Shown here: positions 1 through 64,000 of the stretch, piece after piece
How the letters are laid out: every line of letters begins with the position of its first letter
Position numbering within the stretch: position 1 is the first letter of the stretch
DNA from: Blautia faecicola
GTDB lineage: Bacteria; Bacillota; Clostridia; Lachnospirales; Lachnospiraceae
Length of the DNA: 64,000 nt
Direction: 5' to 3'
NCBI RefSeq assembly: GCF_004123145.1
Contig: NZ_SDKC01000001.1
Span: forward strand, 2,389,501 to 2,453,500
The notes under the pieces: generated by a model
What the model saw: the letters and a program-made list of their open reading frames with translations, nothing else
Databases searched by the model: none
What the model was told of the DNA's origin: nothing
Program-made: the position numbers and the translations under genes

Positions 1-48
1 TTTGTTCTTTAAAATCTCTCTGAAAAAATCCTTCCGAAATGCTTTCAT
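1..48 (-). CDS. ABC transporter permease, N-terminal fragment
   Basis: The reverse strand reads from an ATG at 48 to the window edge as MKAFRKDFFREILKNK, with no stop. This basic start, followed in full-length proteins by the first membrane helix, is typical of FtsX/MacB-type permeases that pair with the ATPase just upstream. The ATPase stop codon is only 10 bases before this start, so the two are almost certainly one operon and one transporter. Only 16 residues are visible; the assignment rests mainly on context. Confidence 0.6.
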   Translation of the reverse strand, partial: MKAFRKDFFREILKNK

Positions 49-58
49 CCCTTTCCAC

Positions 59-763
59 CTACCATTCTATCTCTTCCACCGGTGTGGGATTCTCGTTTTG
101 CACCATCTCTGCCACCTTTCCGTTCCGGATCCGCACGATCCGGTCTGCCATCGGCGTCAATGCAGAGTTGTGCGTGATGACGATCATCGTCATTCCCTTT
201 TTCCGACAGGTATCCTGCAGCAGCTTCAATATCGCTTTTCCGGTCACATAGTCCAGTGCACCGGTCGGCTCATCACAGAGCAGCAACTTGGGATTTTTTG
301 CCAGTGCTCTGGCAATTGCCACCCTCTGCTGCTCCCCGCCGGAAAGCTGTGCCGGGAAATTGTACATGCGTTCCCCCAGCCCCACTTCCTCGAGAACCGT
401 CTTTGCATCCAGCGGATCTTTACAGATCTGAAGCGCCAGCTCCACATTTTCCAGTGCGGTCAGGTTTTGCATCAGGTTATAAAACTGAAACACAAAACCA
501 ATGTCCTCTCTCCGGTACTGGATTATCTTTTTTCCCTTTAGCTGATCCACCCGGGTTCCATCCACGGATACTTTTCCTGTCGTCGCGCTGTCCATGCCGC
601 CGAGAATATTTAATACCGTTGTCTTTCCTGCTCCACTCGGTCCGACCACAACCACAAATTCTCCCTTTTCCACCTGAAAAGAGATGCCGTCTGCGGCCTT
701 AATCGTCACTTCTCCCATCTGATAGGTTTTTGTCACCTGATCCAGTTCCACATATGCTGCCAT
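59..763 (-). CDS. ABC transporter ATP-binding protein (MacB/LolD type)
   Basis: A 234-residue cytoplasmic ATPase that would power an FtsX-like permease moving lipids, peptides or drugs, or sensing the envelope. Walker A GPSGAGKT is at residues 41-48, the Q-loop at FQFYN (about 92-96), the signature LSGGEQQR at about 140-147, Walker [13 protein letters not shown] at about 160-171 and the H-loop in VITHN near 197. The ALD following DEPTG is characteristic of the LolD/MacB/FtsE branch. The start has a strong AGGAGGGTG ribosome site. The permease gene follows after 10 bases and leaves the window. The substrate cannot be inferred. Confidence 0.93.
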
Positions 764-829
764 AACACCCTCCTGTCTTTCGTATGAAATGATACTATCC
801 TGTTCGTATTATCTGTTTATCCGAATTCC

Positions 830-1462
830 TCAGATACTCCACGAATCCGCTTCCCTGCAAAAGATCCGTTGCAGCTGTTCCCCACATTTTTCCACTTCTC
901 CCAGTACTTCCCTCCTGCCTTTTTGCGTGTCAAACCAATTTTCCCGGTTGACTCCCACATCCGAAGGGCAAATGAGAAAGGTTGTCTGTGGATATAAGTA
1001 CTGATAATACAGCTTGCATCTTCTGGCATGCTGGGCTTTGCAGCAGATAATTGCCTTTTTCACCCGAATGCCCGCTGCATCTGTCACTTTTCTGGAGTTG
1101 ATCGCATTCTGATAGGTAAATGTAGCCGCATCTTCCCGCAGGATCACTTCTTCCGGTACGCCTTCTTTTCTTAGCACATCTCTCATAAATTCCCACTCGG
1201 TCTGATACGGTCCCGGATAGTTTTCCTGCATCGCCTGTACCCCTGCAAATGCTCCTTTTCCGATACTGTATTTCCCGGAAGGCAGAATCCAGGGTGCCAT
1301 CCCTTCTTTCCACAGCCGCGCCGCCTCTATGGACATCTGCGGAAATCCGTTTCCCGGCACAAAGAGGATATCTGCCTTCTCCGGTTCATCTTCCACAAAA
1401 ATAAAATCACTGATCTGATCTAAAAAACGCTCATATTCTCTGTCTTTCTTTTGTATTCCCAT
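830..1462 (-). CDS. YdcF/SanA-like DUF218 family protein
   Basis: A 210-residue protein of the DUF218 (YdcF/ElyC/SanA) family. The early VPGNGF motif and the SIEAARLWKEG segment match the family pattern of a Rossmann-like fold in which acidic and glycine residues line a small-molecule pocket; the GVPEEVILREDAATFTYQNA segment is the usual second conserved block. No signal peptide or membrane helix is seen, so this is the short soluble version. Biochemical function is unresolved in the family (YdcF binds S-adenosylmethionine; SanA and ElyC affect the envelope). It lies 28 bases after the amidase in the same direction, suggesting co-transcription. Confidence 0.8.
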   Translation of the reverse strand: MGIQKKDREYERFLDQISDFIFVEDEPEKADILFVPGNGFPQMSIEAARLWKEGMAPWILPSGKYSIGKGAFAGVQAMQENYPGPYQTEWEFMRDVLRKEGVPEEVILREDAATFTYQNAINSRKVTDAAGIRVKKAIICCKAQHARRCKLYYQYLYPQTTFLICPSDVGVNRENWFDTQKGRREVLGEVEKCGEQLQRIFCREADSWSI

Positions 1463-1490
1463 GGATCTGCTCCCTTCTTCGTCCTGGCTC

Positions 1491-2255
1491 CTACCGGGTC
1501 GTGATCAACGTCTGATATCCGTCCCGCCGGAGCCTCTGTTCCATCAAAACGGCATTGCCGAGCTGTTCGAAAGCCCCGACCTGCACTTTATAATATCCGT
1601 CCTGCTGTAAGATATAAGACGGATATCCCTTATCCAGCAGTTCATAATTCATCCGGTCTGCATTTTCTTTGTTCTTAAATATCCCCACCTGTACCCGGTA
1701 CAACAACGGATCTTCCACCGTCTCCTGATCCAGCGTGCCAAGAATCGCTTCCGCAATGGCTTCTGCGATTTCTGAAAATTTTTCATCGAACAACTGGTTA
1801 TCCGCTTCGCTGTTGATAAAGCCCACTTCAATCAGAAGCGCCGGCATATTTGTTCTTCGCAGTACCACAAGCCCCGGCCGCTCTTTCACGCCAAGATTCC
1901 GAAATCCCACATCTTCCAGCGCCCCGTCAATGGCCTCCGCCATCTCCAGTTTGATCCCTGATTTATCGTAGATCAGCGTCTCCACGCCCTGGTACTGATT
2001 CGATCTCGGACTGGAATTTCTGTGGATCGAGATAAAATAATCGGCTTCTTCCCGGTTGGCAATCTGTGCTTTTTCAAACGGTGTCTGATAGACATCTGTG
2101 GTTCTCGTATACACCACATCCTGTCTGCCTGCCTCCAGAAGCCTTCCCACTTCCAACGCCAGTCTCAGATTGTCATCCTTTTCTTGTCTGCCCTGATAGA
2201 CCGCACCCGGATCCTCCCCTCCGTGTCCGCTGTCCACTACAATCTTATATGCCAT
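1491..2255 (-). CDS. N-acetylmuramoyl-L-alanine amidase with C-terminal SPOR domain
   Basis: A 254-residue zinc amidase cleaving the bond between muramic acid and L-alanine in peptidoglycan. The Amidase_3 domain spans residues 3-175: zinc ligands H11 (in DSGHGG), E25 and H78 (in SIHRN), and catalytic E143 (in LLIEVGFIN). Residues 185-254 form a SPOR repeat with two halves, YRVQVGIFKNKENAD and YYKVQVGAFEQLGNA. There is no signal peptide: the catalytic domain starts at residue 3, the architecture of Bacillus CwlC, a mother-cell lysis enzyme made late in sporulation. A sporulation role is therefore likely but inferred. Confidence 0.92.
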   Translation of the reverse strand: MAYKIVVDSGHGGEDPGAVYQGRQEKDDNLRLALEVGRLLEAGRQDVVYTRTTDVYQTPFEKAQIANREEADYFISIHRNSSPRSNQYQGVETLIYDKSGIKLEMAEAIDGALEDVGFRNLGVKERPGLVVLRRTNMPALLIEVGFINSEADNQLFDEKFSEIAEAIAEAILGTLDQETVEDPLLYRVQVGIFKNKENADRMNYELLDKGYPSYILQQDGYYKVQVGAFEQLGNAVLMEQRLRRDGYQTLITTR

Positions 2256-2335
2256 ACTTTTCCGCCTGTATTTCTTTTCTTCTTTTTACTATATGCCTAT
2301 CTGCACGGAAATGTTGTTTTATAATTCATTATATC

Positions 2336-2369
2336 AAAAAGGACACCGGCGTAAAAGCCGATGCCCTTG
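2336..2369 (-). terminator. Rho-independent terminator after the sugar ABC operon
   Basis: On the minus strand the transcript would fold GGGCATCGGC with GCCGGTGTCC around a TTTTAC loop, then run into TTTTT. It lies about 170 bases past the last permease stop, with repeat A1 in between, so the repeat is probably transcribed with the operon. Confidence 0.75.
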
Positions 2370-2394
2370 ATTTTATAGATATTTTATATTATTT

Positions 2395-2539
2395 GTTACT
2401 GTTCACTCCGTGCCCAGCAACACGCTGCGCGATGCACAGAATTTATGCTAATCGCATAAATTCGCGCGATATGTCTCGGGTTTTCTGTGACCTTCGCTCA
2501 CAAAAAACACCTCGCGGGATATTACCAGTGAACAGTAAC
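2395..2539. repeat. Family A structured repeat, copy A1
   Basis: A 145-bp element with perfect 13-bp ends GTTACTGTTCACT / AGTGAACAGTAAC. Inside are a hairpin AATTTATGC/GCATAAATT, the constant block TCTCGGGTTTT, a second hairpin around GTGA/TCAC, and the constant block ACACCTCGCGGGAT. It begins two bases past the permease stop codon (stop at 2542-2544). Related copies are at 14671 and 21770. No reading frame is evident. Confidence 0.85.
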
Positions 2540-2541
2540 TA

Positions 2542-3393
2542 TTATTTTACTGCGCCGTTTACTACACCGTTGATAATCTGTTTCTGGCAGATCAGATAGA
2601 AGATCAGGATCGGCAGCAACGCCAGCAGATAAGAGGCGAATGCCAGGTTATAATTAGTTCCGAACTGAGTCTGGAAGTTTAACTGCGCCAGTGGTAACGT
2701 ATTTTTTCCTGTTCCGGACATGATAACCAGCGGAGTCATGACATCGTTCCAGGTACTCATCGCAGTCAGTACCGCAACGGTCGCATGCATCGGTTTCATG
2801 ATCGGGAAAATAATGTTCCAGTAAGTGCTCCAGGTGGTAGCTCCGTCCACACGGGCTGCCTCTTCAAGCGCCAGCGGGATATTCTTCAGATAACCGGAAT
2901 ATAACAGAATATTCATCGGCATAAAGAATACCACATACAGTACGATCACACCAACACGGTTGGCGATTCCAAGCTGTGCCGTCTGTTTTACCAGCGGCAT
3001 CATCAGGATCGCAAACGGAACAAACATACCGCTTACAATATACAGATATGCAAAATTATAAAACTTTTTATTTGCCATGCTTCTTCCGATCGCATATCCT
3101 GCCAGAGAATGGATCAGGATAGCGAGGATCACGGTCACGATCGTAAGCAGTAAACTGTTTCCCAGAGAATGCCAGAAATCGGTTACTTTCATCGCTTCCG
3201 CAAAGTTTGCAAAACTCCAGGTTTTCGGAAATGCAAGTGCTCCCGCGATATCGTTTGTCATCTCAGACGGCTGTTTGAACGCAATGATCACTGCCATATA
3301 CAGAGGGAAAAACACAGTGAGGCAGCCGATGATCAGTAAAATAGTAATCGGCCAGTTAACTTTTGCTGTCTGATTATTTGTTTTCTTACTCAT
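2542..3393 (-). CDS. Carbohydrate ABC transporter permease (MalG type)
   Basis: A 283-residue inner-membrane protein with about six helices, the second permease of a CUT1 sugar importer. The cytoplasmic EAA loop that docks the ATPase reads EEAARVDGATTW (about residues 177-188), followed by the usual IIFPIMKP. Its start codon overlaps the stop of the MalF-type permease by one base (TAATG), implying translational coupling. No ATPase gene lies in this operon; such importers in Firmicutes usually share an MsmX-type ATPase encoded elsewhere. Substrate unknown, probably an oligosaccharide. Confidence 0.93.
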   Translation of the reverse strand: MSKKTNNQTAKVNWPITILLIIGCLTVFFPLYMAVIIAFKQPSEMTNDIAGALAFPKTWSFANFAEAMKVTDFWHSLGNSLLLTIVTVILAILIHSLAGYAIGRSMANKKFYNFAYLYIVSGMFVPFAILMMPLVKQTAQLGIANRVGVIVLYVVFFMPMNILLYSGYLKNIPLALEEAARVDGATTWSTYWNIIFPIMKPMHATVAVLTAMSTWNDVMTPLVIMSGTGKNTLPLAQLNFQTQFGTNYNLAFASYLLALLPILIFYLICQKQIINGVVNGAVK

Positions 3394-4274
3394 TATAACT
3401 GTTCCTCCTTCTTACCCATTACTGTCATCTGGAATGCAGAGATTGCCACGATAACGACAAAGAACAGAACCGCGTTCGCACTCTGGAAACCAAACTGTCC
3501 GCCACTCATACCGTTCTGGTAGATCAGGTAAGAGATGGACTCTGTACTCTGGGACGGACCACCCTTGGTCAATGCCATGATCTGGTCAAATACCATCAGG
3601 AAGTTCTTCATACACAGCACCATATTAATGGTAAAGAACGGAATGATCAGCGGGAAGGTCAGATCTTTGAATCTTCTCCAACCGGTTGCCCCGTCGATCG
3701 CGCCGGCTTCATAGACATCTTCCGGTACGGTCTGCAGACCGGAAATATAGATAATCGTATTCATCGCGATCGCCTGCCATGCTCCTACAATGACGATACC
3801 GAACCATGCAGTGTTCTCTTTTGCCAAAATACTGGAGCTTAACCATTCGATTCCTGCTGCCTGTCCGGCTGCCGGAAGAATATAAGTAAAGAAGAAACTG
3901 AAAATATAACCGATAACCAGTCCCCCCAGAATATTCGGGATGAAATAGATTCCTCTCATCACGGTTTTGCCCTTGATCTTCGCATTCAGTCCCAGTGCCA
4001 GAAGAAGACTGATGATATTTACGATCACGGTACAAACAATTGCATATTTAAACGTAAACAGATACGATCTTCCCACACGGGCATCCGTAAACAGATCTTT
4101 GTAGTTTCGAAGTCCGACAAAATCATAGCTTCCATATCCCTTGAAGTTTGTAAAACTGTAGATAAAACCTTTGATCAGCGGCAATGTATTAAAGCAGAAA
4201 AACAGTACCAGTACCGGAATGGTAATCAGGAGAAACGTGCGCTCTCTGTCGTTGGTTTTTCCTTTCTTATTCAT
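3393..4274 (-). CDS. Carbohydrate ABC transporter permease (MalF type)
   Basis: A 293-residue six-helix permease, partner of the downstream MalG-type protein. The first helix begins near residue 14 (FLLITIPVLVLFFCFNTLPL). The EAA loop reads EAGAIDGATGWRRFKDLTFP (about residues 188-207). The tail FQMTVMGKKEEQL is typical of CUT1 permeases. It follows the binding-protein gene after 17 bases and overlaps the next gene by one base, so binding protein and permeases form one transcript. Confidence 0.93.
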   Translation of the reverse strand: MNKKGKTNDRERTFLLITIPVLVLFFCFNTLPLIKGFIYSFTNFKGYGSYDFVGLRNYKDLFTDARVGRSYLFTFKYAIVCTVIVNIISLLLALGLNAKIKGKTVMRGIYFIPNILGGLVIGYIFSFFFTYILPAAGQAAGIEWLSSSILAKENTAWFGIVIVGAWQAIAMNTIIYISGLQTVPEDVYEAGAIDGATGWRRFKDLTFPLIIPFFTINMVLCMKNFLMVFDQIMALTKGGPSQSTESISYLIYQNGMSGGQFGFQSANAVLFFVVIVAISAFQMTVMGKKEEQL

Positions 4275-4291
4275 CGTTCTTATCCCCTTTC

Positions 4292-5590
4292 CTAATTATT
4301 ACTTCCGTTTTCTTTTTCGTAATCCTGTACTTTCTGGATCAGATCACGGTTGTAACGAACCCACTCAGTATCAAATTTTTTCAGGAATTTGTCGGTAGCA
4401 TTGTCGCTGTCATCCAGCAGGTACGTCTGGATCATCGCATCTACAGACATTTCACTCGGATAGTGGTGATCCTGGTAGTCTACCAGTTTTCCCTCGTTGA
4501 TGTAATCTTTCATACCATCCAGCATAGACGGCAGATCAAAATCACCTTTTTTACACGGTACGGCACTCTGATCATCGATGTATGCCTGTACATTTTCATC
4601 TTCCATGAAGAAACGCAGTACCTCATATGCTTCTTCTTTGTGTTTGCAGTTTTTCATAACAGAAAACTGTAAATCATTACCGGAGTTCAGAACATTTTCC
4701 TCTGCATTGTTGCTTGCAGGGAATACGAACGAATCGATATTCATATCCGGATTTACCGATTTGATCTGCGGAACAGCGTAACTTCCGATCACAAACATTG
4801 CAGATTCTCCTTTGGCAAATGCGGTACATGCATCGTTGTATCCGTACGCTGCCGGGTTGTCCTGTGCATATGTCAGAAGTGCTTTTTCTTTCTCTGCCAC
4901 TTCTCTGTAATTATCGGTAAATGTGGTATTGCCTTTGTTTACCTCCGAACACACATCAGACGGAGCCAGATCTACAGCGATCGCATTCCACGGAGCCAGG
5001 CAGGTCCAGGAATCCTTGAATCCGAAGTACAGTGGCTGAATGCCTTCTGCTTCGATCTTCTCACACAGAGCGGTAAATTCATCCCAGGTCGTCGGGATCG
5101 TCCATCCATGTTCCTCAAACATATCTCTATTATAAAGAACACCGGCTGCGTTTGCCATGTACGGCAGTGCATACGTTCCGTCCATCGGTACATATTCCAG
5201 TTCCTTATCGTTCTGCAGATATGCCTCTTTGACATCTGCAAGCCCGTCAAAATCAGAAATATCCATCAACATATCAGAATCAAGGAAATTGGAGTAGTTT
5301 ACATCACCACCGATTCCGATAATATCCGGATAATCCTCACGAATAAATCTGGTTTTCAGAATGGTCATGGCGTCGTTCGGGGAATCGATCACCAGTTCAA
5401 TATTGTCGTGTGTCTCATTGAATTTCTTTTCCAGCTCTTCAAATACATCTACGGCTTCCGGTTTGTACTGAACAACTTCAATCTTTACTTTTCCGTTTGC
5501 TTCCTCTTTTCCACATCCGGAAAGCATGGTTCCAGCTGCCATCACACCAGCCATTCCAAGACAGAGCGCTGCTTTTCCACGTCTTTTCAT
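4292..5590 (-). CDS. Sugar ABC transporter substrate-binding lipoprotein
   Basis: A 432-residue extracytoplasmic solute-binding protein of family 1. Residues 1-25 are a lipoprotein signal peptide ending in the lipobox LSGC, so C26 would be lipidated and hold the protein on the outer face of the membrane. The mature part shows family landmarks: an early EKKFNETHDNIELVI segment and the middle block containing MFEEHGWTIPTTWDEFTAL. It is first in a binding protein-MalF-MalG operon. The sugar is not deducible; the many aromatic residues suit an oligosaccharide. Confidence 0.93.
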   Translation of the reverse strand: MKRRGKAALCLGMAGVMAAGTMLSGCGKEEANGKVKIEVVQYKPEAVDVFEELEKKFNETHDNIELVIDSPNDAMTILKTRFIREDYPDIIGIGGDVNYSNFLDSDMLMDISDFDGLADVKEAYLQNDKELEYVPMDGTYALPYMANAAGVLYNRDMFEEHGWTIPTTWDEFTALCEKIEAEGIQPLYFGFKDSWTCLAPWNAIAVDLAPSDVCSEVNKGNTTFTDNYREVAEKEKALLTYAQDNPAAYGYNDACTAFAKGESAMFVIGSYAVPQIKSVNPDMNIDSFVFPASNNAEENVLNSGNDLQFSVMKNCKHKEEAYEVLRFFMEDENVQAYIDDQSAVPCKKGDFDLPSMLDGMKDYINEGKLVDYQDHHYPSEMSVDAMIQTYLLDDSDNATDKFLKKFDTEWVRYNRDLIQKVQDYEKENGSNN

Positions 5591-5633
5591 TTTCCATAAT
5601 TCCTTTCCTTATTGATCTTATAAACCGTTTTGA

Positions 5634-5662
5634 ATTCTAGTTAGTTTTGTCAGGTTTTGCAA
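5634..5662 (-). promoter_or_regulatory. Candidate sigma-A promoter for the sugar ABC operon
   Basis: On the minus strand TTGCAA (5657-5662), 17 bases, then TAGAAT (5634-5639), 44 bases before the binding-protein start. A second possible pair, TTGGAC-17-TATAGA, lies further upstream near 5710-5740. Beyond these promoters I see no operator or riboswitch in the 5591-5890 stretch, which is AT-rich. Confidence 0.45.
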
Positions 5663-5890
5663 CATGTTTACAAAAACACCAATATTTTATACAATAATTC
5701 TATATGTTTTTTGTGTATTATGTCCAAGAAACATTTTTAACATTCTTTCTTTTTCACGTATAAATTTTTGATTTTTGTATAGAATGTTGATAACAGCGTA
5801 CTTTTTTTGCGTCCTCCGTAGTTTTCCCGGTAATTTCCAGCTTAATTTACTGAAAATAGTTTCATTTTGTTCGATTCAGATACATATTTA

Positions 5891-5918
5891 TTGATTTTTT
5901 TAATAGATAGCTTATAAT
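5891..5918 (+). promoter_or_regulatory. Sigma-A promoter for the BlaI-like gene
   Basis: TTGATT (5891-5896), a 16-base spacer and a perfect TATAAT (5913-5918), about 52 bases before the start codon at 5970. It points away from the sugar ABC operon. Confidence 0.7.
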
Positions 5919-5969
5919 AAAAGCAGTATCATTATTGTTACTTATTAAATTTATGTGAAAGGAGCTTTT

Positions 5970-6344
5970 ATGCAGACACTAACCCGCAAAGAAGAGCAGA
6001 TTATGCAGGCTGTATGGCAGATCGGTCATCCCTGTCTGATCTCAGAGATTCTGAAAAAGGATACCACGCTCAAAAGAAACACCGTAGCACCCGGTATCAT
6101 CACGCTTACCAAAAAAGGATATCTGAAAGTAGATTCCATCGGAAAATCCATGACCCGTACCGGAAGAGCGTATGCACCGATTGTTACCCAGCATGCTTAT
6201 GATGAACAGCAGAAACTGATTCAGTGTGTCGTAGACAGTCAGACAACGAAAGACGGAATTCTGAATTATATTCAGTTACTGATCGACACGAACCAGGCAG
6301 ACGATGCCTTCAGAGCTAATTTAAAAGAAAAGATTGAGAAATAG
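5970..6344 (+). CDS. BlaI/MecI/CopY-family transcriptional repressor
   Basis: A 124-residue winged-helix repressor. The family core is visible: LTRKEEQIMQAVWQIG at the N-terminus, a recognition region around residues 28-50 (TTLKRNTVAPGIITLTKKGYL, quoted loosely from the N-V-A-L type motif) and the polar C-terminal dimerisation helices. The start at 5970 is chosen because AAAGGAG sits six bases upstream; a GTG at 5955 in frame would place that ribosome site inside the gene. No BlaR-type sensor protease is encoded next to it, so it may respond to another signal or to a sensor elsewhere. The target gene is unknown; autoregulation is possible. Confidence 0.85.
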   Translation: MQTLTRKEEQIMQAVWQIGHPCLISEILKKDTTLKRNTVAPGIITLTKKGYLKVDSIGKSMTRTGRAYAPIVTQHAYDEQQKLIQCVVDSQTTKDGILNYIQLLIDTNQADDAFRANLKEKIEK

Positions 6345-6386
6345 CAGTATTTGAGATTTTATGAATGAAGAAATAAACAATAAACC

Positions 6387-6426
6387 AAAAAGAACCGATG
6401 GTTTCTGACGATGCCTTTTATCTGAA
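6387..6426. terminator. Left half of an interrupted bidirectional terminator
   Basis: AAAAAGAACCGATGGTTTCTG at 6387-6407 (21 bases, given here as the arm only by its ends: A-tract at 6387-6391, CTG at 6405-6407) is the 5' arm of a long hairpin. Its complement lies 1.5 kb away at 7933-7954, beyond the inserted IS element. Before insertion it lay between two convergent genes, the BlaI-like gene and the AICAR transformylase gene. Confidence 0.8.
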
Positions 6427-6434
6427 AAGCATAG
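6427..6434. repeat. Left target-site duplication of the IS element
   Basis: AAGCATAG directly precedes the left IS end and is repeated exactly at 7925-7932. An 8-bp duplication is the usual size for IS256-family transposition. Confidence 0.9.
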
Positions 6435-6456
6435 GGGAGTATCCCAAAGTTTGTGT

Positions 6457-6502
6457 AAACCTCCAAACTGATGTAAGATAGAATTACTCAGTTTGGAGGT
6501 TT
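6457..6502 (+). promoter_or_regulatory. Hairpin sequestering the transposase ribosome site
   Basis: AAACCTCCAAACTGA (6457-6471) is perfectly complementary to TCAGTTTGGAGGTTT (6488-6502), with a 16-base loop. The 3' arm contains the GGAGG ribosome site (6495-6499) of the transposase. Transcripts entering from outside the element would fold this 15-bp stem and hide the site, whereas a transcript starting inside the loop would not. Confidence 0.8.
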
Positions 6503-6507
6503 ATTTT

Positions 6508-7755
6508 ATGGCAAGAAAAAAGGATTCACCACAAAAAGCAGCACTTAGAGAACTCATGGGAAACTACCTGAAAGAAAACAATGTAAAAGTAAAAGATGGA
6601 ACAGATGTTAATTCCATTATGCGGGATATGATGTCTATCATTTTGGAAGGTGCCCTTGATCAGGAACTGGATGAAGAACTGGGATATTCCAAGTATGATT
6701 ATCGAAATAAAGAAACCGATAATTCCAGGAATGGATATTCCCAGAAAACGTTACATACCAGTTACGGAGATATGGAGATTGATATTCCAAGGGATCGAAA
6801 AGGTGACTTCGAACCACAGGTTGTAAAGAAGTATCAGAATTCGATTACGCAGGACATGGAAGAAAAGATCATTTCCATGTACGCAAAAGGAATGACTACT
6901 GCCGATATAGAAAGCCACATGCGTGAATTATACGATCTTGAGATCTCCGACAGTACTGTCAGCCGGATTACTGATAAGATCCTGCCAATAGTAAAAGAAT
7001 GGCAGGAAAGGCCATTAGAAAGTGTGTATGCTGTTGTATTTATGGATGCGATCCATTTCCATGCCCGTAATGAGGGGCGGATTGTAAAACGTGCTGTTTA
7101 CATTGCGATTGGGATCGATATGGAAGGACGTAAGGATGTCCTCGGGATGTATGTGGGTCAAAATGAAAGTGCCAAGTTCTGGCTCTCCATCCTGAATGGT
7201 CTGAAAAACCGGGGCGTAGAAGATATATTGATTGCGTGTGTGGATGGACTGACCGGTTTTCCACAGGCAATTGAAGCAGTATTTCCCCAGACCGAGATCC
7301 AGCAGTGCATCATCCATCAGATCAGGAACACCACGAAATTTGTTTCTTACAAAGAGATCAAACCACTTATGGCAGATCTGAAGCGTGTATATGCAGCTCC
7401 TACAGAAGAAGTTGCATTGGCAGAACTGGACAGCTTTGACGAAAAATGGAGCGGGAAATACCCTAAGATTGCAAAGTCATGGAAAGATAACTGGGCAAAT
7501 CTTTCAACGTATTTTAAGTATCCGGAAGCTGTCAGACGTCTGATCTATACCACGAACACGATTGAAGGATTTAACCGCCAGCTCCGGAAAGTCACCAAAT
7601 CCAAGACGGTATTTCCATCCGATGACAGTCTCTTGAAAATGCTGTATCTGGCCATGATAGATATCACCAAGAAATGGACGGGACACCGTCAGGATTGGGG
7701 ACAGATCCATTCTCAGCTGGAAATTTTCTTCGAAGAAAGATTGGAAAGGTTATAA
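6508..7755 (+). CDS. IS256-family transposase
   Basis: A 415-residue DDE transposase of the mutator/IS256 type, which cuts and joins the ends of its own element. Visible landmarks are the first catalytic aspartate region VVFMDAIHFHARN, the second VDGLTGFPQAIEAVFP followed by QQCIIHQIRN, and the C-terminal YTTNTIEGFNRQLRKVTK carrying the catalytic glutamate. The start at 6508 is chosen because GGAGG at 6495-6499 is correctly spaced; a TTG at 6493 in frame would overlap that site. Full length for the family, no frameshift. Confidence 0.95.
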   Translation: MARKKDSPQKAALRELMGNYLKENNVKVKDGTDVNSIMRDMMSIILEGALDQELDEELGYSKYDYRNKETDNSRNGYSQKTLHTSYGDMEIDIPRDRKGDFEPQVVKKYQNSITQDMEEKIISMYAKGMTTADIESHMRELYDLEISDSTVSRITDKILPIVKEWQERPLESVYAVVFMDAIHFHARNEGRIVKRAVYIAIGIDMEGRKDVLGMYVGQNESAKFWLSILNGLKNRGVEDILIACVDGLTGFPQAIEAVFPQTEIQQCIIHQIRNTTKFVSYKEIKPLMADLKRVYAAPTEEVALAELDSFDEKWSGKYPKIAKSWKDNWANLSTYFKYPEAVRRLIYTTNTIEGFNRQLRKVTKSKTVFPSDDSLLKMLYLAMIDITKKWTGHRQDWGQIHSQLEIFFEERLERL

Positions 7756-7762
7756 GCAGAAT

Positions 7763-7863
7763 GCATGCTAGGCAGGGCTGGCACAGCCAGTCCTGCTTGA
7801 CATGCCTTAAAACTGCATTATAATACAAACAAGGACAGAACCCTGAAAAACAGGTTCTGTCCT
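7763..7863. other. Two hairpins in the 3' end of the IS element
   Basis: At 7763-7805 GCATG...CATGC encloses GCAGG-CTGGC / GCCAG-CCTGC. At 7832-7863 AGGACAGAAC pairs with GTTCTGTCCT. Neither is followed by a long T-run; they may block read-through or protect the transcript end. The rest of 7756-7924 shows nothing else. Confidence 0.6.
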
Positions 7864-7924
7864 CGATAACTAATGACATATCTTATATCAGTTTTTCTGT
7901 TTACACAAAACTTGAAACGCTCTC

Positions 7925-7932
7925 AAGCATAG
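7925..7932. repeat. Right target-site duplication of the IS element
   Basis: AAGCATAG, identical to 6427-6434, immediately after the right inverted repeat. Confidence 0.9.
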
Positions 7933-7954
7933 CAGAAATCATCGGTTCTTTTTT
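7933..7954. terminator. Right half of the interrupted bidirectional terminator
   Basis: CAGAAATCATCGGTTC followed by a six-T run is complementary to 6387-6407 with one G-U pair. It is 14 bases from the AICAR transformylase stop codon. With the IS present the two arms are separated by 1.5 kb, so termination of both neighbouring genes is probably altered. Confidence 0.8.
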
Positions 7955-7967
7955 ACTCTATCTGTTT

Positions 7968-9152
7968 TTAGTGATGGAACAGACGGATACCGGTAAATGC
8001 CATTACCATGTTGTATTTATCACAGCATTCGATCACCAGATCATCGCGGACAGATCCGCCCGGCTGTGCAATGTAGGTAACACCGCTCTTGTGCGCGCGC
8101 TCAATGTTATCTGCAAACGGGAAGAATGCATCGGATCCCAGTGTAACATCTGTCAGCTGATCCAGCCATGCACGTTTTTCTTCTCTTGTAAATACTGCCG
8201 GTTTCTCGGTAAAGGATCTCTCCCAGTTACCGTCACCAATGACATCCATGTATTCCTCACCCATATATACATCAATCGCATTATCTCGTTCTGCACGGGT
8301 GATACCCTCCTTGAATGGAAGGTTCAGTACCTGCGGACTCTGACGCAGCCACCAGTTGTCTGCTTTCTGTCCTGCCAGACGGGTACAGTGTACACGGGAC
8401 TGCTGTCCTGCACCTACACCGATTGCCTGTCCGCCTTTTACGAAACATACGGAGTTGGACTGAGTATATTTGAGGATGATCAGAGAAATCTTCATATCTC
8501 TCTTGGCTTCTTCTGTCAGTTCTTTGTTTTTGGTCACCAGATTGGAGATCAGCTCATCATCGATTGCCAGTTCCTGTCTGCCCTGTTCGAAGGTAACACC
8601 GAACACTTCTTTATGTTCCAGCGGAGCCGGTACATAATCCGGATCGATCTGGATCACGTTATAATTTCCTTTTTTCTTCTGTGCCAGAATCTCGAGTGCT
8701 TCCGGTGTATATCCCGGTGCGATCACGCCATCGGATACCTCTCTCTTGATCAGCATCGCGGTATCTTTGTCACACACATCTGACAGAGAAATAAAATCTC
8801 CGAAAGAAGACATACGGTCCGCGCCTCTTGCTCTCGCATAAGCACAGGCGATCGGAGAGAAGTTTTTCCAGTCCATATCGTCTACCCAGTAGATTTTTGC
8901 CAGTGTCTCGCTTAACGGAAGACCTACTGCTGCACCTGCCGGAGATACGTGTTTGAAAGAAGTTGCTGCCGGAAGTCCGGTTGCCTGTTTCAGGTTGGAT
9001 ACCAGCTGCCATCCGTTAAAAGCATCCAGGAAGTTGATATATCCAGGTTTTCCGGAAAGCACTTTGATTGGAAGCTCTGATCCGTCGTTCATGTAGATTC
9101 TGGAAGGTTTCTGATTTGGGTTACATCCATACTTTAACTGTAATTCTTTCAT
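7968..9152 (-). CDS. purH: Phosphoribosylaminoimidazolecarboxamide (AICAR) formyltransferase
   Basis: A 394-residue stand-alone AICAR transformylase that moves a formyl group from 10-formyltetrahydrofolate to AICAR, giving FAICAR, the penultimate step of IMP synthesis. The catalytic Lys-His pair lies in SFKHVSPAGAAVG (about residues 66-78), and the nucleotide-binding TQSNSVCFVKGGQAIGVGAGQQSR-type region near 230-255 is intact. The usual N-terminal IMP cyclohydrolase domain of bifunctional PurH is missing; that activity is encoded by the gene 16 bases upstream. This split is common in Lachnospiraceae. The pair is preceded by a ZTP riboswitch. Confidence 0.93.
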   Translation of the reverse strand: MKELQLKYGCNPNQKPSRIYMNDGSELPIKVLSGKPGYINFLDAFNGWQLVSNLKQATGLPAATSFKHVSPAGAAVGLPLSETLAKIYWVDDMDWKNFSPIACAYARARGADRMSSFGDFISLSDVCDKDTAMLIKREVSDGVIAPGYTPEALEILAQKKKGNYNVIQIDPDYVPAPLEHKEVFGVTFEQGRQELAIDDELISNLVTKNKELTEEAKRDMKISLIILKYTQSNSVCFVKGGQAIGVGAGQQSRVHCTRLAGQKADNWWLRQSPQVLNLPFKEGITRAERDNAIDVYMGEEYMDVIGDGNWERSFTEKPAVFTREEKRAWLDQLTDVTLGSDAFFPFADNIERAHKSGVTYIAQPGGSVRDDLVIECCDKYNMVMAFTGIRLFHH

Positions 9153-9168
9153 TTTGCTTCTCCCTCTC

Positions 9169-9882
9169 CTATTTGTTTTTATTTACGATTCTTGTCTCAT
9201 AAGTACCATCTGCAATATTGATATAGCGTACAAACAGAGATACTTTATTTTCTTCATTCAGGCTTTCCCATAACAGGCTGGTAAATCCATCGATCTCATC
9301 CGGGATTGCCACGAGTTTCGGTTCGCCCTCAAAACTTGGCAGCGGATTGCCATCGCCCATATACGTATGAATAAAATGTCCTTCTCCTGCAAGTGCGGTT
9401 CCATAAGAGAATGTGTAACGGTTGCAGGAATCCGGATTGCCGTTGTTGCTTTTTAAGATGGACATTGCATAATCAAATACTCCGTTTTCGATGTGCATTA
9501 CACCGGAGATCCGAGGGGTATAATTCGGCGCATCCGGTTCAAATTCTCTGGATGTCAGAGACTGCTCAAATGTCAGCTGTCTGTCCATTCCTTCATAAAT
9601 GGTATCTGTCTGGTCTCCGTTGGTTACGATGGTTTTATTGCCCAGCACGCGTACCGGTGCATAGATAATAAGACTCGGATCCACCAGTTTGGAAGGATCA
9701 AAGGCCTGGGTGCGGATTCCCTGTCCTTCTTCTACAAAGACACGGTTTCTGCTGTTCTCACTTCTTCCCATGATGAAATAGGCTGCAACTGCTTTGGTTC
9801 CGTCTGCAGATCTGCCAATTACAATTCCTCTTCCTGGGTATAAATTTCCTTTCAGTTCCTGTTCCAATGATATCATCTTCAT
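9169..9882 (-). CDS. IMP cyclohydrolase (PurO-like)
   Basis: A 237-residue enzyme of the IMP_cyclohyd (PurO-like) family, closing the ring of FAICAR to give IMP. The N-terminal NLYPGRGIVIGRSADG and the VAAYFIMGRSENSRNRVF block are typical. The start at 9882 is preferred because AAGGAGAA lies eight bases upstream; 26 further in-frame residues upstream have no ribosome site and reach into the leader. It is first in a two-gene operon with AICAR transformylase and sits directly below the ZTP riboswitch, so it is expected to be made when folate-starved cells accumulate ZTP. Confidence 0.88.
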   Translation of the reverse strand: MKMISLEQELKGNLYPGRGIVIGRSADGTKAVAAYFIMGRSENSRNRVFVEEGQGIRTQAFDPSKLVDPSLIIYAPVRVLGNKTIVTNGDQTDTIYEGMDRQLTFEQSLTSREFEPDAPNYTPRISGVMHIENGVFDYAMSILKSNNGNPDSCNRYTFSYGTALAGEGHFIHTYMGDGNPLPSFEGEPKLVAIPDEIDGFTSLLWESLNEENKVSLFVRYINIADGTYETRIVNKNK

Positions 9883-10011
9883 GAACAATTCTCCTTTTGT
9901 CTTATGATTTGATTTGCTGTGGTCCGGATCGGTATAGCGAATCCTGGTTGTCAGAATCACTATACCTGGCTTTTCTCGCCCTCTCCATACTACGCAGAAA
10001 TTATGCTGAAA

Positions 10012-10115
10012 ACGAAAAAAGCCTACAATCCGAGCTACACTGCCCAGACGGTCGGCTTCAAACCCTTATACTCCCCGTGGTAAACTCCACTTCCGTCAGT
10101 CATATAAGTTACTTC
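10012..10115 (-). ncRNA. ZTP (pfl) riboswitch with terminator
   Basis: The minus-strand leader carries the pfl motif landmarks: GACTGACGGAAGTGG, then ACCACGGGGAG, a short linker, and GCCGACCGTCTGGGCAG, matching the family pattern (ACUGGCG, ACCGGGAG, CCGCCUGGGCA). It is followed by a stem closing on GTAGGC and the run CTTTTTT at 10012-10021, a terminator overlapping the 3' aptamer half. ZTP binding would favour read-through into the IMP cyclohydrolase and AICAR transformylase genes, whose block causes ZTP to build up. Placement in front of purH is classical for this RNA. Confidence 0.88.
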
Positions 10116-10116
10116 A

Positions 10117-10145
10117 AAAATAGCATTTATTTTTTCTTCTGTCAA
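10117..10145 (-). promoter_or_regulatory. Sigma-A promoter of the purine operon
   Basis: Minus strand: perfect TTGACA (10140-10145), 17-base spacer, TATTTT (10117-10122). The transcript would start a few bases before the ZTP aptamer. The 10146-10253 stretch holds no other signal that I can see. Confidence 0.75.
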
Positions 10146-10253
10146 CCCTGTTTTCATAATTTCGACATCCAGCAATGCTGTTCCCATTCACACGCTTCAC
10201 ATTCCAATATGCTCAGCAAACAATCATCACTGTCGATATTCCCTGTCGTTTTC

Positions 10254-10865
10254 TTACCGATGAAGTACCAGTCGCACACTCATCTGCTCTCCCCGATATC
10301 TGGCGTAATGATTCCGGATCACCACAGCCGAGATCAGACAGCAGCCGACACTGATACCTGTCATCGCCACCCGACAGAAAACACTGACGGAAAACAGTAC
10401 AAAGGTACAAACCGAACGGTAAAAATGCGGCTCGATCACGATCACCAGGGAAAAGATCAGATACAGGGCTGCCAGAGACAGTACCGGAAGCCAGAACGGT
10501 ACCAGCCCCAGCAGTACCCCGAACGATACCGCAATGGCTTTTCCACCTTTCTGTGGCTGTAAAAACGGGCAGGCATGTCCGAAAACCGGAGCTGCCAGAA
10601 TCAGCGCAAAGCTCCATCGTGCCGGATTCACCTCCCGCAACGCCAGATGCACCGGAAGATAACCTTTCAGCAGTTCCATGCACAGCACCAGAATCCCGAT
10701 CGGTATGCCCGCACAGGTAAAAGCATTCGCCGTTCCCGGGTTTCCATCCGGACTTTCCGCTGTAATATCAATTCCTTTCAGTGCCTTTGGCAACAGATAG
10801 CTGTACAGGATACTGCCGGACAGATACCCGCCTATGATATAACACCACTCCTGCCATGTGATCAT
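10254..10865 (-). CDS. PlsY-like glycerol-3-phosphate acyltransferase, divergent
   Basis: A 203-residue membrane protein with about five to six helices resembling PlsY, which moves an acyl group from acyl-phosphate to glycerol-3-phosphate to start phospholipid synthesis. Family motifs are recognisable but altered: GYLSGSILYSYLLPK for motif 1, SPDGNPGTANAF for the GNPGATN motif 2, and APVFGHACPFLQPQKGGKAIA for motif 3 (about 21 residues, GH and KGGK being the key ones). The start is placed at the internal methionine preceding ITWQEWC because AGGGGGAAAA lies upstream; 14 more residues are possible. Probably a paralogue rather than the main PlsY. It is followed, upstream in transcription, by a UgtP-like glycosyltransferase. 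Confidence 0.8.
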   Translation of the reverse strand: MITWQEWCYIIGGYLSGSILYSYLLPKALKGIDITAESPDGNPGTANAFTCAGIPIGILVLCMELLKGYLPVHLALREVNPARWSFALILAAPVFGHACPFLQPQKGGKAIAVSFGVLLGLVPFWLPVLSLAALYLIFSLVIVIEPHFYRSVCTFVLFSVSVFCRVAMTGISVGCCLISAVVIRNHYARYRGEQMSVRLVLHR

Positions 10866-10986
10866 CTCTCGTTTTCCCCCTGTTTCTTTCTGTACTTTCG
10901 CTTTCAAATCGTTCTTCGATGGAAGTACCTCTTTTTCGTCCTCTTCATTGCTGCTGTTCTATATAACTATGTAACGTTTCCGTTTC

Positions 10987-11011
10987 TTCACAATTACGAG
11001 CCAAAATGCAT
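10987..11011. repeat. Possible fragment of a family A repeat
   Basis: TTCACAATTACGAGCC followed by AAAATGCAT matches copy A3 (21786-21810) at all but two positions. Only this short left-half stretch is shared and no terminal repeats are seen. It lies in the 130-base gap between the two lipid genes. Confidence 0.4.
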
Positions 11012-11037
11012 CTGGAATACTATCTACCAAATAATTT

Positions 11038-12171
11038 CTAGTCTATCATTTCATTCGCTTTACCGATCAGCTCTTCCAAAAGTTTACAGATACGCTCTGC
11101 CGCCTCCGGTCTACTGTTCTTTTTCTGTGCTTCCTGCATCTCCACGCGCAGTTTTTCTCGCTCCAGAAGTTTTTCTCCCGCGCGCACCTGTCCGACAAAC
11201 GAACGTTTTCCGATAGACATGCCATGTTTCTGGAAGAATTCCACATTTTTCGTCTCACATCCCGGAATCGGATTCGTATGTACCATCGGAATCCCCATCA
11301 CAGCTGCTTCCGTGCTGCTGAGTCCCCCGGGTTTCGTGAAAATCACATCACAGGCTGCCATGTAAGCCGCCACCTGATCCGTATACCCGAGGACTCTCAC
11401 ATTCTTTCGATGAACCAGTTCCCGTTTTAAAAGTGTTTCCAGCTTTTTATTATTTCCACAGATGACCACCATGTTCTCATCTGCTTCCATCCTGCGGGCA
11501 AGTTCCAGCACAAAGATCTGGATCTTTCCAAATCCCATACTGCCGCCCATCACCAGATAACTTTTACTCTCCTGTGGAATATGACAGATTTTTCTTGCTT
11601 CCCTCTTATCCCATTCTTTCATAAAGTTCTGCCGTACCGGAATCCCCCACGGAAGAAGTTTTTCTCTCGGAACCCCCCGCTTTGCAAACTCATCAATCAG
11701 ATCTTCATGCGGAATCACATAATAATCGCAGTCTGTCTCCTCCCAGAAAGGAATACAGGTATAATCCGTTCCGATCGCCACCACCGGGATCTTCAGCCAG
11801 CCTTTTTTCTTCATCGCTGTCAGAGTCTCCGCCGGATACAGATGTGGAGTTACAATGGCATCAAACCTGTTCTGCTCCAGATACCGTTGTAACGTTCCCT
11901 CCAGAAGACTGCAGGTATAATATACTGGTGACTTCCTCTTATCCGAAGAAACCCATCCACCCAGCCGGTAACCCAGACCGAATAACAACGGACAATGTTT
12001 CACGATCCCCACATAGGCTCCGCCCACTGCTTTCGATGTCCGCGCTCCTTTCAGAAGCATCATATCTTCCATAACCACCTGATGTCCCTGTAATTCCAGA
12101 TATTCTTTCACCGCCCGACCGGCGGAATTGTGTCCCTCGCCGGTATTACAGGATAATATCAATATCTTCAT
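11038..12171 (-). CDS. UgtP/MGDG synthase-like glycosyltransferase
   Basis: A 377-residue GT28-type transferase that most likely adds a sugar from UDP-glucose or UDP-galactose to diacylglycerol, making glycolipids or the lipoteichoic acid anchor at the inner membrane face. The N-terminal MKILILSCNTGEGHNSAGRAV is the acceptor-binding glycine/histidine loop of this family, HPHLYPAE-like TPHLYPAET follows, and the C-terminal domain carries GGSMGFGK and TKPGGLSSTEAAVMGIPMV, the donor-sugar site. No signal peptide. It precedes the PlsY-like gene with a 172-base gap. The exact sugar and number of additions are not deducible. Confidence 0.85.
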   Translation of the reverse strand: MKILILSCNTGEGHNSAGRAVKEYLELQGHQVVMEDMMLLKGARTSKAVGGAYVGIVKHCPLLFGLGYRLGGWVSSDKRKSPVYYTCSLLEGTLQRYLEQNRFDAIVTPHLYPAETLTAMKKKGWLKIPVVAIGTDYTCIPFWEETDCDYYVIPHEDLIDEFAKRGVPREKLLPWGIPVRQNFMKEWDKREARKICHIPQESKSYLVMGGSMGFGKIQIFVLELARRMEADENMVVICGNNKKLETLLKRELVHRKNVRVLGYTDQVAAYMAACDVIFTKPGGLSSTEAAVMGIPMVHTNPIPGCETKNVEFFQKHGMSIGKRSFVGQVRAGEKLLEREKLRVEMQEAQKKNSRPEAAERICKLLEELIGKANEMID

Positions 12172-12336
12172 TCGTCTGTCTCCATTCTGTATCCTGTTTT
12201 CTGTTTTTTTACCTGATACTTTTACCTTCCGTTGCCTACAGTATACAGATATCTTCTTTTCTTCTTATCATAACAGTTTTCTGTCTATTTTTCAAACAAC
12301 ACCCCTGCGATTTTGCCATATTCGTTCTTTTCTTTT

Positions 12337-13092
12337 TTATAAAAACTCCGTCACATGTTTTCTGTAACGTAACGGAAACAGATTTCTCTGGCATACCGGA
12401 TTCTCCCTCTTTTCCACTGCAATCGTGTGAAAAAATTCTTTCCACATCTGCGTGTAAAGATCTTCCTGTTTTTCCGTCTGGCAAAGCCGCTCCATCTCCT
12501 CTTCCCGGAATTCCGTAACGTAAAACGGCTCATCTTTCGGATGGATCACGCCCAGACACCGCCCATCATCGATGATCATCCAGTCTTCCGATGGCATCCG
12601 GTCCGCAAAATGTTCTGCTACCAGCGCCGCCACATTTCCTTTCGGTTTCATATGCGCGACATAAATATCCGGTTCGATTCTCGCAAATCGCAGGAATTCA
12701 TAAAAATAGTGTCTTTCATTTGCCACCTGCCGACTCAGTTCAAAAATCCGCATCACAGGTTCTTCTCTCAGATACTCGGTCACTTGCCCTCCGACGGCAA
12801 ACCCAAGCCGCAGGAACCGATAAATCGCATCCAGTCGCCCGGGATCAATGCTCATGGCTGCCAGATAGATCTGATAATATGCATGCGCAGATATTTTTGT
12901 CCGGATAGATCGAATCACCTTCTGTGCCAGCTCCGGATCCATCTCCACATGGATATATTCAGTCAGCAGTTCCATCTGTTCCACCGGTTCGATCTCCAGC
13001 CTGACATTCTGTCTTCCCTTTTTCGCCTCCCACACCCGATAGATACAGGTCATCATACTCTCAAAATCTTCTTTACAGGTAAAACAATACAT
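12337..13092 (-). CDS. TIGR03915-family putative DNA repair protein (DUF4130)
   Basis: A 251-residue protein always found beside a TIGR03916 radical SAM protein. The C-terminal DUF4130 part contains EDLYTQMWKEFFHTIAVEKR and NPVCQRNLFPLRYRKHVTEF, the W-FF-I-R-N-Q-P-Y pattern of the family, distantly related to uracil-DNA glycosylases. The N-terminal MYCFTCKEDFESMMTCIYRV is also characteristic. It follows the radical SAM gene after 42 bases and would share its SOS-type promoter. The reaction is unknown; repair of a DNA lesion is the current family prediction. Confidence 0.87.
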   Translation of the reverse strand: MYCFTCKEDFESMMTCIYRVWEAKKGRQNVRLEIEPVEQMELLTEYIHVEMDPELAQKVIRSIRTKISAHAYYQIYLAAMSIDPGRLDAIYRFLRLGFAVGGQVTEYLREEPVMRIFELSRQVANERHYFYEFLRFARIEPDIYVAHMKPKGNVAALVAEHFADRMPSEDWMIIDDGRCLGVIHPKDEPFYVTEFREEEMERLCQTEKQEDLYTQMWKEFFHTIAVEKRENPVCQRNLFPLRYRKHVTEFL

Positions 13093-13134
13093 TTCTGTTC
13101 CCTTTCTGGCATCTTCTATCTTCTTTCTGCAATT

Positions 13135-14577
13135 CTAAGCCTGTACACCAAAATCCCCGAACAGTGACATCTGATGATAATCCTGCTGATGCATCAGCTG
13201 CCAGTTTTCTTTGTATTCCACACTGGTCAGCTGTTTGGTGATAAACTCCTCTTCTATCGGAATCCGGTACATCATTTTTCCGTTGCAGGTGATAAAATAA
13301 TGCGCTCTTTTTAAAACAACACCCATCTTTTTCAGATGATCAAAATCCAGACTTCCGTATCTCCTTGCGCGCACGATCCTGCCCGCCGACTTTGGGCCCA
13401 CACCGGGGATCCGCAGGATCTGTTCATAAGATGCCGTATTGATCTCCACCGGAAAAAGTTCCAGATGCCGGAGTGCCCACTCACACTTGGGATCGATCTG
13501 CTCGTTAAAATTCGGTCTCTGTTCCGACAACAGTTCCTCCGCATGGAATCCATAAAACCGCAGCAGCCAGTCTGCCTGATAGAGACGGTGTTCCCTTAAA
13601 AGGGGCGGTTTTGCATCCAGTGCCAGGAGATCCCGATCTTCATTCACTGGAACATAAGCCGAAAAAAAGACTCGTTTCAGATCATACTTCTGGTACAGAC
13701 TCTGAGTGGTGCGAAGCAGGTGATAATCTGTCTCCGGTGTCGCACCGATGATCATCTGTGTACTTTGCCCTGCAGATGCAAACGGACGGTTTTTCAGTTT
13801 TTCATGTTCTTTTGTCGTGATGTGATAAACAGAAGATTCTCCGATCCGATCTGCCTGATTTCCCGTAAGTTTCCTCTGCTCGTCCGAAAAAATACTCCCG
13901 GTCAGATACCGGTTGGAGGTACTCCGCTCCAGATATGCACTCTTCCCATGCGCCAGTCTGTTCGCGGCAATCGTATCTGTCACCTTTGCCATCGGTCTTA
14001 ATATTGTCTGGTGAGATTTGTTCGGTGCCAGTTTTTTCATTCCCTCCGCCGTCGGCAGTTCCAGGTTGATACTCATACGATCCGCCAGATAACCAGCACG
14101 CATGATCAGATCATCCGGTGCACCCGGAACTGCTTTTACATGAATATATCCGTTAAAATGATATTCCGTACGAAGCAGTTCCAGCGCCTCACACATCTTT
14201 TCCATCGTATACGCCGGATTCTTTTGCACCCCGGAGCTAAGAAACAGTCCCTCGATATAATTTCTTTTATAGAATTCCACTGTCAATTCACACAATTCTC
14301 TCGGTGTAAATGCGGTGCGTTCCGTATCATTCGATACCCTGTTTGCACAGTATTTGCAATCGTAGACACAATGATTCGTCATCAGTACTTTCAATAACGA
14401 GATACATCTGCCATCTGCCGAAAAACTGTGACAGATTCCACAGGCTTTGGAATTCCCCAGAGAACCCTTCTTTCCCTTTCTGTCCACACCACTCGATGTA
14501 CACGCCACATCATATTTCGCCGCATCCGCCAGAATCCGCAGTTTTTCCTGTATCGACAGACCATGTCTTAACTCCAT
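13135..14577 (-). CDS. TIGR03916 putative DNA modification/repair radical SAM protein
   Basis: A 480-residue radical SAM enzyme. C70-x3-C74-x2-C77 (CVYDCKYC) binds the 4Fe-4S cluster that cleaves S-adenosylmethionine. Extra cysteines precede it (C26, C46, C49, C58; CGICH and DGRC). A helix-hairpin-helix near residues 385-420 (INTASYEQILRIPGVGPKSA) suggests DNA binding. The C-terminus carries QMSLF (about 469-473), a good match to the sliding-clamp motif QL(S/D)LF. The start at 14577 fits GGAGG eight bases upstream; the alternative ATG at 14592 overlaps that site. Partner gene downstream encodes DUF4130. Substrate unknown. Confidence 0.9.
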   Translation of the reverse strand: MELRHGLSIQEKLRILADAAKYDVACTSSGVDRKGKKGSLGNSKACGICHSFSADGRCISLLKVLMTNHCVYDCKYCANRVSNDTERTAFTPRELCELTVEFYKRNYIEGLFLSSGVQKNPAYTMEKMCEALELLRTEYHFNGYIHVKAVPGAPDDLIMRAGYLADRMSINLELPTAEGMKKLAPNKSHQTILRPMAKVTDTIAANRLAHGKSAYLERSTSNRYLTGSIFSDEQRKLTGNQADRIGESSVYHITTKEHEKLKNRPFASAGQSTQMIIGATPETDYHLLRTTQSLYQKYDLKRVFFSAYVPVNEDRDLLALDAKPPLLREHRLYQADWLLRFYGFHAEELLSEQRPNFNEQIDPKCEWALRHLELFPVEINTASYEQILRIPGVGPKSAGRIVRARRYGSLDFDHLKKMGVVLKRAHYFITCNGKMMYRIPIEEEFITKQLTSVEYKENWQLMHQQDYHQMSLFGDFGVQA

Positions 14578-14602
14578 TTCTTTCACCTCCATCGTTTCTT
14601 TT

Positions 14603-14631
14603 ATTATACACGAATGTATGTTCGATGTAAA
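14603..14631 (-). promoter_or_regulatory. Sigma-A promoter of the radical SAM/DUF4130 operon
   Basis: Minus strand TTTACA (14626-14631), 17 bases, perfect TATAAT (14603-14608). A LexA-like box fills the spacer. Confidence 0.75.
14611..14624. promoter_or_regulatory. LexA-like SOS box 1
   Basis: CGAATGTATGTTCG matches the Gram-positive LexA site CGAAC-N4-GTTCG with one mismatch (T for C at position 5). It lies exactly between the -35 and -10 boxes, where bound LexA would block RNA polymerase. Confidence 0.7.
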
Positions 14632-14640
14632 TATCTTTTT

Positions 14641-14654
14641 CGAACATTTGTACG
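14641..14654. promoter_or_regulatory. LexA-like SOS box 2
   Basis: CGAACATTTGTACG matches CGAAC-N4-GTTCG with one mismatch (A for T). Its centre is 30 bp from box 1, about three helical turns, just upstream of the -35 box. Confidence 0.65.
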
Positions 14655-14670
14655 TTTTTGTTGTTTATCA

Positions 14671-14813
14671 GTTACTGTTCACTCCGTTTACAGTAACACG
14701 CTTCGCGATGCACAGAAATCATGCTTTGCATGATTTCGCGCCGCAACTCTCGGGTTTTCTGTGAACTTTGTTCACAAAAAACACCTCGCGGAATGTTACC
14801 AGTGAACAGTAAC
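14671..14813. repeat. Family A structured repeat, copy A2
   Basis: A 143-bp element with the same perfect 13-bp ends as A1 (GTTACTGTTCACT / AGTGAACAGTAAC). Inner hairpin 1 is AAATCATGC/GCATGATTT and hairpin 2 is TGTGAAC/GTTCACA, both different in sequence from A1 but still paired. Constant blocks CTCGGGTTTT and ACACCTCGCGG are kept. It lies between the radical SAM promoter and the hppA terminator. Confidence 0.88.
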
Positions 14814-14881
14814 GTTTATCATTCTTTCCACCGAACCAACAAAACTTGCCACTGACAGATCCTTTCCAATGCCATGCAACC

Positions 14882-14933
14882 AAAAAAGAAAATCTCCTGT
14901 CGACCTATCCGCCAACAGAAGATTTTCTTTTTT
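14882..14933. terminator. Terminator downstream of hppA
   Basis: AAAAAAGAAAATCTCCTGT pairs with ACAGAAGATTTTCTTTTTT with one mismatch. The flanking A- and T-tracts allow it to work in both directions; the minus-strand gene hppA ends 12 bases away. Confidence 0.85.
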
Positions 14934-14945
14934 CTTTTACGCTTA

Positions 14946-17072
14946 TTAATGAATCAATGTAATCGTAGAGAACAACGATGCCAAGGTATTGGCAACTGTG
15001 GACATACTCTTGATAAAGATATCCAGTGCCACGCCGACAACGTCTTTTCTTGTATCACCAACGGTATCACCGGTAACTGCTGCTTTGTGAGCGGCTGAGC
15101 CTTTTCCATGTCCTTCCAGCGCTTCGCTCTCGATGTATTTTTTCGCATTGTCGAAAGCTCCACCGGAGTTACCCATAAACAGTGCTCGCGGAATCGCCAC
15201 GATCGTAGCACCGATCAGGATACCGCCTACAAACTGTACACCAAAGATAAATCCGCCGATGACCGGGATGCAAAGTGCCAGTACGGATGGAACAACCATT
15301 TTCTTCAATGCCTGGTTTGCAGCCATACCGATCAGTTTGTTATAATCCGGTTTTACCTTTCCTTCCAGAACACCAGGAGTAGAAAGCATCTTATCACCCT
15401 CGTCTGCCATCAGTTTGGCTGACTCGATGGTGTTATCGGTAAGCATTGCGGAGAAATACTCGATCAGTGCGCCACCGATCAGACCGCCCGCAACCACGAT
15501 GAAGGATGCGATATTCAATACCGGCTCTTCTCCTTTTGCTGTATAGTTTCCTACATAAGCCACGATCAGGGAAACTGCTGCAAATGCCGCAGAACCGATA
15601 GCAAATCCTTTTCCGATCGCCGCTGTCGTATTTCCTACTGAATCCAGCTTGTCCGTGATGATACGTACTTTATGTTCCAGATGACAGGACTCTGCCAGTC
15701 CACCGGCATTGTCTGCGATCGGTCCGAAGGCATCGATGGAAACCGTTGCTCCCACGAACGAAAGCATACCCAGTGCGGAAATCGCGATTCCATACGTTCC
15801 GCTGATCTTACCGGAGATAAACAGTGCGATACCGATGATTAGAATCGGCAGCAAGGTAGAACGGGATCCGATCGCATCACCTTTTGTGATAACGAAAGCC
15901 TCACCCTCGATTGCCATCTCTGCGAGCTTTTTCGTCGGTTTGTATTTGTCACTGGTATAATATTCTGTAATACTTCCGATTGCAATTCCGCTGACGATAC
16001 CGAGGATACTTGAAATCCATGGAGATATCCATCCACAGACCATATCTTCATATAACGGAACATTTCCAAACATCATATACGAAGCAGCCAGCCCCAGAAC
16101 AACCGTAATTCCTGCTGAAATCCAGGTGGCAAGATTCAGTTCTCTTGACGGATCATCTCCCATCTTCCGCACAAATGCGTAGCTCAGACCGATCAGACAT
16201 CCAATCAGGCCGGCACCGGCAAGAATCACCGGGAAAATGATCATACGGACAAATGTTTCATCCGATACATTCACGATTCCATTGATAAATAACGTAACTG
16301 CAATCATGATGGAAGCTGCAATGGTTGCCACGAAGCTTTCCAGAAGGTCAGAACAGTTACCTGCGATATCGTTGACATTATCTCCGATAAAGTCTGCAAT
16401 AACATTTGGCACACGACTGTCATCCTCCGGCATATCATGGCGAATCTTGGCAAGAATATCCGATGAAATGTCTGCCGCCTTCGTGTAGTTACCACCTGCA
16501 ACCCTGTTGAACATGGCTACGATTGAACATCCCAGAGAGTATGTAGTGATTCTCATGATGGAAGGATTGCACTCCAGATTTGCCACCAGTCCGTGACCTG
16601 TCGCGTGTGGATCTACACCCCAGATGATCAACACCAGTAACAGTCCCAGCATACCAAATGCCTGTACCGCAATACCGCTGACACTTCCACCACTCAATGC
16701 TACTTTTACAGTCTCTCCGATGGAAAGTGACTCTCTTGCCTTGTTTGCAGTACGTACATTGGCATAGGTCGCACTCTTCATACCAATGATACAAACCAGA
16801 CTGCTCATCAGCCCGCCAAGCAGAAATGTGATTCCACTTGTGGCTTCCACAAATAAACTGAATACCAGAGCAATGATAACACCAATAATTGCGATTACCT
16901 TAAACTCTGCTTTCAGAAATGTACCCGCACCACTTCGAATGATACCGGCCATCTCTATCATCTCGTCGGTTCCTTCTTTCAGTTTCTTCACTTTGTTGAA
17001 GTTGAAAAGGACAAAAACGAGAGCAACTACTACGACAGCTAACACTGCGTACCAAAAAACGGAACTATCCAT
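14946..17072 (-). CDS. hppA: Membrane-bound ion-pumping pyrophosphatase
   Basis: A 708-residue, roughly 16-helix inner-membrane protein that hydrolyses pyrophosphate and pumps H+ or Na+. Active-site landmarks near residues 198-240 (KAADISSDILAKI, PEDD, IADFIGDNVNDIAG) and a later DAFGPIADNAGG block are present. The usual DVGADLVGKVE signature is altered to DISSDILAKIR. The VGNTTAAIGKG segment has alanine where K+-independent enzymes have lysine, so a K+-dependent enzyme is expected. The start at 17072 fits GGGGGTGGAG just upstream. It neighbours two other pyrophosphate enzymes. Which ion is pumped is not decided here. Confidence 0.92.
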   Translation of the reverse strand: MDSSVFWYAVLAVVVVALVFVLFNFNKVKKLKEGTDEMIEMAGIIRSGAGTFLKAEFKVIAIIGVIIALVFSLFVEATSGITFLLGGLMSSLVCIIGMKSATYANVRTANKARESLSIGETVKVALSGGSVSGIAVQAFGMLGLLLVLIIWGVDPHATGHGLVANLECNPSIMRITTYSLGCSIVAMFNRVAGGNYTKAADISSDILAKIRHDMPEDDSRVPNVIADFIGDNVNDIAGNCSDLLESFVATIAASIMIAVTLFINGIVNVSDETFVRMIIFPVILAGAGLIGCLIGLSYAFVRKMGDDPSRELNLATWISAGITVVLGLAASYMMFGNVPLYEDMVCGWISPWISSILGIVSGIAIGSITEYYTSDKYKPTKKLAEMAIEGEAFVITKGDAIGSRSTLLPILIIGIALFISGKISGTYGIAISALGMLSFVGATVSIDAFGPIADNAGGLAESCHLEHKVRIITDKLDSVGNTTAAIGKGFAIGSAAFAAVSLIVAYVGNYTAKGEEPVLNIASFIVVAGGLIGGALIEYFSAMLTDNTIESAKLMADEGDKMLSTPGVLEGKVKPDYNKLIGMAANQALKKMVVPSVLALCIPVIGGFIFGVQFVGGILIGATIVAIPRALFMGNSGGAFDNAKKYIESEALEGHGKGSAAHKAAVTGDTVGDTRKDVVGVALDIFIKSMSTVANTLASLFSTITLIH

Positions 17073-17154
17073 AAGCTCCACCCCCATAAAATATATTTTT
17101 GCAAATTACCGCCTCACCCGGTAACGATTGCCCCAAATAACTTTATATTTTATA

Positions 17155-17183
17155 AAAATAAAGACTCTTTCCACCCCTGTAAA
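17155..17183 (-). promoter_or_regulatory. Candidate promoter of hppA
   Basis: Minus strand TTTACA (17178-17183), 17 bases, TATTTT (17155-17160). The leader then contains a small hairpin TTACCG/CGGTAA (17106-17124) before the ribosome site. The remaining 17184-17414 is very T-rich on the plus strand and shows no gene or clear site. Confidence 0.5.
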
Positions 17184-17414
17184 TCGCCTTTATTTTCATG
17201 AATCGACCTTCTTCCCACTTTAGCATCATAGTATCATACATTTTTCTATTTTACAAGATTTTTTCTCTGTATTTTCATCTATTTTGTATATCATTTTCCT
17301 TTTCTTCCTTTTATCTCATTGCCATTTTGCATAATTTTTATTATATATTTACAGTTTTCTTCTTATTATTTTCACAACTTATTATTTCGCTTTTATTATT
17401 TTTTATCATCACGC

Positions 17415-17457
17415 AAAAAAGACCCCGTGGCCTGAATCACTTCAGACCTTCGGGGTC
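17415..17457 (-). terminator. Terminator of ppdK
   Basis: Minus-strand hairpin GACCCCG / CGGGGTC with a long inner stem AGGTCTGAAG/TTCAGGCC, followed by TTTTTTG. It ends 56 bases after the ppdK stop. Confidence 0.88.
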
Positions 17458-17512
17458 AATCTTTACGTTTGGACACAATTCATGTTTTCACATGACTTTA
17501 TATAATTTGAAA

Positions 17513-20140
17513 TTATTTCTGGTTGATTGCTGCCTGAGCTGCTGCCAGTCTTGCGATCGGCACACGGAACGGTGAGCAGGAAACATAGTCCAGACCCAGT
17601 TTGTTGCAGAATTCTACAGAACTTGGATCTCCACCGTGTTCTCCACAGATACCTACATGCAGGCTTGGATTAACCGGTTTTCCTAATTTCAGAGCCATAT
17701 CCATCAGTTTGCCAACACCTACCTGATCCAGTTTTGCAAATGGATCGTTTTCGAAGATCTTAGCATCATAGTAAGCATCCAGGAATTTACCGGCGTCATC
17801 ACGGGAGAAGCCGTATGTCATCTGTGTCAGGTCGTTTGTACCGAAGCAGAAGAAGTCAGCTTCTTTAGCGATCTCGTCTGCAGTCAGAGCTGCTCTCGGG
17901 ATCTCGATCATGGTACCAACTTCATATGTCAGGTCGCTGCCAGCTGCTGCGATTTCTGCATCTGCTGTCTCAACAACGAATTTCTTAACATATTTCAGCT
18001 CTTTGATATCGCCTACCAGCGGAATCATGATTTCCGGTTTTACATTCCAGTCCGGATGAGCTTTCTTAACGTTGATAGCTGCACGGATAACTGCGCTTGT
18101 CTGCATCTTAGCGATTTCCGGATAAGTTACAGCCAGACGGCATCCACGATGACCCATCATCGGGTTGAACTCATGCAGAGAATCGATGATAGCTTTGATC
18201 TGCTCAACAGTTTTACCCTGAGCATCAGCCAGTTTCTTGATATCTTCTTCTTCAGTAGGAACGAACTCATGAAGCGGCGGATCCAGGAAACGAATAGTAA
18301 CCGGGTTACCTTCCAGAGCTTCATACAGTTTTTCGAAGTCTCCCTGCTGTTCCGGAAGGATCTTAGCCAGAGCTGCTTCTCTTTCTTCTACTGTTTCAGC
18401 ACAGATCATTTCACGGAATGCATCGATTCTGTTGCCTTCGAAGAACATATGCTCTGTACGGCAAAGACCAATACCTTCTGCACCCAGCTCACGAGCTTTT
18501 TTAGCATCTGCCGGAGTATCTGCATTTGTACGGACTTTCATAGTTCTGTATTTGTCAGCCCATCCCATGATTCTTCCGAATTCACCTGCGATTGTAGCGT
18601 CTACAGTCGGGATGATACCGTCATAGATGTTACCTGTAGAACCATCCAGAGAGATTGCATCTCCTTCATGGTATTCTTTTCCAGCCAGTGTAAATCTCTT
18701 GTTTTCTTCGTCCATTGTGATATCGCCACAACCGGATACACAGCAAGTTCCCATACCACGGGCAACTACTGCTGCGTGGGATGTCATACCACCACGAACT
18801 GTCAGGATACCCTGAGCAGATTTCATACCGGTGATATCTTCCGGAGATGTCTCCAGACGAACCAGAACTACTTTTTCTCCTCTTGCAGCCCATTCTACAG
18901 CGTCATCAGCTGTGAATACGATTTTACCGCAAGCAGCTCCCGGTGAAGCTCCCAGAGCTTTAGCCATTGGAGTAGCAGCTTTCAGAGCAGCTGCATCGAA
19001 CTGCGGATGAAGCAGAGTATCCAGGTTACGAGGATCGATCATAGCTACTGCTTCTTCTTCTGTTCTCATTCCTTCATCTACCAGATCACAAGCGATCTTC
19101 AGAGCAGCCTGAGCTGTTCTCTTACCGTTACGTGTCTGCAGCATGTACAGTTTACCATGTTCTACAGTAAACTCCATATCCTGCATATCTCTGTAGTGAG
19201 TTTCCAGAGTTTTGCAAACTTCTTTGAACTGTTTGAATGCTTCCGGGAACTTCTGTTCCATTTCGGAAATGTGCATAGGTGTACGAACACCGGCAACTAC
19301 GTCTTCACCCTGTGCATTTGTCAGGAATTCACCGAACAGACCGTTATTACCTGTTGCAGGGTCACGTGTGAATGCTACACCGGTACCACAGTCATCACCC
19401 ATGTTACCGAATGCCATCATCTGTACGTTAACTGCTGTTCCCCAGGAATACGGAATATCGTTATCACGACGATATACGTTAGCACGTGGGTTATCCCAAG
19501 AACGGAATACAGCTTTGATAGCGCCCATCAGCTGTTCCTTCGGATCTGTCGGGAATTCAGCTCCGATTTTTTCTTTGTATTCAGCTTTGAACTGGTTAGC
19601 CAGCTCTTTCAGATCTTCTGCTGTCAGTTCAACGTCCTGTTTCACGCCTCTGTCAGCTTTCATTTTGTCGATCAGTTCTTCGAAGTATTTTTTACCTACT
19701 TCCATAACTACGTCAGAGTACATCTGGATAAATCTTCTGTAGCAATCCCATGCCCAACGAGGATTTCCGGAATGAGCAGCCAGAACTTCTACTACTTCTT
19801 CATTCAGACCCAGGTTCAGGATAGTATCCATCATACCAGGCATGGATGCTCTTGCACCAGAACGAACGGAAACCAGAAGAGGATTTTCTTTGTCACCGAA
19901 TTTCTTTCCGGTGATCTCTTCCATTTTTGTGATGGATTCCATGATCTGAGCCATGATTTCATCGTTAATTTTTCTTCCGTCCTCATAGTACTGAGTACAA
20001 GCTTCTGTTGTAATTGTGAAGCCCTGTGGTACCGGCAGTCCTAAGTTTGTCATTTCAGCAAGGTTAGCACCTTTTCCACCCAGAAGGTTTCTCATGGTAG
20101 CATTACCTTCAGTGAACATATAAACCCACTTTGTTGCCAT
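17513..20140 (-). CDS. ppdK: Pyruvate, phosphate dikinase
   Basis: An 875-residue cytoplasmic enzyme interconverting phosphoenolpyruvate, AMP and PPi with pyruvate, ATP and phosphate. The N-terminal ATP-grasp domain opens with KWVYMFTEGNATMRNLLGGK, the swivelling phosphohistidine domain contains GGMTSHAAVVARGMG (catalytic histidine, near residue 455), and the C-terminal PEP/pyruvate barrel includes the CGEHGGDPSS loop with the catalytic cysteine. Full length. In anaerobes it can act as a glycolytic enzyme that makes two ATP-equivalents per pyruvate using PPi. It lies between hppA and the PPi-type phosphofructokinase. Confidence 0.97.
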   Translation of the reverse strand: MATKWVYMFTEGNATMRNLLGGKGANLAEMTNLGLPVPQGFTITTEACTQYYEDGRKINDEIMAQIMESITKMEEITGKKFGDKENPLLVSVRSGARASMPGMMDTILNLGLNEEVVEVLAAHSGNPRWAWDCYRRFIQMYSDVVMEVGKKYFEELIDKMKADRGVKQDVELTAEDLKELANQFKAEYKEKIGAEFPTDPKEQLMGAIKAVFRSWDNPRANVYRRDNDIPYSWGTAVNVQMMAFGNMGDDCGTGVAFTRDPATGNNGLFGEFLTNAQGEDVVAGVRTPMHISEMEQKFPEAFKQFKEVCKTLETHYRDMQDMEFTVEHGKLYMLQTRNGKRTAQAALKIACDLVDEGMRTEEEAVAMIDPRNLDTLLHPQFDAAALKAATPMAKALGASPGAACGKIVFTADDAVEWAARGEKVVLVRLETSPEDITGMKSAQGILTVRGGMTSHAAVVARGMGTCCVSGCGDITMDEENKRFTLAGKEYHEGDAISLDGSTGNIYDGIIPTVDATIAGEFGRIMGWADKYRTMKVRTNADTPADAKKARELGAEGIGLCRTEHMFFEGNRIDAFREMICAETVEEREAALAKILPEQQGDFEKLYEALEGNPVTIRFLDPPLHEFVPTEEEDIKKLADAQGKTVEQIKAIIDSLHEFNPMMGHRGCRLAVTYPEIAKMQTSAVIRAAINVKKAHPDWNVKPEIMIPLVGDIKELKYVKKFVVETADAEIAAAGSDLTYEVGTMIEIPRAALTADEIAKEADFFCFGTNDLTQMTYGFSRDDAGKFLDAYYDAKIFENDPFAKLDQVGVGKLMDMALKLGKPVNPSLHVGICGEHGGDPSSVEFCNKLGLDYVSCSPFRVPIARLAAAQAAINQK

Positions 20141-20238
20141 TTAAACATTCCTCCTAAAAGTATATTAAATTTCCAAACATTTCCCACCAGGAAAAGCGGA
20201 AAACATTTTACTCATGCAGTTCGCACTCGTATATAATA

Positions 20239-20267
20239 ATTGTAATCAAAAAGCACATTATAGTCAA
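20239..20267 (-). promoter_or_regulatory. Sigma-A promoter of ppdK
   Basis: Minus strand TTGACT (20262-20267), 17 bases, TACAAT (20239-20244), about 100 bases before the start codon. No convincing terminator separates it from the phosphofructokinase gene upstream, so read-through is also possible. Confidence 0.65.
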
Positions 20268-20335
20268 GTCAAACCGAAGAAAAAAAGGAAAAATACGTTA
20301 AAAATCCTTCTTATTTTTACATGAATTTCGGCACA

Positions 20336-21586
20336 TTATTTCTTTTTCATGTCCAGAACCAGATGGCGTGGCAGACCATTTACCATAATTGGCTGATAAT
20401 CGCCCTGGATCAGCGGTTTTACATAGTCAATAAAGTCTTTTGTTACATAATTGCCTTCTTTATTTACCCATTCTCTCGGAACCAGTTTTTCTTCATTGGC
20501 GATCCGGTGTACATCGTAGATTCCCGCGGATGACATGTACGGATCATCGGATACCCGGTCGATAACCACCATGTTTCCGTTATAGCCTTCGTCTGCTGCT
20601 TTCACTGCGGCACCACCTACCATAAATGCTTCTTCGATATCTACTCTGGATGCCATATGAGAAGCACTTCTTTGCAGTGTTGAGAATTCTACGCTACGAG
20701 TCTTGCATCCGATCTCTGCGCCCAGGAATCCGGCAAGATAAGCTGCTGTACCCTGTAACTGTTTGTGTCCGAATGCGTCTACATAATCTCCGCCACCGGA
20801 CAGTTCGCATACATACCGTCCGTCTGCCAGTTTGATTCCTTCTGAAACTGCAATTACAATAGAGCTCTTCTTCTGCAGCAGTTCTTTTACTTTTGCCAGG
20901 AAATCGTCTACATCAAAAGCGATCTCCGGAAGATAGATCAGATCCGGTCCTTCACATTCCTCTGTTTTAGCAAGCGCTGCAGCTCCGGTAAGCCATCCCG
21001 CATTTCTTCCCATGATTTCCATAACGGTGATCATTTCTTTTTTGTATGTCAGTCCAAGTGCATCACGGATTACTTCTTTTGTGGAAGCCGCAATGTATTT
21101 TGCCGCACTTCCAAACCCAGGTGTATGATCCGTCAGAGCCAGGTCGTTATCAATTGTTTTCGGCACACCGAGAAACTTTTGTTTATGTCCTTTTACGATG
21201 GCATAGTCGGAAAGTTTACGGATGGTATCCATGGAGTCGTTTCCTCCGATATATATAAAGGAATCAATCTCCAGCTTGTCCAGAATCTCAAAAATCCTGT
21301 CATATATCTCCATGTTTTCATGAATTTCCGGGAGTTTATAACGACAGGATCCCAAAAAAGCGGACGGGGTTCTCTTTAACAGTTCAATATCCAGATCCGA
21401 ATGGATCTGTGTGGACATATCCACATATTGTTCATCTAAAAGTCCCTGAACACCATGCAGCATACCATATACTTTGTCAAATCCTCTCTCAATTGCATTT
21501 TTATACACACCTGCCAAGCTGGAATTGATTACAGATGTCGGACCTCCGGACTGTCCTACGATTACATTTCTTTTTTTGCTGGCCAT
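20336..21586 (-). CDS. 6-phosphofructokinase, probably pyrophosphate-dependent
   Basis: A 416-residue group II-type phosphofructokinase making fructose 1,6-bisphosphate. Two phosphodonor positions point to pyrophosphate: GGND at 114-117 has aspartate where ATP enzymes have glycine (GGDG), and PKTIDND at 142-148 has lysine where ATP enzymes have glycine (PGTIDND). Further landmarks: GQSGGPTSVIN at the N-terminus and MGRNAGWL in the substrate site. The start at 21586 fits AGGAGGAG with nine-base spacing; the ATG at 21592 is too close. The neighbouring ppdK and hppA genes support PPi use. Cofactor choice is inference from residues. Confidence 0.9.
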   Translation of the reverse strand: MASKKRNVIVGQSGGPTSVINSSLAGVYKNAIERGFDKVYGMLHGVQGLLDEQYVDMSTQIHSDLDIELLKRTPSAFLGSCRYKLPEIHENMEIYDRIFEILDKLEIDSFIYIGGNDSMDTIRKLSDYAIVKGHKQKFLGVPKTIDNDLALTDHTPGFGSAAKYIAASTKEVIRDALGLTYKKEMITVMEIMGRNAGWLTGAAALAKTEECEGPDLIYLPEIAFDVDDFLAKVKELLQKKSSIVIAVSEGIKLADGRYVCELSGGGDYVDAFGHKQLQGTAAYLAGFLGAEIGCKTRSVEFSTLQRSASHMASRVDIEEAFMVGGAAVKAADEGYNGNMVVIDRVSDDPYMSSAGIYDVHRIANEEKLVPREWVNKEGNYVTKDFIDYVKPLIQGDYQPIMVNGLPRHLVLDMKKK

Positions 21587-21613
21587 TGGCATCTCCTCCT
21601 ATAAATATTTTGT

Positions 21614-21632
21614 ACGATAATACTATAATCGT
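21614..21632. promoter_or_regulatory. Near-palindrome at the phosphofructokinase start site
   Basis: ACGATAATACTATAATCGT, a 19-bp imperfect palindrome (ACGAT...ATCGT ends), lies directly after the -10 box, about where transcription starts. This is a typical repressor position. It fits no operator I recognise. Confidence 0.4.
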
Positions 21633-21633
21633 C

Positions 21634-21662
21634 ATTATACTAAATTATTATTATTTTTTCAA
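21634..21662 (-). promoter_or_regulatory. Sigma-A promoter of phosphofructokinase
   Basis: Minus strand TTGAAA (21657-21662), 17 bases, perfect TATAAT (21634-21639), 48 bases before the start codon. Confidence 0.75.
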
Positions 21663-21769
21663 TATTTCTTTATGTATATTCACTATTATTATGATTCTCT
21701 CATGTTTTCTTATTGACCTTTTGTATAATACAGGTTATTCTTATACAAGATGTTTATACATTATTTATC

Positions 21770-21911
21770 GTAACTGTTCAGTAACTTCACAGTTACGAGC
21801 AAAAATGCATTGAAAATCACCTTCGGTGATGGCATTTTTGCTTGTATGTCTCGGGATTTTGGCATATTTATGCCAAAACACCTCGCGGGATAATGGCTAC
21901 TGAATAGTTAC
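21770..21911. repeat. Family A structured repeat, copy A3
   Basis: A 142-bp divergent copy. Ends GTAACTGTTCAGTA / TACTGAATAGTTAC pair with one mismatch. Inner hairpins are AATCACC-TTCG-GGTGAT and TTTTGGCATA-TT-TATGCCAAAA, unlike A1/A2 in sequence but equivalent in position. TGTCTCGGG and ACACCTCGCGGGATA are conserved. It lies 63 bases upstream of the metallo-hydrolase start, and between it and the phosphofructokinase promoter (21663-21769) I see only AT-rich sequence. Confidence 0.85.
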
Positions 21912-21974
21912 TATTTATCTATAAAACATTATCAGATATTCTGTGAACCACGGCAAATCAAGGAGGAAACAACC

Positions 21975-22769
21975 ATGGAAGGTTTTGAAGTAACGAAAAT
22001 CGGCAAACATATCTTTTGTATTCTGGATGCAGGAAATTCTTCTTTCTACATGATAGAAGGTGATGAGAAAGCGGCAGTCATCGATACCGGGATTACCACC
22101 GATAAAAAAATCCTGCCACTGCTCCGTGAACTCACGGACAAACCACTTCTTCTTGTGGCGACTCATGCGCATTTGGATCACATATATCATATGGATGAGT
22201 TTGAAGAAGTTTATATGTGTCACGACGAAAAGAAAATAGATGCAACGACACTGCGCACCCTGACTGTCGGAAGACTGAAACCCTGGGATGAGATTCACGA
22301 TATTCACACAGGCTCAGTAATTTTTCTTGGCGGAACAGAGCTTCGTATCTGTCAGGTTCCCGGACACACACCGGGAAGTGTAGTTATTCTGGAAGCCAGG
22401 GAGAATTACCTGTTCACAGGCGATGCGATCGGAAGCGGATGCGGAGTCTGGATGCAGGTTCCGGGATCAACGGATCTTAAAACATATTACGACAGTCTGA
22501 TTCATCTCATGCATTGGCTGGTTGACAACGGTGGACGGATGAAGTTCTTCGGAGGTCATCATATGCAAGCCTTCGAATCTGTTGCGCATCCGGTTTATAA
22601 TCCACTGGGTCTCGGTGTTCTGGCTGATCTGATCGACCTGGTGGCTCAGGTACTTTCCGGCGAAATCCAGGGACGTCCAAGCAATGTTTCAAGAGCATTC
22701 ACCCAGGAACCGTTACTTTATGCTTCGTATGGACGCGCCGAAATGCAGTATCTTCTTTCACAGAAATAG
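21975..22769 (+). CDS. MBL-fold metallo-hydrolase (glyoxalase II-like)
   Basis: A 264-residue metallo-beta-lactamase-fold hydrolase. The dinuclear metal site is intact: H64-x-H66-x-D68-H69 in THAHLDH, a further histidine in PGHTPGSV (about residue 124) and the bridging aspartate in FTGDAIG (about 144). Layout is that of glyoxalase II and related thioester or lactone hydrolases, but residues 150-264 do not match the glyoxalase II C-terminus closely. AAGGAGG sits nine bases before the start. The DUF6062 gene follows after 65 bases in the same direction. Substrate unknown. Confidence 0.88.
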   Translation: MEGFEVTKIGKHIFCILDAGNSSFYMIEGDEKAAVIDTGITTDKKILPLLRELTDKPLLLVATHAHLDHIYHMDEFEEVYMCHDEKKIDATTLRTLTVGRLKPWDEIHDIHTGSVIFLGGTELRICQVPGHTPGSVVILEARENYLFTGDAIGSGCGVWMQVPGSTDLKTYYDSLIHLMHWLVDNGGRMKFFGGHHMQAFESVAHPVYNPLGLGVLADLIDLVAQVLSGEIQGRPSNVSRAFTQEPLLYASYGRAEMQYLLSQK

Positions 22770-22834
22770 GGAATACAGTTTTCGATGTTCCATCCGGAGA
22801 AACAATAATTTCATATAGACAGCGAGGGAATCAC

Positions 22835-23608
22835 ATGAAAGAAACAATCTATACCATTCCACTAAACGATGCTTTTCATGCAGAAGATGAATGTCCTTTC
22901 TGCAGATTAGAACGGGATGCCGAGCAGCACGCTCTGGAATTCATACTTGGCAAACAGTCTTCTTATATGGAGGATGATATCCGCATGGAGACTGACCGGA
23001 TCGGCTTCTGTCGTCACCATTATAAAATGATGTATGATTTTGGCAATCGTCTCGGCTGTGGACTGATGCTCAGCACACATCTGAAAAAACTGAATGAAGA
23101 GATGACCAGACAGATAAAATCTTTTACTTCCGGCAAATCTACCCTGATGGGACGTCTGAAAAAGACAGACCTGAACCCGGATGCCCCGGAAACGCCATTG
23201 GGACAATGGCTCTATGAAAAAGAACACAGCTGCTATGTCTGTGACCATTTTAATGCAACTTATCAGCGTTATCTGGATACTTTCTTTTATATGTATAAAA
23301 ACAGCAAAGAATTCAAAGAACTTTTCAAAAGCAGCAAAGGATTCTGCATGCATCACTTCCGCGACCTTGTGGAAGTCGGCGAAAAAAAGCTTTCAGACAA
23401 AGAAAAACAGGAATTTTATCCGGTTCTCTTTTCTCTGATGGAAGAAAATATGGAGCGTCTTGAAGAAGAAGTTACCTGGTTTTGTGACAAACAGGACTAC
23501 CTGAACCGCGACAAAGACTGGGGCAATTCCAAGGACAGCATCCAGCGGGCCATCCAGAAACTCGGCGGCGGCTATCCTGCAGACCCTGTATTCAAAATTG
23601 ATTACTGA
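22835..23608 (+). CDS. DUF6062 family Cys/His protein with internal duplication
   Basis: A 257-residue protein of a Clostridia family of unknown function. It contains two copies of one module: C20-x2-C23 then GFC59-x-HH, and C133-x2-C136 then GFC171-x-HH, with 36 and 35 residues between the second and third cysteines. The pattern suggests two metal sites, or haem or iron-sulfur binding, in a helical protein. No signal peptide or membrane helix is seen. It probably shares a transcript with the metallo-hydrolase gene and ends at a strong terminator. Function should not be guessed further. Confidence 0.8.
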   Translation: MKETIYTIPLNDAFHAEDECPFCRLERDAEQHALEFILGKQSSYMEDDIRMETDRIGFCRHHYKMMYDFGNRLGCGLMLSTHLKKLNEEMTRQIKSFTSGKSTLMGRLKKTDLNPDAPETPLGQWLYEKEHSCYVCDHFNATYQRYLDTFFYMYKNSKEFKELFKSSKGFCMHHFRDLVEVGEKKLSDKEKQEFYPVLFSLMEENMERLEEEVTWFCDKQDYLNRDKDWGNSKDSIQRAIQKLGGGYPADPVFKIDY

Positions 23609-23652
23609 CCCTGTCTGTTTTCAAAAATCAATATTTACCAAGCCTGACTATG

Positions 23653-23706
23653 AAAAAGAGGGAGTAAGACAAACTTTCCACTGTATTGTCTTACTCCCTC
23701 TTTTTT
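23653..23706. terminator. Bidirectional terminator between DUF6062 and glyS
   Basis: AAAAAGAGGGAGTAAGACAA (23653-23672) pairs perfectly with 23686-23705, which ends in a T-run. It serves the two convergent genes. Confidence 0.92.
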
Positions 23707-23757
23707 ATCACAACTCTATTTTTTTCTTTCTTTTTCCAAAATCAATCTTCTTTGACT

Positions 23758-25152
23758 TTAAAACTCCATCTTCTTGGCAAGATAAGCTCTCAGATCTTCG
23801 ATCTTCACTCTTTCCTGCTCCATAGTGTCACGATCTCTGACTGTTACCGCTCCATCTGTTTCAGAATCGAAGTCATACGTTACACAGAACGGAGTACCGA
23901 TCTCATCCTGACGACGGTATCTCTTACCGATATTTCCTCTGTCATCAAACTCACAGTTCCATTCTTTTGCCAGCATTGCATATACTTTTTCAGCGCCCTC
24001 ATTCAGCTTCTTGGACAGCGGCAGAACACCAACTTTTACCGGTGCCAGTGCCGGATGGAAATGCAGTACGGTACGTACATCATTTTTCTCAGCGTCCAGA
24101 ACTTCTTCGTCGTATGCACTGCACAGGAATGCCAGTACCATACGGTCTGCACCCAGAGACGGCTCGATAACATACGGAATATATTTTCTTCCTTCTTCAT
24201 CATCAAAATAAGTCAGATCCTGTCCGGATACGTTCTGATGCTGTGTCAGGTCATAATCCGTACGGTCTGCGATACCCCACAGTTCGCCCCATCCGAACGG
24301 GAACAGGAATTCCACGTCTGTTGTTGCTTTGCTGTAGAAGCTCAGTTCTTCTTTTTCATGGTCACGGTAACGAACTTCTTCGTCCTTCAGTCCCAGTTCA
24401 TGCAGCCAGTTCAGGCAGAAAGATTTCCAGTAGTTGAACCATTCCAGGTCAGTGTCCGGTTTGCAGAAGAACTCCAGTTCCATCTGTTCGAACTCTCTGG
24501 TACGGAATGTAAAGTTACCAGGTGTGATCTCGTTACGGAAAGATTTACCGATCTGTCCGATACCGAAAGGCAGTTTCTTTCTGGAAGTTCTCTGTACATT
24601 TTTGAAGTTTACAAAGATACCCTGTGCGGTTTCCGGTCTCAGATATACGGTATTTTTTGCATCCTCAGTAACACCCTGGAATGTCTTGAACATCAGGTTG
24701 AACTGACGGATATCGGTAAAGTTATGTTTTCCACAGGTCGGACATGGTACCTGATGCTCTTCGATGAAAGCAGTCATCTTTTCCTGGCTCCATGCGTCTA
24801 CGCTCTCTTCCAGAGCGATTCCTTTTTCTGCACAGAAATCTTCAATGATCTTATCTGCACGGAAACGTTCGTGACATTCTTTACAGTCCATCAACGGATC
24901 AGAGAATCCACCCAAATGACCGGAAGCTACCCATGTCTGCGGATTCATCAAGATTGCACAGTCCACACCTACGTTGTAAGGATTTTCCTGGATGAACTTT
25001 TTCCACCATGCTCTTTTTACATTGTTTTTCAGTTCCACACCAAGATTACCATAATCCCAGGTATTTGCCAGGCCGCCGTAGATTTCGGAACCCGGATATA
25101 CGAATCCTCTGGATTTGGCAAGTGCAACGATTTTTTCCATTGTTTTTTCCAT
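23758..25152 (-). CDS. glyS: Glycine--tRNA ligase, homodimeric type
   Basis: A 464-residue class II synthetase charging tRNA-Gly. Motif 1/2 regions are visible, including the conserved [16 protein letters not shown] and [25 protein letters not shown] (key residues RNE and REFEQ), and the C-terminal anticodon-binding domain begins near [29 protein letters not shown] precedes the start. The 54-base gap to the lipoprotein gene is too short for a T-box leader, and none is seen, so it is expressed as the tail of the sseB-like to glyS operon. Confidence 0.97.
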
Positions 25153-25206
25153 AATTAATCTCCTTTATATTCCCTGAGACATAAATATATGTCTGGTATT
25201 AACGTA

Positions 25207-25830
25207 TTATTTATCGCTCGCGTATATCACATAGCCATACGCCTGCGTGGTCACCTGACTTTCACTGTCGGTACCCTCATCGGCTGAAAGTCTTGCCTGA
25301 CTTTCATTGATCACTTCCATATTTTTGCTGACATACAGAATCGTTCCCGGCACCAGCACCTGCATGGGTTCCCGGATAATGATCACCTGCTGGTTTTCGC
25401 ATCCGTCCGGTATTTTCGCAGTGGATGCATCTTTTCCTTTGGCATCCGTAAAGTCTGAAGCAAAAGCATATCCTTCTTTCTGTGCCTCTTTTACCGATCC
25501 GGCAAAAAAATCCACCTGATTAAATCCCCGGTAATCTGCCACAGACTGATATTCCAGCTGTACTTTCGCCTGCTTATCTTTTACCTGCATGCTTTTTACC
25601 GATACCGCCTCACTTCCGGCTTCTTTGTTATAGGCTTCCACCAGTTCGTTGATCTGAGCGGTCAGCTCTTCTTCATTGTAAGTTTCGTCGGAAAAATCCT
25701 CCAGTAACAGTTCTTCTACCGTTCCCTTGTCATCCACCGTCACGGTAGTCTCTGTCATCTTTTCTATTCCGCCACAACCGGACAGTAACAGTACTGCTGC
25801 CAGTGCCAGTCCAAGCTTCTGTTTTTTCAT
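25207..25830 (-). CDS. Putative lipoprotein of unknown function
   Basis: A 207-residue predicted lipoprotein. The signal peptide MKKQKLGLALAAVLLLSGC ends in an LSGC lipobox with lipidated C19. The mature part is acidic, with a TVTVDDKGTVEELLLEDFSD segment followed by a likely mixed alpha/beta domain. The start at 25830 is supported by GGAGGAAAG; upstream in-frame codons lack a ribosome site. It sits between recO and glyS in a run of housekeeping genes. No family function recognised. Confidence 0.8.
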   Translation of the reverse strand: MKKQKLGLALAAVLLLSGCGGIEKMTETTVTVDDKGTVEELLLEDFSDETYNEEELTAQINELVEAYNKEAGSEAVSVKSMQVKDKQAKVQLEYQSVADYRGFNQVDFFAGSVKEAQKEGYAFASDFTDAKGKDASTAKIPDGCENQQVIIIREPMQVLVPGTILYVSKNMEVINESQARLSADEGTDSESQVTTQAYGYVIYASDK

Positions 25831-25921
25831 GATTCTTTCCTCCGGATTACTCCTCTGACTCTTCCGCTCCCGGATAGTCAGACCTATTATACCGTCTGAG
25901 TGGTTAATTTTCAAGGTTTTT

Positions 25922-26668
25922 TCAGGAATCCATCATTTCCAAGATCTCCAGACTTTTAAACCGTTTGTCGGTATAACGGTCTATGTAGCGTTTTACCCAG
26001 CGGGTCACTTCCCGTTCCACCTCCGGTTTCAGGGTAAAAGAATAGATTTTCTCCAGCGGTGTCGCCACCATATATTGCAGTGTATACAAGGCTGATGTGG
26101 AAACCGGTATTCCGTCTTTTACCTGTTTGCGACAGCCCTCACAGATACAGCCGGACGCTTCCAGCGAAAGTACGGTGAGATTTTCCGTCTTCCCGCAGAT
26201 CCCGCACTCGAAAAGGCGCGGATATTCTCCGTTGATCATCATCGCCCGCATCTCGAAGATCGCGCGGATGAGCCGGTTGGAAATCTGCCCCCGGATCAGC
26301 GCTTTCATCGTGATGTACAGGAGATTCAGCATATCCGTCTCCCGGTTGCCCTCTCTTCCGTAATAGTCAGCAATCTCCAGAAAATAGAAACCATAGTACA
26401 CGCCCGGCTGCTTTGCCGCAAGTTCCGTAAAATACTCCCGGATATTTGCCTGGGACAGTGTGTAAGCCGTTCGCCCTTCAAAAAGCTGAAAACTTCCGAA
26501 CACAAACGGATTTGCTATGGCAAGATACGGACTGGTACTTTTTCTGGCACCTCTTGCAAACGCGGTGATCTTCCCCCGCTCCCGGGTCAGGATCACCATA
26601 CGTTTGTCATAATCCCCGACCGGCGTGGCGGCTAACACCATGCCGGTGACGGTAATGGGTTCACTCAT
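25922..26668 (-). CDS. recO: DNA repair protein RecO
   Basis: A 248-residue RecO, which with RecF and RecR loads RecA on gapped DNA. The N-terminal OB fold starts with [29 protein letters not shown], and the zinc site near residues 157-180 contains CGICGK and CICEGC. It begins five bases after the era stop, the usual era-recO coupling in Firmicutes. Confidence 0.95.
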
Positions 26669-26673
26669 ACAGA

Positions 26674-27579
26674 TCAGATCTCTTTCTTGTTATATCCGAA
26701 GTTTTTCATCAGGGTATCACTGTCTCTCCAGTCTTTTTTGACTTTTACCCAGATCTTCAGATTGACTTTTTCTTCCAGCATCTTTTCGATCTCAAATCGG
26801 GCATTGCTTCCGATCTTCTTTAACATCGATCCCTGTTTTCCGATAATGATACCTTTATGAGAATCTCTCTCGCAAACGATCGTTGCCTCGATATCCACGA
26901 TACGCTGCCCTTTTCTCTCCCGCATCTTTTCAATGGTCACGGCGATACCGTGCGGAATCTCCTCGTCTAACGCATGCAGCGCTTTTTCACGAATGATCTC
27001 CGCTACGATCTGTCGCTGCGGCTGATCGGTCACGGTATCTTCATCATAAAACATCGGACCGTACGGCATGTATTGAAACAGGCTGTCCACGATGTCTTTC
27101 GTGTTCTGTCCGCGCAGAGCAGATGCCGGGATGATCTCTGCAAAATCATACAGTTTCCGGTAATTGTCGATTACCTGTAAAATCTCTTCTTTTTTTACCG
27201 TATCCACTTTGTTGATTACCAGAATAACCGGCAGACTGGTCTTTTGTAACTGCTCGGCAATGTGTTTTTCACCGGCACCGATATACGTGGTCGGTTCTAC
27301 CAGCCACAGGATCACATCCACATCTTTCAGTGTCTGCTCTGCCACATTTACCATATATTCGCCCAGTTTATTTTTCGCTTTGTGGATACCCGGTGTATCC
27401 AAGAAGATGATCTGTCCATCTTCACAGGTATACACGGTCTGGATCTTATTTCTGGTCGTCTGTGGTTTTTTGGATGTAATAGCGATCTTCTGTCCAATCA
27501 GATGGTTCATCAGCGTGGATTTTCCCACATTCGGTCTTCCGATGATCGCCACAAATCCGGATTTAAAATTTTCCTTCAT
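26674..27579 (-). CDS. era: GTPase Era
   Basis: A 301-residue ribosome-assembly GTPase that binds the 3' end of 16S rRNA. G1 GRPNVGKST (about 15-23), the switch region [13 protein letters not shown]3 [13 protein letters not shown] and G4 NKVD are all present. The C-terminal KH domain contains [15 protein letters not shown]. It starts 10 bases after the M16 protease stop and is followed by recO after five bases. Confidence 0.97.
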
Positions 27580-27589
27580 AGATTCTCCT

Positions 27590-30511
27590 TTATTTTACAA
27601 GAGGTTCGATCTGTTTTAAGATCTCACGGTTCTTTTCCAGTGCGGATTCACTTCCCACAACACAGATATTCTTCTGTTTGAGCACTGATTCTACCAGATC
27701 ACCGAGTGCCTGGATATCTTCCGGCTGAGCAGTCAAAATCTGATTTCTCTCCTCCTGCAGTTCTTCTTCCGTAACGCCTGCAAACCATGCGCCAAGGGAC
27801 AGTTCTCCTTTTGCATATGGATTCAGCGGCACATCCAGATCACTGATCGTACCGATGATGTATTTGGTCATTTCTCTCTCGTCCGCAGTAAATGCACGCA
27901 GATACTCCGGTGTTTTTTCAAATACTTCCAGTGTATTTTTCAGATGCGGATCACGGTAAGATACCAGGAAGCTGTCTCCGGACCTCTTAAAACTGCTCAT
28001 GCAACCGTAAGCACCGCCTTTGACACGGATATTCATCCACAGATAATCATAGCTTAAGATCACTTTCAGAATCCGCAGTGCTCCGGTATATGCATAGCCG
28101 GCTTCTTTGTAGTTACCGCTGACCGCCACATACTGTACCTGACCGGCGGTAGAGAAGCCTTCGTTTTTCTGTTCCAGATCATAATGGATCTTTCCGGTCT
28201 GTACCGGTGTCTGGTACAGGAGATGACGCAGAGTAGAAACTCTTCCCTCCACACCCAGATAACCTTTTTCGTCGGTGGTCACACTGACAAAAAGATTTTC
28301 CGGGCGGAAGATCAGAAGCATCAGTTTCTTCAGATTCTCTTTTAATGTCTCTTTTTTCTCTTCAAAATGTTTTTCCAGATCTTCGATCAGACGGAAATAT
28401 CCGATTCCCGCGATTCGATCCTGGAAATTGGATATCGGTGAGTAGTAGGACGCTGCACGCATCACTGCCGTGGAATGCCCTGCCGCTGCCAGGGAAGACT
28501 GCAGGCGTGCTTTCTGCTGAGAAAGGATCTCATACAGACGCTTGTCATCGTCCAGTTTTGAAGTAAACAGGATCTCACGGATCATCGAGAATACAAATTC
28601 TTCTTTTTCCACCAGATATTTTGTCTTCACACCGAACATCCGCAGGCAGTCATCCTTCTGTTCCTTGCCCTGGAATACCTGTAATCCACAGTTGATGCCG
28701 CCACTCTGTGCGTTGATCTCATGGAAAAGTTCTCCATAAGTAAAGTGAGCGGTATCCACATATCCAAGAACGGATTTTAAAATTCCCATATAGGAAATCA
28801 GTTCGTCCGGCACCTGTTTCGTATCAAATAACAGTGTCAGATAGGTAATGCCGTTTGTATCCAGATTGTGATGCAGTACGGTATTTCCGGTTACATGATG
28901 CGGTATATTGTAGATTTTCAGTGCTTCTTTTCCGATATCCCCGCGTTTCAGCATCGGGATCTTTTCTTTTGCCTCGGCACTGTCCTCGCTGTCCTGAAAT
29001 TCTTTCAGTTTTCTGGTCTTTTCCACCAGTTCTTCCAGCTGTTCCTTGGATAACGATGCTTTGTAAGCAGCTAATTTTTCTTCTGTCTGCTTCTCTTCCT
29101 GTGTGGTCAGTCCTTTTTTCGGGATGCCGAGTACCACTGCACTGTGCGGGTTATCCAGCATAGTCTCCTGAATCAGTTGTTCAAAAAATCCTTCACCGGC
29201 TTCTTTCTTTAACTCATCAAATGCCTGCAGTTTTTCCAGATGAACGAACGGTTTGTTGTCATCATACAGCCAGCTTTCGCACACATCGATGCTGTACATC
29301 AGTCCACGCGGATAGGAACCGTAATCAGATTCCCGGAAACGGAATTCCAGATAGTTGATACCTGCTGCGATCGCTTTCTGATCGATGCCGTCTTTTACCA
29401 GCTTTTCCAGTGTCTCGCGGATCACCTGCAGGAATTTTTCTTTGTCTTTTTCCTCGGCGCTCTTCACTTCTACTGTAAAGAACGGCTGATAAATCCCATC
29501 GTTGTAGCCACCGTCCACATCTTTGCCGATTCCGGCATCTAAGAGTGCCTGACGAAGCGGTGCACCCGGTGCGGAAAGCAGGACATAATCAAGGACCTCA
29601 AAAGCGGTGCATCGTTTCACATTCAGTCCGTCTCCAACCACCATACTGTATGTCAGATACGTATTTTCTTCTTCAGAATCGTTCTCTCCTATCGGATAAA
29701 ATATCTTATGTTCTACCGGTTTCTCAAATGGTTTCTGTTTTGCGATCCGAGAATCTACGGTAATCTGATCGAATTTGCTCAGATATTCTCTGTCCATCCA
29801 CTCCAGACGCTCTGCCATATCCATATTTCCATACAGGAAAATATAGCTGTTGGACGGATGATAGTATTTGCCATGGAATGCCAGAAAGTTTTCATAAGTC
29901 AGATCCGGGATGCATTTCGGATCTCCACCGGACTCTACACCATACGGGGTATCCGGAAACAGCACGTTGAAAATCTCACGTTCCAGCACTTCTTCGGAGG
30001 ATGAAAATGCTCCCTTCATCTCGTTGTATACAACACCGTTGTATTTTAACGGATCTTCCACCTGATCCAGCTGATAATGCCAGCCTTCCTGACGGAAAAT
30101 CTCTTCTTTTTCATAAATATTCGGATAAAATACCGCGTCCATATAGACGTGCATCAGGTTTTTAAAATCCTGATCGTTGCAGCTTGCCACCGGATACATC
30201 GTCTTATCCGGGTAAGTCATCGCATTTAAAAAGGTATTCAGGGAACCCTTGACCAGTTCCACAAAAGGATCTTTCAACGGGAACTGACGGGATCCGCACA
30301 GCACACTGTGTTCCAGGATATGTGCGACACCGGTGCTGTCTGCAGGCGGTGTCCGGAAAATAATATTAAATACTTTATTTTCGTCGTCATTTGCCAGCAG
30401 CATCACTCTTGCGCCGCTCTTTTTATGGCGCAGCAGATATCCGTCGGCATGGACGTCTTCGATTCTTTCTTTCTGTAAAACTTCATAAGCACTGCAATCT
30501 GTAATCTGCAT
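27590..30511 (-). CDS. M16C zinc metalloprotease (presequence protease-like)
   Basis: A 973-residue insulinase-family peptidase of the PreP/Cym1 type, cytoplasmic, degrading short peptides inside a closed chamber. The inverted zinc motif HILEH is at residues 64-68 (zinc H64, H68; base E67), followed by SVLCGS and the conserved NTFLNAMTYPDKTMYPV. The distal glutamate lies in NEMKGAFSSSEEV. A second, inactive half follows. The start at 30511 is chosen for its GGGAGGCAGGA site; an ATG 18 bases upstream lacks one. It lies 24 bases from the sseB-like gene. Confidence 0.93.
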   Translation of the reverse strand: MQITDCSAYEVLQKERIEDVHADGYLLRHKKSGARVMLLANDDENKVFNIIFRTPPADSTGVAHILEHSVLCGSRQFPLKDPFVELVKGSLNTFLNAMTYPDKTMYPVASCNDQDFKNLMHVYMDAVFYPNIYEKEEIFRQEGWHYQLDQVEDPLKYNGVVYNEMKGAFSSSEEVLEREIFNVLFPDTPYGVESGGDPKCIPDLTYENFLAFHGKYYHPSNSYIFLYGNMDMAERLEWMDREYLSKFDQITVDSRIAKQKPFEKPVEHKIFYPIGENDSEEENTYLTYSMVVGDGLNVKRCTAFEVLDYVLLSAPGAPLRQALLDAGIGKDVDGGYNDGIYQPFFTVEVKSAEEKDKEKFLQVIRETLEKLVKDGIDQKAIAAGINYLEFRFRESDYGSYPRGLMYSIDVCESWLYDDNKPFVHLEKLQAFDELKKEAGEGFFEQLIQETMLDNPHSAVVLGIPKKGLTTQEEKQTEEKLAAYKASLSKEQLEELVEKTRKLKEFQDSEDSAEAKEKIPMLKRGDIGKEALKIYNIPHHVTGNTVLHHNLDTNGITYLTLLFDTKQVPDELISYMGILKSVLGYVDTAHFTYGELFHEINAQSGGINCGLQVFQGKEQKDDCLRMFGVKTKYLVEKEEFVFSMIREILFTSKLDDDKRLYEILSQQKARLQSSLAAAGHSTAVMRAASYYSPISNFQDRIAGIGYFRLIEDLEKHFEEKKETLKENLKKLMLLIFRPENLFVSVTTDEKGYLGVEGRVSTLRHLLYQTPVQTGKIHYDLEQKNEGFSTAGQVQYVAVSGNYKEAGYAYTGALRILKVILSYDYLWMNIRVKGGAYGCMSSFKRSGDSFLVSYRDPHLKNTLEVFEKTPEYLRAFTADEREMTKYIIGTISDLDVPLNPYAKGELSLGAWFAGVTEEELQEERNQILTAQPEDIQALGDLVESVLKQKNICVVGSESALEKNREILKQIEPLVK

Positions 30512-30535
30512 TCCTGCCTCCCATCTCACAAAACC

Positions 30536-31354
30536 TTATTTTTCTTCCGGTTTCTGTGTCTCTTTCTTTCCGTTATAATAATTGTTCAGTAATTCGATCT
30601 GCTTCTTTTTCAAAATCAGGTTGATTCCTTCCGGATTCAGCACATAGCCTTCCACATCCTGGAGCATATAACGCGGCAGCTGACCAAACGGTACCTGGAT
30701 CAGACGGTTCTGTACTTCTTTTCCGCGGTAATGTTTTACCAGTTCGCCGGTATCGGAAAAGATTGGCTGAAAACGTTCACCTTTTTTATTCTGGACAAAC
30801 ATCAGACGTACATTTTCTTTTCCGTTTTCATCTTTTGCCACATCTACCGGCATCAGATAGGTAGATCTTGTCAGGTTGGCTGACATTTCTTCTTCCAGAT
30901 CTTTCAGTGCCACTCTGTCCGGTTCCACCCCCGGCTTTCTTAACTCCTGTAAAAAGTATACTGCGGACAGCAGTAACTGTGGGTTCAGGATCGGTTTGCG
31001 GTTCTCCGGAAGAGCATCCACATCCGGCATCCGGACGATCTGTGTCAGTTCGATCTTATTTTCCTGGTCTCCATCGCAGAATACCACTTCGTTGATTCCC
31101 ATGGAAAACAGATTCATATAAAACATTGATGCATCCTTTTTCTGCACCTTCACCGGAAGAATCAGTTTCTTTTCTTCTTTATATTTTTCTGCAAATGCTT
31201 TCATTTTATCCTGATCGGTAAAAATCCATACCTGATCGTTAAAGCTCTCTTCATCGCAGGTGGCAAACGGCATCCGTGTCACTGCGGAATACGCTACCAG
31301 CATCTCATCCAGATTCTGTAATTTCTTAATAATAAATACCTGATCTACTGTCAT
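30536..31354 (-). CDS. SseB-family protein
   Basis: A 272-residue protein whose first half resembles the SseB N-terminal domain: repeated beta-alpha units with PFATCDEESFNDQVWIFTD and PVKVQKKDASMFYMNLFSMG, the pattern of phage and secretion-associated SseB-like proteins widespread in Firmicutes. The C-terminal 100 residues contain basic stretches and end in KKETQKPEEK. No signal peptide or catalytic motif. It is first in the run leading to M16, era, recO and glyS. Function unknown. Confidence 0.6.
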   Translation of the reverse strand: MTVDQVFIIKKLQNLDEMLVAYSAVTRMPFATCDEESFNDQVWIFTDQDKMKAFAEKYKEEKKLILPVKVQKKDASMFYMNLFSMGINEVVFCDGDQENKIELTQIVRMPDVDALPENRKPILNPQLLLSAVYFLQELRKPGVEPDRVALKDLEEEMSANLTRSTYLMPVDVAKDENGKENVRLMFVQNKKGERFQPIFSDTGELVKHYRGKEVQNRLIQVPFGQLPRYMLQDVEGYVLNPEGINLILKKKQIELLNNYYNGKKETQKPEEK

Positions 31355-31467
31355 TTCTTTATCTATCCTTTCGTCTTCCTTCGACTGTCTCTATTCACGT
31401 CGCTTACAGATAAGTATAGCATAAAACCGTCCCAAGAACAACGAGGGAAACGCGTTTTACATGCAGC

Positions 31468-31500
31468 AAAAAAGGACTGCCGCTTGCGCGACAGCCCTTT
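31468..31500 (-). terminator. Terminator of nifJ
   Basis: Minus strand AAGGGCTGTCGC / GCGGCAGTCCTT stem followed by TTTTTTGC. It begins about 44 bases after the nifJ stop. Confidence 0.75.
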
Positions 31501-31543
31501 CGTTGTTTTGATTTATCCTCACGGAAGAATCTTAATTCAAGAA

Positions 31544-34500
31544 TTACTCTTCTTTTCCGTACAGAGTGATCAGTTTGTTCAGATATGCATATCTTTCTTT
31601 TGCTTCGTTTTCGTTCTTAGCAAACAGTCTAGCTGCTTTTTCCGGGTTAGAACGTTTCAGAGAGTTGTAACGAACTTCGCCGTCCAGGAATGCCTGGTAA
31701 TCTTCAGAAGCCGGTGCTTTGGAATCCAGTGTGAACTTGTTCTCTGCAGCCGGGTTGAAGCGGAAGTTATGCCAGTATCCACATTTAACTGCCAGTTCTT
31801 CCTCAGTCTGAGCTTTGCTCATACCTTTCTTGATACCATGGTTGATACATGGAGCGTAAGCGATGATCAGGGATGGTCCCGGATATGCTTCTGCTTCTGC
31901 GATTGCTTTTACAGTCTGGTTGAAGTCTGCACCCATGGAAATCTGTGCTACATATACATAGCCATAGGACATAGCGATAGATGCCATATCTTTCTTCTTG
32001 GTCTCTTTACCACCAGCTGCGAACTGAGCGATTGCACCTGTAGGTGTAGATTTGGAAGACTGTCCACCTGTGTTGGAGTAAACTTCTGTATCGAATACCA
32101 TGATGTTGATGTCTTTACCGCTTGCCAGTACGTGGTCTACACCACCGAAACCGATATCGTAAGCCCATCCGTCACCACCGAAGATCCACTGGGATTTCTT
32201 AGCCAGGAAGTCTTTGTTCTTAACGATGTCTTTGCAGGTATCGCATTCGCATCCTTCCAGAGCAGCAACCAGTTTGTCTGTTGCAGCACCGTTGGTAGCG
32301 CCTACGCTGAAGGTATCGATCCATTCTTTACAAGCTGCTTTTACTTCATCAGAAGCTTTTTCGCTTTCCATAACTGCTTCTACTTTTGTTTTCAGACCGT
32401 CACGGATTGCTTTCTGAGCTAACAGCATACCATAACCGAACTCTGCGTTATCTTCGAACAGAGAGTTGGACCATGCAGGACCCTGTCCTTTTGCATTTAC
32501 AGTATATGGTGTGGATGGTGAGGAGTTACCCCAGATAGAAGAACATCCTGTTGCGTTAGCGATGTACATTCTGTCACCAAACAGCTGTGTGATCAGTTTT
32601 GCGTAAGGTGTCTCTCCACAACCAGCACATGCTCCTGAGAACTCCAGCAGAGGCTGTTTGAACTGAGATCCTTTTACTGTATTTTCTTTGAATTTTGCGA
32701 TTACATCTTCTTTCTCCGGCAGAGTTACTGCATAATCGAAGAATTTCTGAGATTCCACATTTGCTTCCATGTTTTCCATAGCCAGTGCTTTTGCACCTTT
32801 CTTGCCTGGGCAAACGTTTGCACAGGAACCACATCCGGTACAGTCCAGAGCGGATACTGCGATAGCAAATTTGTATTCTTTCATACCGGTCATGTCCAGA
32901 GCAACTGGTGCTTCAGCAGCCTCAGCTTCTGTCATGGCAACCGGACGGATTGCTGCATGCGGGCAGACGTATGCACAGCGGTTACACTGGATACAGTTTT
33001 CCGGAGTCCATACAGGTACGTTTACTGCGATACCACGTTTCTCATATGCAGATGTTCCAGATGGAGTGCTACCGTCTACATATTCTGTGAATGCAGATAC
33101 CGGCAGGCTGTTTCCTTCCTGAGCGGATACTTTTGCCTGAATGTTGTTTACGAAATCAACAGCATCCTGTCTTCCGCTTGTTGCATGAGTCATGGTCAGT
33201 CCTTCGTCAGCTGCATCTTTCCAGCTTTCCGGAACTTCTACTTCTACAACCTGTTTTGCACCTTCGTCGATAGCTGCCCAGTTCTTAGCAACTACGTCAT
33301 CGCCCTTACGTCCGTAAGTAGCCTTTGCTGCTGCTTTCATCAGTTCGATAGCCTGAGCTTCCGGAATGATGTCAGCCAGTTTGAAGAATGCAGACTGCAG
33401 AATTGTGTTGATACGGGTTGGTCCCATACCTGTTTCGATACCGATCTTAACACCATCAATGATGTAGAATTTGATGTTGTGGTTAGCGATAAATGCTTTT
33501 ACCTGTCCCGGCAGATGTTTTTCCAGACCTTCCATATCCCATGGGCAGTTCAGCAAGAATGTACCACCGTCTACCAGTTCCTGTACCATGTTGTATTTTC
33601 TTACATAGGACGGGTTGTGACAGGCAACGAAGTTTGCTTTATGGATCAGGTATGTAGACTTGATCGGTTTTTTACCAAAACGCAGGTGAGACATTGTTAC
33701 ACCACCTGATTTTTTGGAGTCATAATCGAAGTAAGCCTGAGCGTACATATCGGTATTGTCACCAATGATCTTGATGGAGTTCTTGTTTGCACCTACAGTA
33801 CCGTCTGCTCCCAGACCCCAGAACTTACAGTTGATGGTTCCTTCCGGTGTAGTAACCAGCGGAGCACCTGTTTCCAGAGACAGGTTTGTAACATCATCTA
33901 CGATACCGATTGTGAATTTCTGTTTTGTTTTATTCTCATATACAGCTACGATCTGTGCCGGAGTAGTATCTTTGGAACCTAATCCGTAACGTCCGGTAAA
34001 GATTGGTGTATCATTGAATTTTGTTCCTTTCAGTGCTGCAACAACATCCAGGTACAGAGGCTCGCCCAGAGATCCTGGCTCTTTTGTTCTGTCCAGAACG
34101 GAGATCTGTTTTACAGTATCCGGGATAGCATCAACCAGAGCCTGTGCACAGAATGGTCTGTACAGACGAACTTTTACAACACCGACTTTCTGTCCTGCTG
34201 CCTGCAGATAATCGATGGTCTCTTCGATGGTATCATTTACAGATCCCATAGCGATAATAACGTGTTCTGCGTCAGCGGAACCATAGTAGTTGAACAGTTT
34301 GTAATCTGTTCCGATCTTTTCGTTTACTTTGTCCATGTATTCCTGTACGATAGCCGGCAGAGCATCGTAGTACGGGTTACATGCTTCTCTTGCCTGGAAG
34401 AAGATATCCGGGTTCTGAGCGGAACCTCTCTGACATGGATGATTTGGATTCAGTGCATGTTTACGGAATGCATCGATTGCGTCCATATCTGCCATATCTT

Positions 34501-35074
34501 TCAGATCTTCATAATCCCATGTTTCGATTTTCTGGATCTCGTGAGATGTACGGAATCCATCGAAGAAGTTGATGAATGGAACTTTTCCTTTGATTGCTGC
34601 CAGATGAGCAACCGGAGTCAGGTCCATAACTTCCTGTACGGAAGATTCACACAACATTGCAACACCGGTCTGACGACAGGCGTAAACGTCGGAATGATCA
34701 CCAAAGATTGATAATGCGTGGCTTGCCAGAGCACGTGCAGATACGTTGAATACACCTGGTAACTGCTCACCGGCGATTTTGTACAGATTCGGGATCATCA
34801 GCAGAAGACCCTGAGAAGCAGTATAGGTTGTTGTCAGAGCACCTGCTGCCAGAGAACCGTGAACTGCACCGGCTGCACCAGCCTCAGACTGCATCTCTGT
34901 AACCTGAACTTCCTGTCCAAACATGTTTTTTCTTCCCTGTGTTGCCCACTCATCAGTAGCTTCCGCCATAACAGATGAAGGGGTAATCGGGTAAATGGCT
35001 GCTACATCGGAAAATGCGTAGGATGCATGAGCTGCAGCATGATTACCATCCATGGTTTTCATTTTTCTTGCCAT
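31544..35074 (-). CDS. nifJ: Pyruvate:ferredoxin (flavodoxin) oxidoreductase
   Basis: A 1176-residue fused enzyme oxidising pyruvate to acetyl-CoA and CO2 while reducing ferredoxin, oxygen-sensitive. Domain order is visible: the N-terminal pyrimidine domain (AAHASYAFSDVAAIYPITPSS), the linker and domain III, a ferredoxin-like domain with CIQCNRCAYVCP and CTGCGSCANVCP (two 4Fe-4S clusters), and the C-terminal thiamine diphosphate domain with GDGWAYDIGFGG and FDTEVYSNTGGQ. A further cysteine-bearing GACAGCGETPY binds the proximal cluster. The start at 35074 follows AAGGAGG; an in-frame ATG 66 bases upstream has no site. It has its own terminator and is probably monocistronic. Confidence 0.97.
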   Translation of the reverse strand: MARKMKTMDGNHAAAHASYAFSDVAAIYPITPSSVMAEATDEWATQGRKNMFGQEVQVTEMQSEAGAAGAVHGSLAAGALTTTYTASQGLLLMIPNLYKIAGEQLPGVFNVSARALASHALSIFGDHSDVYACRQTGVAMLCESSVQEVMDLTPVAHLAAIKGKVPFINFFDGFRTSHEIQKIETWDYEDLKDMADMDAIDAFRKHALNPNHPCQRGSAQNPDIFFQAREACNPYYDALPAIVQEYMDKVNEKIGTDYKLFNYYGSADAEHVIIAMGSVNDTIEETIDYLQAAGQKVGVVKVRLYRPFCAQALVDAIPDTVKQISVLDRTKEPGSLGEPLYLDVVAALKGTKFNDTPIFTGRYGLGSKDTTPAQIVAVYENKTKQKFTIGIVDDVTNLSLETGAPLVTTPEGTINCKFWGLGADGTVGANKNSIKIIGDNTDMYAQAYFDYDSKKSGGVTMSHLRFGKKPIKSTYLIHKANFVACHNPSYVRKYNMVQELVDGGTFLLNCPWDMEGLEKHLPGQVKAFIANHNIKFYIIDGVKIGIETGMGPTRINTILQSAFFKLADIIPEAQAIELMKAAAKATYGRKGDDVVAKNWAAIDEGAKQVVEVEVPESWKDAADEGLTMTHATSGRQDAVDFVNNIQAKVSAQEGNSLPVSAFTEYVDGSTPSGTSAYEKRGIAVNVPVWTPENCIQCNRCAYVCPHAAIRPVAMTEAEAAEAPVALDMTGMKEYKFAIAVSALDCTGCGSCANVCPGKKGAKALAMENMEANVESQKFFDYAVTLPEKEDVIAKFKENTVKGSQFKQPLLEFSGACAGCGETPYAKLITQLFGDRMYIANATGCSSIWGNSSPSTPYTVNAKGQGPAWSNSLFEDNAEFGYGMLLAQKAIRDGLKTKVEAVMESEKASDEVKAACKEWIDTFSVGATNGAATDKLVAALEGCECDTCKDIVKNKDFLAKKSQWIFGGDGWAYDIGFGGVDHVLASGKDINIMVFDTEVYSNTGGQSSKSTPTGAIAQFAAGGKETKKKDMASIAMSYGYVYVAQISMGADFNQTVKAIAEAEAYPGPSLIIAYAPCINHGIKKGMSKAQTEEELAVKCGYWHNFRFNPAAENKFTLDSKAPASEDYQAFLDGEVRYNSLKRSNPEKAARLFAKNENEAKERYAYLNKLITLYGKEE

Positions 35075-35175
35075 TTCAAATTCCTCCTTATTTGAATTAA
35101 AAATAAAGTTGCTTTTACATAATTTCAACCTTATTCCCATTATAGCACTCTTTGTTGAGCCTGTCCATTTTTTAC

Positions 35176-35221
35176 AAAAAAATCATGAAATGTTCTTATA
35201 AAAAAACATTTCATGATTTTT
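35176..35221. terminator. Terminator downstream of the hexosamine kinase gene
   Basis: AAATCATGAAATGTT (35178-35194 region) pairs with AACATTTCATGATTT and is flanked by A- and T-tracts, so it can work in either direction. It ends the nahK-like operon on the minus strand. Confidence 0.85.
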
Positions 35222-35257
35222 CGTTCCCTTTTTATTCGGCAAAATGTATAAAATCGT

Positions 35258-36367
35258 TTATTTTCTTACGATCTGTGCCATGGTTTCCCATTTTTCTTCC
35301 ATATCTTTTACCAGTTTTAACTGGGTTCTGGTACGGTCCAGATTCTGTTCCGGATAATGGATTTTAAAATAGGTATCTCCCTGCAGATAATCCGTCAGGA
35401 AACGCATGCCGCACTCAAACGTCATGATTTTCGCACCCATCGGAAGCGCTTCCACTTCTTTTGGCGTCAGGCTGCCACGGCATCCTTCCATGAAGCCGTC
35501 GAAATATGCTTCGAAAAGAGTCATATCACAGGATACTTTATTCAGATCTTTTTCATCCTCTGCTGCTGTGCTTGCCCCAAAACGAATCGCATCACCGAAA
35601 TCATATGCTGCAAATCCAGGCATTACGGTATCAAGGTCGATGACGCAGATGGCATTGCCGCTTGCTTTGTCAAACAGTACGTTATTTAATTTGGTATCGT
35701 TATGGGTAACCCGCAGCGGGATTTCTCCTGCTGCCAGCAGATCTCCGAAGTAGTGGCAGTCTTTTTCTCTTTCTCTAATGAAATTGATCTCTGCTTCCAC
35801 TTTTTTGGCTCTTCCCATCACATCTTCCTGTACTGCCTGTTCGAATTTTGCATAACGGTCAACCGTGTTATGGAAATCCGGAATCGTCTCATGCAGTTTT
35901 TCTGCCGGGAAATCGGATAACAGATACTGGAAATTACCGAAAGCGTAACCACTCTTTTTCATTGCTTCCGGTGTATCGGCTTTATCAAAACTCAGGGAAT
36001 CTGTGATAAACGGGTAAACTCTCCATCCGTCACCGTTCGCCTCTATCAGATAGGATTTTCCTTCTTTTGTAGGAATGACCTGCAGTGTCTCACGGTTCGG
36101 ATCGCCGCCCTGTGCTTTGATCTTGTCTGTCAGGAAGCTGGTAACCTGCAGGATATTTTCCATCAGTTCCTTCTGATTTTTGAAAATATCTTTGTTCATT
36201 CTCTGCAGGATATACAGTTTTTCCTGTCCGTCTTCTTTTACTTCCAGACGGAAGGTATCGTTGATATGTCCGCTTCCGTAAGGTTCCACACTGACTACTT
36301 CGGTATTATCTCCCAGTTCGAACTTTCCGATCACATCCAGAAGTTCTTCTTTTGTTATCTGCTCCAC
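35258..36367 (-). CDS. APH-family kinase, probably N-acetylhexosamine 1-kinase-like
   Basis: A 369-residue protein-kinase-like small-molecule kinase. The catalytic loop reads RVTHNDTKLNNVLFD (base aspartate in HND, about residue 217) and the metal site CVIDLDTVMPG (about 237-247), with an N-terminal ATP lobe containing EPYGSGHINDTFRLEV. Closest known type is NahK, which phosphorylates GlcNAc or GalNAc at C1. A GTG start is used, with GGAGG nine bases upstream. The nucleotidyltransferase gene ends four bases before it, so the two are translated together; kinase plus nucleotidyltransferase would yield a UDP-sugar. The sugar is inferred, not shown. Confidence 0.8.
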   Translation of the reverse strand: MEQITKEELLDVIGKFELGDNTEVVSVEPYGSGHINDTFRLEVKEDGQEKLYILQRMNKDIFKNQKELMENILQVTSFLTDKIKAQGGDPNRETLQVIPTKEGKSYLIEANGDGWRVYPFITDSLSFDKADTPEAMKKSGYAFGNFQYLLSDFPAEKLHETIPDFHNTVDRYAKFEQAVQEDVMGRAKKVEAEINFIREREKDCHYFGDLLAAGEIPLRVTHNDTKLNNVLFDKASGNAICVIDLDTVMPGFAAYDFGDAIRFGASTAAEDEKDLNKVSCDMTLFEAYFDGFMEGCRGSLTPKEVEALPMGAKIMTFECGMRFLTDYLQGDTYFKIHYPEQNLDRTRTQLKLVKDMEEKWETMAQIVRK

Positions 36368-36371
36368 GATC

Positions 36372-37298
36372 TTATTCCTCCCACAGTTTTTCCGGATATT
36401 TTCCTTCTGCTTTCAGTTTACAGATGGCATTTACAACGACCGGTTTATCTTCTTTATATGTTACACCGTACCATTTGTCCAGAGATTTCAGGACTTTTAC
36501 ATCGGCTTTGTCTTCTGCAAGCAGTTCGCTTACAACGGACGGAAGGAAGTATTCGCCTTTTAACGGGTTGGTTTTCATTGCTTCATCCAGGAATGCCGGG
36601 AAACGGTCTTTCAGTTCTTTTAACAGGCTTGCACTGAATCCCCACATGTTCATGGAAACGGTGCTGCCTTCCGGAATCACGGTCCAGGTTGCGCCGTCAT
36701 CTTCGGTATATGCGGTTGTACCGTCCGGTCTCTTCTCGATATGGGTACGTTCCTGGATACCCATCAGGTAACCGTCTGCATCGGTCTCGCACACGCCACG
36801 GGCTACATGTCCGTTCTCGGTCAGTGTATTTTCCAGAACGTATCCAACCATCAGATAATGATATTTTTCATCATCCTCATGTGTGGTCAGGAAATCATAA
36901 ATCATCTGGAATGCATGGCTTCCATAATAATCGTCTGCGTTGATAACGGCAAACGGTGCATCCAGTGTTCCCAGGCAGCTTAATACTGCGTGGCCGGTTC
37001 CCCATGGTTTTACTCTGCCTTCCGGTACACTATAACCTTCCGGAAGATTGTTCAGATCCTGGAATACATAGGAAACTTTCATGATCTTGCTGATTCTGTC
37101 TCCGATGGTCTCTTTAAAGTCTTTTTCGTTTTCTTTTTTAATAATGAAGATAACCTCTTCAAATCCTGCTTTTTTTGCATCATACAGGGAGAAGTCCATA
37201 ATGATGTGACCTTCCGGATCGACCGGGTCGATCTGTTTTAATCCGCCGTAACGGCTTCCCATACCTGCTGCCATAATTACCAATACCGGTTTTTTCAT
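36372..37298 (-). CDS. Sugar-phosphate nucleotidyltransferase
   Basis: A 308-residue nucleotidyltransferase of the NTP_transferase fold. The signature PVLVIMAAGMGSRYGGLKQ at residues 4-22 binds the nucleotide, and VINADDYYG (about 119-127) provides the metal-binding aspartates. It would join a sugar 1-phosphate to a nucleotide (likely UTP). It is upstream of, and tightly linked to, the NahK-like kinase gene, and divergent from an AraC regulator across a 212-base region containing direct repeats. Members of this clade are commonly labelled nucleotidyltransferase without tested substrate. Confidence 0.85.
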   Translation of the reverse strand: MKKPVLVIMAAGMGSRYGGLKQIDPVDPEGHIIMDFSLYDAKKAGFEEVIFIIKKENEKDFKETIGDRISKIMKVSYVFQDLNNLPEGYSVPEGRVKPWGTGHAVLSCLGTLDAPFAVINADDYYGSHAFQMIYDFLTTHEDDEKYHYLMVGYVLENTLTENGHVARGVCETDADGYLMGIQERTHIEKRPDGTTAYTEDDGATWTVIPEGSTVSMNMWGFSASLLKELKDRFPAFLDEAMKTNPLKGEYFLPSVVSELLAEDKADVKVLKSLDKWYGVTYKEDKPVVVNAICKLKAEGKYPEKLWEE

Positions 37299-37395
37299 AA
37301 TTATCTACCCCTTTTCTTTTATTTTGCTATTTAACTGTCTGTTCCTTCAGTTATTTTTTGTTGTCTTTAGATTACCATGTTTTTTTCTTTTTTGA

Positions 37396-37436
37396 TTTGC
37401 ACAAAATTCGCTTTTATTTGCACAAAACTTGCTTTT
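37396..37436. promoter_or_regulatory. Tandem direct repeat, candidate AraC operator
   Basis: TTTGCACAAAATTCGCTTTT (37396-37415) and TTTGCACAAAACTTGCTTTT (37417-37436) repeat with a 21-bp period, two helical turns. Direct half-sites of this spacing are typical of AraC-family binding. The second copy overlaps the -35 box of the regulator gene. The rest of 37299-37510 shows no other signal. Confidence 0.65.
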
Positions 37437-37457
37437 CTTGTTTTTTTCTTTTATACT
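37429..37457 (+). promoter_or_regulatory. Promoter of the AraC-family regulator
   Basis: TTGCTT (37429-37434), 17 bases, TATACT (37452-37457), 53 bases before the start codon. Overlap with the direct repeat suggests autoregulation. Confidence 0.55.
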
Positions 37458-37510
37458 GTTATCATAAAATGCATATTTGACATTTTTCCAGTGAAAGGAG
37501 TGCTTGATCC

Positions 37511-38422
37511 ATGGCTTACCAGCCGTTCCCTCTGACCGAAGAACTGCACATTACACAGATTATCACCATCCATTATTTTGAATATACCAACACCTATCAT
37601 TTTCACGGGGAGTCCCATGATTTCTGGGAATTTCTTTGCGTGGACAAGGGCGAGGTGACGGTGACCGCCGGAGAGGAAAAACTGACCCTGCAGCAGGGGC
37701 AGATCATCTTTCATGAACCGAACGAATTTCATAATGTAGAAGCAAACGGAAAGATTGCTCCCAATCTTGTCGTGATTTCCTTTTCCTGCGATTCCCCCTG
37801 CATGGAACAGTTCCGCAACCTCATCACCACCATCAGCGAGACGGAAAAAACGTTTCTCGCTCAGATCATCCGCGAGGCCCGCCACTGCATCGCAACGCCG
37901 CTCGATAACCCCTTTACCCAGAAAATGGAACGGTGCGTCAGTGCACCCTTTGCCTCGGAACAGATGATCCAGCTTTATCTGGAACTGCTTCTCCTGTCGA
38001 TGCTTCGCCGCCTCAAACAGAAAGAACAACCGGATCCTTCCGAAAAATCCACCCGGAAAGAAAACGATACCATCCTCTACCAGCGGATCCTTCTGTATAT
38101 GAAAGATCATCTGCACAGCCAGCTGACCCTCGATCAGATCTGCCAGGCGAATCTTGTGGGAAAATCTCAGCTGCAAAAGCTCTTTCAGAAAGAACAGCAC
38201 TGCGGGGTGATCCACTACTTTTCGTATCTGAAAATCGAGGAAGCAAAACAGATGATCCGGCAGGAACAGGCAAACTTTACGGAGATCTCGGATGCCCTCG
38301 GTTATACCTCCATCCATTACTTTTCCCGGCAGTTCAAGACCTTTACCGGAATGTCTCCGTCGGAATACGCAATCTCTATCAAGGCACTGGCAGAGGATGA
38401 TTCCGCAAATGTACTGCATTGA
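37511..38422 (+). CDS. AraC-family transcriptional regulator
   Basis: A 303-residue regulator. The N-terminal cupin domain (about residues 20-90) contains TYHFHGESHDFWEF and IIFHEPNEFHNVEANG, the usual sugar-sensing fold. The C-terminal 100 residues hold the two AraC helix-turn-helix motifs, with LTLDQICQANLVGKSQLQKLF and FTEISDALGYTSIHYFSRQFK around the recognition helices, ending in GMSPSEYA. It lies between the divergent nucleotidyltransferase/kinase operon and nagB, so it probably controls amino-sugar use. Confidence 0.92.
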   Translation: MAYQPFPLTEELHITQIITIHYFEYTNTYHFHGESHDFWEFLCVDKGEVTVTAGEEKLTLQQGQIIFHEPNEFHNVEANGKIAPNLVVISFSCDSPCMEQFRNLITTISETEKTFLAQIIREARHCIATPLDNPFTQKMERCVSAPFASEQMIQLYLELLLLSMLRRLKQKEQPDPSEKSTRKENDTILYQRILLYMKDHLHSQLTLDQICQANLVGKSQLQKLFQKEQHCGVIHYFSYLKIEEAKQMIRQEQANFTEISDALGYTSIHYFSRQFKTFTGMSPSEYAISIKALAEDDSANVLH

Positions 38423-38518
38423 TTTCACCAGCGTCCGGATACTGTGAACCGTAACTACTTTCTGTTTTTTCTTTTCCCTTGCTTTTTTGCTGTAAATGGG
38501 ATAACGTATTTTTAGACG

Positions 38519-38543
38519 CAGCTGTTACTTTTCGAAACAGCTG
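38519..38543 (+). other. Hairpin upstream of nagB
   Basis: CAGCTGTT pairs with AACAGCTG around a nine-base loop, followed by TCTTTAAT. It could weakly terminate the regulator transcript or protect the 5' end of the nagB message; the ribosome site lies 22 bases further on and is free. Confidence 0.5.
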
Positions 38544-38577
38544 TCTTTAATATGAAAGATCTCTAAGGAGGGTTTTT

Positions 38578-39303
38578 ATGAGAATCATTGTAACAAAAGA
38601 TTATAACGACATGAGCCGAAAAGCTGCGAACATTATTTCCGCACAGATCATCACCAAACCGGACTGTGTTCTGGGTCTGGCCACCGGTTCTTCACCGGTA
38701 GGTACTTATAAAACACTGGTAGACTGGTATAAAAAAGGGGACCTTGATTTTTCTGAGGTTACTACCGTCAATCTGGATGAATACCGTGGACTGACACATG
38801 ACAACGACCAGAGTTATTATTATTTTATGAATGATAACCTGTTTTCTCACGTAAATATCGATCCGGCACACACTCATATCCCGGATGGCACCGAACCGGA
38901 TGCACAGAAAGCATGCGACGACTTCGAAGCCATCGTAAAAAGCTGTGGCGGAACCGATCTGCAGCTTCTTGGTCTTGGTCATAACGGACACATCGGCTTC
39001 AACGAGCCAGCCGAAGACTTCCCGAAATTCACGCACTGCGTAGATCTGACCGAGAGCACCATCCAGGCAAATGCCCGTTTCTTTGACAAACCGGAAGACG
39101 TTCCGACCCAGGCTTACACCATGGGCATCGGTACAATCATGCGTGCAAAACGAATCCTGCTGATCGCCAGCGGTAAAGACAAAGCAGCCATCGTAAAAGA
39201 AGCCCTGTTCGGACCGGTTCGTCCTCAGGTACCGGCTTCCATCCTTCAGCTTCACCCGGATGTAACCGTTGTCCTGGATGAAGAGGCAGCTTCCTGCCTG
39301 TAA
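38578..39303 (+). CDS. nagB: Glucosamine-6-phosphate deaminase
   Basis: A 241-residue cytoplasmic enzyme turning glucosamine 6-phosphate into fructose 6-phosphate and ammonia. The phosphate-binding LGLATGSSPVGTYKTL, the catalytic aspartate region VNLDEYRGL, and LGLGHNGHIGFNEP carrying the active-site histidine are intact. AAGGAGGG precedes the start. It is downstream of the AraC regulator in the same direction and links the neighbouring amino-sugar genes to glycolysis. nagA is not in the window. Confidence 0.96.
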   Translation: MRIIVTKDYNDMSRKAANIISAQIITKPDCVLGLATGSSPVGTYKTLVDWYKKGDLDFSEVTTVNLDEYRGLTHDNDQSYYYFMNDNLFSHVNIDPAHTHIPDGTEPDAQKACDDFEAIVKSCGGTDLQLLGLGHNGHIGFNEPAEDFPKFTHCVDLTESTIQANARFFDKPEDVPTQAYTMGIGTIMRAKRILLIASGKDKAAIVKEALFGPVRPQVPASILQLHPDVTVVLDEEAASCL

Positions 39304-39313
39304 TCTTAACGTA

Positions 39314-39403
39314 ATGTACTCTCGGAATCTTTCTGTGCTTGATTTTGTGAGATGATTTTTTGTCAGTCGCAAAGGCAAGTGCAGAAAGACTCCGAGAGTA
39401 CAT
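39314..39403. repeat. Long inverted repeat after nagB
   Basis: Two 28-base arms (39314-39341 and 39376-39403), matching at 25 positions, begin ATGTACTCTCGGA and end TCCGAGAGTACAT. The 34-base centre has no clear pairing. It starts 11 bases after the nagB stop and is separate from the true terminator just beyond it. Confidence 0.75.
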
Positions 39404-39410
39404 CATATAT

Positions 39411-39445
39411 AAAAAAGGAACAGTTCCCATGCTGTTCCTTTTTTC
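39411..39445. terminator. Terminator after nagB
   Basis: AAAAAAGGAACAG pairs with CTGTTCCTTTTTT around TTCCCATG. Perfect 13-bp stem with T-run. Confidence 0.9.
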
Positions 39446-39484
39446 AAATCATTTTATTAATATACTCTAGGAGGTATTACTTCT

Positions 39485-40132
39485 ATGTTTATTCCAATCG
39501 ACTACGAAAACTGGGACCGCAAAGAAATCTACGACGCCTTTCACGGATACATGTACTGCATGACCGTAGAACTGGATATCACCGAATTTCTCGAAAAAAT
39601 CCATGAAAGCCACTGGAAATTCTATCCTTCCATGTGCTATTGCATCGCAAAAACCGTAAATGAACACCAGGACTACCGCTACGCCAAAATCAACGGTCAT
39701 GTCGGCTACTTCGGTCAGGTCAATCCACACTACACCCTGCTTCGCACAAACTCCAACCACCTCTTCACCCACCAGTGGACCGATTACAACGAAGACTTTG
39801 CCGCCTTCCACAAACAATTCCTGGAAGACAAAGCCCTCGCAGAAGCCGGCGATACCTTGTACTACCCAAAAGAAGACGGTCTGAATAATGTGCATATATC
39901 CATCATGCCAAACACCAGCTACACAGCCCTGAGCTACTCCAAACCAGATTCCTTCACCCACTACAATACTCCTACCGTCAGCTACGTTCCCTTCATCATG
40001 ATCGGAAAATACCACGAAGTCGACGGCAGGGTAAAAATCCCAATCACCACCGAATTCCACCACGCCGTAAACGACGGCTACCATGCAGAACAATTCTTCC
40101 ATCTGCTGGAAGACTGCTGCAGGGAATTCTAA
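39485..40132 (+). CDS. CatA-family (type A) O-acetyltransferase
   Basis: A 215-residue trimeric acyltransferase of the chloramphenicol acetyltransferase type A fold. The active-site motif HHAVNDGYH is at 192-200 with catalytic H193 and D197; the N-terminal NWDRKEIYDAFHGY is also typical. AGGAGG lies nine bases before the start. Codon choice leans to C-ending codons more than in neighbours, but the gene is otherwise unremarkable. Many gut Clostridia carry such homologues chromosomally and they do not all act on chloramphenicol, so resistance should not be assumed. Confidence 0.85.
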   Translation: MFIPIDYENWDRKEIYDAFHGYMYCMTVELDITEFLEKIHESHWKFYPSMCYCIAKTVNEHQDYRYAKINGHVGYFGQVNPHYTLLRTNSNHLFTHQWTDYNEDFAAFHKQFLEDKALAEAGDTLYYPKEDGLNNVHISIMPNTSYTALSYSKPDSFTHYNTPTVSYVPFIMIGKYHEVDGRVKIPITTEFHHAVNDGYHAEQFFHLLEDCCREF

Positions 40133-40173
40133 AAAATCCGCTTTTTTATAATCTTCTATAATAAAGCCTACAC

Positions 40174-40212
40174 AAAAAGGACTGTACAAACCCAATACTG
40201 TACAGTCCTTTT
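40174..40212. terminator. Bidirectional terminator between the acetyltransferase and CcdA-like genes
   Basis: AAAAAGGACTGTAC pairs with GTACAGTCCTTTT. It serves two convergent genes. Confidence 0.88.
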
Positions 40213-40305
40213 ACCAGCTTTTCTAAGCGCTGCCGACTACCAGAAAGCCCACGCTTGCCCGACCCGTTGCATAATGCGTGGATTTTCGTCCGTCAAACGA
40301 CGAAT

Positions 40306-41130
40306 TTACCCTTCATGCACCAAAGCCAGATAAATCATAGCCACCCCAATCAACAAAATCAAAACTCCCATCACAATCCGCAAAACCTTACTAATCCTCT
40401 CATACTTTGGATCATACATCCACCGTTCCACCACACTGTAACTCGTCCCTGCCGTAACCAGCAAAACACTGTGTCCAATCGCAAACATCACCATCAGGAA
40501 AATCCCCCATGCCGTCTTCCCAGCCTGAGCCGCCATTGCCAGCAGCGCGATCATCACTGGCGTAGAACAATGCGAAGCCACCGCTCCACTCACCATGCCA
40601 GCCAGCAGTGCACCAAGATACCCTTTCTTCGTCACCTTCGGACCACAGTGACAATGACCATCTCCCTCCTGGCAGTCCACCGGATGATGATGCTCCTTCT
40701 CGTGATGATGGTGATGATCATGACATTCGCAACCGTGTTCCTCATGACTCTCTCCGGTTCCGTGATCATGTGGATGGTTCGGTAAAATCTTTATCACACC
40801 CCAGATCTGTAACGCCATCAGCACCATAACCACACCAAGAATCCCGTACCACCAGGCACCGAACTCATGCAGATAATGTCCCAGCACAGACGCCAGGGAA
40901 CCAAAAACCAGAAATGTCAATGCAAGACCGCCCGCCATCGTCAGAGACAGACGAAACGCCTTTTTCGTGTCATTCTTCGCAGACCCGCCGATATAAGCGA
41001 TCACCATCGGCACACTCGATAACGAACACGGTGTGAAAGAAGTCACCAGACCTCCCACCAGTGCCAGAACCGGCGCCAGCCAGATATACTGCTGAATCAA
41101 ATTTGCTAACGTATTTAACCACTGTGTCAT
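40306..41130 (-). CDS. CcdA/DsbD-like membrane protein with histidine-rich loop
   Basis: A 274-residue, six-helix inner-membrane protein of the CcdA/DsbD-beta superfamily. Two symmetric halves carry the paired cysteines expected for moving reducing power across the membrane: C35 in TSFTPCSLSSVP and C188 in SHCSTPVMI. Between them, residues 119-162 form a hydrophilic loop with about 17 histidines plus C134, C136, C153, C160 and C162, a probable metal-binding segment. The loop is far longer than in CcdA proper. Roles in metal handling or metal-coupled thiol export are inference. No thioredoxin-like partner is adjacent. Confidence 0.85.
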   Translation of the reverse strand: MTQWLNTLANLIQQYIWLAPVLALVGGLVTSFTPCSLSSVPMVIAYIGGSAKNDTKKAFRLSLTMAGGLALTFLVFGSLASVLGHYLHEFGAWWYGILGVVMVLMALQIWGVIKILPNHPHDHGTGESHEEHGCECHDHHHHHEKEHHHPVDCQEGDGHCHCGPKVTKKGYLGALLAGMVSGAVASHCSTPVMIALLAMAAQAGKTAWGIFLMVMFAIGHSVLLVTAGTSYSVVERWMYDPKYERISKVLRIVMGVLILLIGVAMIYLALVHEG

Positions 41131-41200
41131 AATTTACTCCTCTTTTCTTTACGTTTTATGTTTGAACATATGAACGGTTCTTCATTTTCCCGAAAATGCA

Positions 41201-41241
41201 GACAAGGAGCCTGTCCGCTTACACGGGCAGTGCTCCTTGTC
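41201..41241 (-). terminator. Hairpin downstream of the ABC-F gene
   Basis: GACAAGGAGC pairs with GCTCCTTGTC, with CTGCCCGTG-type inner pairing. It lies 45 bases after the ABC-F stop. The minus-strand 3' side is only moderately T-rich (TGCATTTTC), so efficiency is uncertain. Confidence 0.5.
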
Positions 41242-41286
41242 TCATAAAGCTGTTTTCCAATAAATAAAACGCTCTTACTTCTTTAT

Positions 41287-42918
41287 TTAGTTATCTTCTT
41301 CCTGCATCAGATATACCTGACGTTTTCTTGCCATCTCATCACTTGCCAGATATTCATCGTAGGTTGTGATCTTATCGATCATAGAACCATTCGGCATGAT
41401 CTCCATGATACGGTTTGCTGTTGTCTGTACAAACTGATGGTCGTGGGATGCGAATAACAGAACACCCGGGAATTTGATCAGACCGTTGTTCAGTGCGGTG
41501 ATGGATTCCATATCCAGGTGGTTCGTCGGCTCATCCAGAATCAGGATGTTCGCTCCGGAAATCATCATCTTGGATAACAGGCACCGTACTTTTTCACCTC
41601 CGGAAAGTACTTTCACCTTCTTCACACCGTCCTCACCGGCAAACAACATTCTTCCCAGGAAACCACGGACATAGGTGGCATCCTTGATCTCGGAATACTG
41701 GGTCAGCCAGTCTGCGATGGTCAGATCATTGTCAAAATCTTTGGTGTTGTCCTTCGGGAAGTACGCCTGGGAAGTTGTCACACCCCATTTGTAATTACCG
41801 GAATCCGGTTCCATTTCACCCATCAGAATCTTGAACAGAACGGTTTTTGCCTGCTCATTACCACCGACGAAAGCAACTTTGTCTTCTCTTCCCAGTGTGA
41901 AAGAGATATTATCCAGAATCTTCACACCGTCGATCGTCTTGGAAAGATTTTCCACCATCAGGACTTCGTTACCGATCTCACGGTTCGGACGGAAGTCGAT
42001 GTACGGGTATTTTCTGCTGGATGGACGGATCTCATCCAGCTGAATCTTTTCCAGGGCTTTCTTACGTGAAGTTGCCTGTTTGGACTTGGAAGCGTTCGCA
42101 CTGAACCGGGAGATAAACTCCTGCAGTTCTTTGATCTTTTCTTCTTTCTTCTTGTTTGCTTCCTTCATCTGTTTTACCAGCAGCTGACTGGACTCAAACC
42201 AGAAGTCGTAGTTACCGGCATACAGCTGGATCTTACCATAGTCGATATCTGCGGTATGGGTACATACTTTATTCAGGAAATAACGGTCGTGGGATACCAC
42301 GATTACGGTATTTTCAAAATTGATCAGGAACTCTTCGAGCCATGCGATCGCATCCAGATCCAGGTGGTTGGTCGGCTCGTCGAGAAGCAGGATGTCCGGA
42401 TTACCGAACAGTGCCTGTGCAAGCAGGACTTTCACCTTTTCAGAACCGTTCAGGTCTGCCATCTGTGCATAATGCAGTTCGGTCGGGATTCCCAGACCAT
42501 TTAACAGCTGCTCTGCATCGGACTCTGCATTCCAGCCATCCATCTCTGCAAATTCCGCTTCCAGTTCGCTGGCACGGATACCGTCTTCCTCGGTAAAATC
42601 TTCTTTTGCATAGATCCTTTCTTTTTCTTTCATGATCTCATACAGACGGGCATTTCCCATGATAACGGTATCGAGTACCTGATACGCATCGTATTTGAAA
42701 TGATCCTGCTGTAAGAAAGAAAGCCTCTGTCCCGGTGTGATCGTGATGTCACCGTTGGTAGTCTCTAACTGTCCGGACAGGATCTTCAGAAATGTAGATT
42801 TTCCGGCACCGTTGGCACCGATCAGTCCGTAGCAGTTTCCTTCTGTGAATTTAATATTTACATCTTCAAATAAAGCTTTTTTTCCAATTCGCAATGTTAC
42901 ATTATTTGCTGCAATCAT
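41287..42918 (-). CDS. ABC-F ATPase (YbiT/YkpA-like)
   Basis: A 543-residue soluble protein with two ATPase domains and no membrane part; ABC-F proteins bind the ribosomal E site and relieve stalling. Domain 1 has Walker A GANGAGKST (about 34-42), signature LNGSEK and LLLDEPTNHLD; domain 2 has LSGGEK and LILDEPTNHLD with FASHDHQF. The second Walker A is degenerate, GGNEQAKT, with alanine before the lysine. The linker (about 245-300) is rich in lysine and glutamate as expected for the P-site tRNA interaction motif. No resistance-type features recognised. Monocistronic. Confidence 0.92.
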   Translation of the reverse strand: MIAANNVTLRIGKKALFEDVNIKFTEGNCYGLIGANGAGKSTFLKILSGQLETTNGDITITPGQRLSFLQQDHFKYDAYQVLDTVIMGNARLYEIMKEKERIYAKEDFTEEDGIRASELEAEFAEMDGWNAESDAEQLLNGLGIPTELHYAQMADLNGSEKVKVLLAQALFGNPDILLLDEPTNHLDLDAIAWLEEFLINFENTVIVVSHDRYFLNKVCTHTADIDYGKIQLYAGNYDFWFESSQLLVKQMKEANKKKEEKIKELQEFISRFSANASKSKQATSRKKALEKIQLDEIRPSSRKYPYIDFRPNREIGNEVLMVENLSKTIDGVKILDNISFTLGREDKVAFVGGNEQAKTVLFKILMGEMEPDSGNYKWGVTTSQAYFPKDNTKDFDNDLTIADWLTQYSEIKDATYVRGFLGRMLFAGEDGVKKVKVLSGGEKVRCLLSKMMISGANILILDEPTNHLDMESITALNNGLIKFPGVLLFASHDHQFVQTTANRIMEIMPNGSMIDKITTYDEYLASDEMARKRQVYLMQEEDN

Positions 42919-43051
42919 GTTTGTTTCCTTTCCTCTATGAAAGTTTCTGGTTGCTCATATACGAAGCCGGAGATCTTTGCAGACCACCGGCTTTCCATAT
43001 AATCCTATACTATTTTACAGGAAATTTCCAGATTTGCAAGAGGAAATTTCA

Positions 43052-43363
43052 TCAAATGTGTGTTTTCGCCTCTTTTTGCGCTTCATCCATTCCGTAATCA
43101 AACATCTTCATCGAAAGATGTCTTCCAATCAAGGTCAGATTGGACATGATCGTCTCAATGTCATTGTCCTCCTGCACACCAAGACGATCGCATAATGACA
43201 CTTTTGCCCGATACACTTCTTCGTAAAGTTCACTGCAGTAAGACCCTTTGGAAAATTCATCCTGTACCTGGTCTTTTGCCGGATCATTCACTTCATCCAC
43301 AACCAGACTTCCATTCATCAGCTCGAAAATCAGATTTTTCTTTTCTTCACTTTCGTATCTCAC
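43052..43363 (-). CDS. DUF6809-like hypothetical protein
   Basis: A 103-residue acidic, helical protein resembling the small DUF6809 family of Clostridia. It uses a GTG start with AGGAAAGGA upstream. The central VQDEFSKGSYCSELYEEVYRA and C-terminal GRHLSMKMFDYGM segments are likely helices. No catalytic or membrane motif; function unknown. It stands alone between the ABC-F gene and metA. The 209 bases upstream (43364-43572) show no clear site. Confidence 0.65.
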   Translation of the reverse strand: MRYESEEKKNLIFELMNGSLVVDEVNDPAKDQVQDEFSKGSYCSELYEEVYRAKVSLCDRLGVQEDNDIETIMSNLTLIGRHLSMKMFDYGMDEAQKEAKTHI

Positions 43364-43572
43364 ATCCGCATCCTTTCCTGTACAAGTTCATGACTTCTGT
43401 ACATAATTTGCTTTTTTTCTGTAATATCCACACAGTCTGTTCTGCTTTACAACTGTTCCCTGTGTTTCATGCTTTTATTATAGATGACAGACATTTTTTT
43501 ATCAATGGACTTTCCCTGAAAACCGAAAGATTCGTTCCTGCTTTTCTGACACTGTTCGACAGGTTTTTCTTT

Positions 43573-44493
43573 TTAGAACGGCGTTCCCTCGAGATCATAT
43601 GGTGTGCACTGATATACATAATAGTTCAACCAATTCGTATACAGGTTGTTTGCGTGTGCTCTCCATAAAAGTCTCGGGCGAAGATCCGGGTCATTTTCCG
43701 GGTAATAATTGGCAGGGATCTCAATTTCCAGTCCCTTGCTCTTGTCTCTCTTGTACTCTCCGTCCAGCGTCACGCGGTCATACTCCGGATGTCCCATCAC
43801 AAAGATCTGACGACCGCCCATTGCCATACACAGGAACACGCCAGCCTCTTTGGACTCTGCCAGTACGGTCAGATCCTTGCAGTTATGGATATCCTCTGTG
43901 AAAACCTCGGTATGGCGGGAATGTGGTGCCAGGAACAGATCGTCAAATCCACGGACCAGCGGAATCTTCCGGTTCTGCACTTCATGCCAGAACAGACCAA
44001 ACATTTTCTTCGGCAGCTGGCGTTTTTTCAGACCATAATGGTAATACAGTCCTGCCTGCGCGCCCCAGCAGAGATGAATCGTGGAAGTCACATGGGTTTT
44101 GCTCCACTCCATGATCTCGGTCAGTTCATCCCAGTAGTCCACTTCTTCAAATTCCATCTGTTCCACCGGTGCTCCGGTAATGATCATGCCGTCAAACTTC
44201 TGATCTTTCACCTGATCAAAACTTACATAAAATTTATTCAGGTGGCTTCTGGAAGTATTTTTTGCTTCATGGCTTGCCACCGCCATAAAAGTCACATCGA
44301 TCTGCAGTGGTGTGTTGGACAAAGAACGAAGCAGCTGCAGTTCGGTCTCCTCTTTTAACGGCATCAGATTCAGAATCACGATCTGGATCGGACGGATATC
44401 CTGGTGCATCGCACGGGTATCGTCCATCACAAATATATTTTCCTGTTCCAGAATCTCTTTTACCGGTAAATCACTTTGTATCTTAATCGGCAT
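43573..44493 (-). CDS. metA: Homoserine O-acetyltransferase (MetA family)
   Basis: A 306-residue enzyme activating homoserine for methionine synthesis. The catalytic cysteine is C142 in HLCWGAQAGLYYHYG, with the histidine and glutamate of the triad in VMGHPEYDRVTLDGEY (about 232-247). Residue 111 is glutamate (TGAPVEQMEFEEVDYW), the position where glutamate rather than glycine was shown in Bacillus MetA to select acetyl-CoA over succinyl-CoA; an acetyltransferase is therefore predicted. It begins 25 bases after the cardiolipin synthase stop. No SAM riboswitch or T-box is seen upstream. Confidence 0.94.
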   Translation of the reverse strand: MPIKIQSDLPVKEILEQENIFVMDDTRAMHQDIRPIQIVILNLMPLKEETELQLLRSLSNTPLQIDVTFMAVASHEAKNTSRSHLNKFYVSFDQVKDQKFDGMIITGAPVEQMEFEEVDYWDELTEIMEWSKTHVTSTIHLCWGAQAGLYYHYGLKKRQLPKKMFGLFWHEVQNRKIPLVRGFDDLFLAPHSRHTEVFTEDIHNCKDLTVLAESKEAGVFLCMAMGGRQIFVMGHPEYDRVTLDGEYKRDKSKGLEIEIPANYYPENDPDLRPRLLWRAHANNLYTNWLNYYVYQCTPYDLEGTPF

Positions 44494-44518
44494 TGTTATA
44501 CATCTCCTGTCTTTGTAT

Positions 44519-46111
44519 TTACATCAACGGGGCAATCAGTCGAAGAACTCTTCCCGTCAGTTTCGTAATGAATTTTTCGTTTCTCCAGTCTTCCATGGTG
44601 ATCTCTCTGCAGTCTTTCAGCGTCTCCTGGAAATCCGCCTCCACCTCTGTGATCTGCGGCACCTGATACAGATACACTGCACATTCAAAATGAAGATACA
44701 GGCTCCGGTAATCCAGATTGATGGTTCCCACCACACCTTTACAGTCATCCGAAGTAAAGGATTTTGCATGGACAAATCCCGGTTTGTACTGATAAATCTT
44801 CACTCCCGCACGCAGAAGTTCCGGGTAATAGGTCTTTGCCAGTGCAAATGCATAGGCTTTATCCGGGATTCCCGGCATGATGATCTTCACATCCACCCCG
44901 CGTTTTGCCGCATAGGTGAGTGCCGTGATCATCTCATGATCCAGGATCAGATACGGTGTCATAATATGCACATAATCTTTCGCACTGTTCAGAATGTCCA
45001 GATAGACAAGTTCGCCTACATTTTCATGGTCAAGCGGACTGTCGCCGTACGGGATCACATAACCGTCTCCCTCCATCATGCCGTAGCAGTGGGAGGCATC
45101 CAGATATCGCTCATAATTTTCCTGCGGTTCATCCACATTCCAGATTTCCAGGAACATCAGCGTGAAGTTTCTTACCGCCTCTCCCTGGATCATGATTGCG
45201 GTATCTTTCCAGGTTCCGAACCGCTCCAGTTCTCCGATATACTCGTCCGCCAGATTGACACCGCCGGTAAATGCGGTCTTTCCGTCGATGACTACGATCT
45301 TTCTGTGATCGCGGTTGTTCTGGACGGTGGATAACGCCGGTTTGATCGGGTTAAAGATCTTACATTTGATTCCGTATTCTTCCAGTTTTTTCGGATAATT
45401 ATACGGCAGCAGAGAAATACTGCAGGTACCGTCATACATAAACCGGACTTCCACGCCCTCCTGTACCTTCTTTTTCAGGATCTCCAGTACCGTGTTCCAC
45501 ATCTTTCCTTCCGCAACGATGAAGTATTCCATGAAAATAAACTTTTCCGCTTTGTTCAGCTCCTCGATCAACGCTTCAAACTTATCTTTTCCCCATGGAT
45601 AATACGCCGTGTGGTAATTCTTATAGGTAGGAAATCCACCCTTTTCCATCACATATCTGGATAAATTGGAGGTACGCTTATCGGTCTGTTCCAGTTCTTC
45701 AAACACATCCGGATCCTGCAGGACATATTTTCGCATCTGCTGTTCCACATCCTGCAGCCGTCGATTCAGTAACCTTTCCCCTGCCTGAAACTCCACAAAC
45801 AGATACAGCAGCATACCAAACACCGGAAAAATCGTGATTGGCACCATCCACGCCAGTTTAAACGCCGGATTGCCGGGACGGTTGATGATAAGGATCGCAG
45901 TCAGCGCCGAGAGTAAGGCAAACAGCCAGTAAACATAGATTACATGCTGCTGCAGTCTGCTGAATACCATAAACAGGATCCCCAGCTGCAAAAGCAGTAA
46001 CAGCAGGATAACTCCGGTACGGCCAAACAGAATCCGGCCGATACCGCTTTTTCCTTTTTTTACGATTTTCTTTCCAGTTTCCGATTCCCGAATCTCCTGA
46101 ATTTTTCCCAT
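44519..46111 (-). CDS. cls: Cardiolipin synthase (phospholipase D family)
   Basis: A 530-residue membrane enzyme joining two phosphatidylglycerols into cardiolipin and glycerol. Two N-terminal hydrophobic helices (about residues 33-53 and 58-90) precede a PLDNc-type soluble part. The two HKD motifs are HRKIVVIDGKTAFTGGVN (about 252-269) and GFVHAKSFTSDD (about 431-442). Full length for bacterial Cls. It may be co-transcribed with metA, though the functions are unrelated. Confidence 0.94.
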   Translation of the reverse strand: MGKIQEIRESETGKKIVKKGKSGIGRILFGRTGVILLLLLLQLGILFMVFSRLQQHVIYVYWLFALLSALTAILIINRPGNPAFKLAWMVPITIFPVFGMLLYLFVEFQAGERLLNRRLQDVEQQMRKYVLQDPDVFEELEQTDKRTSNLSRYVMEKGGFPTYKNYHTAYYPWGKDKFEALIEELNKAEKFIFMEYFIVAEGKMWNTVLEILKKKVQEGVEVRFMYDGTCSISLLPYNYPKKLEEYGIKCKIFNPIKPALSTVQNNRDHRKIVVIDGKTAFTGGVNLADEYIGELERFGTWKDTAIMIQGEAVRNFTLMFLEIWNVDEPQENYERYLDASHCYGMMEGDGYVIPYGDSPLDHENVGELVYLDILNSAKDYVHIMTPYLILDHEMITALTYAAKRGVDVKIIMPGIPDKAYAFALAKTYYPELLRAGVKIYQYKPGFVHAKSFTSDDCKGVVGTINLDYRSLYLHFECAVYLYQVPQITEVEADFQETLKDCREITMEDWRNEKFITKLTGRVLRLIAPLM

Positions 46112-46219
46112 TCCTGCACCTAATTCTTTCTATTTCATCACGTTATCTTTTGTCTCTTTTTTTCTGCGCCGTTACTGTCCATTCTACTCAATCTCACGCG
46201 GAAAGTCAATGTGGCGAAG

Positions 46220-48199
46220 TCACACGCCTTTTTCCATCATCTGGATAAATGTCTCTTCTGAAATGATCGGAATGCCCAGTTCTTTCGCTTTCTTATTTTT
46301 AGAAGAAGAAGACTGGGTGTCATTATTGATCAGATAGTTTGTCTTCGAAGTCACACTGCCGGTCACTTTTCCACCTCTCTTTTCAATCTCCTCTTTCACT
46401 TCTTTTCGATTGGAAAAATGCTCTACACTTCCGGTAATCACAAAGTTCATACCGTGAAAGATCTGTTCCTCCTTCTGCTTCGGTGCTTCCCCGAGTTCCA
46501 GATGGGACAGCAGGTGATCCAGTTTCTCCTGTCTTCCTTCTTTTTTAAAGTAATCCACAAAACTTTTCGCGATCACCGGACCGATCCCGTCGATCGCCGC
46601 CAGTTCTTCTTCCGATACATGACGGATCTTTTCCATATCATAGCCCAGTTCTTTACAGATCATCTTTGCATTGGCAACTCCGATACTCGGGATTCCCAGT
46701 GCATACAGAACTCTCGGAAGTTCTGTCTTTTTCGCCCGGTTCAGGCTCTCGATCAGATTTTCATAGGATTTTTCGCCAAATCCTTCCATCTGGATGATCT
46801 CGTCTTTGTATCTGTCGATCTCGAAAATATCACCGAAATCCCGGATAAATCCTCTGGCGATGAATTTTTCCAGTGTTGCCTCGGATAATCCGTCGATATT
46901 CATCGCATCACGGCTGACAAACAAGGTAAATCCTTTGATTGCCTTCGCCGGACATTCCGGGTTGCGGCAATACAGAGATTCCACATCGTTGACCTTCTCG
47001 ATCACCGTTTTCCCACCGCATGCCGGACAGATTTCGGGGATATCTTTCACGCCGCTCTTTGTCAGGTTCTCACCGATCTGCGGAATGATCATATTCGCTT
47101 TGTATACTTTGATCCGGTCACCGATACCAAGCTCCAGTTTCCGCATGATACTGATATTGTGCACACTCGCCCGGCTCACCGTAGAACCTTCCAGTTCCAC
47201 CGGCGTAAAGATCGCCACCGGATTGATCAGACCGGTTCTTGACGGACTCCACTCGATCTCCTCAAGTGTTGTCTCTGCCATCTCATCCGCCCATTTGAAC
47301 GCAAATGCATTCCGCGGGAATTTTGCAGTTCTTCCAAGGGAATCACCGTAAGCAATATCATCATACAGTGCCACCAGTCCATCCGACGGGAAATCGTTAT
47401 GTTCGATCTGTGTGGCAAAATACTCCATCGCCTCATCCAGTGTATCGCTCGTCACCACCCGGTATTCCACGACCTCAAATCCCTGATCTTTCAGCCATTC
47501 CATCTGCTGCTGTCTGGAATTGGCAAAATTCACGCCCTCTGCCTTCACCAGGGAAAATGCATAAAAACACACATGACGCTTTGCTGTGATCTCATTGTTT
47601 AACTGACGGACCGATCCGCTGCACAGATTTCTCGGATTCTTATATCTTGCATCCACATCCTCGATCTCGCTGTTGATTTTTTCAAACTCGGAGTATGTGA
47701 TGATCGCTTCTCCGCGAAGCGTCAGTTCCCCCTGGTATGGGATCTTTAACGGAACGTTATCAAACACACGGGCATTGTTAGTAATGACTTCACCGACCAC
47801 ACCGTTTCCACGGGTTACCGCTTTTTGCAGACTGCCCTGATTGTAAGTGAAAACAACCGTCAGTCCGTCCATTTTCCAGGAAAGCAGTGTTTTATGCTCC
47901 CCGATAAATCCACGCAGTACTTCCCTGTCTTTCGTTTTATCCAGAGAAAGCATCGGACTTTCGTGTGCTTCTTTCGGAAGTTCATCCACAGCCTCGTATC
48001 CTACAGTCGTCGTGGCACTTCCGGCAAGAACCATCTGTGTTTCCTCTTCCAGTTTTACCAGTTCATCGTATAACGCATCATATTCCAGATTGCTTATGAT
48101 CTCCCGGTCTTCCGCATAATAGGCACGGGATGCTTCTTTTAGGATGCCGGAGAGTTCTTTCATTCGCTGAATTGCTTTTTGCTTTTCTTCTGCTTTCAT
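46220..48199 (-). CDS. ligA: NAD-dependent DNA ligase
   Basis: A 659-residue ligase sealing nicks in DNA. The N-terminal Ia domain, then nucleotidyl transfer with K109 in SWKMDGL (usual KxDG), the OB fold, a four-cysteine zinc finger (CPACGG, YCRNPECPAK, about 397-425), four helix-hairpin-helix motifs and a C-terminal BRCT domain (GMNFVITGSVEHFSNRKEV onward) are all recognisable. The start codon overlaps the stop of the upstream pseudouridine synthase by four bases (ATGA). Confidence 0.95.
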   Translation of the reverse strand: MKAEEKQKAIQRMKELSGILKEASRAYYAEDREIISNLEYDALYDELVKLEEETQMVLAGSATTTVGYEAVDELPKEAHESPMLSLDKTKDREVLRGFIGEHKTLLSWKMDGLTVVFTYNQGSLQKAVTRGNGVVGEVITNNARVFDNVPLKIPYQGELTLRGEAIITYSEFEKINSEIEDVDARYKNPRNLCSGSVRQLNNEITAKRHVCFYAFSLVKAEGVNFANSRQQQMEWLKDQGFEVVEYRVVTSDTLDEAMEYFATQIEHNDFPSDGLVALYDDIAYGDSLGRTAKFPRNAFAFKWADEMAETTLEEIEWSPSRTGLINPVAIFTPVELEGSTVSRASVHNISIMRKLELGIGDRIKVYKANMIIPQIGENLTKSGVKDIPEICPACGGKTVIEKVNDVESLYCRNPECPAKAIKGFTLFVSRDAMNIDGLSEATLEKFIARGFIRDFGDIFEIDRYKDEIIQMEGFGEKSYENLIESLNRAKKTELPRVLYALGIPSIGVANAKMICKELGYDMEKIRHVSEEELAAIDGIGPVIAKSFVDYFKKEGRQEKLDHLLSHLELGEAPKQKEEQIFHGMNFVITGSVEHFSNRKEVKEEIEKRGGKVTGSVTSKTNYLINNDTQSSSSKNKKAKELGIPIISEETFIQMMEKGV

Positions 48200-48957
48200 A
48201 CGCCACCTCTTGTTTTTCTCTGTTTTTCTTTTCTCTCTTTCACGGACAGAGAGGTGGAACCGGATAGCAGCGCGTCCAGCTTTCTTCTCTCTTCGCCTTC
48301 TACGCTGCGCCAGGTTCCCTCTTTCAGGTTTCCAAGCTGTATATTCATGATCCGGACTCTCTGCAAAGTCAGTACCCGGTATCCGAGTGCCTCACACATC
48401 CGGCGGATCTGGCGGTTCAGTCCCTGTGTCAGAACGATCCGGAAGCTTTTCTCTCCTGTTTTTTCCACTTTACAGGGGCGCGTCACCGTGTCCAGAATCG
48501 CCACGCCACGGCTCATCTGCTGGCAGAATGCTTCTGTGACCGGTTTATTGACCGATACCAGATACTCTTTTTCGTGATAGTTTCCCGCCCGCATGATCTT
48601 ATTGACGAGTTCGCCGTCATTGGTCAGAAGCAGTAATCCGGTGGAATCTTTGTCCAGACGCCCTACCGGATAGATTCGTTTCGGATATTTCATATAATCC
48701 ACAATATTGTTTTTTTCTTTTTTTTCTGCGGTGCAGACAATCCCTGCCGGTTTGTTCATCGCCAGAAGTACTTTCTCTTCTTCTTTTTTTACCGGTTTTC
48801 CATGCACCCGCACCTCACTGTCCGGTGCGATCTTCATTCCCATGCTGGCTGCTTCTCCGTTCACCGTCACGTAGCCCTGTTCGATCCAGCGGTCTGCCTC
48901 TCTCCTCGAGCATACACCGGCATCACTCAGATATTTATTTAACCGAATACTTTCCAT
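48196..48957 (-). CDS. 23S rRNA pseudouridine synthase, RluF-like (RsuA family)
   Basis: A 253-residue pseudouridine synthase. An N-terminal S4 domain (IRLNKYLSDAGVCSRREADR) precedes the catalytic domain with GRLDKDSTGLLLLTNDG, whose aspartate is the nucleophile, and the RluF/RluB-type C-terminal block ending in basic residues. It most resembles RluF, modifying 23S rRNA U2604, but RluB cannot be excluded. The start at 48957 has GGAG six bases upstream; longer in-frame extensions run into repeat B1 and are unlikely to be translated. Confidence 0.88.
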   Translation of the reverse strand: MESIRLNKYLSDAGVCSRREADRWIEQGYVTVNGEAASMGMKIAPDSEVRVHGKPVKKEEEKVLLAMNKPAGIVCTAEKKEKNNIVDYMKYPKRIYPVGRLDKDSTGLLLLTNDGELVNKIMRAGNYHEKEYLVSVNKPVTEAFCQQMSRGVAILDTVTRPCKVEKTGEKSFRIVLTQGLNRQIRRMCEALGYRVLTLQRVRIMNIQLGNLKEGTWRSVEGEERRKLDALLSGSTSLSVKERKEKQRKTRGGV

Positions 48958-48970
48958 CTTTTTCTCCATA

Positions 48971-49083
48971 TGACTCGTTGCCCGCGTAAACGAGATAAAA
49001 TACGCTTCGCGAATTTTACTCGCTATCGCGGCAGTCGTCAAGGTCCCGTGCAAGCACGGACTTTGACTCGTTGCCCGCGTAAA
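48971..49083. repeat. Family B structured repeat, copy B1
   Basis: The 20-mer TGACTCGTTGCCCGCGTAAA occurs at 48971 and again at 49064, 93 bp apart. Between them are an imperfect hairpin CGAG-TAAAAT...ATTTTA-CTCG with a TTCG-type tip (48991-49023), a pairing block CGCGGC...GTCA complementary to the left repeat, and a hairpin TCCCGTGC-AA-GCACGGA. It lies between the RluF-like gene and the terminator of the SH3 protein gene. Confidence 0.8.
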
Positions 49084-49148
49084 ACAAAGGGCTGTTACTT
49101 TAACGTTTTCAGAATCTCTTCTGAAACCAGTCAAAGCAACAGTCCCCT
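49083..49148 (-). terminator. Terminator of the SH3-domain protein gene
   Basis: Minus strand: GGGACTGTTGCTTTGAC pairs with GTTAAAGTAACAGCCC (two mismatches), enclosing a TTTCAGAA/TTCTGAAA hairpin and ending in CTTTGTTTT. It starts 13 bases after the gene. Confidence 0.8.
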
Positions 49149-49161
49149 TCTCTTTTCCTGT

Positions 49162-50079
49162 CTACTGGAACATATCGCCCCTTACATAGCCAGTTTGTCC
49201 TTCAAATTCAATTTTGATCCAGTCTCCGTCCTGACCGGTCTTGGTCATGGTCTGTCCGCCCACCAGTTTTCCGATGGACTCTGCATCCTGAGATGGCTCT
49301 TTTCTGACATTGCAGTTGGATTTTACAGTAATCTGTGCTCCTTCTGCCGCTTCCATCGCGGAAGATCCTTCCACACCAAGTTCTGACAGATAGCCGGACA
49401 GTGCTTCGTCCGAAGCCAGTTTTTCATCGTAGGATGCCTGTGTACTGTTCAGCAGTTCCTGTACATCAGACTCATCAATCTTTTCACTGATATACGCCAG
49501 CTGTTCTTCACTCAAATCTGCCACAATGTACAGACTTCCGTCTTCTTTTGTATCCACATACAGATAACTGATTCCCGGAAGAAGGGTATCATAACCTACA
49601 TATTTGTGGTCGTAAGATGCAAATACCACATAACTGGTATCCGTCATTCCTTTTTTTGTATAAACCTGTACGTTACTGTAGCTTTCAATATACTGGGAAT
49701 TCGTGATCGCGCTCTCATCGGACGGATCCAGTTCATCCACCAGTCCCTTCAGGCTCTGCACATCTTTGTTGGTCAGTGCTGTATAATACTTTTCAATCAG
49801 TGCATTGACCTGCGGATAAGCGTTAAGTTCCAGTTCTTCTGCTGCCGGTGTTGTCTCCGGTTCAGCGGTTACTGTCGGTGTCTCCTCTGCTTCCTGTGTC
49901 GGTGTCGGCGTTTCCGCTTCCTGCTGTGTCTCCTGTTTCGGTTCGGTCGTTTTCTGGTTTCCAAACTTCGAGGAAATAAAACGCACACCGAAAAATAAAA
50001 TCAATACCACTGCCAGAATACCGAATCCCAACATGAAATACCGCAGATTATCTGACAGCCACTCTCTGAAATCATCCAT
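49162..50079 (-). CDS. Membrane-anchored protein with C-terminal SH3 domain
   Basis: A 305-residue protein. A single helix (about residues 15-37, YFMLGFGILAVVLILFFGVRF) anchors it with the C-terminus outside. A low-complexity glutamate/threonine/proline linker (about 42-80) leads to a soluble region, and the last 60 residues form a bacterial SH3 domain (KSNCNVRKEPSQDAESIGKL...DWIKIEFEGQTGYVRGDMF) of the cell-wall-binding type. The start at 50079 follows GGAGG by eight bases. Probably a surface protein binding peptidoglycan; function otherwise unknown. The tRNA-Arg gene lies 64 bases upstream on the same strand. Confidence 0.8.
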   Translation of the reverse strand: MDDFREWLSDNLRYFMLGFGILAVVLILFFGVRFISSKFGNQKTTEPKQETQQEAETPTPTQEAEETPTVTAEPETTPAAEELELNAYPQVNALIEKYYTALTNKDVQSLKGLVDELDPSDESAITNSQYIESYSNVQVYTKKGMTDTSYVVFASYDHKYVGYDTLLPGISYLYVDTKEDGSLYIVADLSEEQLAYISEKIDESDVQELLNSTQASYDEKLASDEALSGYLSELGVEGSSAMEAAEGAQITVKSNCNVRKEPSQDAESIGKLVGGQTMTKTGQDGDWIKIEFEGQTGYVRGDMFQ

Positions 50080-50143
50080 ATCGTATGCCTCCTTATGACC
50101 GGGTACGATCCTGATTTTTCTTCTGGAAAAATGTAAAAAGAAA

Positions 50144-50216
50144 CGCATCTGGAGGGATTCGAACCCCCGACACATGGTACCGGAAACCATTGCTCTATCC
50201 CCTGAGCTACAGATGC
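50144..50216 (-). tRNA. tRNA-Arg (anticodon CCG)
   Basis: The minus strand folds into a full 73-nt tRNA: acceptor GCATCTG/CAGATGC, D-arm GCTC...GAGC, anticodon loop TTCCGGT between ATGGT and ACCAT (anticodon CCG, reading CGG), and T-arm GGGGG-TTCGAAT-CCCTC. G is the discriminator base. CCA is not encoded; a T-rich stretch follows. Confidence 0.96.
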
Positions 50217-50304
50217 GTATCCGTGAGACTTTTACCTTACTCACATCTATAGATAATACCACATCTGTTCTCATTTGTAAAGAGTCTTGTTCGTTAAAAC
50301 TGGT

Positions 50305-51165
50305 TTACAGATGAACCCTTCCGTCCTCCGCACGGTAATAATACGCCTGATCGGAAAGCACCTCTCTCGGATCCACCTGGTTCTCATTGATCTCCGTCAC
50401 AAGTCCTGTCAGTGCCTCCTGCGTCATCCCATCCTCCTCCGGGATCAGTATACATTCATGGACACTGCTTGGCAGCACATAAAACCGTGCTCCCAGCAGT
50501 TCCTCCGCCTGTTTTAATACGCCCGGATATAAAAAGGTTCCTGCTCCAAGCGACCGTTCTTTATTGGTCAGAATATACATCGGCTTTTCTTTTCCCTGTG
50601 CCAGCCCAAGAAATCCTCTCATATTGATAAATTCCACCGGCAGTTTCAGATACGTGCAGCGCTTTGCATTTTCTTCGAGTTCTTCCTGTGTGATATCCCA
50701 CAGATCCAGATGAACATTTTCCACCAGGATCGTTGCCTCTGTTTCCCCTTCCTTTCGAATCCGATAGTAGAACACCATCGCCAGATCCAGAATCCGTTTA
50801 TGCGGAACTTTCTTTAACAGTTCCCGGTTTCTTTCATAATTGATCAGCTTAAAACAGATATTTTCTTTCGCTTCCTCATAGTTTTTAAAGAACTCCGCCG
50901 CCACATCAAACTTCGGCTTGCAGTGTTCAAACTGCCACAGTACTTTCCGCACCAGCTGCTCCATCGGGACGCCTCTCTCCCAGTATTTAAAATAATCTTC
51001 CAGATAAAAGACCGATGCAACTCTGGCATTTTCTTTTCGCAGCACCAACCCTTCCATAACGATCCCGTTATTCTTTTTGATCTGTTCAGTGGTAATATTC
51101 ACCCCCTCTTCCATCACTTCTTTCATTCGTTCTAAAAATTCACATCGAAATTCCTGATAATTCAA
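50305..51165 (-). CDS. DUF5688 family protein
   Basis: A 286-residue protein of a family common and often multi-copy in Clostridia, function unknown. Landmarks include VVRKEN-like LVLRKENARVASVFYL near residues 41-56, and the C-terminal SSVHECILIPEEDG and PREVLSDQAYYYRAEDGRV. It uses a TTG start with AAAGGAG ending six bases upstream. No signal peptide or membrane helix. It is between the tRNA gene and efp; 194 bases separate it from efp. Confidence 0.8.
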   Translation of the reverse strand: MNYQEFRCEFLERMKEVMEEGVNITTEQIKKNNGIVMEGLVLRKENARVASVFYLEDYFKYWERGVPMEQLVRKVLWQFEHCKPKFDVAAEFFKNYEEAKENICFKLINYERNRELLKKVPHKRILDLAMVFYYRIRKEGETEATILVENVHLDLWDITQEELEENAKRCTYLKLPVEFINMRGFLGLAQGKEKPMYILTNKERSLGAGTFLYPGVLKQAEELLGARFYVLPSSVHECILIPEEDGMTQEALTGLVTEINENQVDPREVLSDQAYYYRAEDGRVHL

Positions 51166-51302
51166 ATTGTTCTCCTTTGATTTGTATGAATTTCAGATGT
51201 TCTGTGGGGAAAATGTGACGAAATGTCACAGAAATAGAAATGTAATTTACTTTTATATCATACATGGGTTTTGTTGAAAATGCAAGCGGTTTCTTGTAAA
51301 AG

Positions 51303-51336
51303 AAAAACCCCAGGAAATACGAATTCCTGAGGTTTT
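51303..51336. terminator. Terminator of efp
   Basis: AAAAACCCCAGGAA pairs with TTCCTGAGGTTTT (one mismatch), followed on the minus strand by TTTTTC. It is 23 bases past the efp stop. Confidence 0.88.
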
Positions 51337-51359
51337 GATATGCATTTTTTCTTTAAATC

Positions 51360-51917
51360 TTATACACGGGACAGATATTCGCCTGTTCTGGTGTCGATTT
51401 TGATTTTATCTCCCTGATTTACAAACAGCGGTACGTTTACCTGTGCGCCTGTTTCAACAGTTGCAGGTTTTGTAGCACCCTGAGCGGTATCACCTTTGAA
51501 TCCAGGTTCTGTTTCAGTGATCTCCAGTTCTACGAACAGAGGCGGCTCGATAGCGAATACACTTCCGTTATAAGAACATACTTTAACAGTTTCGTTCTCT
51601 TTTACAAATTTCAGAGAATCGCCAACAGTATCTTTATCAACAGCCATCTGATCATAAGTCTCCATGTTCATGAAGTTGAACAGGTCACCATCTGCATACA
51701 GATACTGCATATCTACTCTGTCAATACGAGCCTGTGGGAATTTTTCAGTAGGTCTGAAAGTTTTTTCTACCACACCACCGTTGATGACATTTTTTAATTT
51801 TGTTCTTACGAAAGCTGCACCTTTACCAGGTTTTACATGCTGAAATTCGAGAATCTGAACAACGTTTCCATCGATTTCCAATGTTACACCGTTTCTGAAA
51901 TCTCCTGCTGAAATCAT
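51360..51917 (-). CDS. efp: Translation elongation factor P
   Basis: A 185-residue EF-P that helps ribosomes through proline runs. The tip loop that is modified in some bacteria reads [10 protein letters not shown] (about residues 29-38) with lysine, and the C-terminal OB domain ends in [17 protein letters not shown]. The start at 51917 follows AAGGAGG; an ATG 24 bases upstream does not. It follows yqeG by 120 bases. Confidence 0.97.
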
Positions 51918-52037
51918 ATGATATTCCTCCTTATAACTCACAATACCCGGTGATTTCCGGGTATCTGCCGTCTTAATATATTTGAGCTTGGCTACTCATA
52001 TTCTATAATAACTACAGGGATTTTTCAACTAATTTTT

Positions 52038-52550
52038 TCAAATACGCCCAGATTTCCTGTTTTTCTGATAAAAATGCAAAACAATTTTCTCCAGATACCG
52101 TTTCAAGACAATCTGAATCTCTTCTTTCGGATGGATCGGTTTTACCAGGATGTTCGCCATTCCCGTGCGTTTTGCTCCGTACACATCGGTAAACAGCTGA
52201 TCCCCGATAAACATCGTATTGGACAGATCTGTATGCATCAGTTCCATCGCTTTCCGATAATTCTTACGGGAAGGCTTATGTGCATCCTCTATAAAATACA
52301 CCTGTACATCTTTATTAAACATCTGCACACGCTCCAGCTGATTGTTCGATAACAGACAGCAGGAAAAACCAAGTTCTTTCAGATGAGCGAACAGTGCTTT
52401 CGCCCGCTCATCTGCCGGTTCTCCGTGAGGTACCAGAGTGTTGTCGATATCAAAGATCAGCCCCCGGTATCCTTTCTTATACAGTTCATCAAAATCAATC
52501 TGGTAGGTGGAATCCATCCACGCATCCGGATAAAATGTTTCAAACAGCAT
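52038..52550 (-). CDS. YqeG family HAD phosphatase
   Basis: A 170-residue HAD IIIA-type phosphatase. The nucleophile motif DIDNTL at residues 34-39 (D34, D36) is followed by LLSNNQ and FIGDQLFTDVYGAKRTGM (motif IV aspartates). Resembles Bacillus YqeG and the mitochondrial phosphatidylglycerophosphatase PTPMT/GEP4, so phosphatidylglycerophosphate is a possible but unproven substrate. It lies 18 bases after the patatin gene, an arrangement consistent with lipid metabolism. Confidence 0.9.
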   Translation of the reverse strand: MLFETFYPDAWMDSTYQIDFDELYKKGYRGLIFDIDNTLVPHGEPADERAKALFAHLKELGFSCCLLSNNQLERVQMFNKDVQVYFIEDAHKPSRKNYRKAMELMHTDLSNTMFIGDQLFTDVYGAKRTGMANILVKPIHPKEEIQIVLKRYLEKIVLHFYQKNRKSGRI

Positions 52551-52568
52551 CTTTTGTTCTCCCTCTCA

Positions 52569-53423
52569 TCAACGGTTTAAAAACCATTTCATTTCCTCAA
52601 ATTTCTCTTCCATCAGATCATAACCATGCTGATAAAAGTTCTCCAGCTTCTGTGTATCCCTCTCCAGACGGGCTACCGGCTCAATCTTCGGTCTGAGAAC
52701 AAATACTTTTCCTTCTTTTTCCCATTTGTCAATATAATACAACGTCTTGTTATAGACTTTTGCACGCTGTTCGAGTACTTCGACCAGTTTTGGATATTTC
52801 TTTCCGTAAGCGAGTTCAAACAGACGGTCCTGTTTTCCGCTGGAATGTTTCCGATAGCCTTTATTTCTGGTCAGAATGATTACATTTCTCTGATGTCCTG
52901 TCTTCAGGGAATGGATGATGGGGATGGAATCGGCCACTCCACCATCCACATACGGAATGCCGTCCACAAATACTGTTTTCGTCGCCAGCGGCATACTGCA
53001 CGACGCTCTGCAGATATCCATCATCCGTTTTGCACTGGAGTGTTCGCTCAGATATTCCGCTTTTCCTGTAATGCAGTTGGTCACCACCATCTCGCACTGC
53101 ATGTCCGAATTCAGGAAAGTATCAAAATCAAACGGAAAGATTTCATTCGGATATTTTTCAAAAATCAGATCCATATCCAGCAATGTTCCCGTCTTCAGTG
53201 TATTTTTTATTGTTACATAACGCTTCTTCTTATCCGTAATAATGGTACAGTTCTTTGTACGCAGTGGCTGCCTTGACACATAATCCACCGCATTGCACGC
53301 ACCTGCGGAAGTTCCCACCACATACGGAATATAAAAATCCTGTTCCATCAGATAGTCCAGTGCTCCGCTGGTAAAAACCCCCCTGTTTGCTCCACCTTCC
53401 AGTACCAGACCTGCTCGTTTCAT
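52569..53423 (-). CDS. Patatin-like phospholipase
   Basis: A 284-residue serine lipid hydrolase of the RssA/YjjU type. The oxyanion loop GGANRG (10-15), nucleophile elbow GTSAG (37-41, S39) and aspartate D160 in DGG (160-162) form the Ser-Asp dyad. No signal peptide, so it acts in the cytosol or on the inner membrane surface. It lies 27 bases after citrate synthase and 18 before yqeG in one direction. Confidence 0.93.
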   Translation of the reverse strand: MKRAGLVLEGGANRGVFTSGALDYLMEQDFYIPYVVGTSAGACNAVDYVSRQPLRTKNCTIITDKKKRYVTIKNTLKTGTLLDMDLIFEKYPNEIFPFDFDTFLNSDMQCEMVVTNCITGKAEYLSEHSSAKRMMDICRASCSMPLATKTVFVDGIPYVDGGVADSIPIIHSLKTGHQRNVIILTRNKGYRKHSSGKQDRLFELAYGKKYPKLVEVLEQRAKVYNKTLYYIDKWEKEGKVFVLRPKIEPVARLERDTQKLENFYQHGYDLMEEKFEEMKWFLNR

Positions 53424-53450
53424 GTTTGTAACGCTTCCTTTCTTCTTTGT

Positions 53451-54812
53451 TTACCGTTCTTCCAGAGGACGGTAAATTTCTTCTTCTTTTACTGTTTTAT
53501 AAGCCGGACGAATAATCTTATCCATATTGATCAGCTCTTCCATCCGGTGTGCACTCCATCCGACGATACGTGCAATGGCAAACATTGGTGTAAACAGCTC
53601 GGTCGGAAGATCCAGCATGCTGTACACAAATCCGCTGTAGAAGTCCACATTGGCACTTACACCTTTATAAATGTGACGCTCTTCTCCAATGATCTTCGGT
53701 GCCAGCTGTTCCACCATACTGTAAAGTGCAAAGTCTTTATCTTTTCCCTTTTCATGGGCCAGTTTTTGTACGAACCCTTTGAAGATTTCTGCTCTCGGAT
53801 CGGAAATGGAATATACAGCATGCCCCATTCCATAGATCAGGCCTTTTTTATCAAAAGCTTCTTTATGAAGCAGCGCGCGAAGGTAAGCTCCTACTTCTTC
53901 CTCATCCGTCCAGTCTTTCACCTGTTTTTTCATGTCTTTGAACATCTGGACGACTTTGATATTGGCACCACCGTGCTTCGGTCCTTTCAGGGAACCCAGG
54001 GCGGCTGCTATTGCCGAATACGTGTCTGTTCCTGAAGAAGTCACCACATGAGTGGTAAATGTTGAGTTATTACCACCACCATGCTCCATATGCAGCACCA
54101 GCGCAAGATCCAGAATCGTTGCCTCCAACTGCGTATACTGCATATCCGGACGAAGCATCAGCAAAATATTTTCCGCAACAGAAAGTTTCGGATCCGGATT
54201 ATGAATATACAGACTTTTTCCTTTAATATAATGATTGTATGCCTGATAACTGTAGACCGACAGCATCGGAAAAACACTGATAAGATTCAGACACTGGCGG
54301 AGGACATTCGGCAGAGAAGTATCATCTGCATTATGGTCATAGGCGTATAACGTCAGCACACTTCTGGATAACGTATTCATCATATCCTTGGTCGGTGCTT
54401 TCATGATAACATCGCGGACAAAGTTCTTCGGCAGAGATCGCTGACCCGCCAGCAGAACCTTAAAGTCTGCCAGTTCTTTTTCGTCGGGCAGTTTTCCGAA
54501 TAACAGCAGATACGTAACTTCTTCAAATCCAAAACGCTGTTCTCTTAAAAATCCCTGCGTCAGTTCATGGATATCATACCCACGATAATATAATCTACCT
54601 TCACAGGGAACTGTTTTCCCATCCACCACATCTGTGGAACAAATGGATGAAATCTGTGTCAGACCTGCCAACACACCTTTTCCGTTGACATCACGCAGCC
54701 CACGTTTTACATCGTATTTTCCATACAAAGACGGATCCATCTTACTGTTTTCCACGCATACCTGTGTTAAGCTTTCCATCTCCGGTGTTACTTTCAATTT
54801 AAATCCTGCCAT
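53451..54812 (-). CDS. gltA: Citrate synthase
   Basis: A 453-residue Si-type citrate synthase condensing acetyl-CoA and oxaloacetate. Catalytic residues are visible: H244 in HMEHGGGN (241-248), H331 in GMGHAVY (328-334), and the acetyl-CoA block LKGPKHGGAN with H280. Length and the N-terminal extension match the Clostridia type. In anaerobes this feeds glutamate synthesis rather than a complete cycle; no aconitase or isocitrate dehydrogenase is nearby. The 288 bases upstream (54813-55100) contain no gene or clear signal. Confidence 0.95.
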   Translation of the reverse strand: MAGFKLKVTPEMESLTQVCVENSKMDPSLYGKYDVKRGLRDVNGKGVLAGLTQISSICSTDVVDGKTVPCEGRLYYRGYDIHELTQGFLREQRFGFEEVTYLLLFGKLPDEKELADFKVLLAGQRSLPKNFVRDVIMKAPTKDMMNTLSRSVLTLYAYDHNADDTSLPNVLRQCLNLISVFPMLSVYSYQAYNHYIKGKSLYIHNPDPKLSVAENILLMLRPDMQYTQLEATILDLALVLHMEHGGGNNSTFTTHVVTSSGTDTYSAIAAALGSLKGPKHGGANIKVVQMFKDMKKQVKDWTDEEEVGAYLRALLHKEAFDKKGLIYGMGHAVYSISDPRAEIFKGFVQKLAHEKGKDKDFALYSMVEQLAPKIIGEERHIYKGVSANVDFYSGFVYSMLDLPTELFTPMFAIARIVGWSAHRMEELINMDKIIRPAYKTVKEEEIYRPLEER

Positions 54813-55100
54813 ATTCTTTCCTCCTGTCCTCTTATTCGTAACTGTCAGACTTTTCGATAATTACGTTACTTCTTTTTCATATTATCTGATTTTTCTTTTA
54901 TTACTCTGCTTTTTTTATGTCTGTCTTGTTATTTTCTGGAGAGAGTATCAGTTATGACTATTATACAGACGAATGCTTTTCACCGCAATAATTGAATTCT
55001 TAAAAAAATATGAAACTTTTATGCCTTTTTCAGAACAGGACATTAGATTTTTTTAACTATTCAACAGACGTTGTGAAAGATACGGACAGTTACGATTTTT

Positions 55101-55823
55101 TTATTTTTCAAGTCCCAGTTCTTTTGCCCGGTCCGGGAAATTTGTGAAAATACCGTCGACGTTCCAGTTGTTTAACTGTTTCATGAGTTCTTTTTTGTTG
55201 ACAGTCCACACATTGACACCAATCCCATGCGCATGACAGTCCTGCACCATCTCTTCTGTCAGAAAGTTTTTATCCGGGTGATAATATTCCACACCATTTT
55301 CTTCTGTGAAAAATCCCATATTGTCCATCCGTGCTTCCATCAGATATCCCATTGGAACCTCCGGCAGCAACTTCTTGCATTTGTTGATGGATACCAGATT
55401 AAAAGAAGAAAAGATCACGCGGTCTTCCATTCCGAATTCCCGCACCATATCGATCACCTTTTCTTCCAGGTGTTCATAATAGTATACACTGTTTTTCAGC
55501 TCAATATTTGTAACAAGTCCTGTGTCTTTTACCCAGGTCAGATATTCCCGCAGGGTTGGGATCCGCTGAAACTCATATTCCCCTTCGAATTTTCCATAGC
55601 AGTCCACCAGACACAGCTCCCGATACATATAATCACGTATATATCCTGTTCCGCTGGTTGTCCGGTCAATGGTTTCGTCGTGCATGATCACAATCTCGTC
55701 ATCTTTCGTCAGCTGGACGTCCAGCTCAATCCCATAGCAGCCCACTTCTGCTGCCTTTTTAAACGCCAGCATCGTATTTTCTGGATATTTTCCGCTGAAT
55801 CCTCGATGTGCAAATACCTTCAT
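55101..55823 (-). CDS. Glycerophosphodiester phosphodiesterase
   Basis: A 240-residue TIM-barrel enzyme hydrolysing glycerophosphodiesters to glycerol 3-phosphate and an alcohol. The family opening FAHRGFSGKYPENTMLAF (catalytic H6, R7) and metal site GIELDVQLTKDDEIVIMHD (E37, D39, H-D pair) are intact, as is the C-terminal VNVWTVNKKE. No signal peptide, so the cytosolic form. Stands alone. Confidence 0.94.
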   Translation of the reverse strand: MKVFAHRGFSGKYPENTMLAFKKAAEVGCYGIELDVQLTKDDEIVIMHDETIDRTTSGTGYIRDYMYRELCLVDCYGKFEGEYEFQRIPTLREYLTWVKDTGLVTNIELKNSVYYYEHLEEKVIDMVREFGMEDRVIFSSFNLVSINKCKKLLPEVPMGYLMEARMDNMGFFTEENGVEYYHPDKNFLTEEMVQDCHAHGIGVNVWTVNKKELMKQLNNWNVDGIFTNFPDRAKELGLEK

Positions 55824-55933
55824 AATTACCCCTTCTTTCCTGTACTTCTAAAATTGTTGTCTGTTCAATTTTAGAAAAATACATTTCTTTGCTTCCCTCA
55901 GTATGACAGATTATTGTCTGATTTTCAACCATA

Positions 55934-55975
55934 ACGAGATAAAATACGCTTACTTTGACTCGTTACCCGCGTAAA
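55934..55975. repeat. Family B repeat, deletion copy B2
   Basis: ACGAGATAAAATACGCTT (55934-55951) is followed after four bases by TGACTCGTTACCCGCGTAAA (55956-55975), one base different from the B1 20-mer. In B1 these blocks are about 57 bp apart; in B2 the middle is missing, joined at a shared CTT. It overlaps the edge of the LCP gene terminator. Confidence 0.75.
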
Positions 55976-56020
55976 AAGAGAGCAGAAAACTTTATGAAAT
56001 CCATAAAATTTTCTGCTCTT
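55973..56020 (-). terminator. Terminator of the LCP gene
   Basis: Minus strand AGAGCAGAAAA pairs with TTTTCTGCTCT around a loop containing a smaller ATTTTATGGATTTCATAAAG stem, then CTTTTTAC. It begins right after the stop codon. Confidence 0.85.
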
Positions 56021-56023
56021 TTT

Positions 56024-57565
56024 CTAATTTTCAATACCTTTGCTTACTTTCGGTTTCTGCCACTGGTAATCTCCGTCTACCAGATTGTCATTTTGTGCTT
56101 CCGGCGCCTGTGGAACTCTCAGTACAAAGACCGGATCGATGTACGGATTGAGCAATCGTTTTCCGTTCAGCACACCAGAGGTATTTCCTGTATTGTCTGC
56201 CACCACAGCCACTTTTTTCTGGCTGTTGTTTTGCAGGCTGTCTCCCACCTGTCCATCTGCATCGTTTCCACGCACGATCTGTGAGGAAGGATCTCCCGTT
56301 CCGATCTCCGCCTCCATCGTAATCTGATCTCCATCATCCGTTGCAGCTTCCGTATTCTGTGTATCATTTTCCTGACCGTTTGCAGCGTCTGCGGTTTCCG
56401 CTTCCTGCGTCGGTGTCGGCGTCACTACATTGCCCTCATCATCCAGCACATCCGCACCGTAGATCGTCTCTTTCAGTTTCCGTACGGTTGACTCCCAGTC
56501 CGGAACAAGGTCTCCGTTATAGCTGTGGTACATGCCATCATAAGGGATCCGGTCTGAAACAATTTTATAATTGATCAGTGTCGGTGCCTTTGCCAGCAAT
56601 CCCCAGAATTCGCTTTCCGGTACGTTATGCGTCAGCAGTGGAAGCAGACGGGTCGCCAGACGATCCATGTCCTCAAAACTCATCTCTTTTACCTTGTCGA
56701 GAAGTTTTAACAGAACCTCTCTCTGACGCTCGGTACGCTGGTAATCGGAATTTCCTACCTTTCGGATACGCGCATAGGCTACCGCCTGCATACCGTTGCA
56801 CTGGTAAGTTCCCTCTCCCGGAATCAGGTATTTCTTGGACTTTAATCCCAGAATCCTGCACTGCTGTTTGATGCTCTTATTGGCATTTTCCGCTTCTTTC
56901 GGCGTAAATGTCAGTTCGATGCTGCCGATCTCATCAATAATATCGATCATGGAACCAAAGTCTACCGTCACATAACGGTCAACATCGATCTTATAGTTTT
57001 CCTCCACCGTCTGCGTCAGTAACGGTCCACCACCATTCGGATAGGTTGCATTTAACTTACGGTAGCCGATTCCCGGAATCATTACATGGGTATCACGCAT
57101 CAGGGAAATCATGGAAATCTGCTCCAGCCGGTAGTTAATGGAAATCAGGATCATCGAATCCGAGTTTCCGATCCATCCCTTATCTGTGGTATCCAGACCG
57201 ACCAGCATAATATTGTATACATTACCATCTGTTGTGATCGGCTCTGTGGATGCATACTGTGCCATGTTCTGCTGTGCTTCCAGCAGTTCCGGATCGATTT
57301 CTTCCTGCACTTCCTCTGTTTCTTCTTCTGCCGCTTCTTCCTGCTGCTGTTCTTCTTTCTGTTTTTCAATCATCTCCTGAACTTCTTCGTCCGACATATA
57401 GTTGGTTTTTGTGTAGTACCGGTGACCAACGTAATATACCACGCCCGCAATGATTGCAATCAGCACCAGAAGAATCCCGACAACGATCGCCGCTTTCTTT
57501 TTTTTCGACATCTTCGGCTTCTTTTTCTGCGTCGTTTCTTCCTGCTCTTTATCGTCTGCTGACAC
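56024..57565 (-). CDS. LytR-CpsA-Psr (LCP) family cell-wall ligase
   Basis: A 513-residue membrane protein that attaches teichoic acids or capsular glycans to peptidoglycan. After a basic cytoplasmic start (KKKPKMSKKKK) comes one helix (IVVGILLVLIAIIAGVVYYVG) and an acidic coiled-coil-like linker. The LCP domain holds LVGLDTTDK, SLMRDTHVMIPG, the lipid-phosphate arginines in YARIRKVGNSDYQRTERQRE, and TYPNGGGPLL. A glutamine/asparagine-rich tail follows. A GTG start at 57565 is chosen: AGGAGG lies nine bases upstream, and the in-frame ATG at 57616 has no site. Confidence 0.92.
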   Translation of the reverse strand: MSADDKEQEETTQKKKPKMSKKKKAAIVVGILLVLIAIIAGVVYYVGHRYYTKTNYMSDEEVQEMIEKQKEEQQQEEAAEEETEEVQEEIDPELLEAQQNMAQYASTEPITTDGNVYNIMLVGLDTTDKGWIGNSDSMILISINYRLEQISMISLMRDTHVMIPGIGYRKLNATYPNGGGPLLTQTVEENYKIDVDRYVTVDFGSMIDIIDEIGSIELTFTPKEAENANKSIKQQCRILGLKSKKYLIPGEGTYQCNGMQAVAYARIRKVGNSDYQRTERQREVLLKLLDKVKEMSFEDMDRLATRLLPLLTHNVPESEFWGLLAKAPTLINYKIVSDRIPYDGMYHSYNGDLVPDWESTVRKLKETIYGADVLDDEGNVVTPTPTQEAETADAANGQENDTQNTEAATDDGDQITMEAEIGTGDPSSQIVRGNDADGQVGDSLQNNSQKKVAVVADNTGNTSGVLNGKRLLNPYIDPVFVLRVPQAPEAQNDNLVDGDYQWQKPKVSKGIEN

Positions 57566-57674
57566 GCTTGACAGCCTCCTTTTTTTTAATTTAGTTATCC
57601 GCGTAAATGATACCATTTACCCTATTTTTTGTCAATCAGTGTCGATATCTGTTATTTCTGTAACAAAGACACAA

Positions 57675-57706
57675 GAAGCGGCAGGATCAGACTTTCCTGC
57701 CGCTTC
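57675..57706 (-). terminator. Terminator of the arabinose operon
   Basis: GAAGCGGCAGGA pairs perfectly with TCCTGCCGCTTC. The minus-strand T-run is short (TTGTGTCTTTG). It begins 12 bases past the araD stop. Confidence 0.75.
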
Positions 57707-57718
57707 TCTTATATTATC

Positions 57719-58408
57719 TTATTTCTGTCCGTAATACGCATTTACTCCGTGTTTCCGGTAATAGTGCTTGTCCTGTAACTCCTGTGGTGCCGGTTTTACC
57801 TGCGGATTGATCATCTCACAGCGGGCAGCCATCTTGGCAACCTCTTCGAGTACCACAGCGTTATGAACCGCTTCGTGTCCGTCTTTTCCCCAGGTGAACG
57901 GTCCGTGATTTTTACACAGGACTGCCGGTACCGCTTCATAATCTTTATCTTTAAAATAATCCACGATCAGAAGCCCTGTATTTTTCTCATATGCCATATC
58001 AATCTCTTCTTTTGTCAGGCAGCGTACACACGGGATTTCTCCGTACATGTAATCCGCATGAGTGGTTCCGTAACACGGGATTCCTCTTCCTGCCTGTGCC
58101 CAGCTGGTTGCCCATGGGGAATGTGTATGTACCACACCGCCAATCTTTGGAAATGCACGGTACAGTTCCAGATGCGTCGGCGTATCGGAGGATGGATTGT
58201 ATCTTCCCTCAATCTTATTACCCTCAAGGTCCATGATCACCATATCATCCGGTGTCAGTTTTTCATAGTCAACACCGCTTGGTTTGATGGCAAAATATCC
58301 GGTTTCCCGGTCAATCTGGCTGACATTTCCCCAGGTAAAGGTTACCAGATTGTGTTTTGGAAGCAGCATATTAGCTTCGTATACCGCTTTTTTCAATTCT
58401 TCTAACAT
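57719..58408 (-). CDS. araD: L-ribulose-5-phosphate 4-epimerase
   Basis: A 229-residue class II aldolase-fold enzyme making D-xylulose 5-phosphate. Zinc ligands lie in [15 protein letters not shown] (about residues 92-106) and the [13 protein letters not shown] region; the catalytic aspartate region [18 protein letters not shown] and NHGPFTWGK are typical. GGAGG precedes the start. Last gene of the araR-araA-araB-araD run; 13 bases after araB. Confidence 0.96.
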
Positions 58409-58421
58409 AGTTTCCTCCTGC

Positions 58422-60026
58422 CTAGTGCAGATGTACTACTGCTGCACGCTCAATCTCCAGTCCCTCTTTATATCTGTCCATAAACACTTCAAATCCTTCC
58501 ACATCCTTCGGATCCGGTGCAATCTGTACACTTTCTTCTTTTGCAAATACCTGTTCTTCCAGATAAGAAGCAAGGCTCTCGCTTTCTGCCTTATTTTTAC
58601 GGTACGCAGCCAGAAGAGCGATTCCCCAGGCGCCGCCTTCTCCTGCTGTTTCCATCACGGATACCGGCGCATTGACCGCTGCCGCCATCACTTTCTGTCC
58701 CACACCTTTTGTCTTGAAGAAACCACCGTGGCCAAGAATCTTATCCACAACCACACCTTCTTCTTTTAACAGGATATCCATACCCAGTTTCAGTGCACCC
58801 ACACTTGTAAACAGGTGGCTTCGCATAAAGTTCGCCAGGGTAAATTTGCTGTCCGGTGTGCGGACAAATAACGGACGTCCCTCTTCAAAGTGTGTAATAT
58901 GTTCTCCGGAAAAATAGCAGTATGGAAGCAGTCCGCCGCAGTCCGCATCTCCCTCTAAGGCTTTGTTATATAAAGTACCGTACAATGTATTAGTATCTAC
59001 TTTCACGCCGAAACTTTCCAGATTTTCCCGGAACAGGTTCACCCATGCGTTCAGATCCGAGGTACAGTTCTGAGAATGTACCATAGCTACCGGCATACCG
59101 TCCGGTGTTGTCACCATATCAATTTCTCCGTATACCTTTGACAGTGGTTTTTCCAGAACGATCATGGCAAATACAGAAGTACCTGCGGATACGTTACCGG
59201 TGCGTACTGCCACACTGTTTGTCGCCGCCATACCGGTTCCGGCATCTCCTTCCGGCGGGCATACCGGACTGCCCGGCTGCAGATTGCCGCTTACATCCAG
59301 AAGTTTTGCTCCCTCTTCAGTCAATGTTCCGGCATCCTCTCCTGCCGCCAGCACCTGTGGCAGGATCTCCCGCAGTTTCCACGGATATCCTTTTTCTTTT
59401 ATCAGTTCGTCGAACTGTTCTACCATTTTCCGGTTGTAGTCTACCGTCTCGGAATCAATCGGGAACATACCGGAGGCATCGCCCACACCGAGCACTTTCT
59501 TTCCGGTCAGTCTCCAGTGAATGTAGCCTGCCAGTGTGGTGAAAAATGTAATATCTTTCACATGCTCTTCACCGTTTAAAATTGCCTGATACAGATGCGC
59601 GATGCTCCAGCGCTGCGGAATCTGCTGTCCGAATAACGGGGTCATTACCTCCGTGGCTTTTTCTGTGATATTATTTCTCCAGGTCCGGAACGGAACCAGA
59701 AGATTTCCCTCTTTGCCAAACGGCATATAACCGTGCATCATCGCACTGAATCCCATGGAACCGATCCTGGTCAGTGTCTCTCCGTACTGTTCTTTTACAT
59801 CTTTTGCCAGTTCCTGATAACTGGTCTGCAATCCTTTCCAGATATCTTCCAGGCTGTAGGTCCAGATGCCGTCTACCAGCTGGTTTTCCCACTCATAGCT
59901 TCCGGAAGCGATCGGTGCATGCTCTTTGCCTACCAGAACCGCTTTGATTCTGGTGGAACCGAATTCGATTCCCAGGCTGGTTTCCCCAGCCCGGATCTCT
60001 TTTATAATCTGATTTTTATCTGTCAT
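58422..60026 (-). CDS. araB: FGGY carbohydrate kinase, probable L-ribulokinase
   Basis: A 534-residue FGGY kinase: N-terminal phosphate-binding [31 protein letters not shown]-like [13 protein letters not shown], and the C-terminal [23 protein letters not shown] region carrying the FGGY-type substrate and adenosine motifs. It is distant from enterobacterial AraB and is often labelled xylulokinase-like, but its place between araA and araD makes L-ribulose the likely substrate. The start at 60026 fits GGAG seven bases upstream; an ATG 12 bases earlier does not. Confidence 0.82.
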
Positions 60027-60054
60027 TTTTTTCTCCATCCTGTTATTGGAACGA

Positions 60055-61560
60055 TTATTTGTTCAGTTTATAATACATAGAATTCCATTTCAGTTCGTTC
60101 TTGAAATTTCTGATCTGCGTATCTTTATCAATGTAAACTGCTTCGATACCCATCGCTTCTGCCCAGTCGCCCATCTGCTCTGCGGTGATATCGTAGGAGA
60201 ATGCGGTATGGTGTGCTCCTCCTGCAAGAATCCATGCTTCTGCACCTGTGGCAAGATCTGGCTGTGGAGTCCAGAATGCGGTTGCTACCGGCAGTTTCGG
60301 CATCTCTTTTTCTGTCTTCTTGCAATCTACATCGTTGATGATCAGACGGAAACGATCGCCAAGATCAATCAGAGATGTTGCAATAGCCGGACCGGTTTTC
60401 GAGGTAAATACCAGTCTTGCAGGATCTTCTCTGTCACCCATAGACAACGGATTCACCTTGATGGAAATCGGACCGTCTGCAATGGTTGGGCATACTTCCA
60501 ACATATGTGCTTCCAGAATACCTTCTTTTCCCGGAACCAGATTGTATGTATAGTCTTCCATAAAGGAAGTTCCCTTTGCGTCTTTTTTGCCTGTAGTCAT
60601 GATCTTCATCAGACGTACCATGGCTGCGGTCTTCCAGTCACCTTCACCACCGAATCCATAACCTTTTTCCATCAGTCGCTGGATGGCCAGACCCGGCAGC
60701 TGCTGCAGTGCGCCAAGATCACCGAAATGAGTAACAATCGCCTGATAATTCTTCTCTTCCAGGAATCTCTCAAAACCGATCTCGATCTGTGCCTGTACGG
60801 CTACATGTTTTTTGAATTCTTCCGGATCGCGTCCCTCTAACAGAATCTGGTATTTACTGTAATATTCTTCTACCAGCGCATCCACATCACCTTTTCCAAC
60901 TGCCTGTACAGCTTCTGCGATTTCATTAACCGGATAAGCGTCTATTTCCCAGCCGAATCTGATCTGTGCTTCTACTTTATCGCCCTCGGTAACCGCTACA
61001 TTTCTCATATTATCCGCAATACGCATCACACGGATATGGCTGCTTTCCATGACACCGACTGCAGTGCGCATCCAGGAAGCGATTTTTTCCTGCACTTCTT
61101 TCGCTGCCCAGTGTCCGACAACAACTTTACGGACAATTTCCATACGAGATACGATATGTCCATATTCACGGTCGCCATGAGCAGACTGATTTTCATTCAT
61201 AAAGTCCATATCAATCGTATCGTATGGAATTTCTTCATTGAACTGCGTATGCAGATGCAACAGTGGTTTCCGGTATTCCTGCAATCCCAGGATCCAGGAT
61301 TTTGCCGGGGAGAAGGTATGCATCCAGGTGATCACGCCGGCACATTCTTCGTCTGCATTTGCCTCATTAAAGGTTTTACGGATGACTTCGTTTGTGATCA
61401 GGGTTGGTTTCCATACCACTTCGTATGGCAGGATCCCGGATTTATTCAGTTCGTTTACGATAATTTGGGAATGTTCTGCTACTTTCTGCAAACACTCATC
61501 TCCGTACAGATCCTGTGAACCGGTTGCAAACCAGAACTTGTAATTTTTTGTTGTTTTCAT
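60055..61560 (-). CDS. araA: L-arabinose isomerase
   Basis: A 501-residue enzyme converting L-arabinose to L-ribulose. Metal and catalytic residues lie in [29 protein letters not shown] (as EAHMLEVCP) and GGAHHTAFS near the C-terminus. The start [20 protein letters not shown] is the normal family opening. It follows araR by 105 bases with a weak hairpin but no T-run between, and precedes araB by 28 bases. Confidence 0.97.
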
Positions 61561-61665
61561 GTAAGAAATTTCTCCTTATTCTTTTATGTTGTTCCTGTCT
61601 TCTTGTTTTTCCATATCCACCAGACAGAAGATTCTTCTCCGTCTGCTGATTTTCTTATTTTTCTG

Positions 61666-62763
61666 TCATTTTCGAGCCATACACGACTTCCGGATCACTA
61701 ACTCCGGTTCGATCAGGCGGCGGACTTTTGACTCTTCCGGTGGAATGCCGTGAAGCAGTTCCAGCAATAATTCTGCTGCCATCTCCCCGAGTTTTTCCTG
61801 TGGATGGGAAACCGTGGTCAGTTCCACCGGACCGGTTCTTGCGATCATCGAATCGTCGTATCCGGTCACAGACAGATCTTCCGGCACTTTTTTCCCAATC
61901 CGCTCCAGCATCCGGATCACTTCCACCGCGATCTGGTCATTATAGCAGACTACTGCGTCAATCGGAAGTTCTGCCTCCAGCATCATCTGTACCATCACCG
62001 CCGGTTTTACTTTCCGATCCTCGGTGTGAAACCACACCACCAGTTCCGGCTGATACGGCATTCCTGCTTCCTGTAAGGCTTTTACATATCCTTTATGGCG
62101 TTCTGCACCCTGGCTGTCATCTGCCTTGAAAACACCGGCAATCTGTCGATGTCCCGTATCGATCAGATATTTTGTCAGCAGATACGCACCTTTCGCATCA
62201 TCGAGAAGGATCGTCGGTTTGTTTTTCATCTGCGGGTAACTTCCCTGAATAAAGACATACGGAATACCCATTCGGTCAAGTTGTTCGTACAGGGGCATAT
62301 TTCTGCACAAAATCTGACTTTTGCTCGGCTCGATGATCAGTCCGTCCACATCTTTGTTCAAGATATCTTCGAGACACTGGGCTTCTTTCTGCCGGCTGTT
62401 TCCAGTATTTTTCAGTATGATACTGTACCCCTGCTCCGTCAGCACCCGGTCCATGCCCTGGATCAGACGTGGAAAAATATAATCGGAAATATAGGTTGTG
62501 ATCACTGCGATATTTTTTGAATTTTTCCGGTGTGCCATCCGGTCAGAGCAGAAGGTTCCTTTGCCATGTTCCGTCGTGATATACCCGTCATTTGCCAGAA
62601 TCGCCAGTGCTTTCCGGACCGTATGACGGCTGATCCCATATTCCTGTGCCAGTTCATTCTCCGACGGCAGCTTCTCACCGGGTCGGATTTCGCCGGAAAG
62701 GATCTTATTTTTCAGTTCTTCCATCAGGGACACATATTTTTTTCCTTTCTCCGTAATACACAC
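61666..62763 (-). CDS. araR: Arabinose operon repressor AraR (GntR-LacI chimera)
   Basis: A 365-residue regulator. Residues 10-75 are a GntR winged helix (IRPGEKLPSENELAQEYGISRHTVRKALAIL), and residues 80-365 a LacI-type sugar-binding domain (IAVITTYISDYIFPRLIQGMD...). The exact start is unclear: a GTG at 62763 directly abuts AGGAG, while a later GTG preceding SLMEEL has a better spaced AAAGGA. It heads the arabinose genes and overlaps an operator-like palindrome upstream, so it probably represses itself and araABD until L-arabinose binds. Confidence 0.88.
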   Translation of the reverse strand: MCITEKGKKYVSLMEELKNKILSGEIRPGEKLPSENELAQEYGISRHTVRKALAILANDGYITTEHGKGTFCSDRMAHRKNSKNIAVITTYISDYIFPRLIQGMDRVLTEQGYSIILKNTGNSRQKEAQCLEDILNKDVDGLIIEPSKSQILCRNMPLYEQLDRMGIPYVFIQGSYPQMKNKPTILLDDAKGAYLLTKYLIDTGHRQIAGVFKADDSQGAERHKGYVKALQEAGMPYQPELVVWFHTEDRKVKPAVMVQMMLEAELPIDAVVCYNDQIAVEVIRMLERIGKKVPEDLSVTGYDDSMIARTGPVELTTVSHPQEKLGEMAAELLLELLHGIPPEESKVRRLIEPELVIRKSCMARK

Positions 62764-62799
62764 CTCCTGCCTGTCTGAAGTTCTGTTTCCTGTACCCTT

Positions 62800-62834
62800 A
62801 TCTTACAACTTGTATGCACAACTTTACAAGTTGT
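62800..62834 (-). promoter_or_regulatory. araR promoter with AraR-like operator
   Basis: Minus strand TTGTAA (62824-62829), 18 bases, TAAGAT (62800-62805). Across it lie ACAACTTGT (62805-62813) and ACAAGTTGT (62826-62834), an inverted pair, and ACTTGTATGCACAACT (62808-62823), which resembles the Bacillus AraR box ATTTGTACGTACAAAT. Confidence 0.55.
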
Positions 62835-62860
62835 ATTTGTGCTTTTCTTTTTAAATTCTC

Positions 62861-62889
62861 TTGATTTTTATTGTCTGATATGCTATATT
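62861..62889 (+). promoter_or_regulatory. Sigma-A promoter of queT
   Basis: TTGATT (62861-62866), 17 bases, TATATT (62884-62889). Transcription would begin near 62896, giving a leader of about 200 nt. Confidence 0.65.
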
Positions 62890-62895
62890 CTGACC

Positions 62896-63040
62896 TGTTG
62901 CAAAGCCCACAAAAATAAGGTCTTACAGGGCTGACCGCCGATTCCCGGCGTAGGACATATATCTTCGATATATGCCTCCGCGGCATTCGTCAGATATCCA
63001 TGTACACATATCTGTCTGACTCAAAAGCTGCGCGAAAATG
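62896..63040 (+). other. Structured 5' leader upstream of the preQ1 aptamer
   Basis: A run of hairpins: AGCCC/GGGCT (62903-62931 region), CGCCG/CGGCG, CATATATC-TTCG-GATATATG (a TTCG tetraloop) and GTCAGATAT/ATATCTG. Almost the whole stretch can pair. No reading frame and no terminator T-run are seen. I do not recognise it as a known riboswitch or repeat. Confidence 0.5.
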
Positions 63041-63043
63041 AAT

Positions 63044-63086
63044 CGAGTGTTCGTGACCTTCCACTCGTAAAACAAAACTAAAGGAG
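63044..63086 (+). ncRNA. preQ1-I riboswitch
   Basis: Stem CGAGTG/CACTCG (63044-63049 with 63062-63067) encloses a loop opening with TTC as in the family (GTTC entering the loop) and ending CCTT (63057-63060). The A-rich tail AAAACAAAACTAAAGGAG follows; its AAGG (63081-63084) can pair with the loop CCTT to form the H-type pseudoknot. That AAGG is part of the queT ribosome site, so ligand binding would block translation. Gene context (a queuosine-precursor transporter) fits this class exactly. Confidence 0.78.
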
Positions 63087-63095
63087 AAACTGAAT

Positions 63096-63590
63096 ATGAA
63101 AAAGCAAACTAACACATTGTTCCTCGCACAATCTGCGATGATCGCGGCAATCTATGTGGTTCTGACCGTGGCTCTCGCACCGTTTTCCTATGGAGAGGTA
63201 CAGGTTCGTGTCTCGGAGGCACTGACCATCCTTCCGGTATTTACGCCAGCGGCTATCCCCGGTCTGTTTGTGGGATGCCTGATCAGTAATATCCTTGGCG
63301 GAGGCATCCTGCCGGATATTATCTTCGGAAGTCTCGCCACCTTACTGGGTGCCTGCTTTACCTACCTGCTCCGCAACCGGAACAAATTCCTGGCTCCACT
63401 GCCACCGATCATTTCCAATATCCTGATCGTTCCTTTTGTTCTGCACTACGGCTATCAGGTTCCACTCCCGATTCCGTTCCTGATGGGTACGGTCGGTATC
63501 GGAGAAGTGATTTCCTGCGGAATCCTGGGTATGATTGTGTATACAATTCTTGATAAACACAGAACTGCTATTTTCCGTACAGCTGTGTAA
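63096..63590 (+). CDS. queT: Queuosine precursor transporter QueT
   Basis: A 164-residue inner-membrane protein with about five helices, a QueT/DUF988 family S-component that imports preQ1 or related bases, normally with an energy-coupling ECF module encoded elsewhere. The family motif VQVRVSEALTILPVFTPAAI (about residues 35-54) and GLFVGCLISNILGGG are clear. AAAGGAG lies nine bases before the start and belongs to the preQ1 riboswitch. Monocistronic, ending at a strong terminator. Confidence 0.95.
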   Translation: MKKQTNTLFLAQSAMIAAIYVVLTVALAPFSYGEVQVRVSEALTILPVFTPAAIPGLFVGCLISNILGGGILPDIIFGSLATLLGACFTYLLRNRNKFLAPLPPIISNILIVPFVLHYGYQVPLPIPFLMGTVGIGEVISCGILGMIVYTILDKHRTAIFRTAV

Positions 63591-63592
63591 CG

Positions 63593-63649
63593 TATAAAAA
63601 GAGAAGGGATATAAGCAAAATTTTCGCTTATATTCCTTCTCTTTTTATA
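63593..63649. terminator. Bidirectional terminator between queT and the peptidase gene
   Basis: A 24-bp stem (63593-63616 with 63626-63649, one mismatch) with AAAAAGAGAAGG and CCTTCTCTTTTT at its base. It serves convergent genes. Confidence 0.92.
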
Positions 63650-63683
63650 CATTACCTGTCAATAATTGACTGTTATTCTGTTT

Positions 63684-64000
63684 TTACAGCTCAATCAGTT
63701 CCTTCGGAGAACTTGCCAGATTTCGGCAGCCTTCTTCGGTAACCAGGACCATATCTTCAATGCGGACGCCGCCGAATCCCGGTACATAGATGCCCGGTTC
63801 TACGGTTTCGATCATGCCTGCCTGAAGAACAGTTTCATCGGACGGTGCCAGACCTGGTTTTTCGTGGATGAACAGACCTACGCTGTGTCCGAGGCTGTGT
63901 CCGAAATATTCACCGTAACCTGCTTTTGTGATGATATCTCTGGCAACTTTGTCTACTTCTTTCCCTGTTTTTCCGGCTTTTACAGCAGCAAGACCTGCCA
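63684..64000 (-). CDS. Xaa-Pro aminopeptidase (M24B), C-terminal fragment
   Basis: The minus strand encodes about 104 residues ending in TAA at 63684-63686; the rest lies beyond the window. The sequence contains GYGEYFGHSLGHSVGLFIHE (metal-ligand histidine), MIETVEPGIYVPGFGGVRIEDMV (metal-ligand glutamates), and ends KELIEL. These are the C-terminal half of the pita-bread fold of aminopeptidase P/prolidase, which removes a residue before proline. A 34-base gap separates it from the terminator. Confidence 0.93.
   Translation of the reverse strand, partial: AGLAAVKAGKTGKEVDKVARDIITKAGYGEYFGHSLGHSVGLFIHEKPGLAPSDETVLQAGMIETVEPGIYVPGFGGVRIEDMVLVTEEGCRNLASSPKELIEL

What the first reader, a model, noticed from the sequence alone, without database searches (positions are those of the whole stretch)
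2395..21911. Three-copy family of structured repeats with compensating changes in their hairpins (A1 2395-2539, A2 14671-14813, A3 21770-21911)
The copies share terminal inverted repeats and constant blocks (TCTCGGG, ACACCTCGCGG), but the arms of both inner hairpins differ: GCATAAATT, GCATGATTT and GGTGAT types in hairpin 1; GTGA/TCAC, GTGAAC/GTTCAC and GGCATA/TATGCC types in hairpin 2. Pairing is preserved each time. Compensating substitution is the mark of selection on RNA or cruciform structure rather than simple decay. All lie between genes, A1 two bases past a stop codon. Size and ends fit a MITE-like element; the covariation suggests a functional RNA.
Basis: partly seen in the sequence, partly recalled or inferred. 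Interest (0 to 1): 0.75.

Follow-up and report, generated by a model that had tools for sequence, protein, structure and literature searches.

The report
Jumping DNA with folded RNA inside
The three repeats are copies of a small jumping DNA element scattered through the bacterial family Lachnospiraceae, whose inside keeps the same set of hairpins while the letters change; the pattern of mismatches suggests that one particular strand, probably as RNA, has to fold.

Summary
A1-A3 belong to a large family of 142-145 bp elements: 81 model matches in this genome; of 57 extracted copies over 115 nt, 32 have perfect 8-bp target duplications. A3 has an exact empty site in a sister genome; A2 is absent there, A1 shared. 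Matches occur in 36 of 396 genomes of the taxonomic family. These are non-autonomous, MITE-like transposons; no partner transposase was found.
Covariation is real (hairpin 2: 115 of 155 cells paired, shuffled 58.9; hairpin 1: 157 of 171, shuffled 111.9) but does not prove selection, since some arms look copied from the other arm. So the complementary strand probably folds, likely as RNA. Weaknesses: shared ancestry, smaller bias per distinct arm pair (10:4 in hairpin 2), only a trend in recent copies (A.C 15, G.T 7, p 0.13), no transcript seen, role unknown.

The parts
2395..2539 (-). A1, type I element (145 bp); folded strand proposed to be the minus strand
2387..2394 (.). left target-site duplication of A1, TATTATTT
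2540..2547 (.). right target-site duplication of A1, TATTATTT; holds the stop codon of ORF 2542-3393(-)
2395..2421 (-). A1 hairpin H0 (left terminal repeat and its inner inverted copy)
   Evidence: read; pairing
2434..2467 (-). A1 hairpin H1
   Evidence: read
2475..2514 (-). A1 hairpin H2, from CTCG to CTCG on plus (CGAG and CGAG on minus)
   Evidence: read
14671..14813 (-). A2, type I element (143 bp); absent from sister genome G002
14663..14670 (.). left duplication of A2, GTTTATCA
14814..14821 (.). right duplication of A2, GTTTATCA
14671..14697 (-). A2 hairpin H0
   Evidence: read
14710..14741 (-). A2 hairpin H1
   Evidence: read
14749..14788 (-). A2 hairpin H2
   Evidence: read
21770..21911 (-). 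A3, type II element (142 bp); exact empty site in sister genome G002
21762..21769 (.). left duplication of A3, TATTTATC
21912..21919 (.). right duplication of A3, TATTTATC
21770..21796 (-). A3 hairpin H0
   Evidence: read
21794..21846 (-). A3 hairpin H1, type II form
   Evidence: read
21850..21885 (-). A3 hairpin H2
   Evidence: read

Best explanation
A1-A3 are non-autonomous DNA transposons of a modular, MITE-like family spread over Lachnospiraceae. SHOWN: imperfect terminal repeats (GTWACTGTTCAS type), 8-bp target duplications, an exact empty site for A3, many dispersed copies, patchy occurrence. SHOWN: an interior of three hairpins (H0 next to the left end, H1, H2) whose arms vary with pairing mostly kept. 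INFERRED: a transposase supplied in trans, not found here, acts on the terminal repeats as duplex DNA; the interior is transcribed by read-through and folds as RNA; selection on that fold, helped by template switching that copies one arm onto the other, keeps the hairpins. My guess for its role is recognition by, or control of, the mobilising machinery, because the H0 stem is made of the element's own end sequence; this last step is weak.
For: Duplications: 32 of 57 elements over 115 nt are 8/8 and 38 of 57 at least 7/8, against a mean of 0.8 (maximum 5 in 1000 rounds) when flanks are re-paired. Empty site of A3 with one TATTTATC in G002. Matches at E 1e-8 in the five genomes of the genus: 56, 2, 78 (all 78 that were scored), 4, 2. 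Hairpin 2: 31 distinct arm pairs, 115 of 155 cells Watson-Crick, shuffled mean 58.9 sd 5.5; hairpin 1 (type I form): 19 arm pairs, 157 of 171, shuffled 111.9 sd 4.1. Strand, majority pair per cluster and position over 30 clusters (127 elements): H0 A.C 30, G.T 5; H2 17 and 1; H1 type I form (20 clusters) 20 and 0, all at one position; H1 type II form (4 clusters) 2 and 0; terminal stem 6 and 8. H0+H2 against terminal stem: Fisher p 0.0008. Fourteen further elements (of 29 loci): inside A.C 13, G.T 1; terminal stem 3 and 7; Fisher p 0.002. RNA folding: minus strand more stable by over 1 kcal/mol in 20 of 30 clusters, plus in 6.
Against: No partner transposase found. The clusters share ancestry, so cells are not independent and the p values are too small; 8 of the 30 H0 A.C cells are position 4 and 10 of the 17 in H2 are the apical pair, where a fixed A on one side would by itself give A.C. 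Counted per distinct arm pair the bias is smaller: H2 A.C 10, G.T 4; H1 5 and 1. In the terminal stem, counted per distinct end combination, the tilt is the other way, G.T 34, A.C 17. In 28 type II copies of this genome, one-sided changes give G.T 7, A.C 15 in H1 and H2 (p 0.13) and 8 and 6 in the terminal stem; two doubtful stems of the plus-strand fold, left out of that, give 1 and 25. Type II has plus-strand G.T pairs (28-74 in H1; 79-122 and 82-119 in a doubtful lower stem) and folds better on plus. Folding is far from random on both strands. No transcript was seen. H1 can be missing (116-bp forms L105 with 8/8 and L177 with 7/8 duplication; the two in L130 have none) and the 3' module can be another one. 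Neighbouring genes show no consistent orientation.
Confidence: 0.6

Rival explanations
1. Ordinary MITE: only the ends matter; interior palindromes are kept by template switching (arm-to-arm copying) and recent common ancestry, with no selection on a fold.
For: Three elements look like arm copying: L084 (164 bp; right H1 arm complementary to the left over the inserted stretch), L116 (left arm replaced by the complement of the right) and G000:1199137-1199272 (the same, with one T.G pair left), the last two with one base more than a simple loss of the bulge would leave, by my reading. The mechanism is described in PMC8794818. Recent copies in this genome show no significant strand bias in H1 and H2.
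Against: Template switching makes Watson-Crick pairs and gives no reason for A.C 47 and G.T 6 inside against 6 and 8 in the terminal stem, nor for 13:1 against 3:7 in 14 more elements. Blocks around the variable arms persist across genera, though partly by ascertainment.
Confidence: 0.25
2. The minus strand folds as single-stranded DNA (for example at the replication fork or in a transposition intermediate), with H0 offering an extra duplex copy of the end.
For: G.T is also better tolerated than A.C in DNA (general knowledge). In this genome 47 of 62 copies have the minus strand on the leading side, p 6e-5, with a boundary at 1.6 Mb that I chose after seeing the positions; by local skew 40 of 57, p 0.003. 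At sites between genes of opposite direction 18 of 23 do so.
Against: Not general: G002 26 of 40, p 0.08; 13 of 25 at sites not shared with fetched own loci, 13 of 15 at shared ones; 6 of 13 at sites between genes of opposite direction; named loci 49 of 85, p 0.19. Leading-strand shares of 60.8% and 60.9% are printed for BOX and RUP and said to mirror the coding bias (PMC3049150, section 6).
Confidence: 0.15
3. Host-adopted regulatory RNA (terminator, processing site or leader) at fixed genes.
For: Elements lie mostly between genes (2 of 57 own and 8 of 84 named placed inside an ORF by a rough rule); stable hairpins.
Against: 2 to 78 or more matches per genome within one genus, and 36 of 396 genomes in the family; A2 and A3 absent at the same place in the sister genome; gene orientation own ++12 --25 +-6 -+12, named loci ++24 --21 +-15 -+16; Rfam over threshold in the window only tRNA and ZTP.
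Confidence: 0.05
4. Cruciform-forming protein binding site in duplex DNA.
For: Palindromes; terminal repeats.
Against: A cruciform extrudes both strands, so G.T on one is A.C on the other and no bias is expected; bias is seen inside.
Confidence: 0.07

Closest known systems
Prokaryotic MITEs in general (review PMC10969869, passages seen)
   Same: Short, terminal inverted repeats, direct repeats at the site, non-coding, many dispersed copies; the review also says that MITE transcripts form stable stem-loops.
   Different: No partner insertion sequence identified here; the interior keeps a layout and blocks across genera and shows strand-biased mismatches.
BOX, RUP and SPRITE repeats of Streptococcus pneumoniae (PMC3049150, passages and section 6 seen)
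   Same: High copy, strongly folded, modular (BOX), held to be parasitic, about 61-63% on the leading strand.
   Different: Sequences were not compared here. Modules here are exchangeable hairpins rather than runs of boxB units; the duplication is 8 bp.
CIR repeats of Caulobacter and other alphaproteobacteria (PMC2229807, passages seen)
   Same: About 110 bp repeats, abundant, with proposed RNA structures described as phylogenetically conserved, arms joined by a linker.
   Different: Other bacteria, with a GANTC site; not compared by sequence here.
IS66-family ends (GTAA start and 8-bp duplication, recalled)
   Same: 8-bp duplication; type II copies begin GTAA.
   Different: The three near-identical IS66 copies of this genome end in GTAAACGTCAAACC; type I begins GTTAC.

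Membership tests
MITE (non-autonomous DNA transposon) | short | tested here: met
   mostly 142-145 bp; a mobile 233-bp form has an insert of about 90 bp
MITE (non-autonomous DNA transposon) | no protein-coding sequence | not tested
   inferred from size; ORFs inside elements were not examined
MITE (non-autonomous DNA transposon) | terminal inverted repeats | tested here: met
MITE (non-autonomous DNA transposon) | target-site duplication and empty sites | tested here: met
   32 of 57 are 8/8; empty site of A3
MITE (non-autonomous DNA transposon) | ends shared with an autonomous element in the host | tested here: inconclusive
   not found; other transposase families were not searched and pattern lists were cut at 100 places
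IS66-derived element | ends match an IS66 of the genome | tested here: not met
   ends of the fourth, interrupted copy (L061) were only scanned for the end pattern
BOX-like modular repeat | modules that vary in presence and kind | tested here: met
   hybrid copy, 116-bp forms, 233-bp form, alternative 3' module
BOX-like modular repeat | boxA/boxB/boxC sequences | not tested
   no comparison with BOX was made
REP/RAYT (IS200/IS605-like) elements | no target duplication (recalled criterion) | tested here: not met
   8-bp duplications
Described RNA family (Rfam 15) | score over the curated threshold | tested here: not met
   window: only tRNA and ZTP, neither on A1-A3. Five loci at E up to 5: a T-box away from the element in L086; on the L130 element only a His_leader match far below its threshold, E 1.3
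Structured RNA | covariation beyond shuffles | tested here: met
   with the caveats on shared ancestry and template switching
Structured RNA | transcript | not testable with these tools
   no RNA data

The most novel reading that the evidence does not exclude
A bacterial transposon family that is also an RNA family: the ends act as duplex DNA, and the interior is a conserved three-hairpin RNA read from one strand, ending in a hairpin built from the transposon's own end sequence, that takes part in or controls its mobility.
Probability: 0.35. Interest if true: 0.8.

Novelty: new variant of a known kind. Interest (0 to 1): 0.55.

Why it matters
Stable or even conserved folds have been proposed for bacterial MITE transcripts before (BOX, CIR; PMC3049150 and PMC2229807, passages seen), but palindromes alone cannot tell selection on RNA from template switching or cruciforms. 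Here the element's own terminal repeats serve as internal control: inner hairpins mismatch mostly as wobble on one strand, the terminal repeats do not. If that stands up to a tree-based count, 'does a MITE carry a functional RNA?' becomes testable, and the comparison of G.T with A.C mismatches could be applied cheaply to other repeats. The family also gives insertion differences between sister species.

Tried and rejected
Partner transposase. The three near-identical IS66 copies of this genome have other ends. Multi-copy IS256 and DDE_Tnp_1 elements too; of single-copy ones only the end pattern was scanned, and single matches but no pairs were seen. End-repeat pairs 0.3-7 kb apart with duplications: none in L073-L178 (L179-L192 were not in that scan). 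Thirteen regions of this genome around isolated end repeats gave elements and remnants; one 1.75-kb pair (L228) had a 6 of 8 duplication and spans ORFs that I did not identify. Five pairs 2.7-4.4 kb apart in G002 look like elements or remnants, judged by eye from the printed ends only. Only the first 100 places (of 116; of 223) were listed, so pairs further on could be missed.

Partial matches at contig ends in G002 looked like a longer element but are the 233-bp form cut by the contig end.

Phages and plasmids: 0 in the viral collection by exact pattern, no plasmid match for A3 (A1 and A2 not tried), two unannotated faecal 'Bacteriophage sp.' scaffolds for A2 (A1 and A3 not tried), which may be host DNA; not followed.

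Orientation to genes or replication as a sign of function. Gene calls used a rough longest-ORF rule; the two versions (60 and 80 aa) give different counts for this genome (++12 --25 +-6 -+12; ++12 --19 +-18 -+5, 3 without).

RNAalifold consensus on mixed alignments gave only 21 and 27 pairs, so I counted pairs by anchored arms in scripts. The count of structure pairs, fold_alignment and structure prediction were not used.

Rows dropped. One search extracted 62 of the 81 matches: the 18 weakest (E 4.3e-5 to 7e-3) and, by oversight, G000:772034-772198 (E 4.6e-11) were left out; five places were widened to 231-233 bp by hand. One search kept 93 elements with at least 6 of 8 duplication bases from 120 loci. 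One search matched hairpin 2 in 136 of 149 distinct elements. One search used elements over 115 nt or with at least 7 of 8 duplication bases in which its arm pattern was found. Of the 5 G.T cells, 4 come from two clusters where H0 was probably misaligned (own_763174, L093); they were not removed. One search placed ends in 29 loci, several of them wrongly (near contig ends); one search used 14 of 29, chosen after seeing by at least 6 of 8 duplication bases and 6-mer similarity 0.10 to 0.32 to the first element of each discovery cluster. In one search the H2 hairpin was misplaced in at least L302 and L304.

Literature: searched open PMC text; none of the listings shown named this family, and the string GTTACTGTTCAC is in no held paper. 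That is no proof that it is undescribed.
Full report
OBSERVATION. RNA folding is far more stable than shuffles for all three on both strands (z -6.4 to -9.5). Each copy is flanked by a perfect 8-bp direct repeat. A1 and A2 are one subfamily (type I, GTTAC ends, GATGCACAG frame) and A3 another (type II, GTAAC ends).

EXTENT. DNA searches of the window's genome gave 40 matches to A2 at E 1 (70 candidates, 40 scored) and 46 to A3 at E 0.001 (110 candidates, 40 scored). A covariance model from 39 copies gave 81 matches at E 0.01 or better. The exact end pattern occurs 116 times, its reversed control 0 times; in the sister genome G002 223 times against 0. Contig lengths of G002 equal those of Oliverpabstia intestinalis contigs among the named loci (16230, 140097, 204611), so I take G002 for that species (inference). 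A pattern scan of named genomes (stopped at its limit, 120 stretches) found Blautia, Oliverpabstia, Fusicatenibacter, [Clostridium] symbiosum, Clostridium transplantifaecale, Anaerobium, Murimonas, Lachnospira, Hominisplanchenecus and unnamed Lachnospiraceae or Eubacteriales. With a second model, 36 of 396 genomes of the family (own genome included; at least 80% complete), in 32 of 317 genera, have a match at E 1e-6 (8 candidates scored per genome). The earlier search of 41 genomes had 6 with a match.

MOBILITY. Of 57 extracted elements over 115 nt, 32 have 8/8 and 38 at least 7/8 duplications; re-paired flanks give a mean of 0.8, maximum 5. Among the 93 retained named elements 64 have 8/8, 21 have 7/8 and 8 have 6/8, but there the duplication was part of how ends were chosen. 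In G002 the sequence around A3 is uninterrupted, with one TATTTATC; A2 is missing, with diverged flanks; A1 is present with the same duplication. Duplications of 35 own copies are AT-rich (0.75), and GTAAC-ended copies prefer C as last base (18 of 27 here; 12 of 23 named ones that begin GTA). So these are inserted elements, not decayed local repeats. Remnants of 27-69 bp, some with duplications, fit deletion between H0's right arm and the right end, which are direct repeats (the reading is mine).

Left end; H0, the left end paired with an inner inverted copy; H1; H2 inside CTCGGG(A)TTTT ... AAAACRCCTCGCGG; right end. Modules vary: a hybrid type I/type II copy, 116-bp forms without the H1 arms, a 233-bp form with about 90 bp more in the H1 loop that resembles another repeat of the genome, and a 133-bp Fusicatenibacter form with another 3' module. 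An end-and-duplication scan of the 120 named loci found 92 elements, 83 with the exact core and 9 without (one of these by a single letter); shuffled loci gave 0. Because the loci were chosen by the core, the 83 say little about its conservation. More telling is that divergent elements found by the model keep CTCG..CTCG around quite different arms (L298, L299, L303), though the model itself contains that block.

COVARIATION. Hairpin-2 arms: 31 distinct pairs, 115 of 155 cells Watson-Crick, shuffled 58.9 (sd 5.5, maximum 76 in 2000). Hairpin-1 arms, type I form: 19 pairs, 157 of 171, shuffled 111.9 (sd 4.1, maximum 127). Shuffling does not remove shared ancestry. Three elements look like arm copying in one step (L084, L116, G000:1199137-1199272), the mechanism of PMC8794818. 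So covariation by itself does not separate selection from mutation.

STRAND. If one strand must fold as single strand, wobble pairs are tolerated on it and appear as A.C on the other. Taking the majority pair per cluster and position over 30 clusters (127 elements): H0 A.C 30 and G.T 5; H2 17 and 1; H1 type I form (20 clusters) 20 and 0, one position; H1 type II form (4 clusters) 2 and 0; terminal repeats against each other 6 and 8. Fisher, H0+H2 against the terminal stem, p 0.0008. In 14 further elements: inside 13 and 1, terminal 3 and 7, p 0.002. A strand-neutral helix finder summed over 33 clusters gave A.C 27.3 and G.T 2.9. On the complementary strand CTCG..CTCG reads CGAG..CGAG, which could form a tandem G.A motif (my reading; not computed). 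Against it: clusters share ancestry, so p values are too small; a fixed A opposite T or C would give A.C at some positions by itself; per distinct arm pair the counts are weaker (H2 10 and 4, H1 5 and 1); per distinct end combination the terminal stem tilts the other way (A.C 17, G.T 34) while H0 keeps A.C 61, G.T 11; 28 type II copies of this genome give A.C 15, G.T 7 in H1 and H2 (p 0.13), 6 and 8 in the terminal stem and, over all predicted pairs, 46 and 16; type II has some plus-strand G.T pairs and folds better on plus. Over clusters minus is the more stable strand in 20 of 30 and plus in 6.

WHAT IT DOES. Shown: it has moved since G002 and this genome parted. Suggested: its complementary strand folds. 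Not shown: transcription, and any role. No gene-orientation preference holds across sets. In this genome 47 of 62 copies have the folded strand on the leading side; the sister genome (26 of 40; 13 of 25 at sites not shared, 13 of 15 at shared ones) and named loci (49 of 85) do not confirm a general rule. The partner transposase is unknown.

VERDICT. A real, large, MITE-like family, not met in the literature searches made here, with a strand-biased mismatch signature that favours a folded RNA. New variant of a known kind; interest 0.55.

Noticed in passing
window 10035-10113 (-): ZMP/ZTP riboswitch, 57.9 bits.
   Followed up: no
window 50144-50216 (-): tRNA.
   Followed up: no
window about 6435-7925, ORF 6493-7755 (+): IS256-type insertion sequence of about 1490 bp, with copies 99-100% identical on the chromosome contig and on contigs C2 and C3 of the genome.
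   Followed up: partly
L008 (G000:431910-435041) and L255-L257: A second MITE with ends CTAGAGCGTGTTTGAAAAA seems to interrupt a type I element; a DDE_Tnp_1 insertion sequence of about 885 bp with similar ends is in the genome.
   Followed up: partly
L228 about 1080-1200, L239, and the loop of the 233-bp elements: Another repeat with CGAGCAACGAGTCAAAGTCCGTGCTTGCACG, found alone and as the insert in H1.
   Followed up: no
L061 (G000:3135743-3136603): An IS66-type transposase match with one stop inside; the other three matches have none.
   Followed up: no
L075 413-545, 3143-3275, 7636-7778 and L219: Same kind of ends and layout but another 3' module (ACGGTCT-hairpin-GACC type) in Fusicatenibacter and in genome G017.
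   Followed up: partly
own genome, 62 elements: Orientation follows replichore: first 1.6 Mb 8 plus and 23 minus, rest 24 plus and 7 minus; not confirmed elsewhere.
   Followed up: partly
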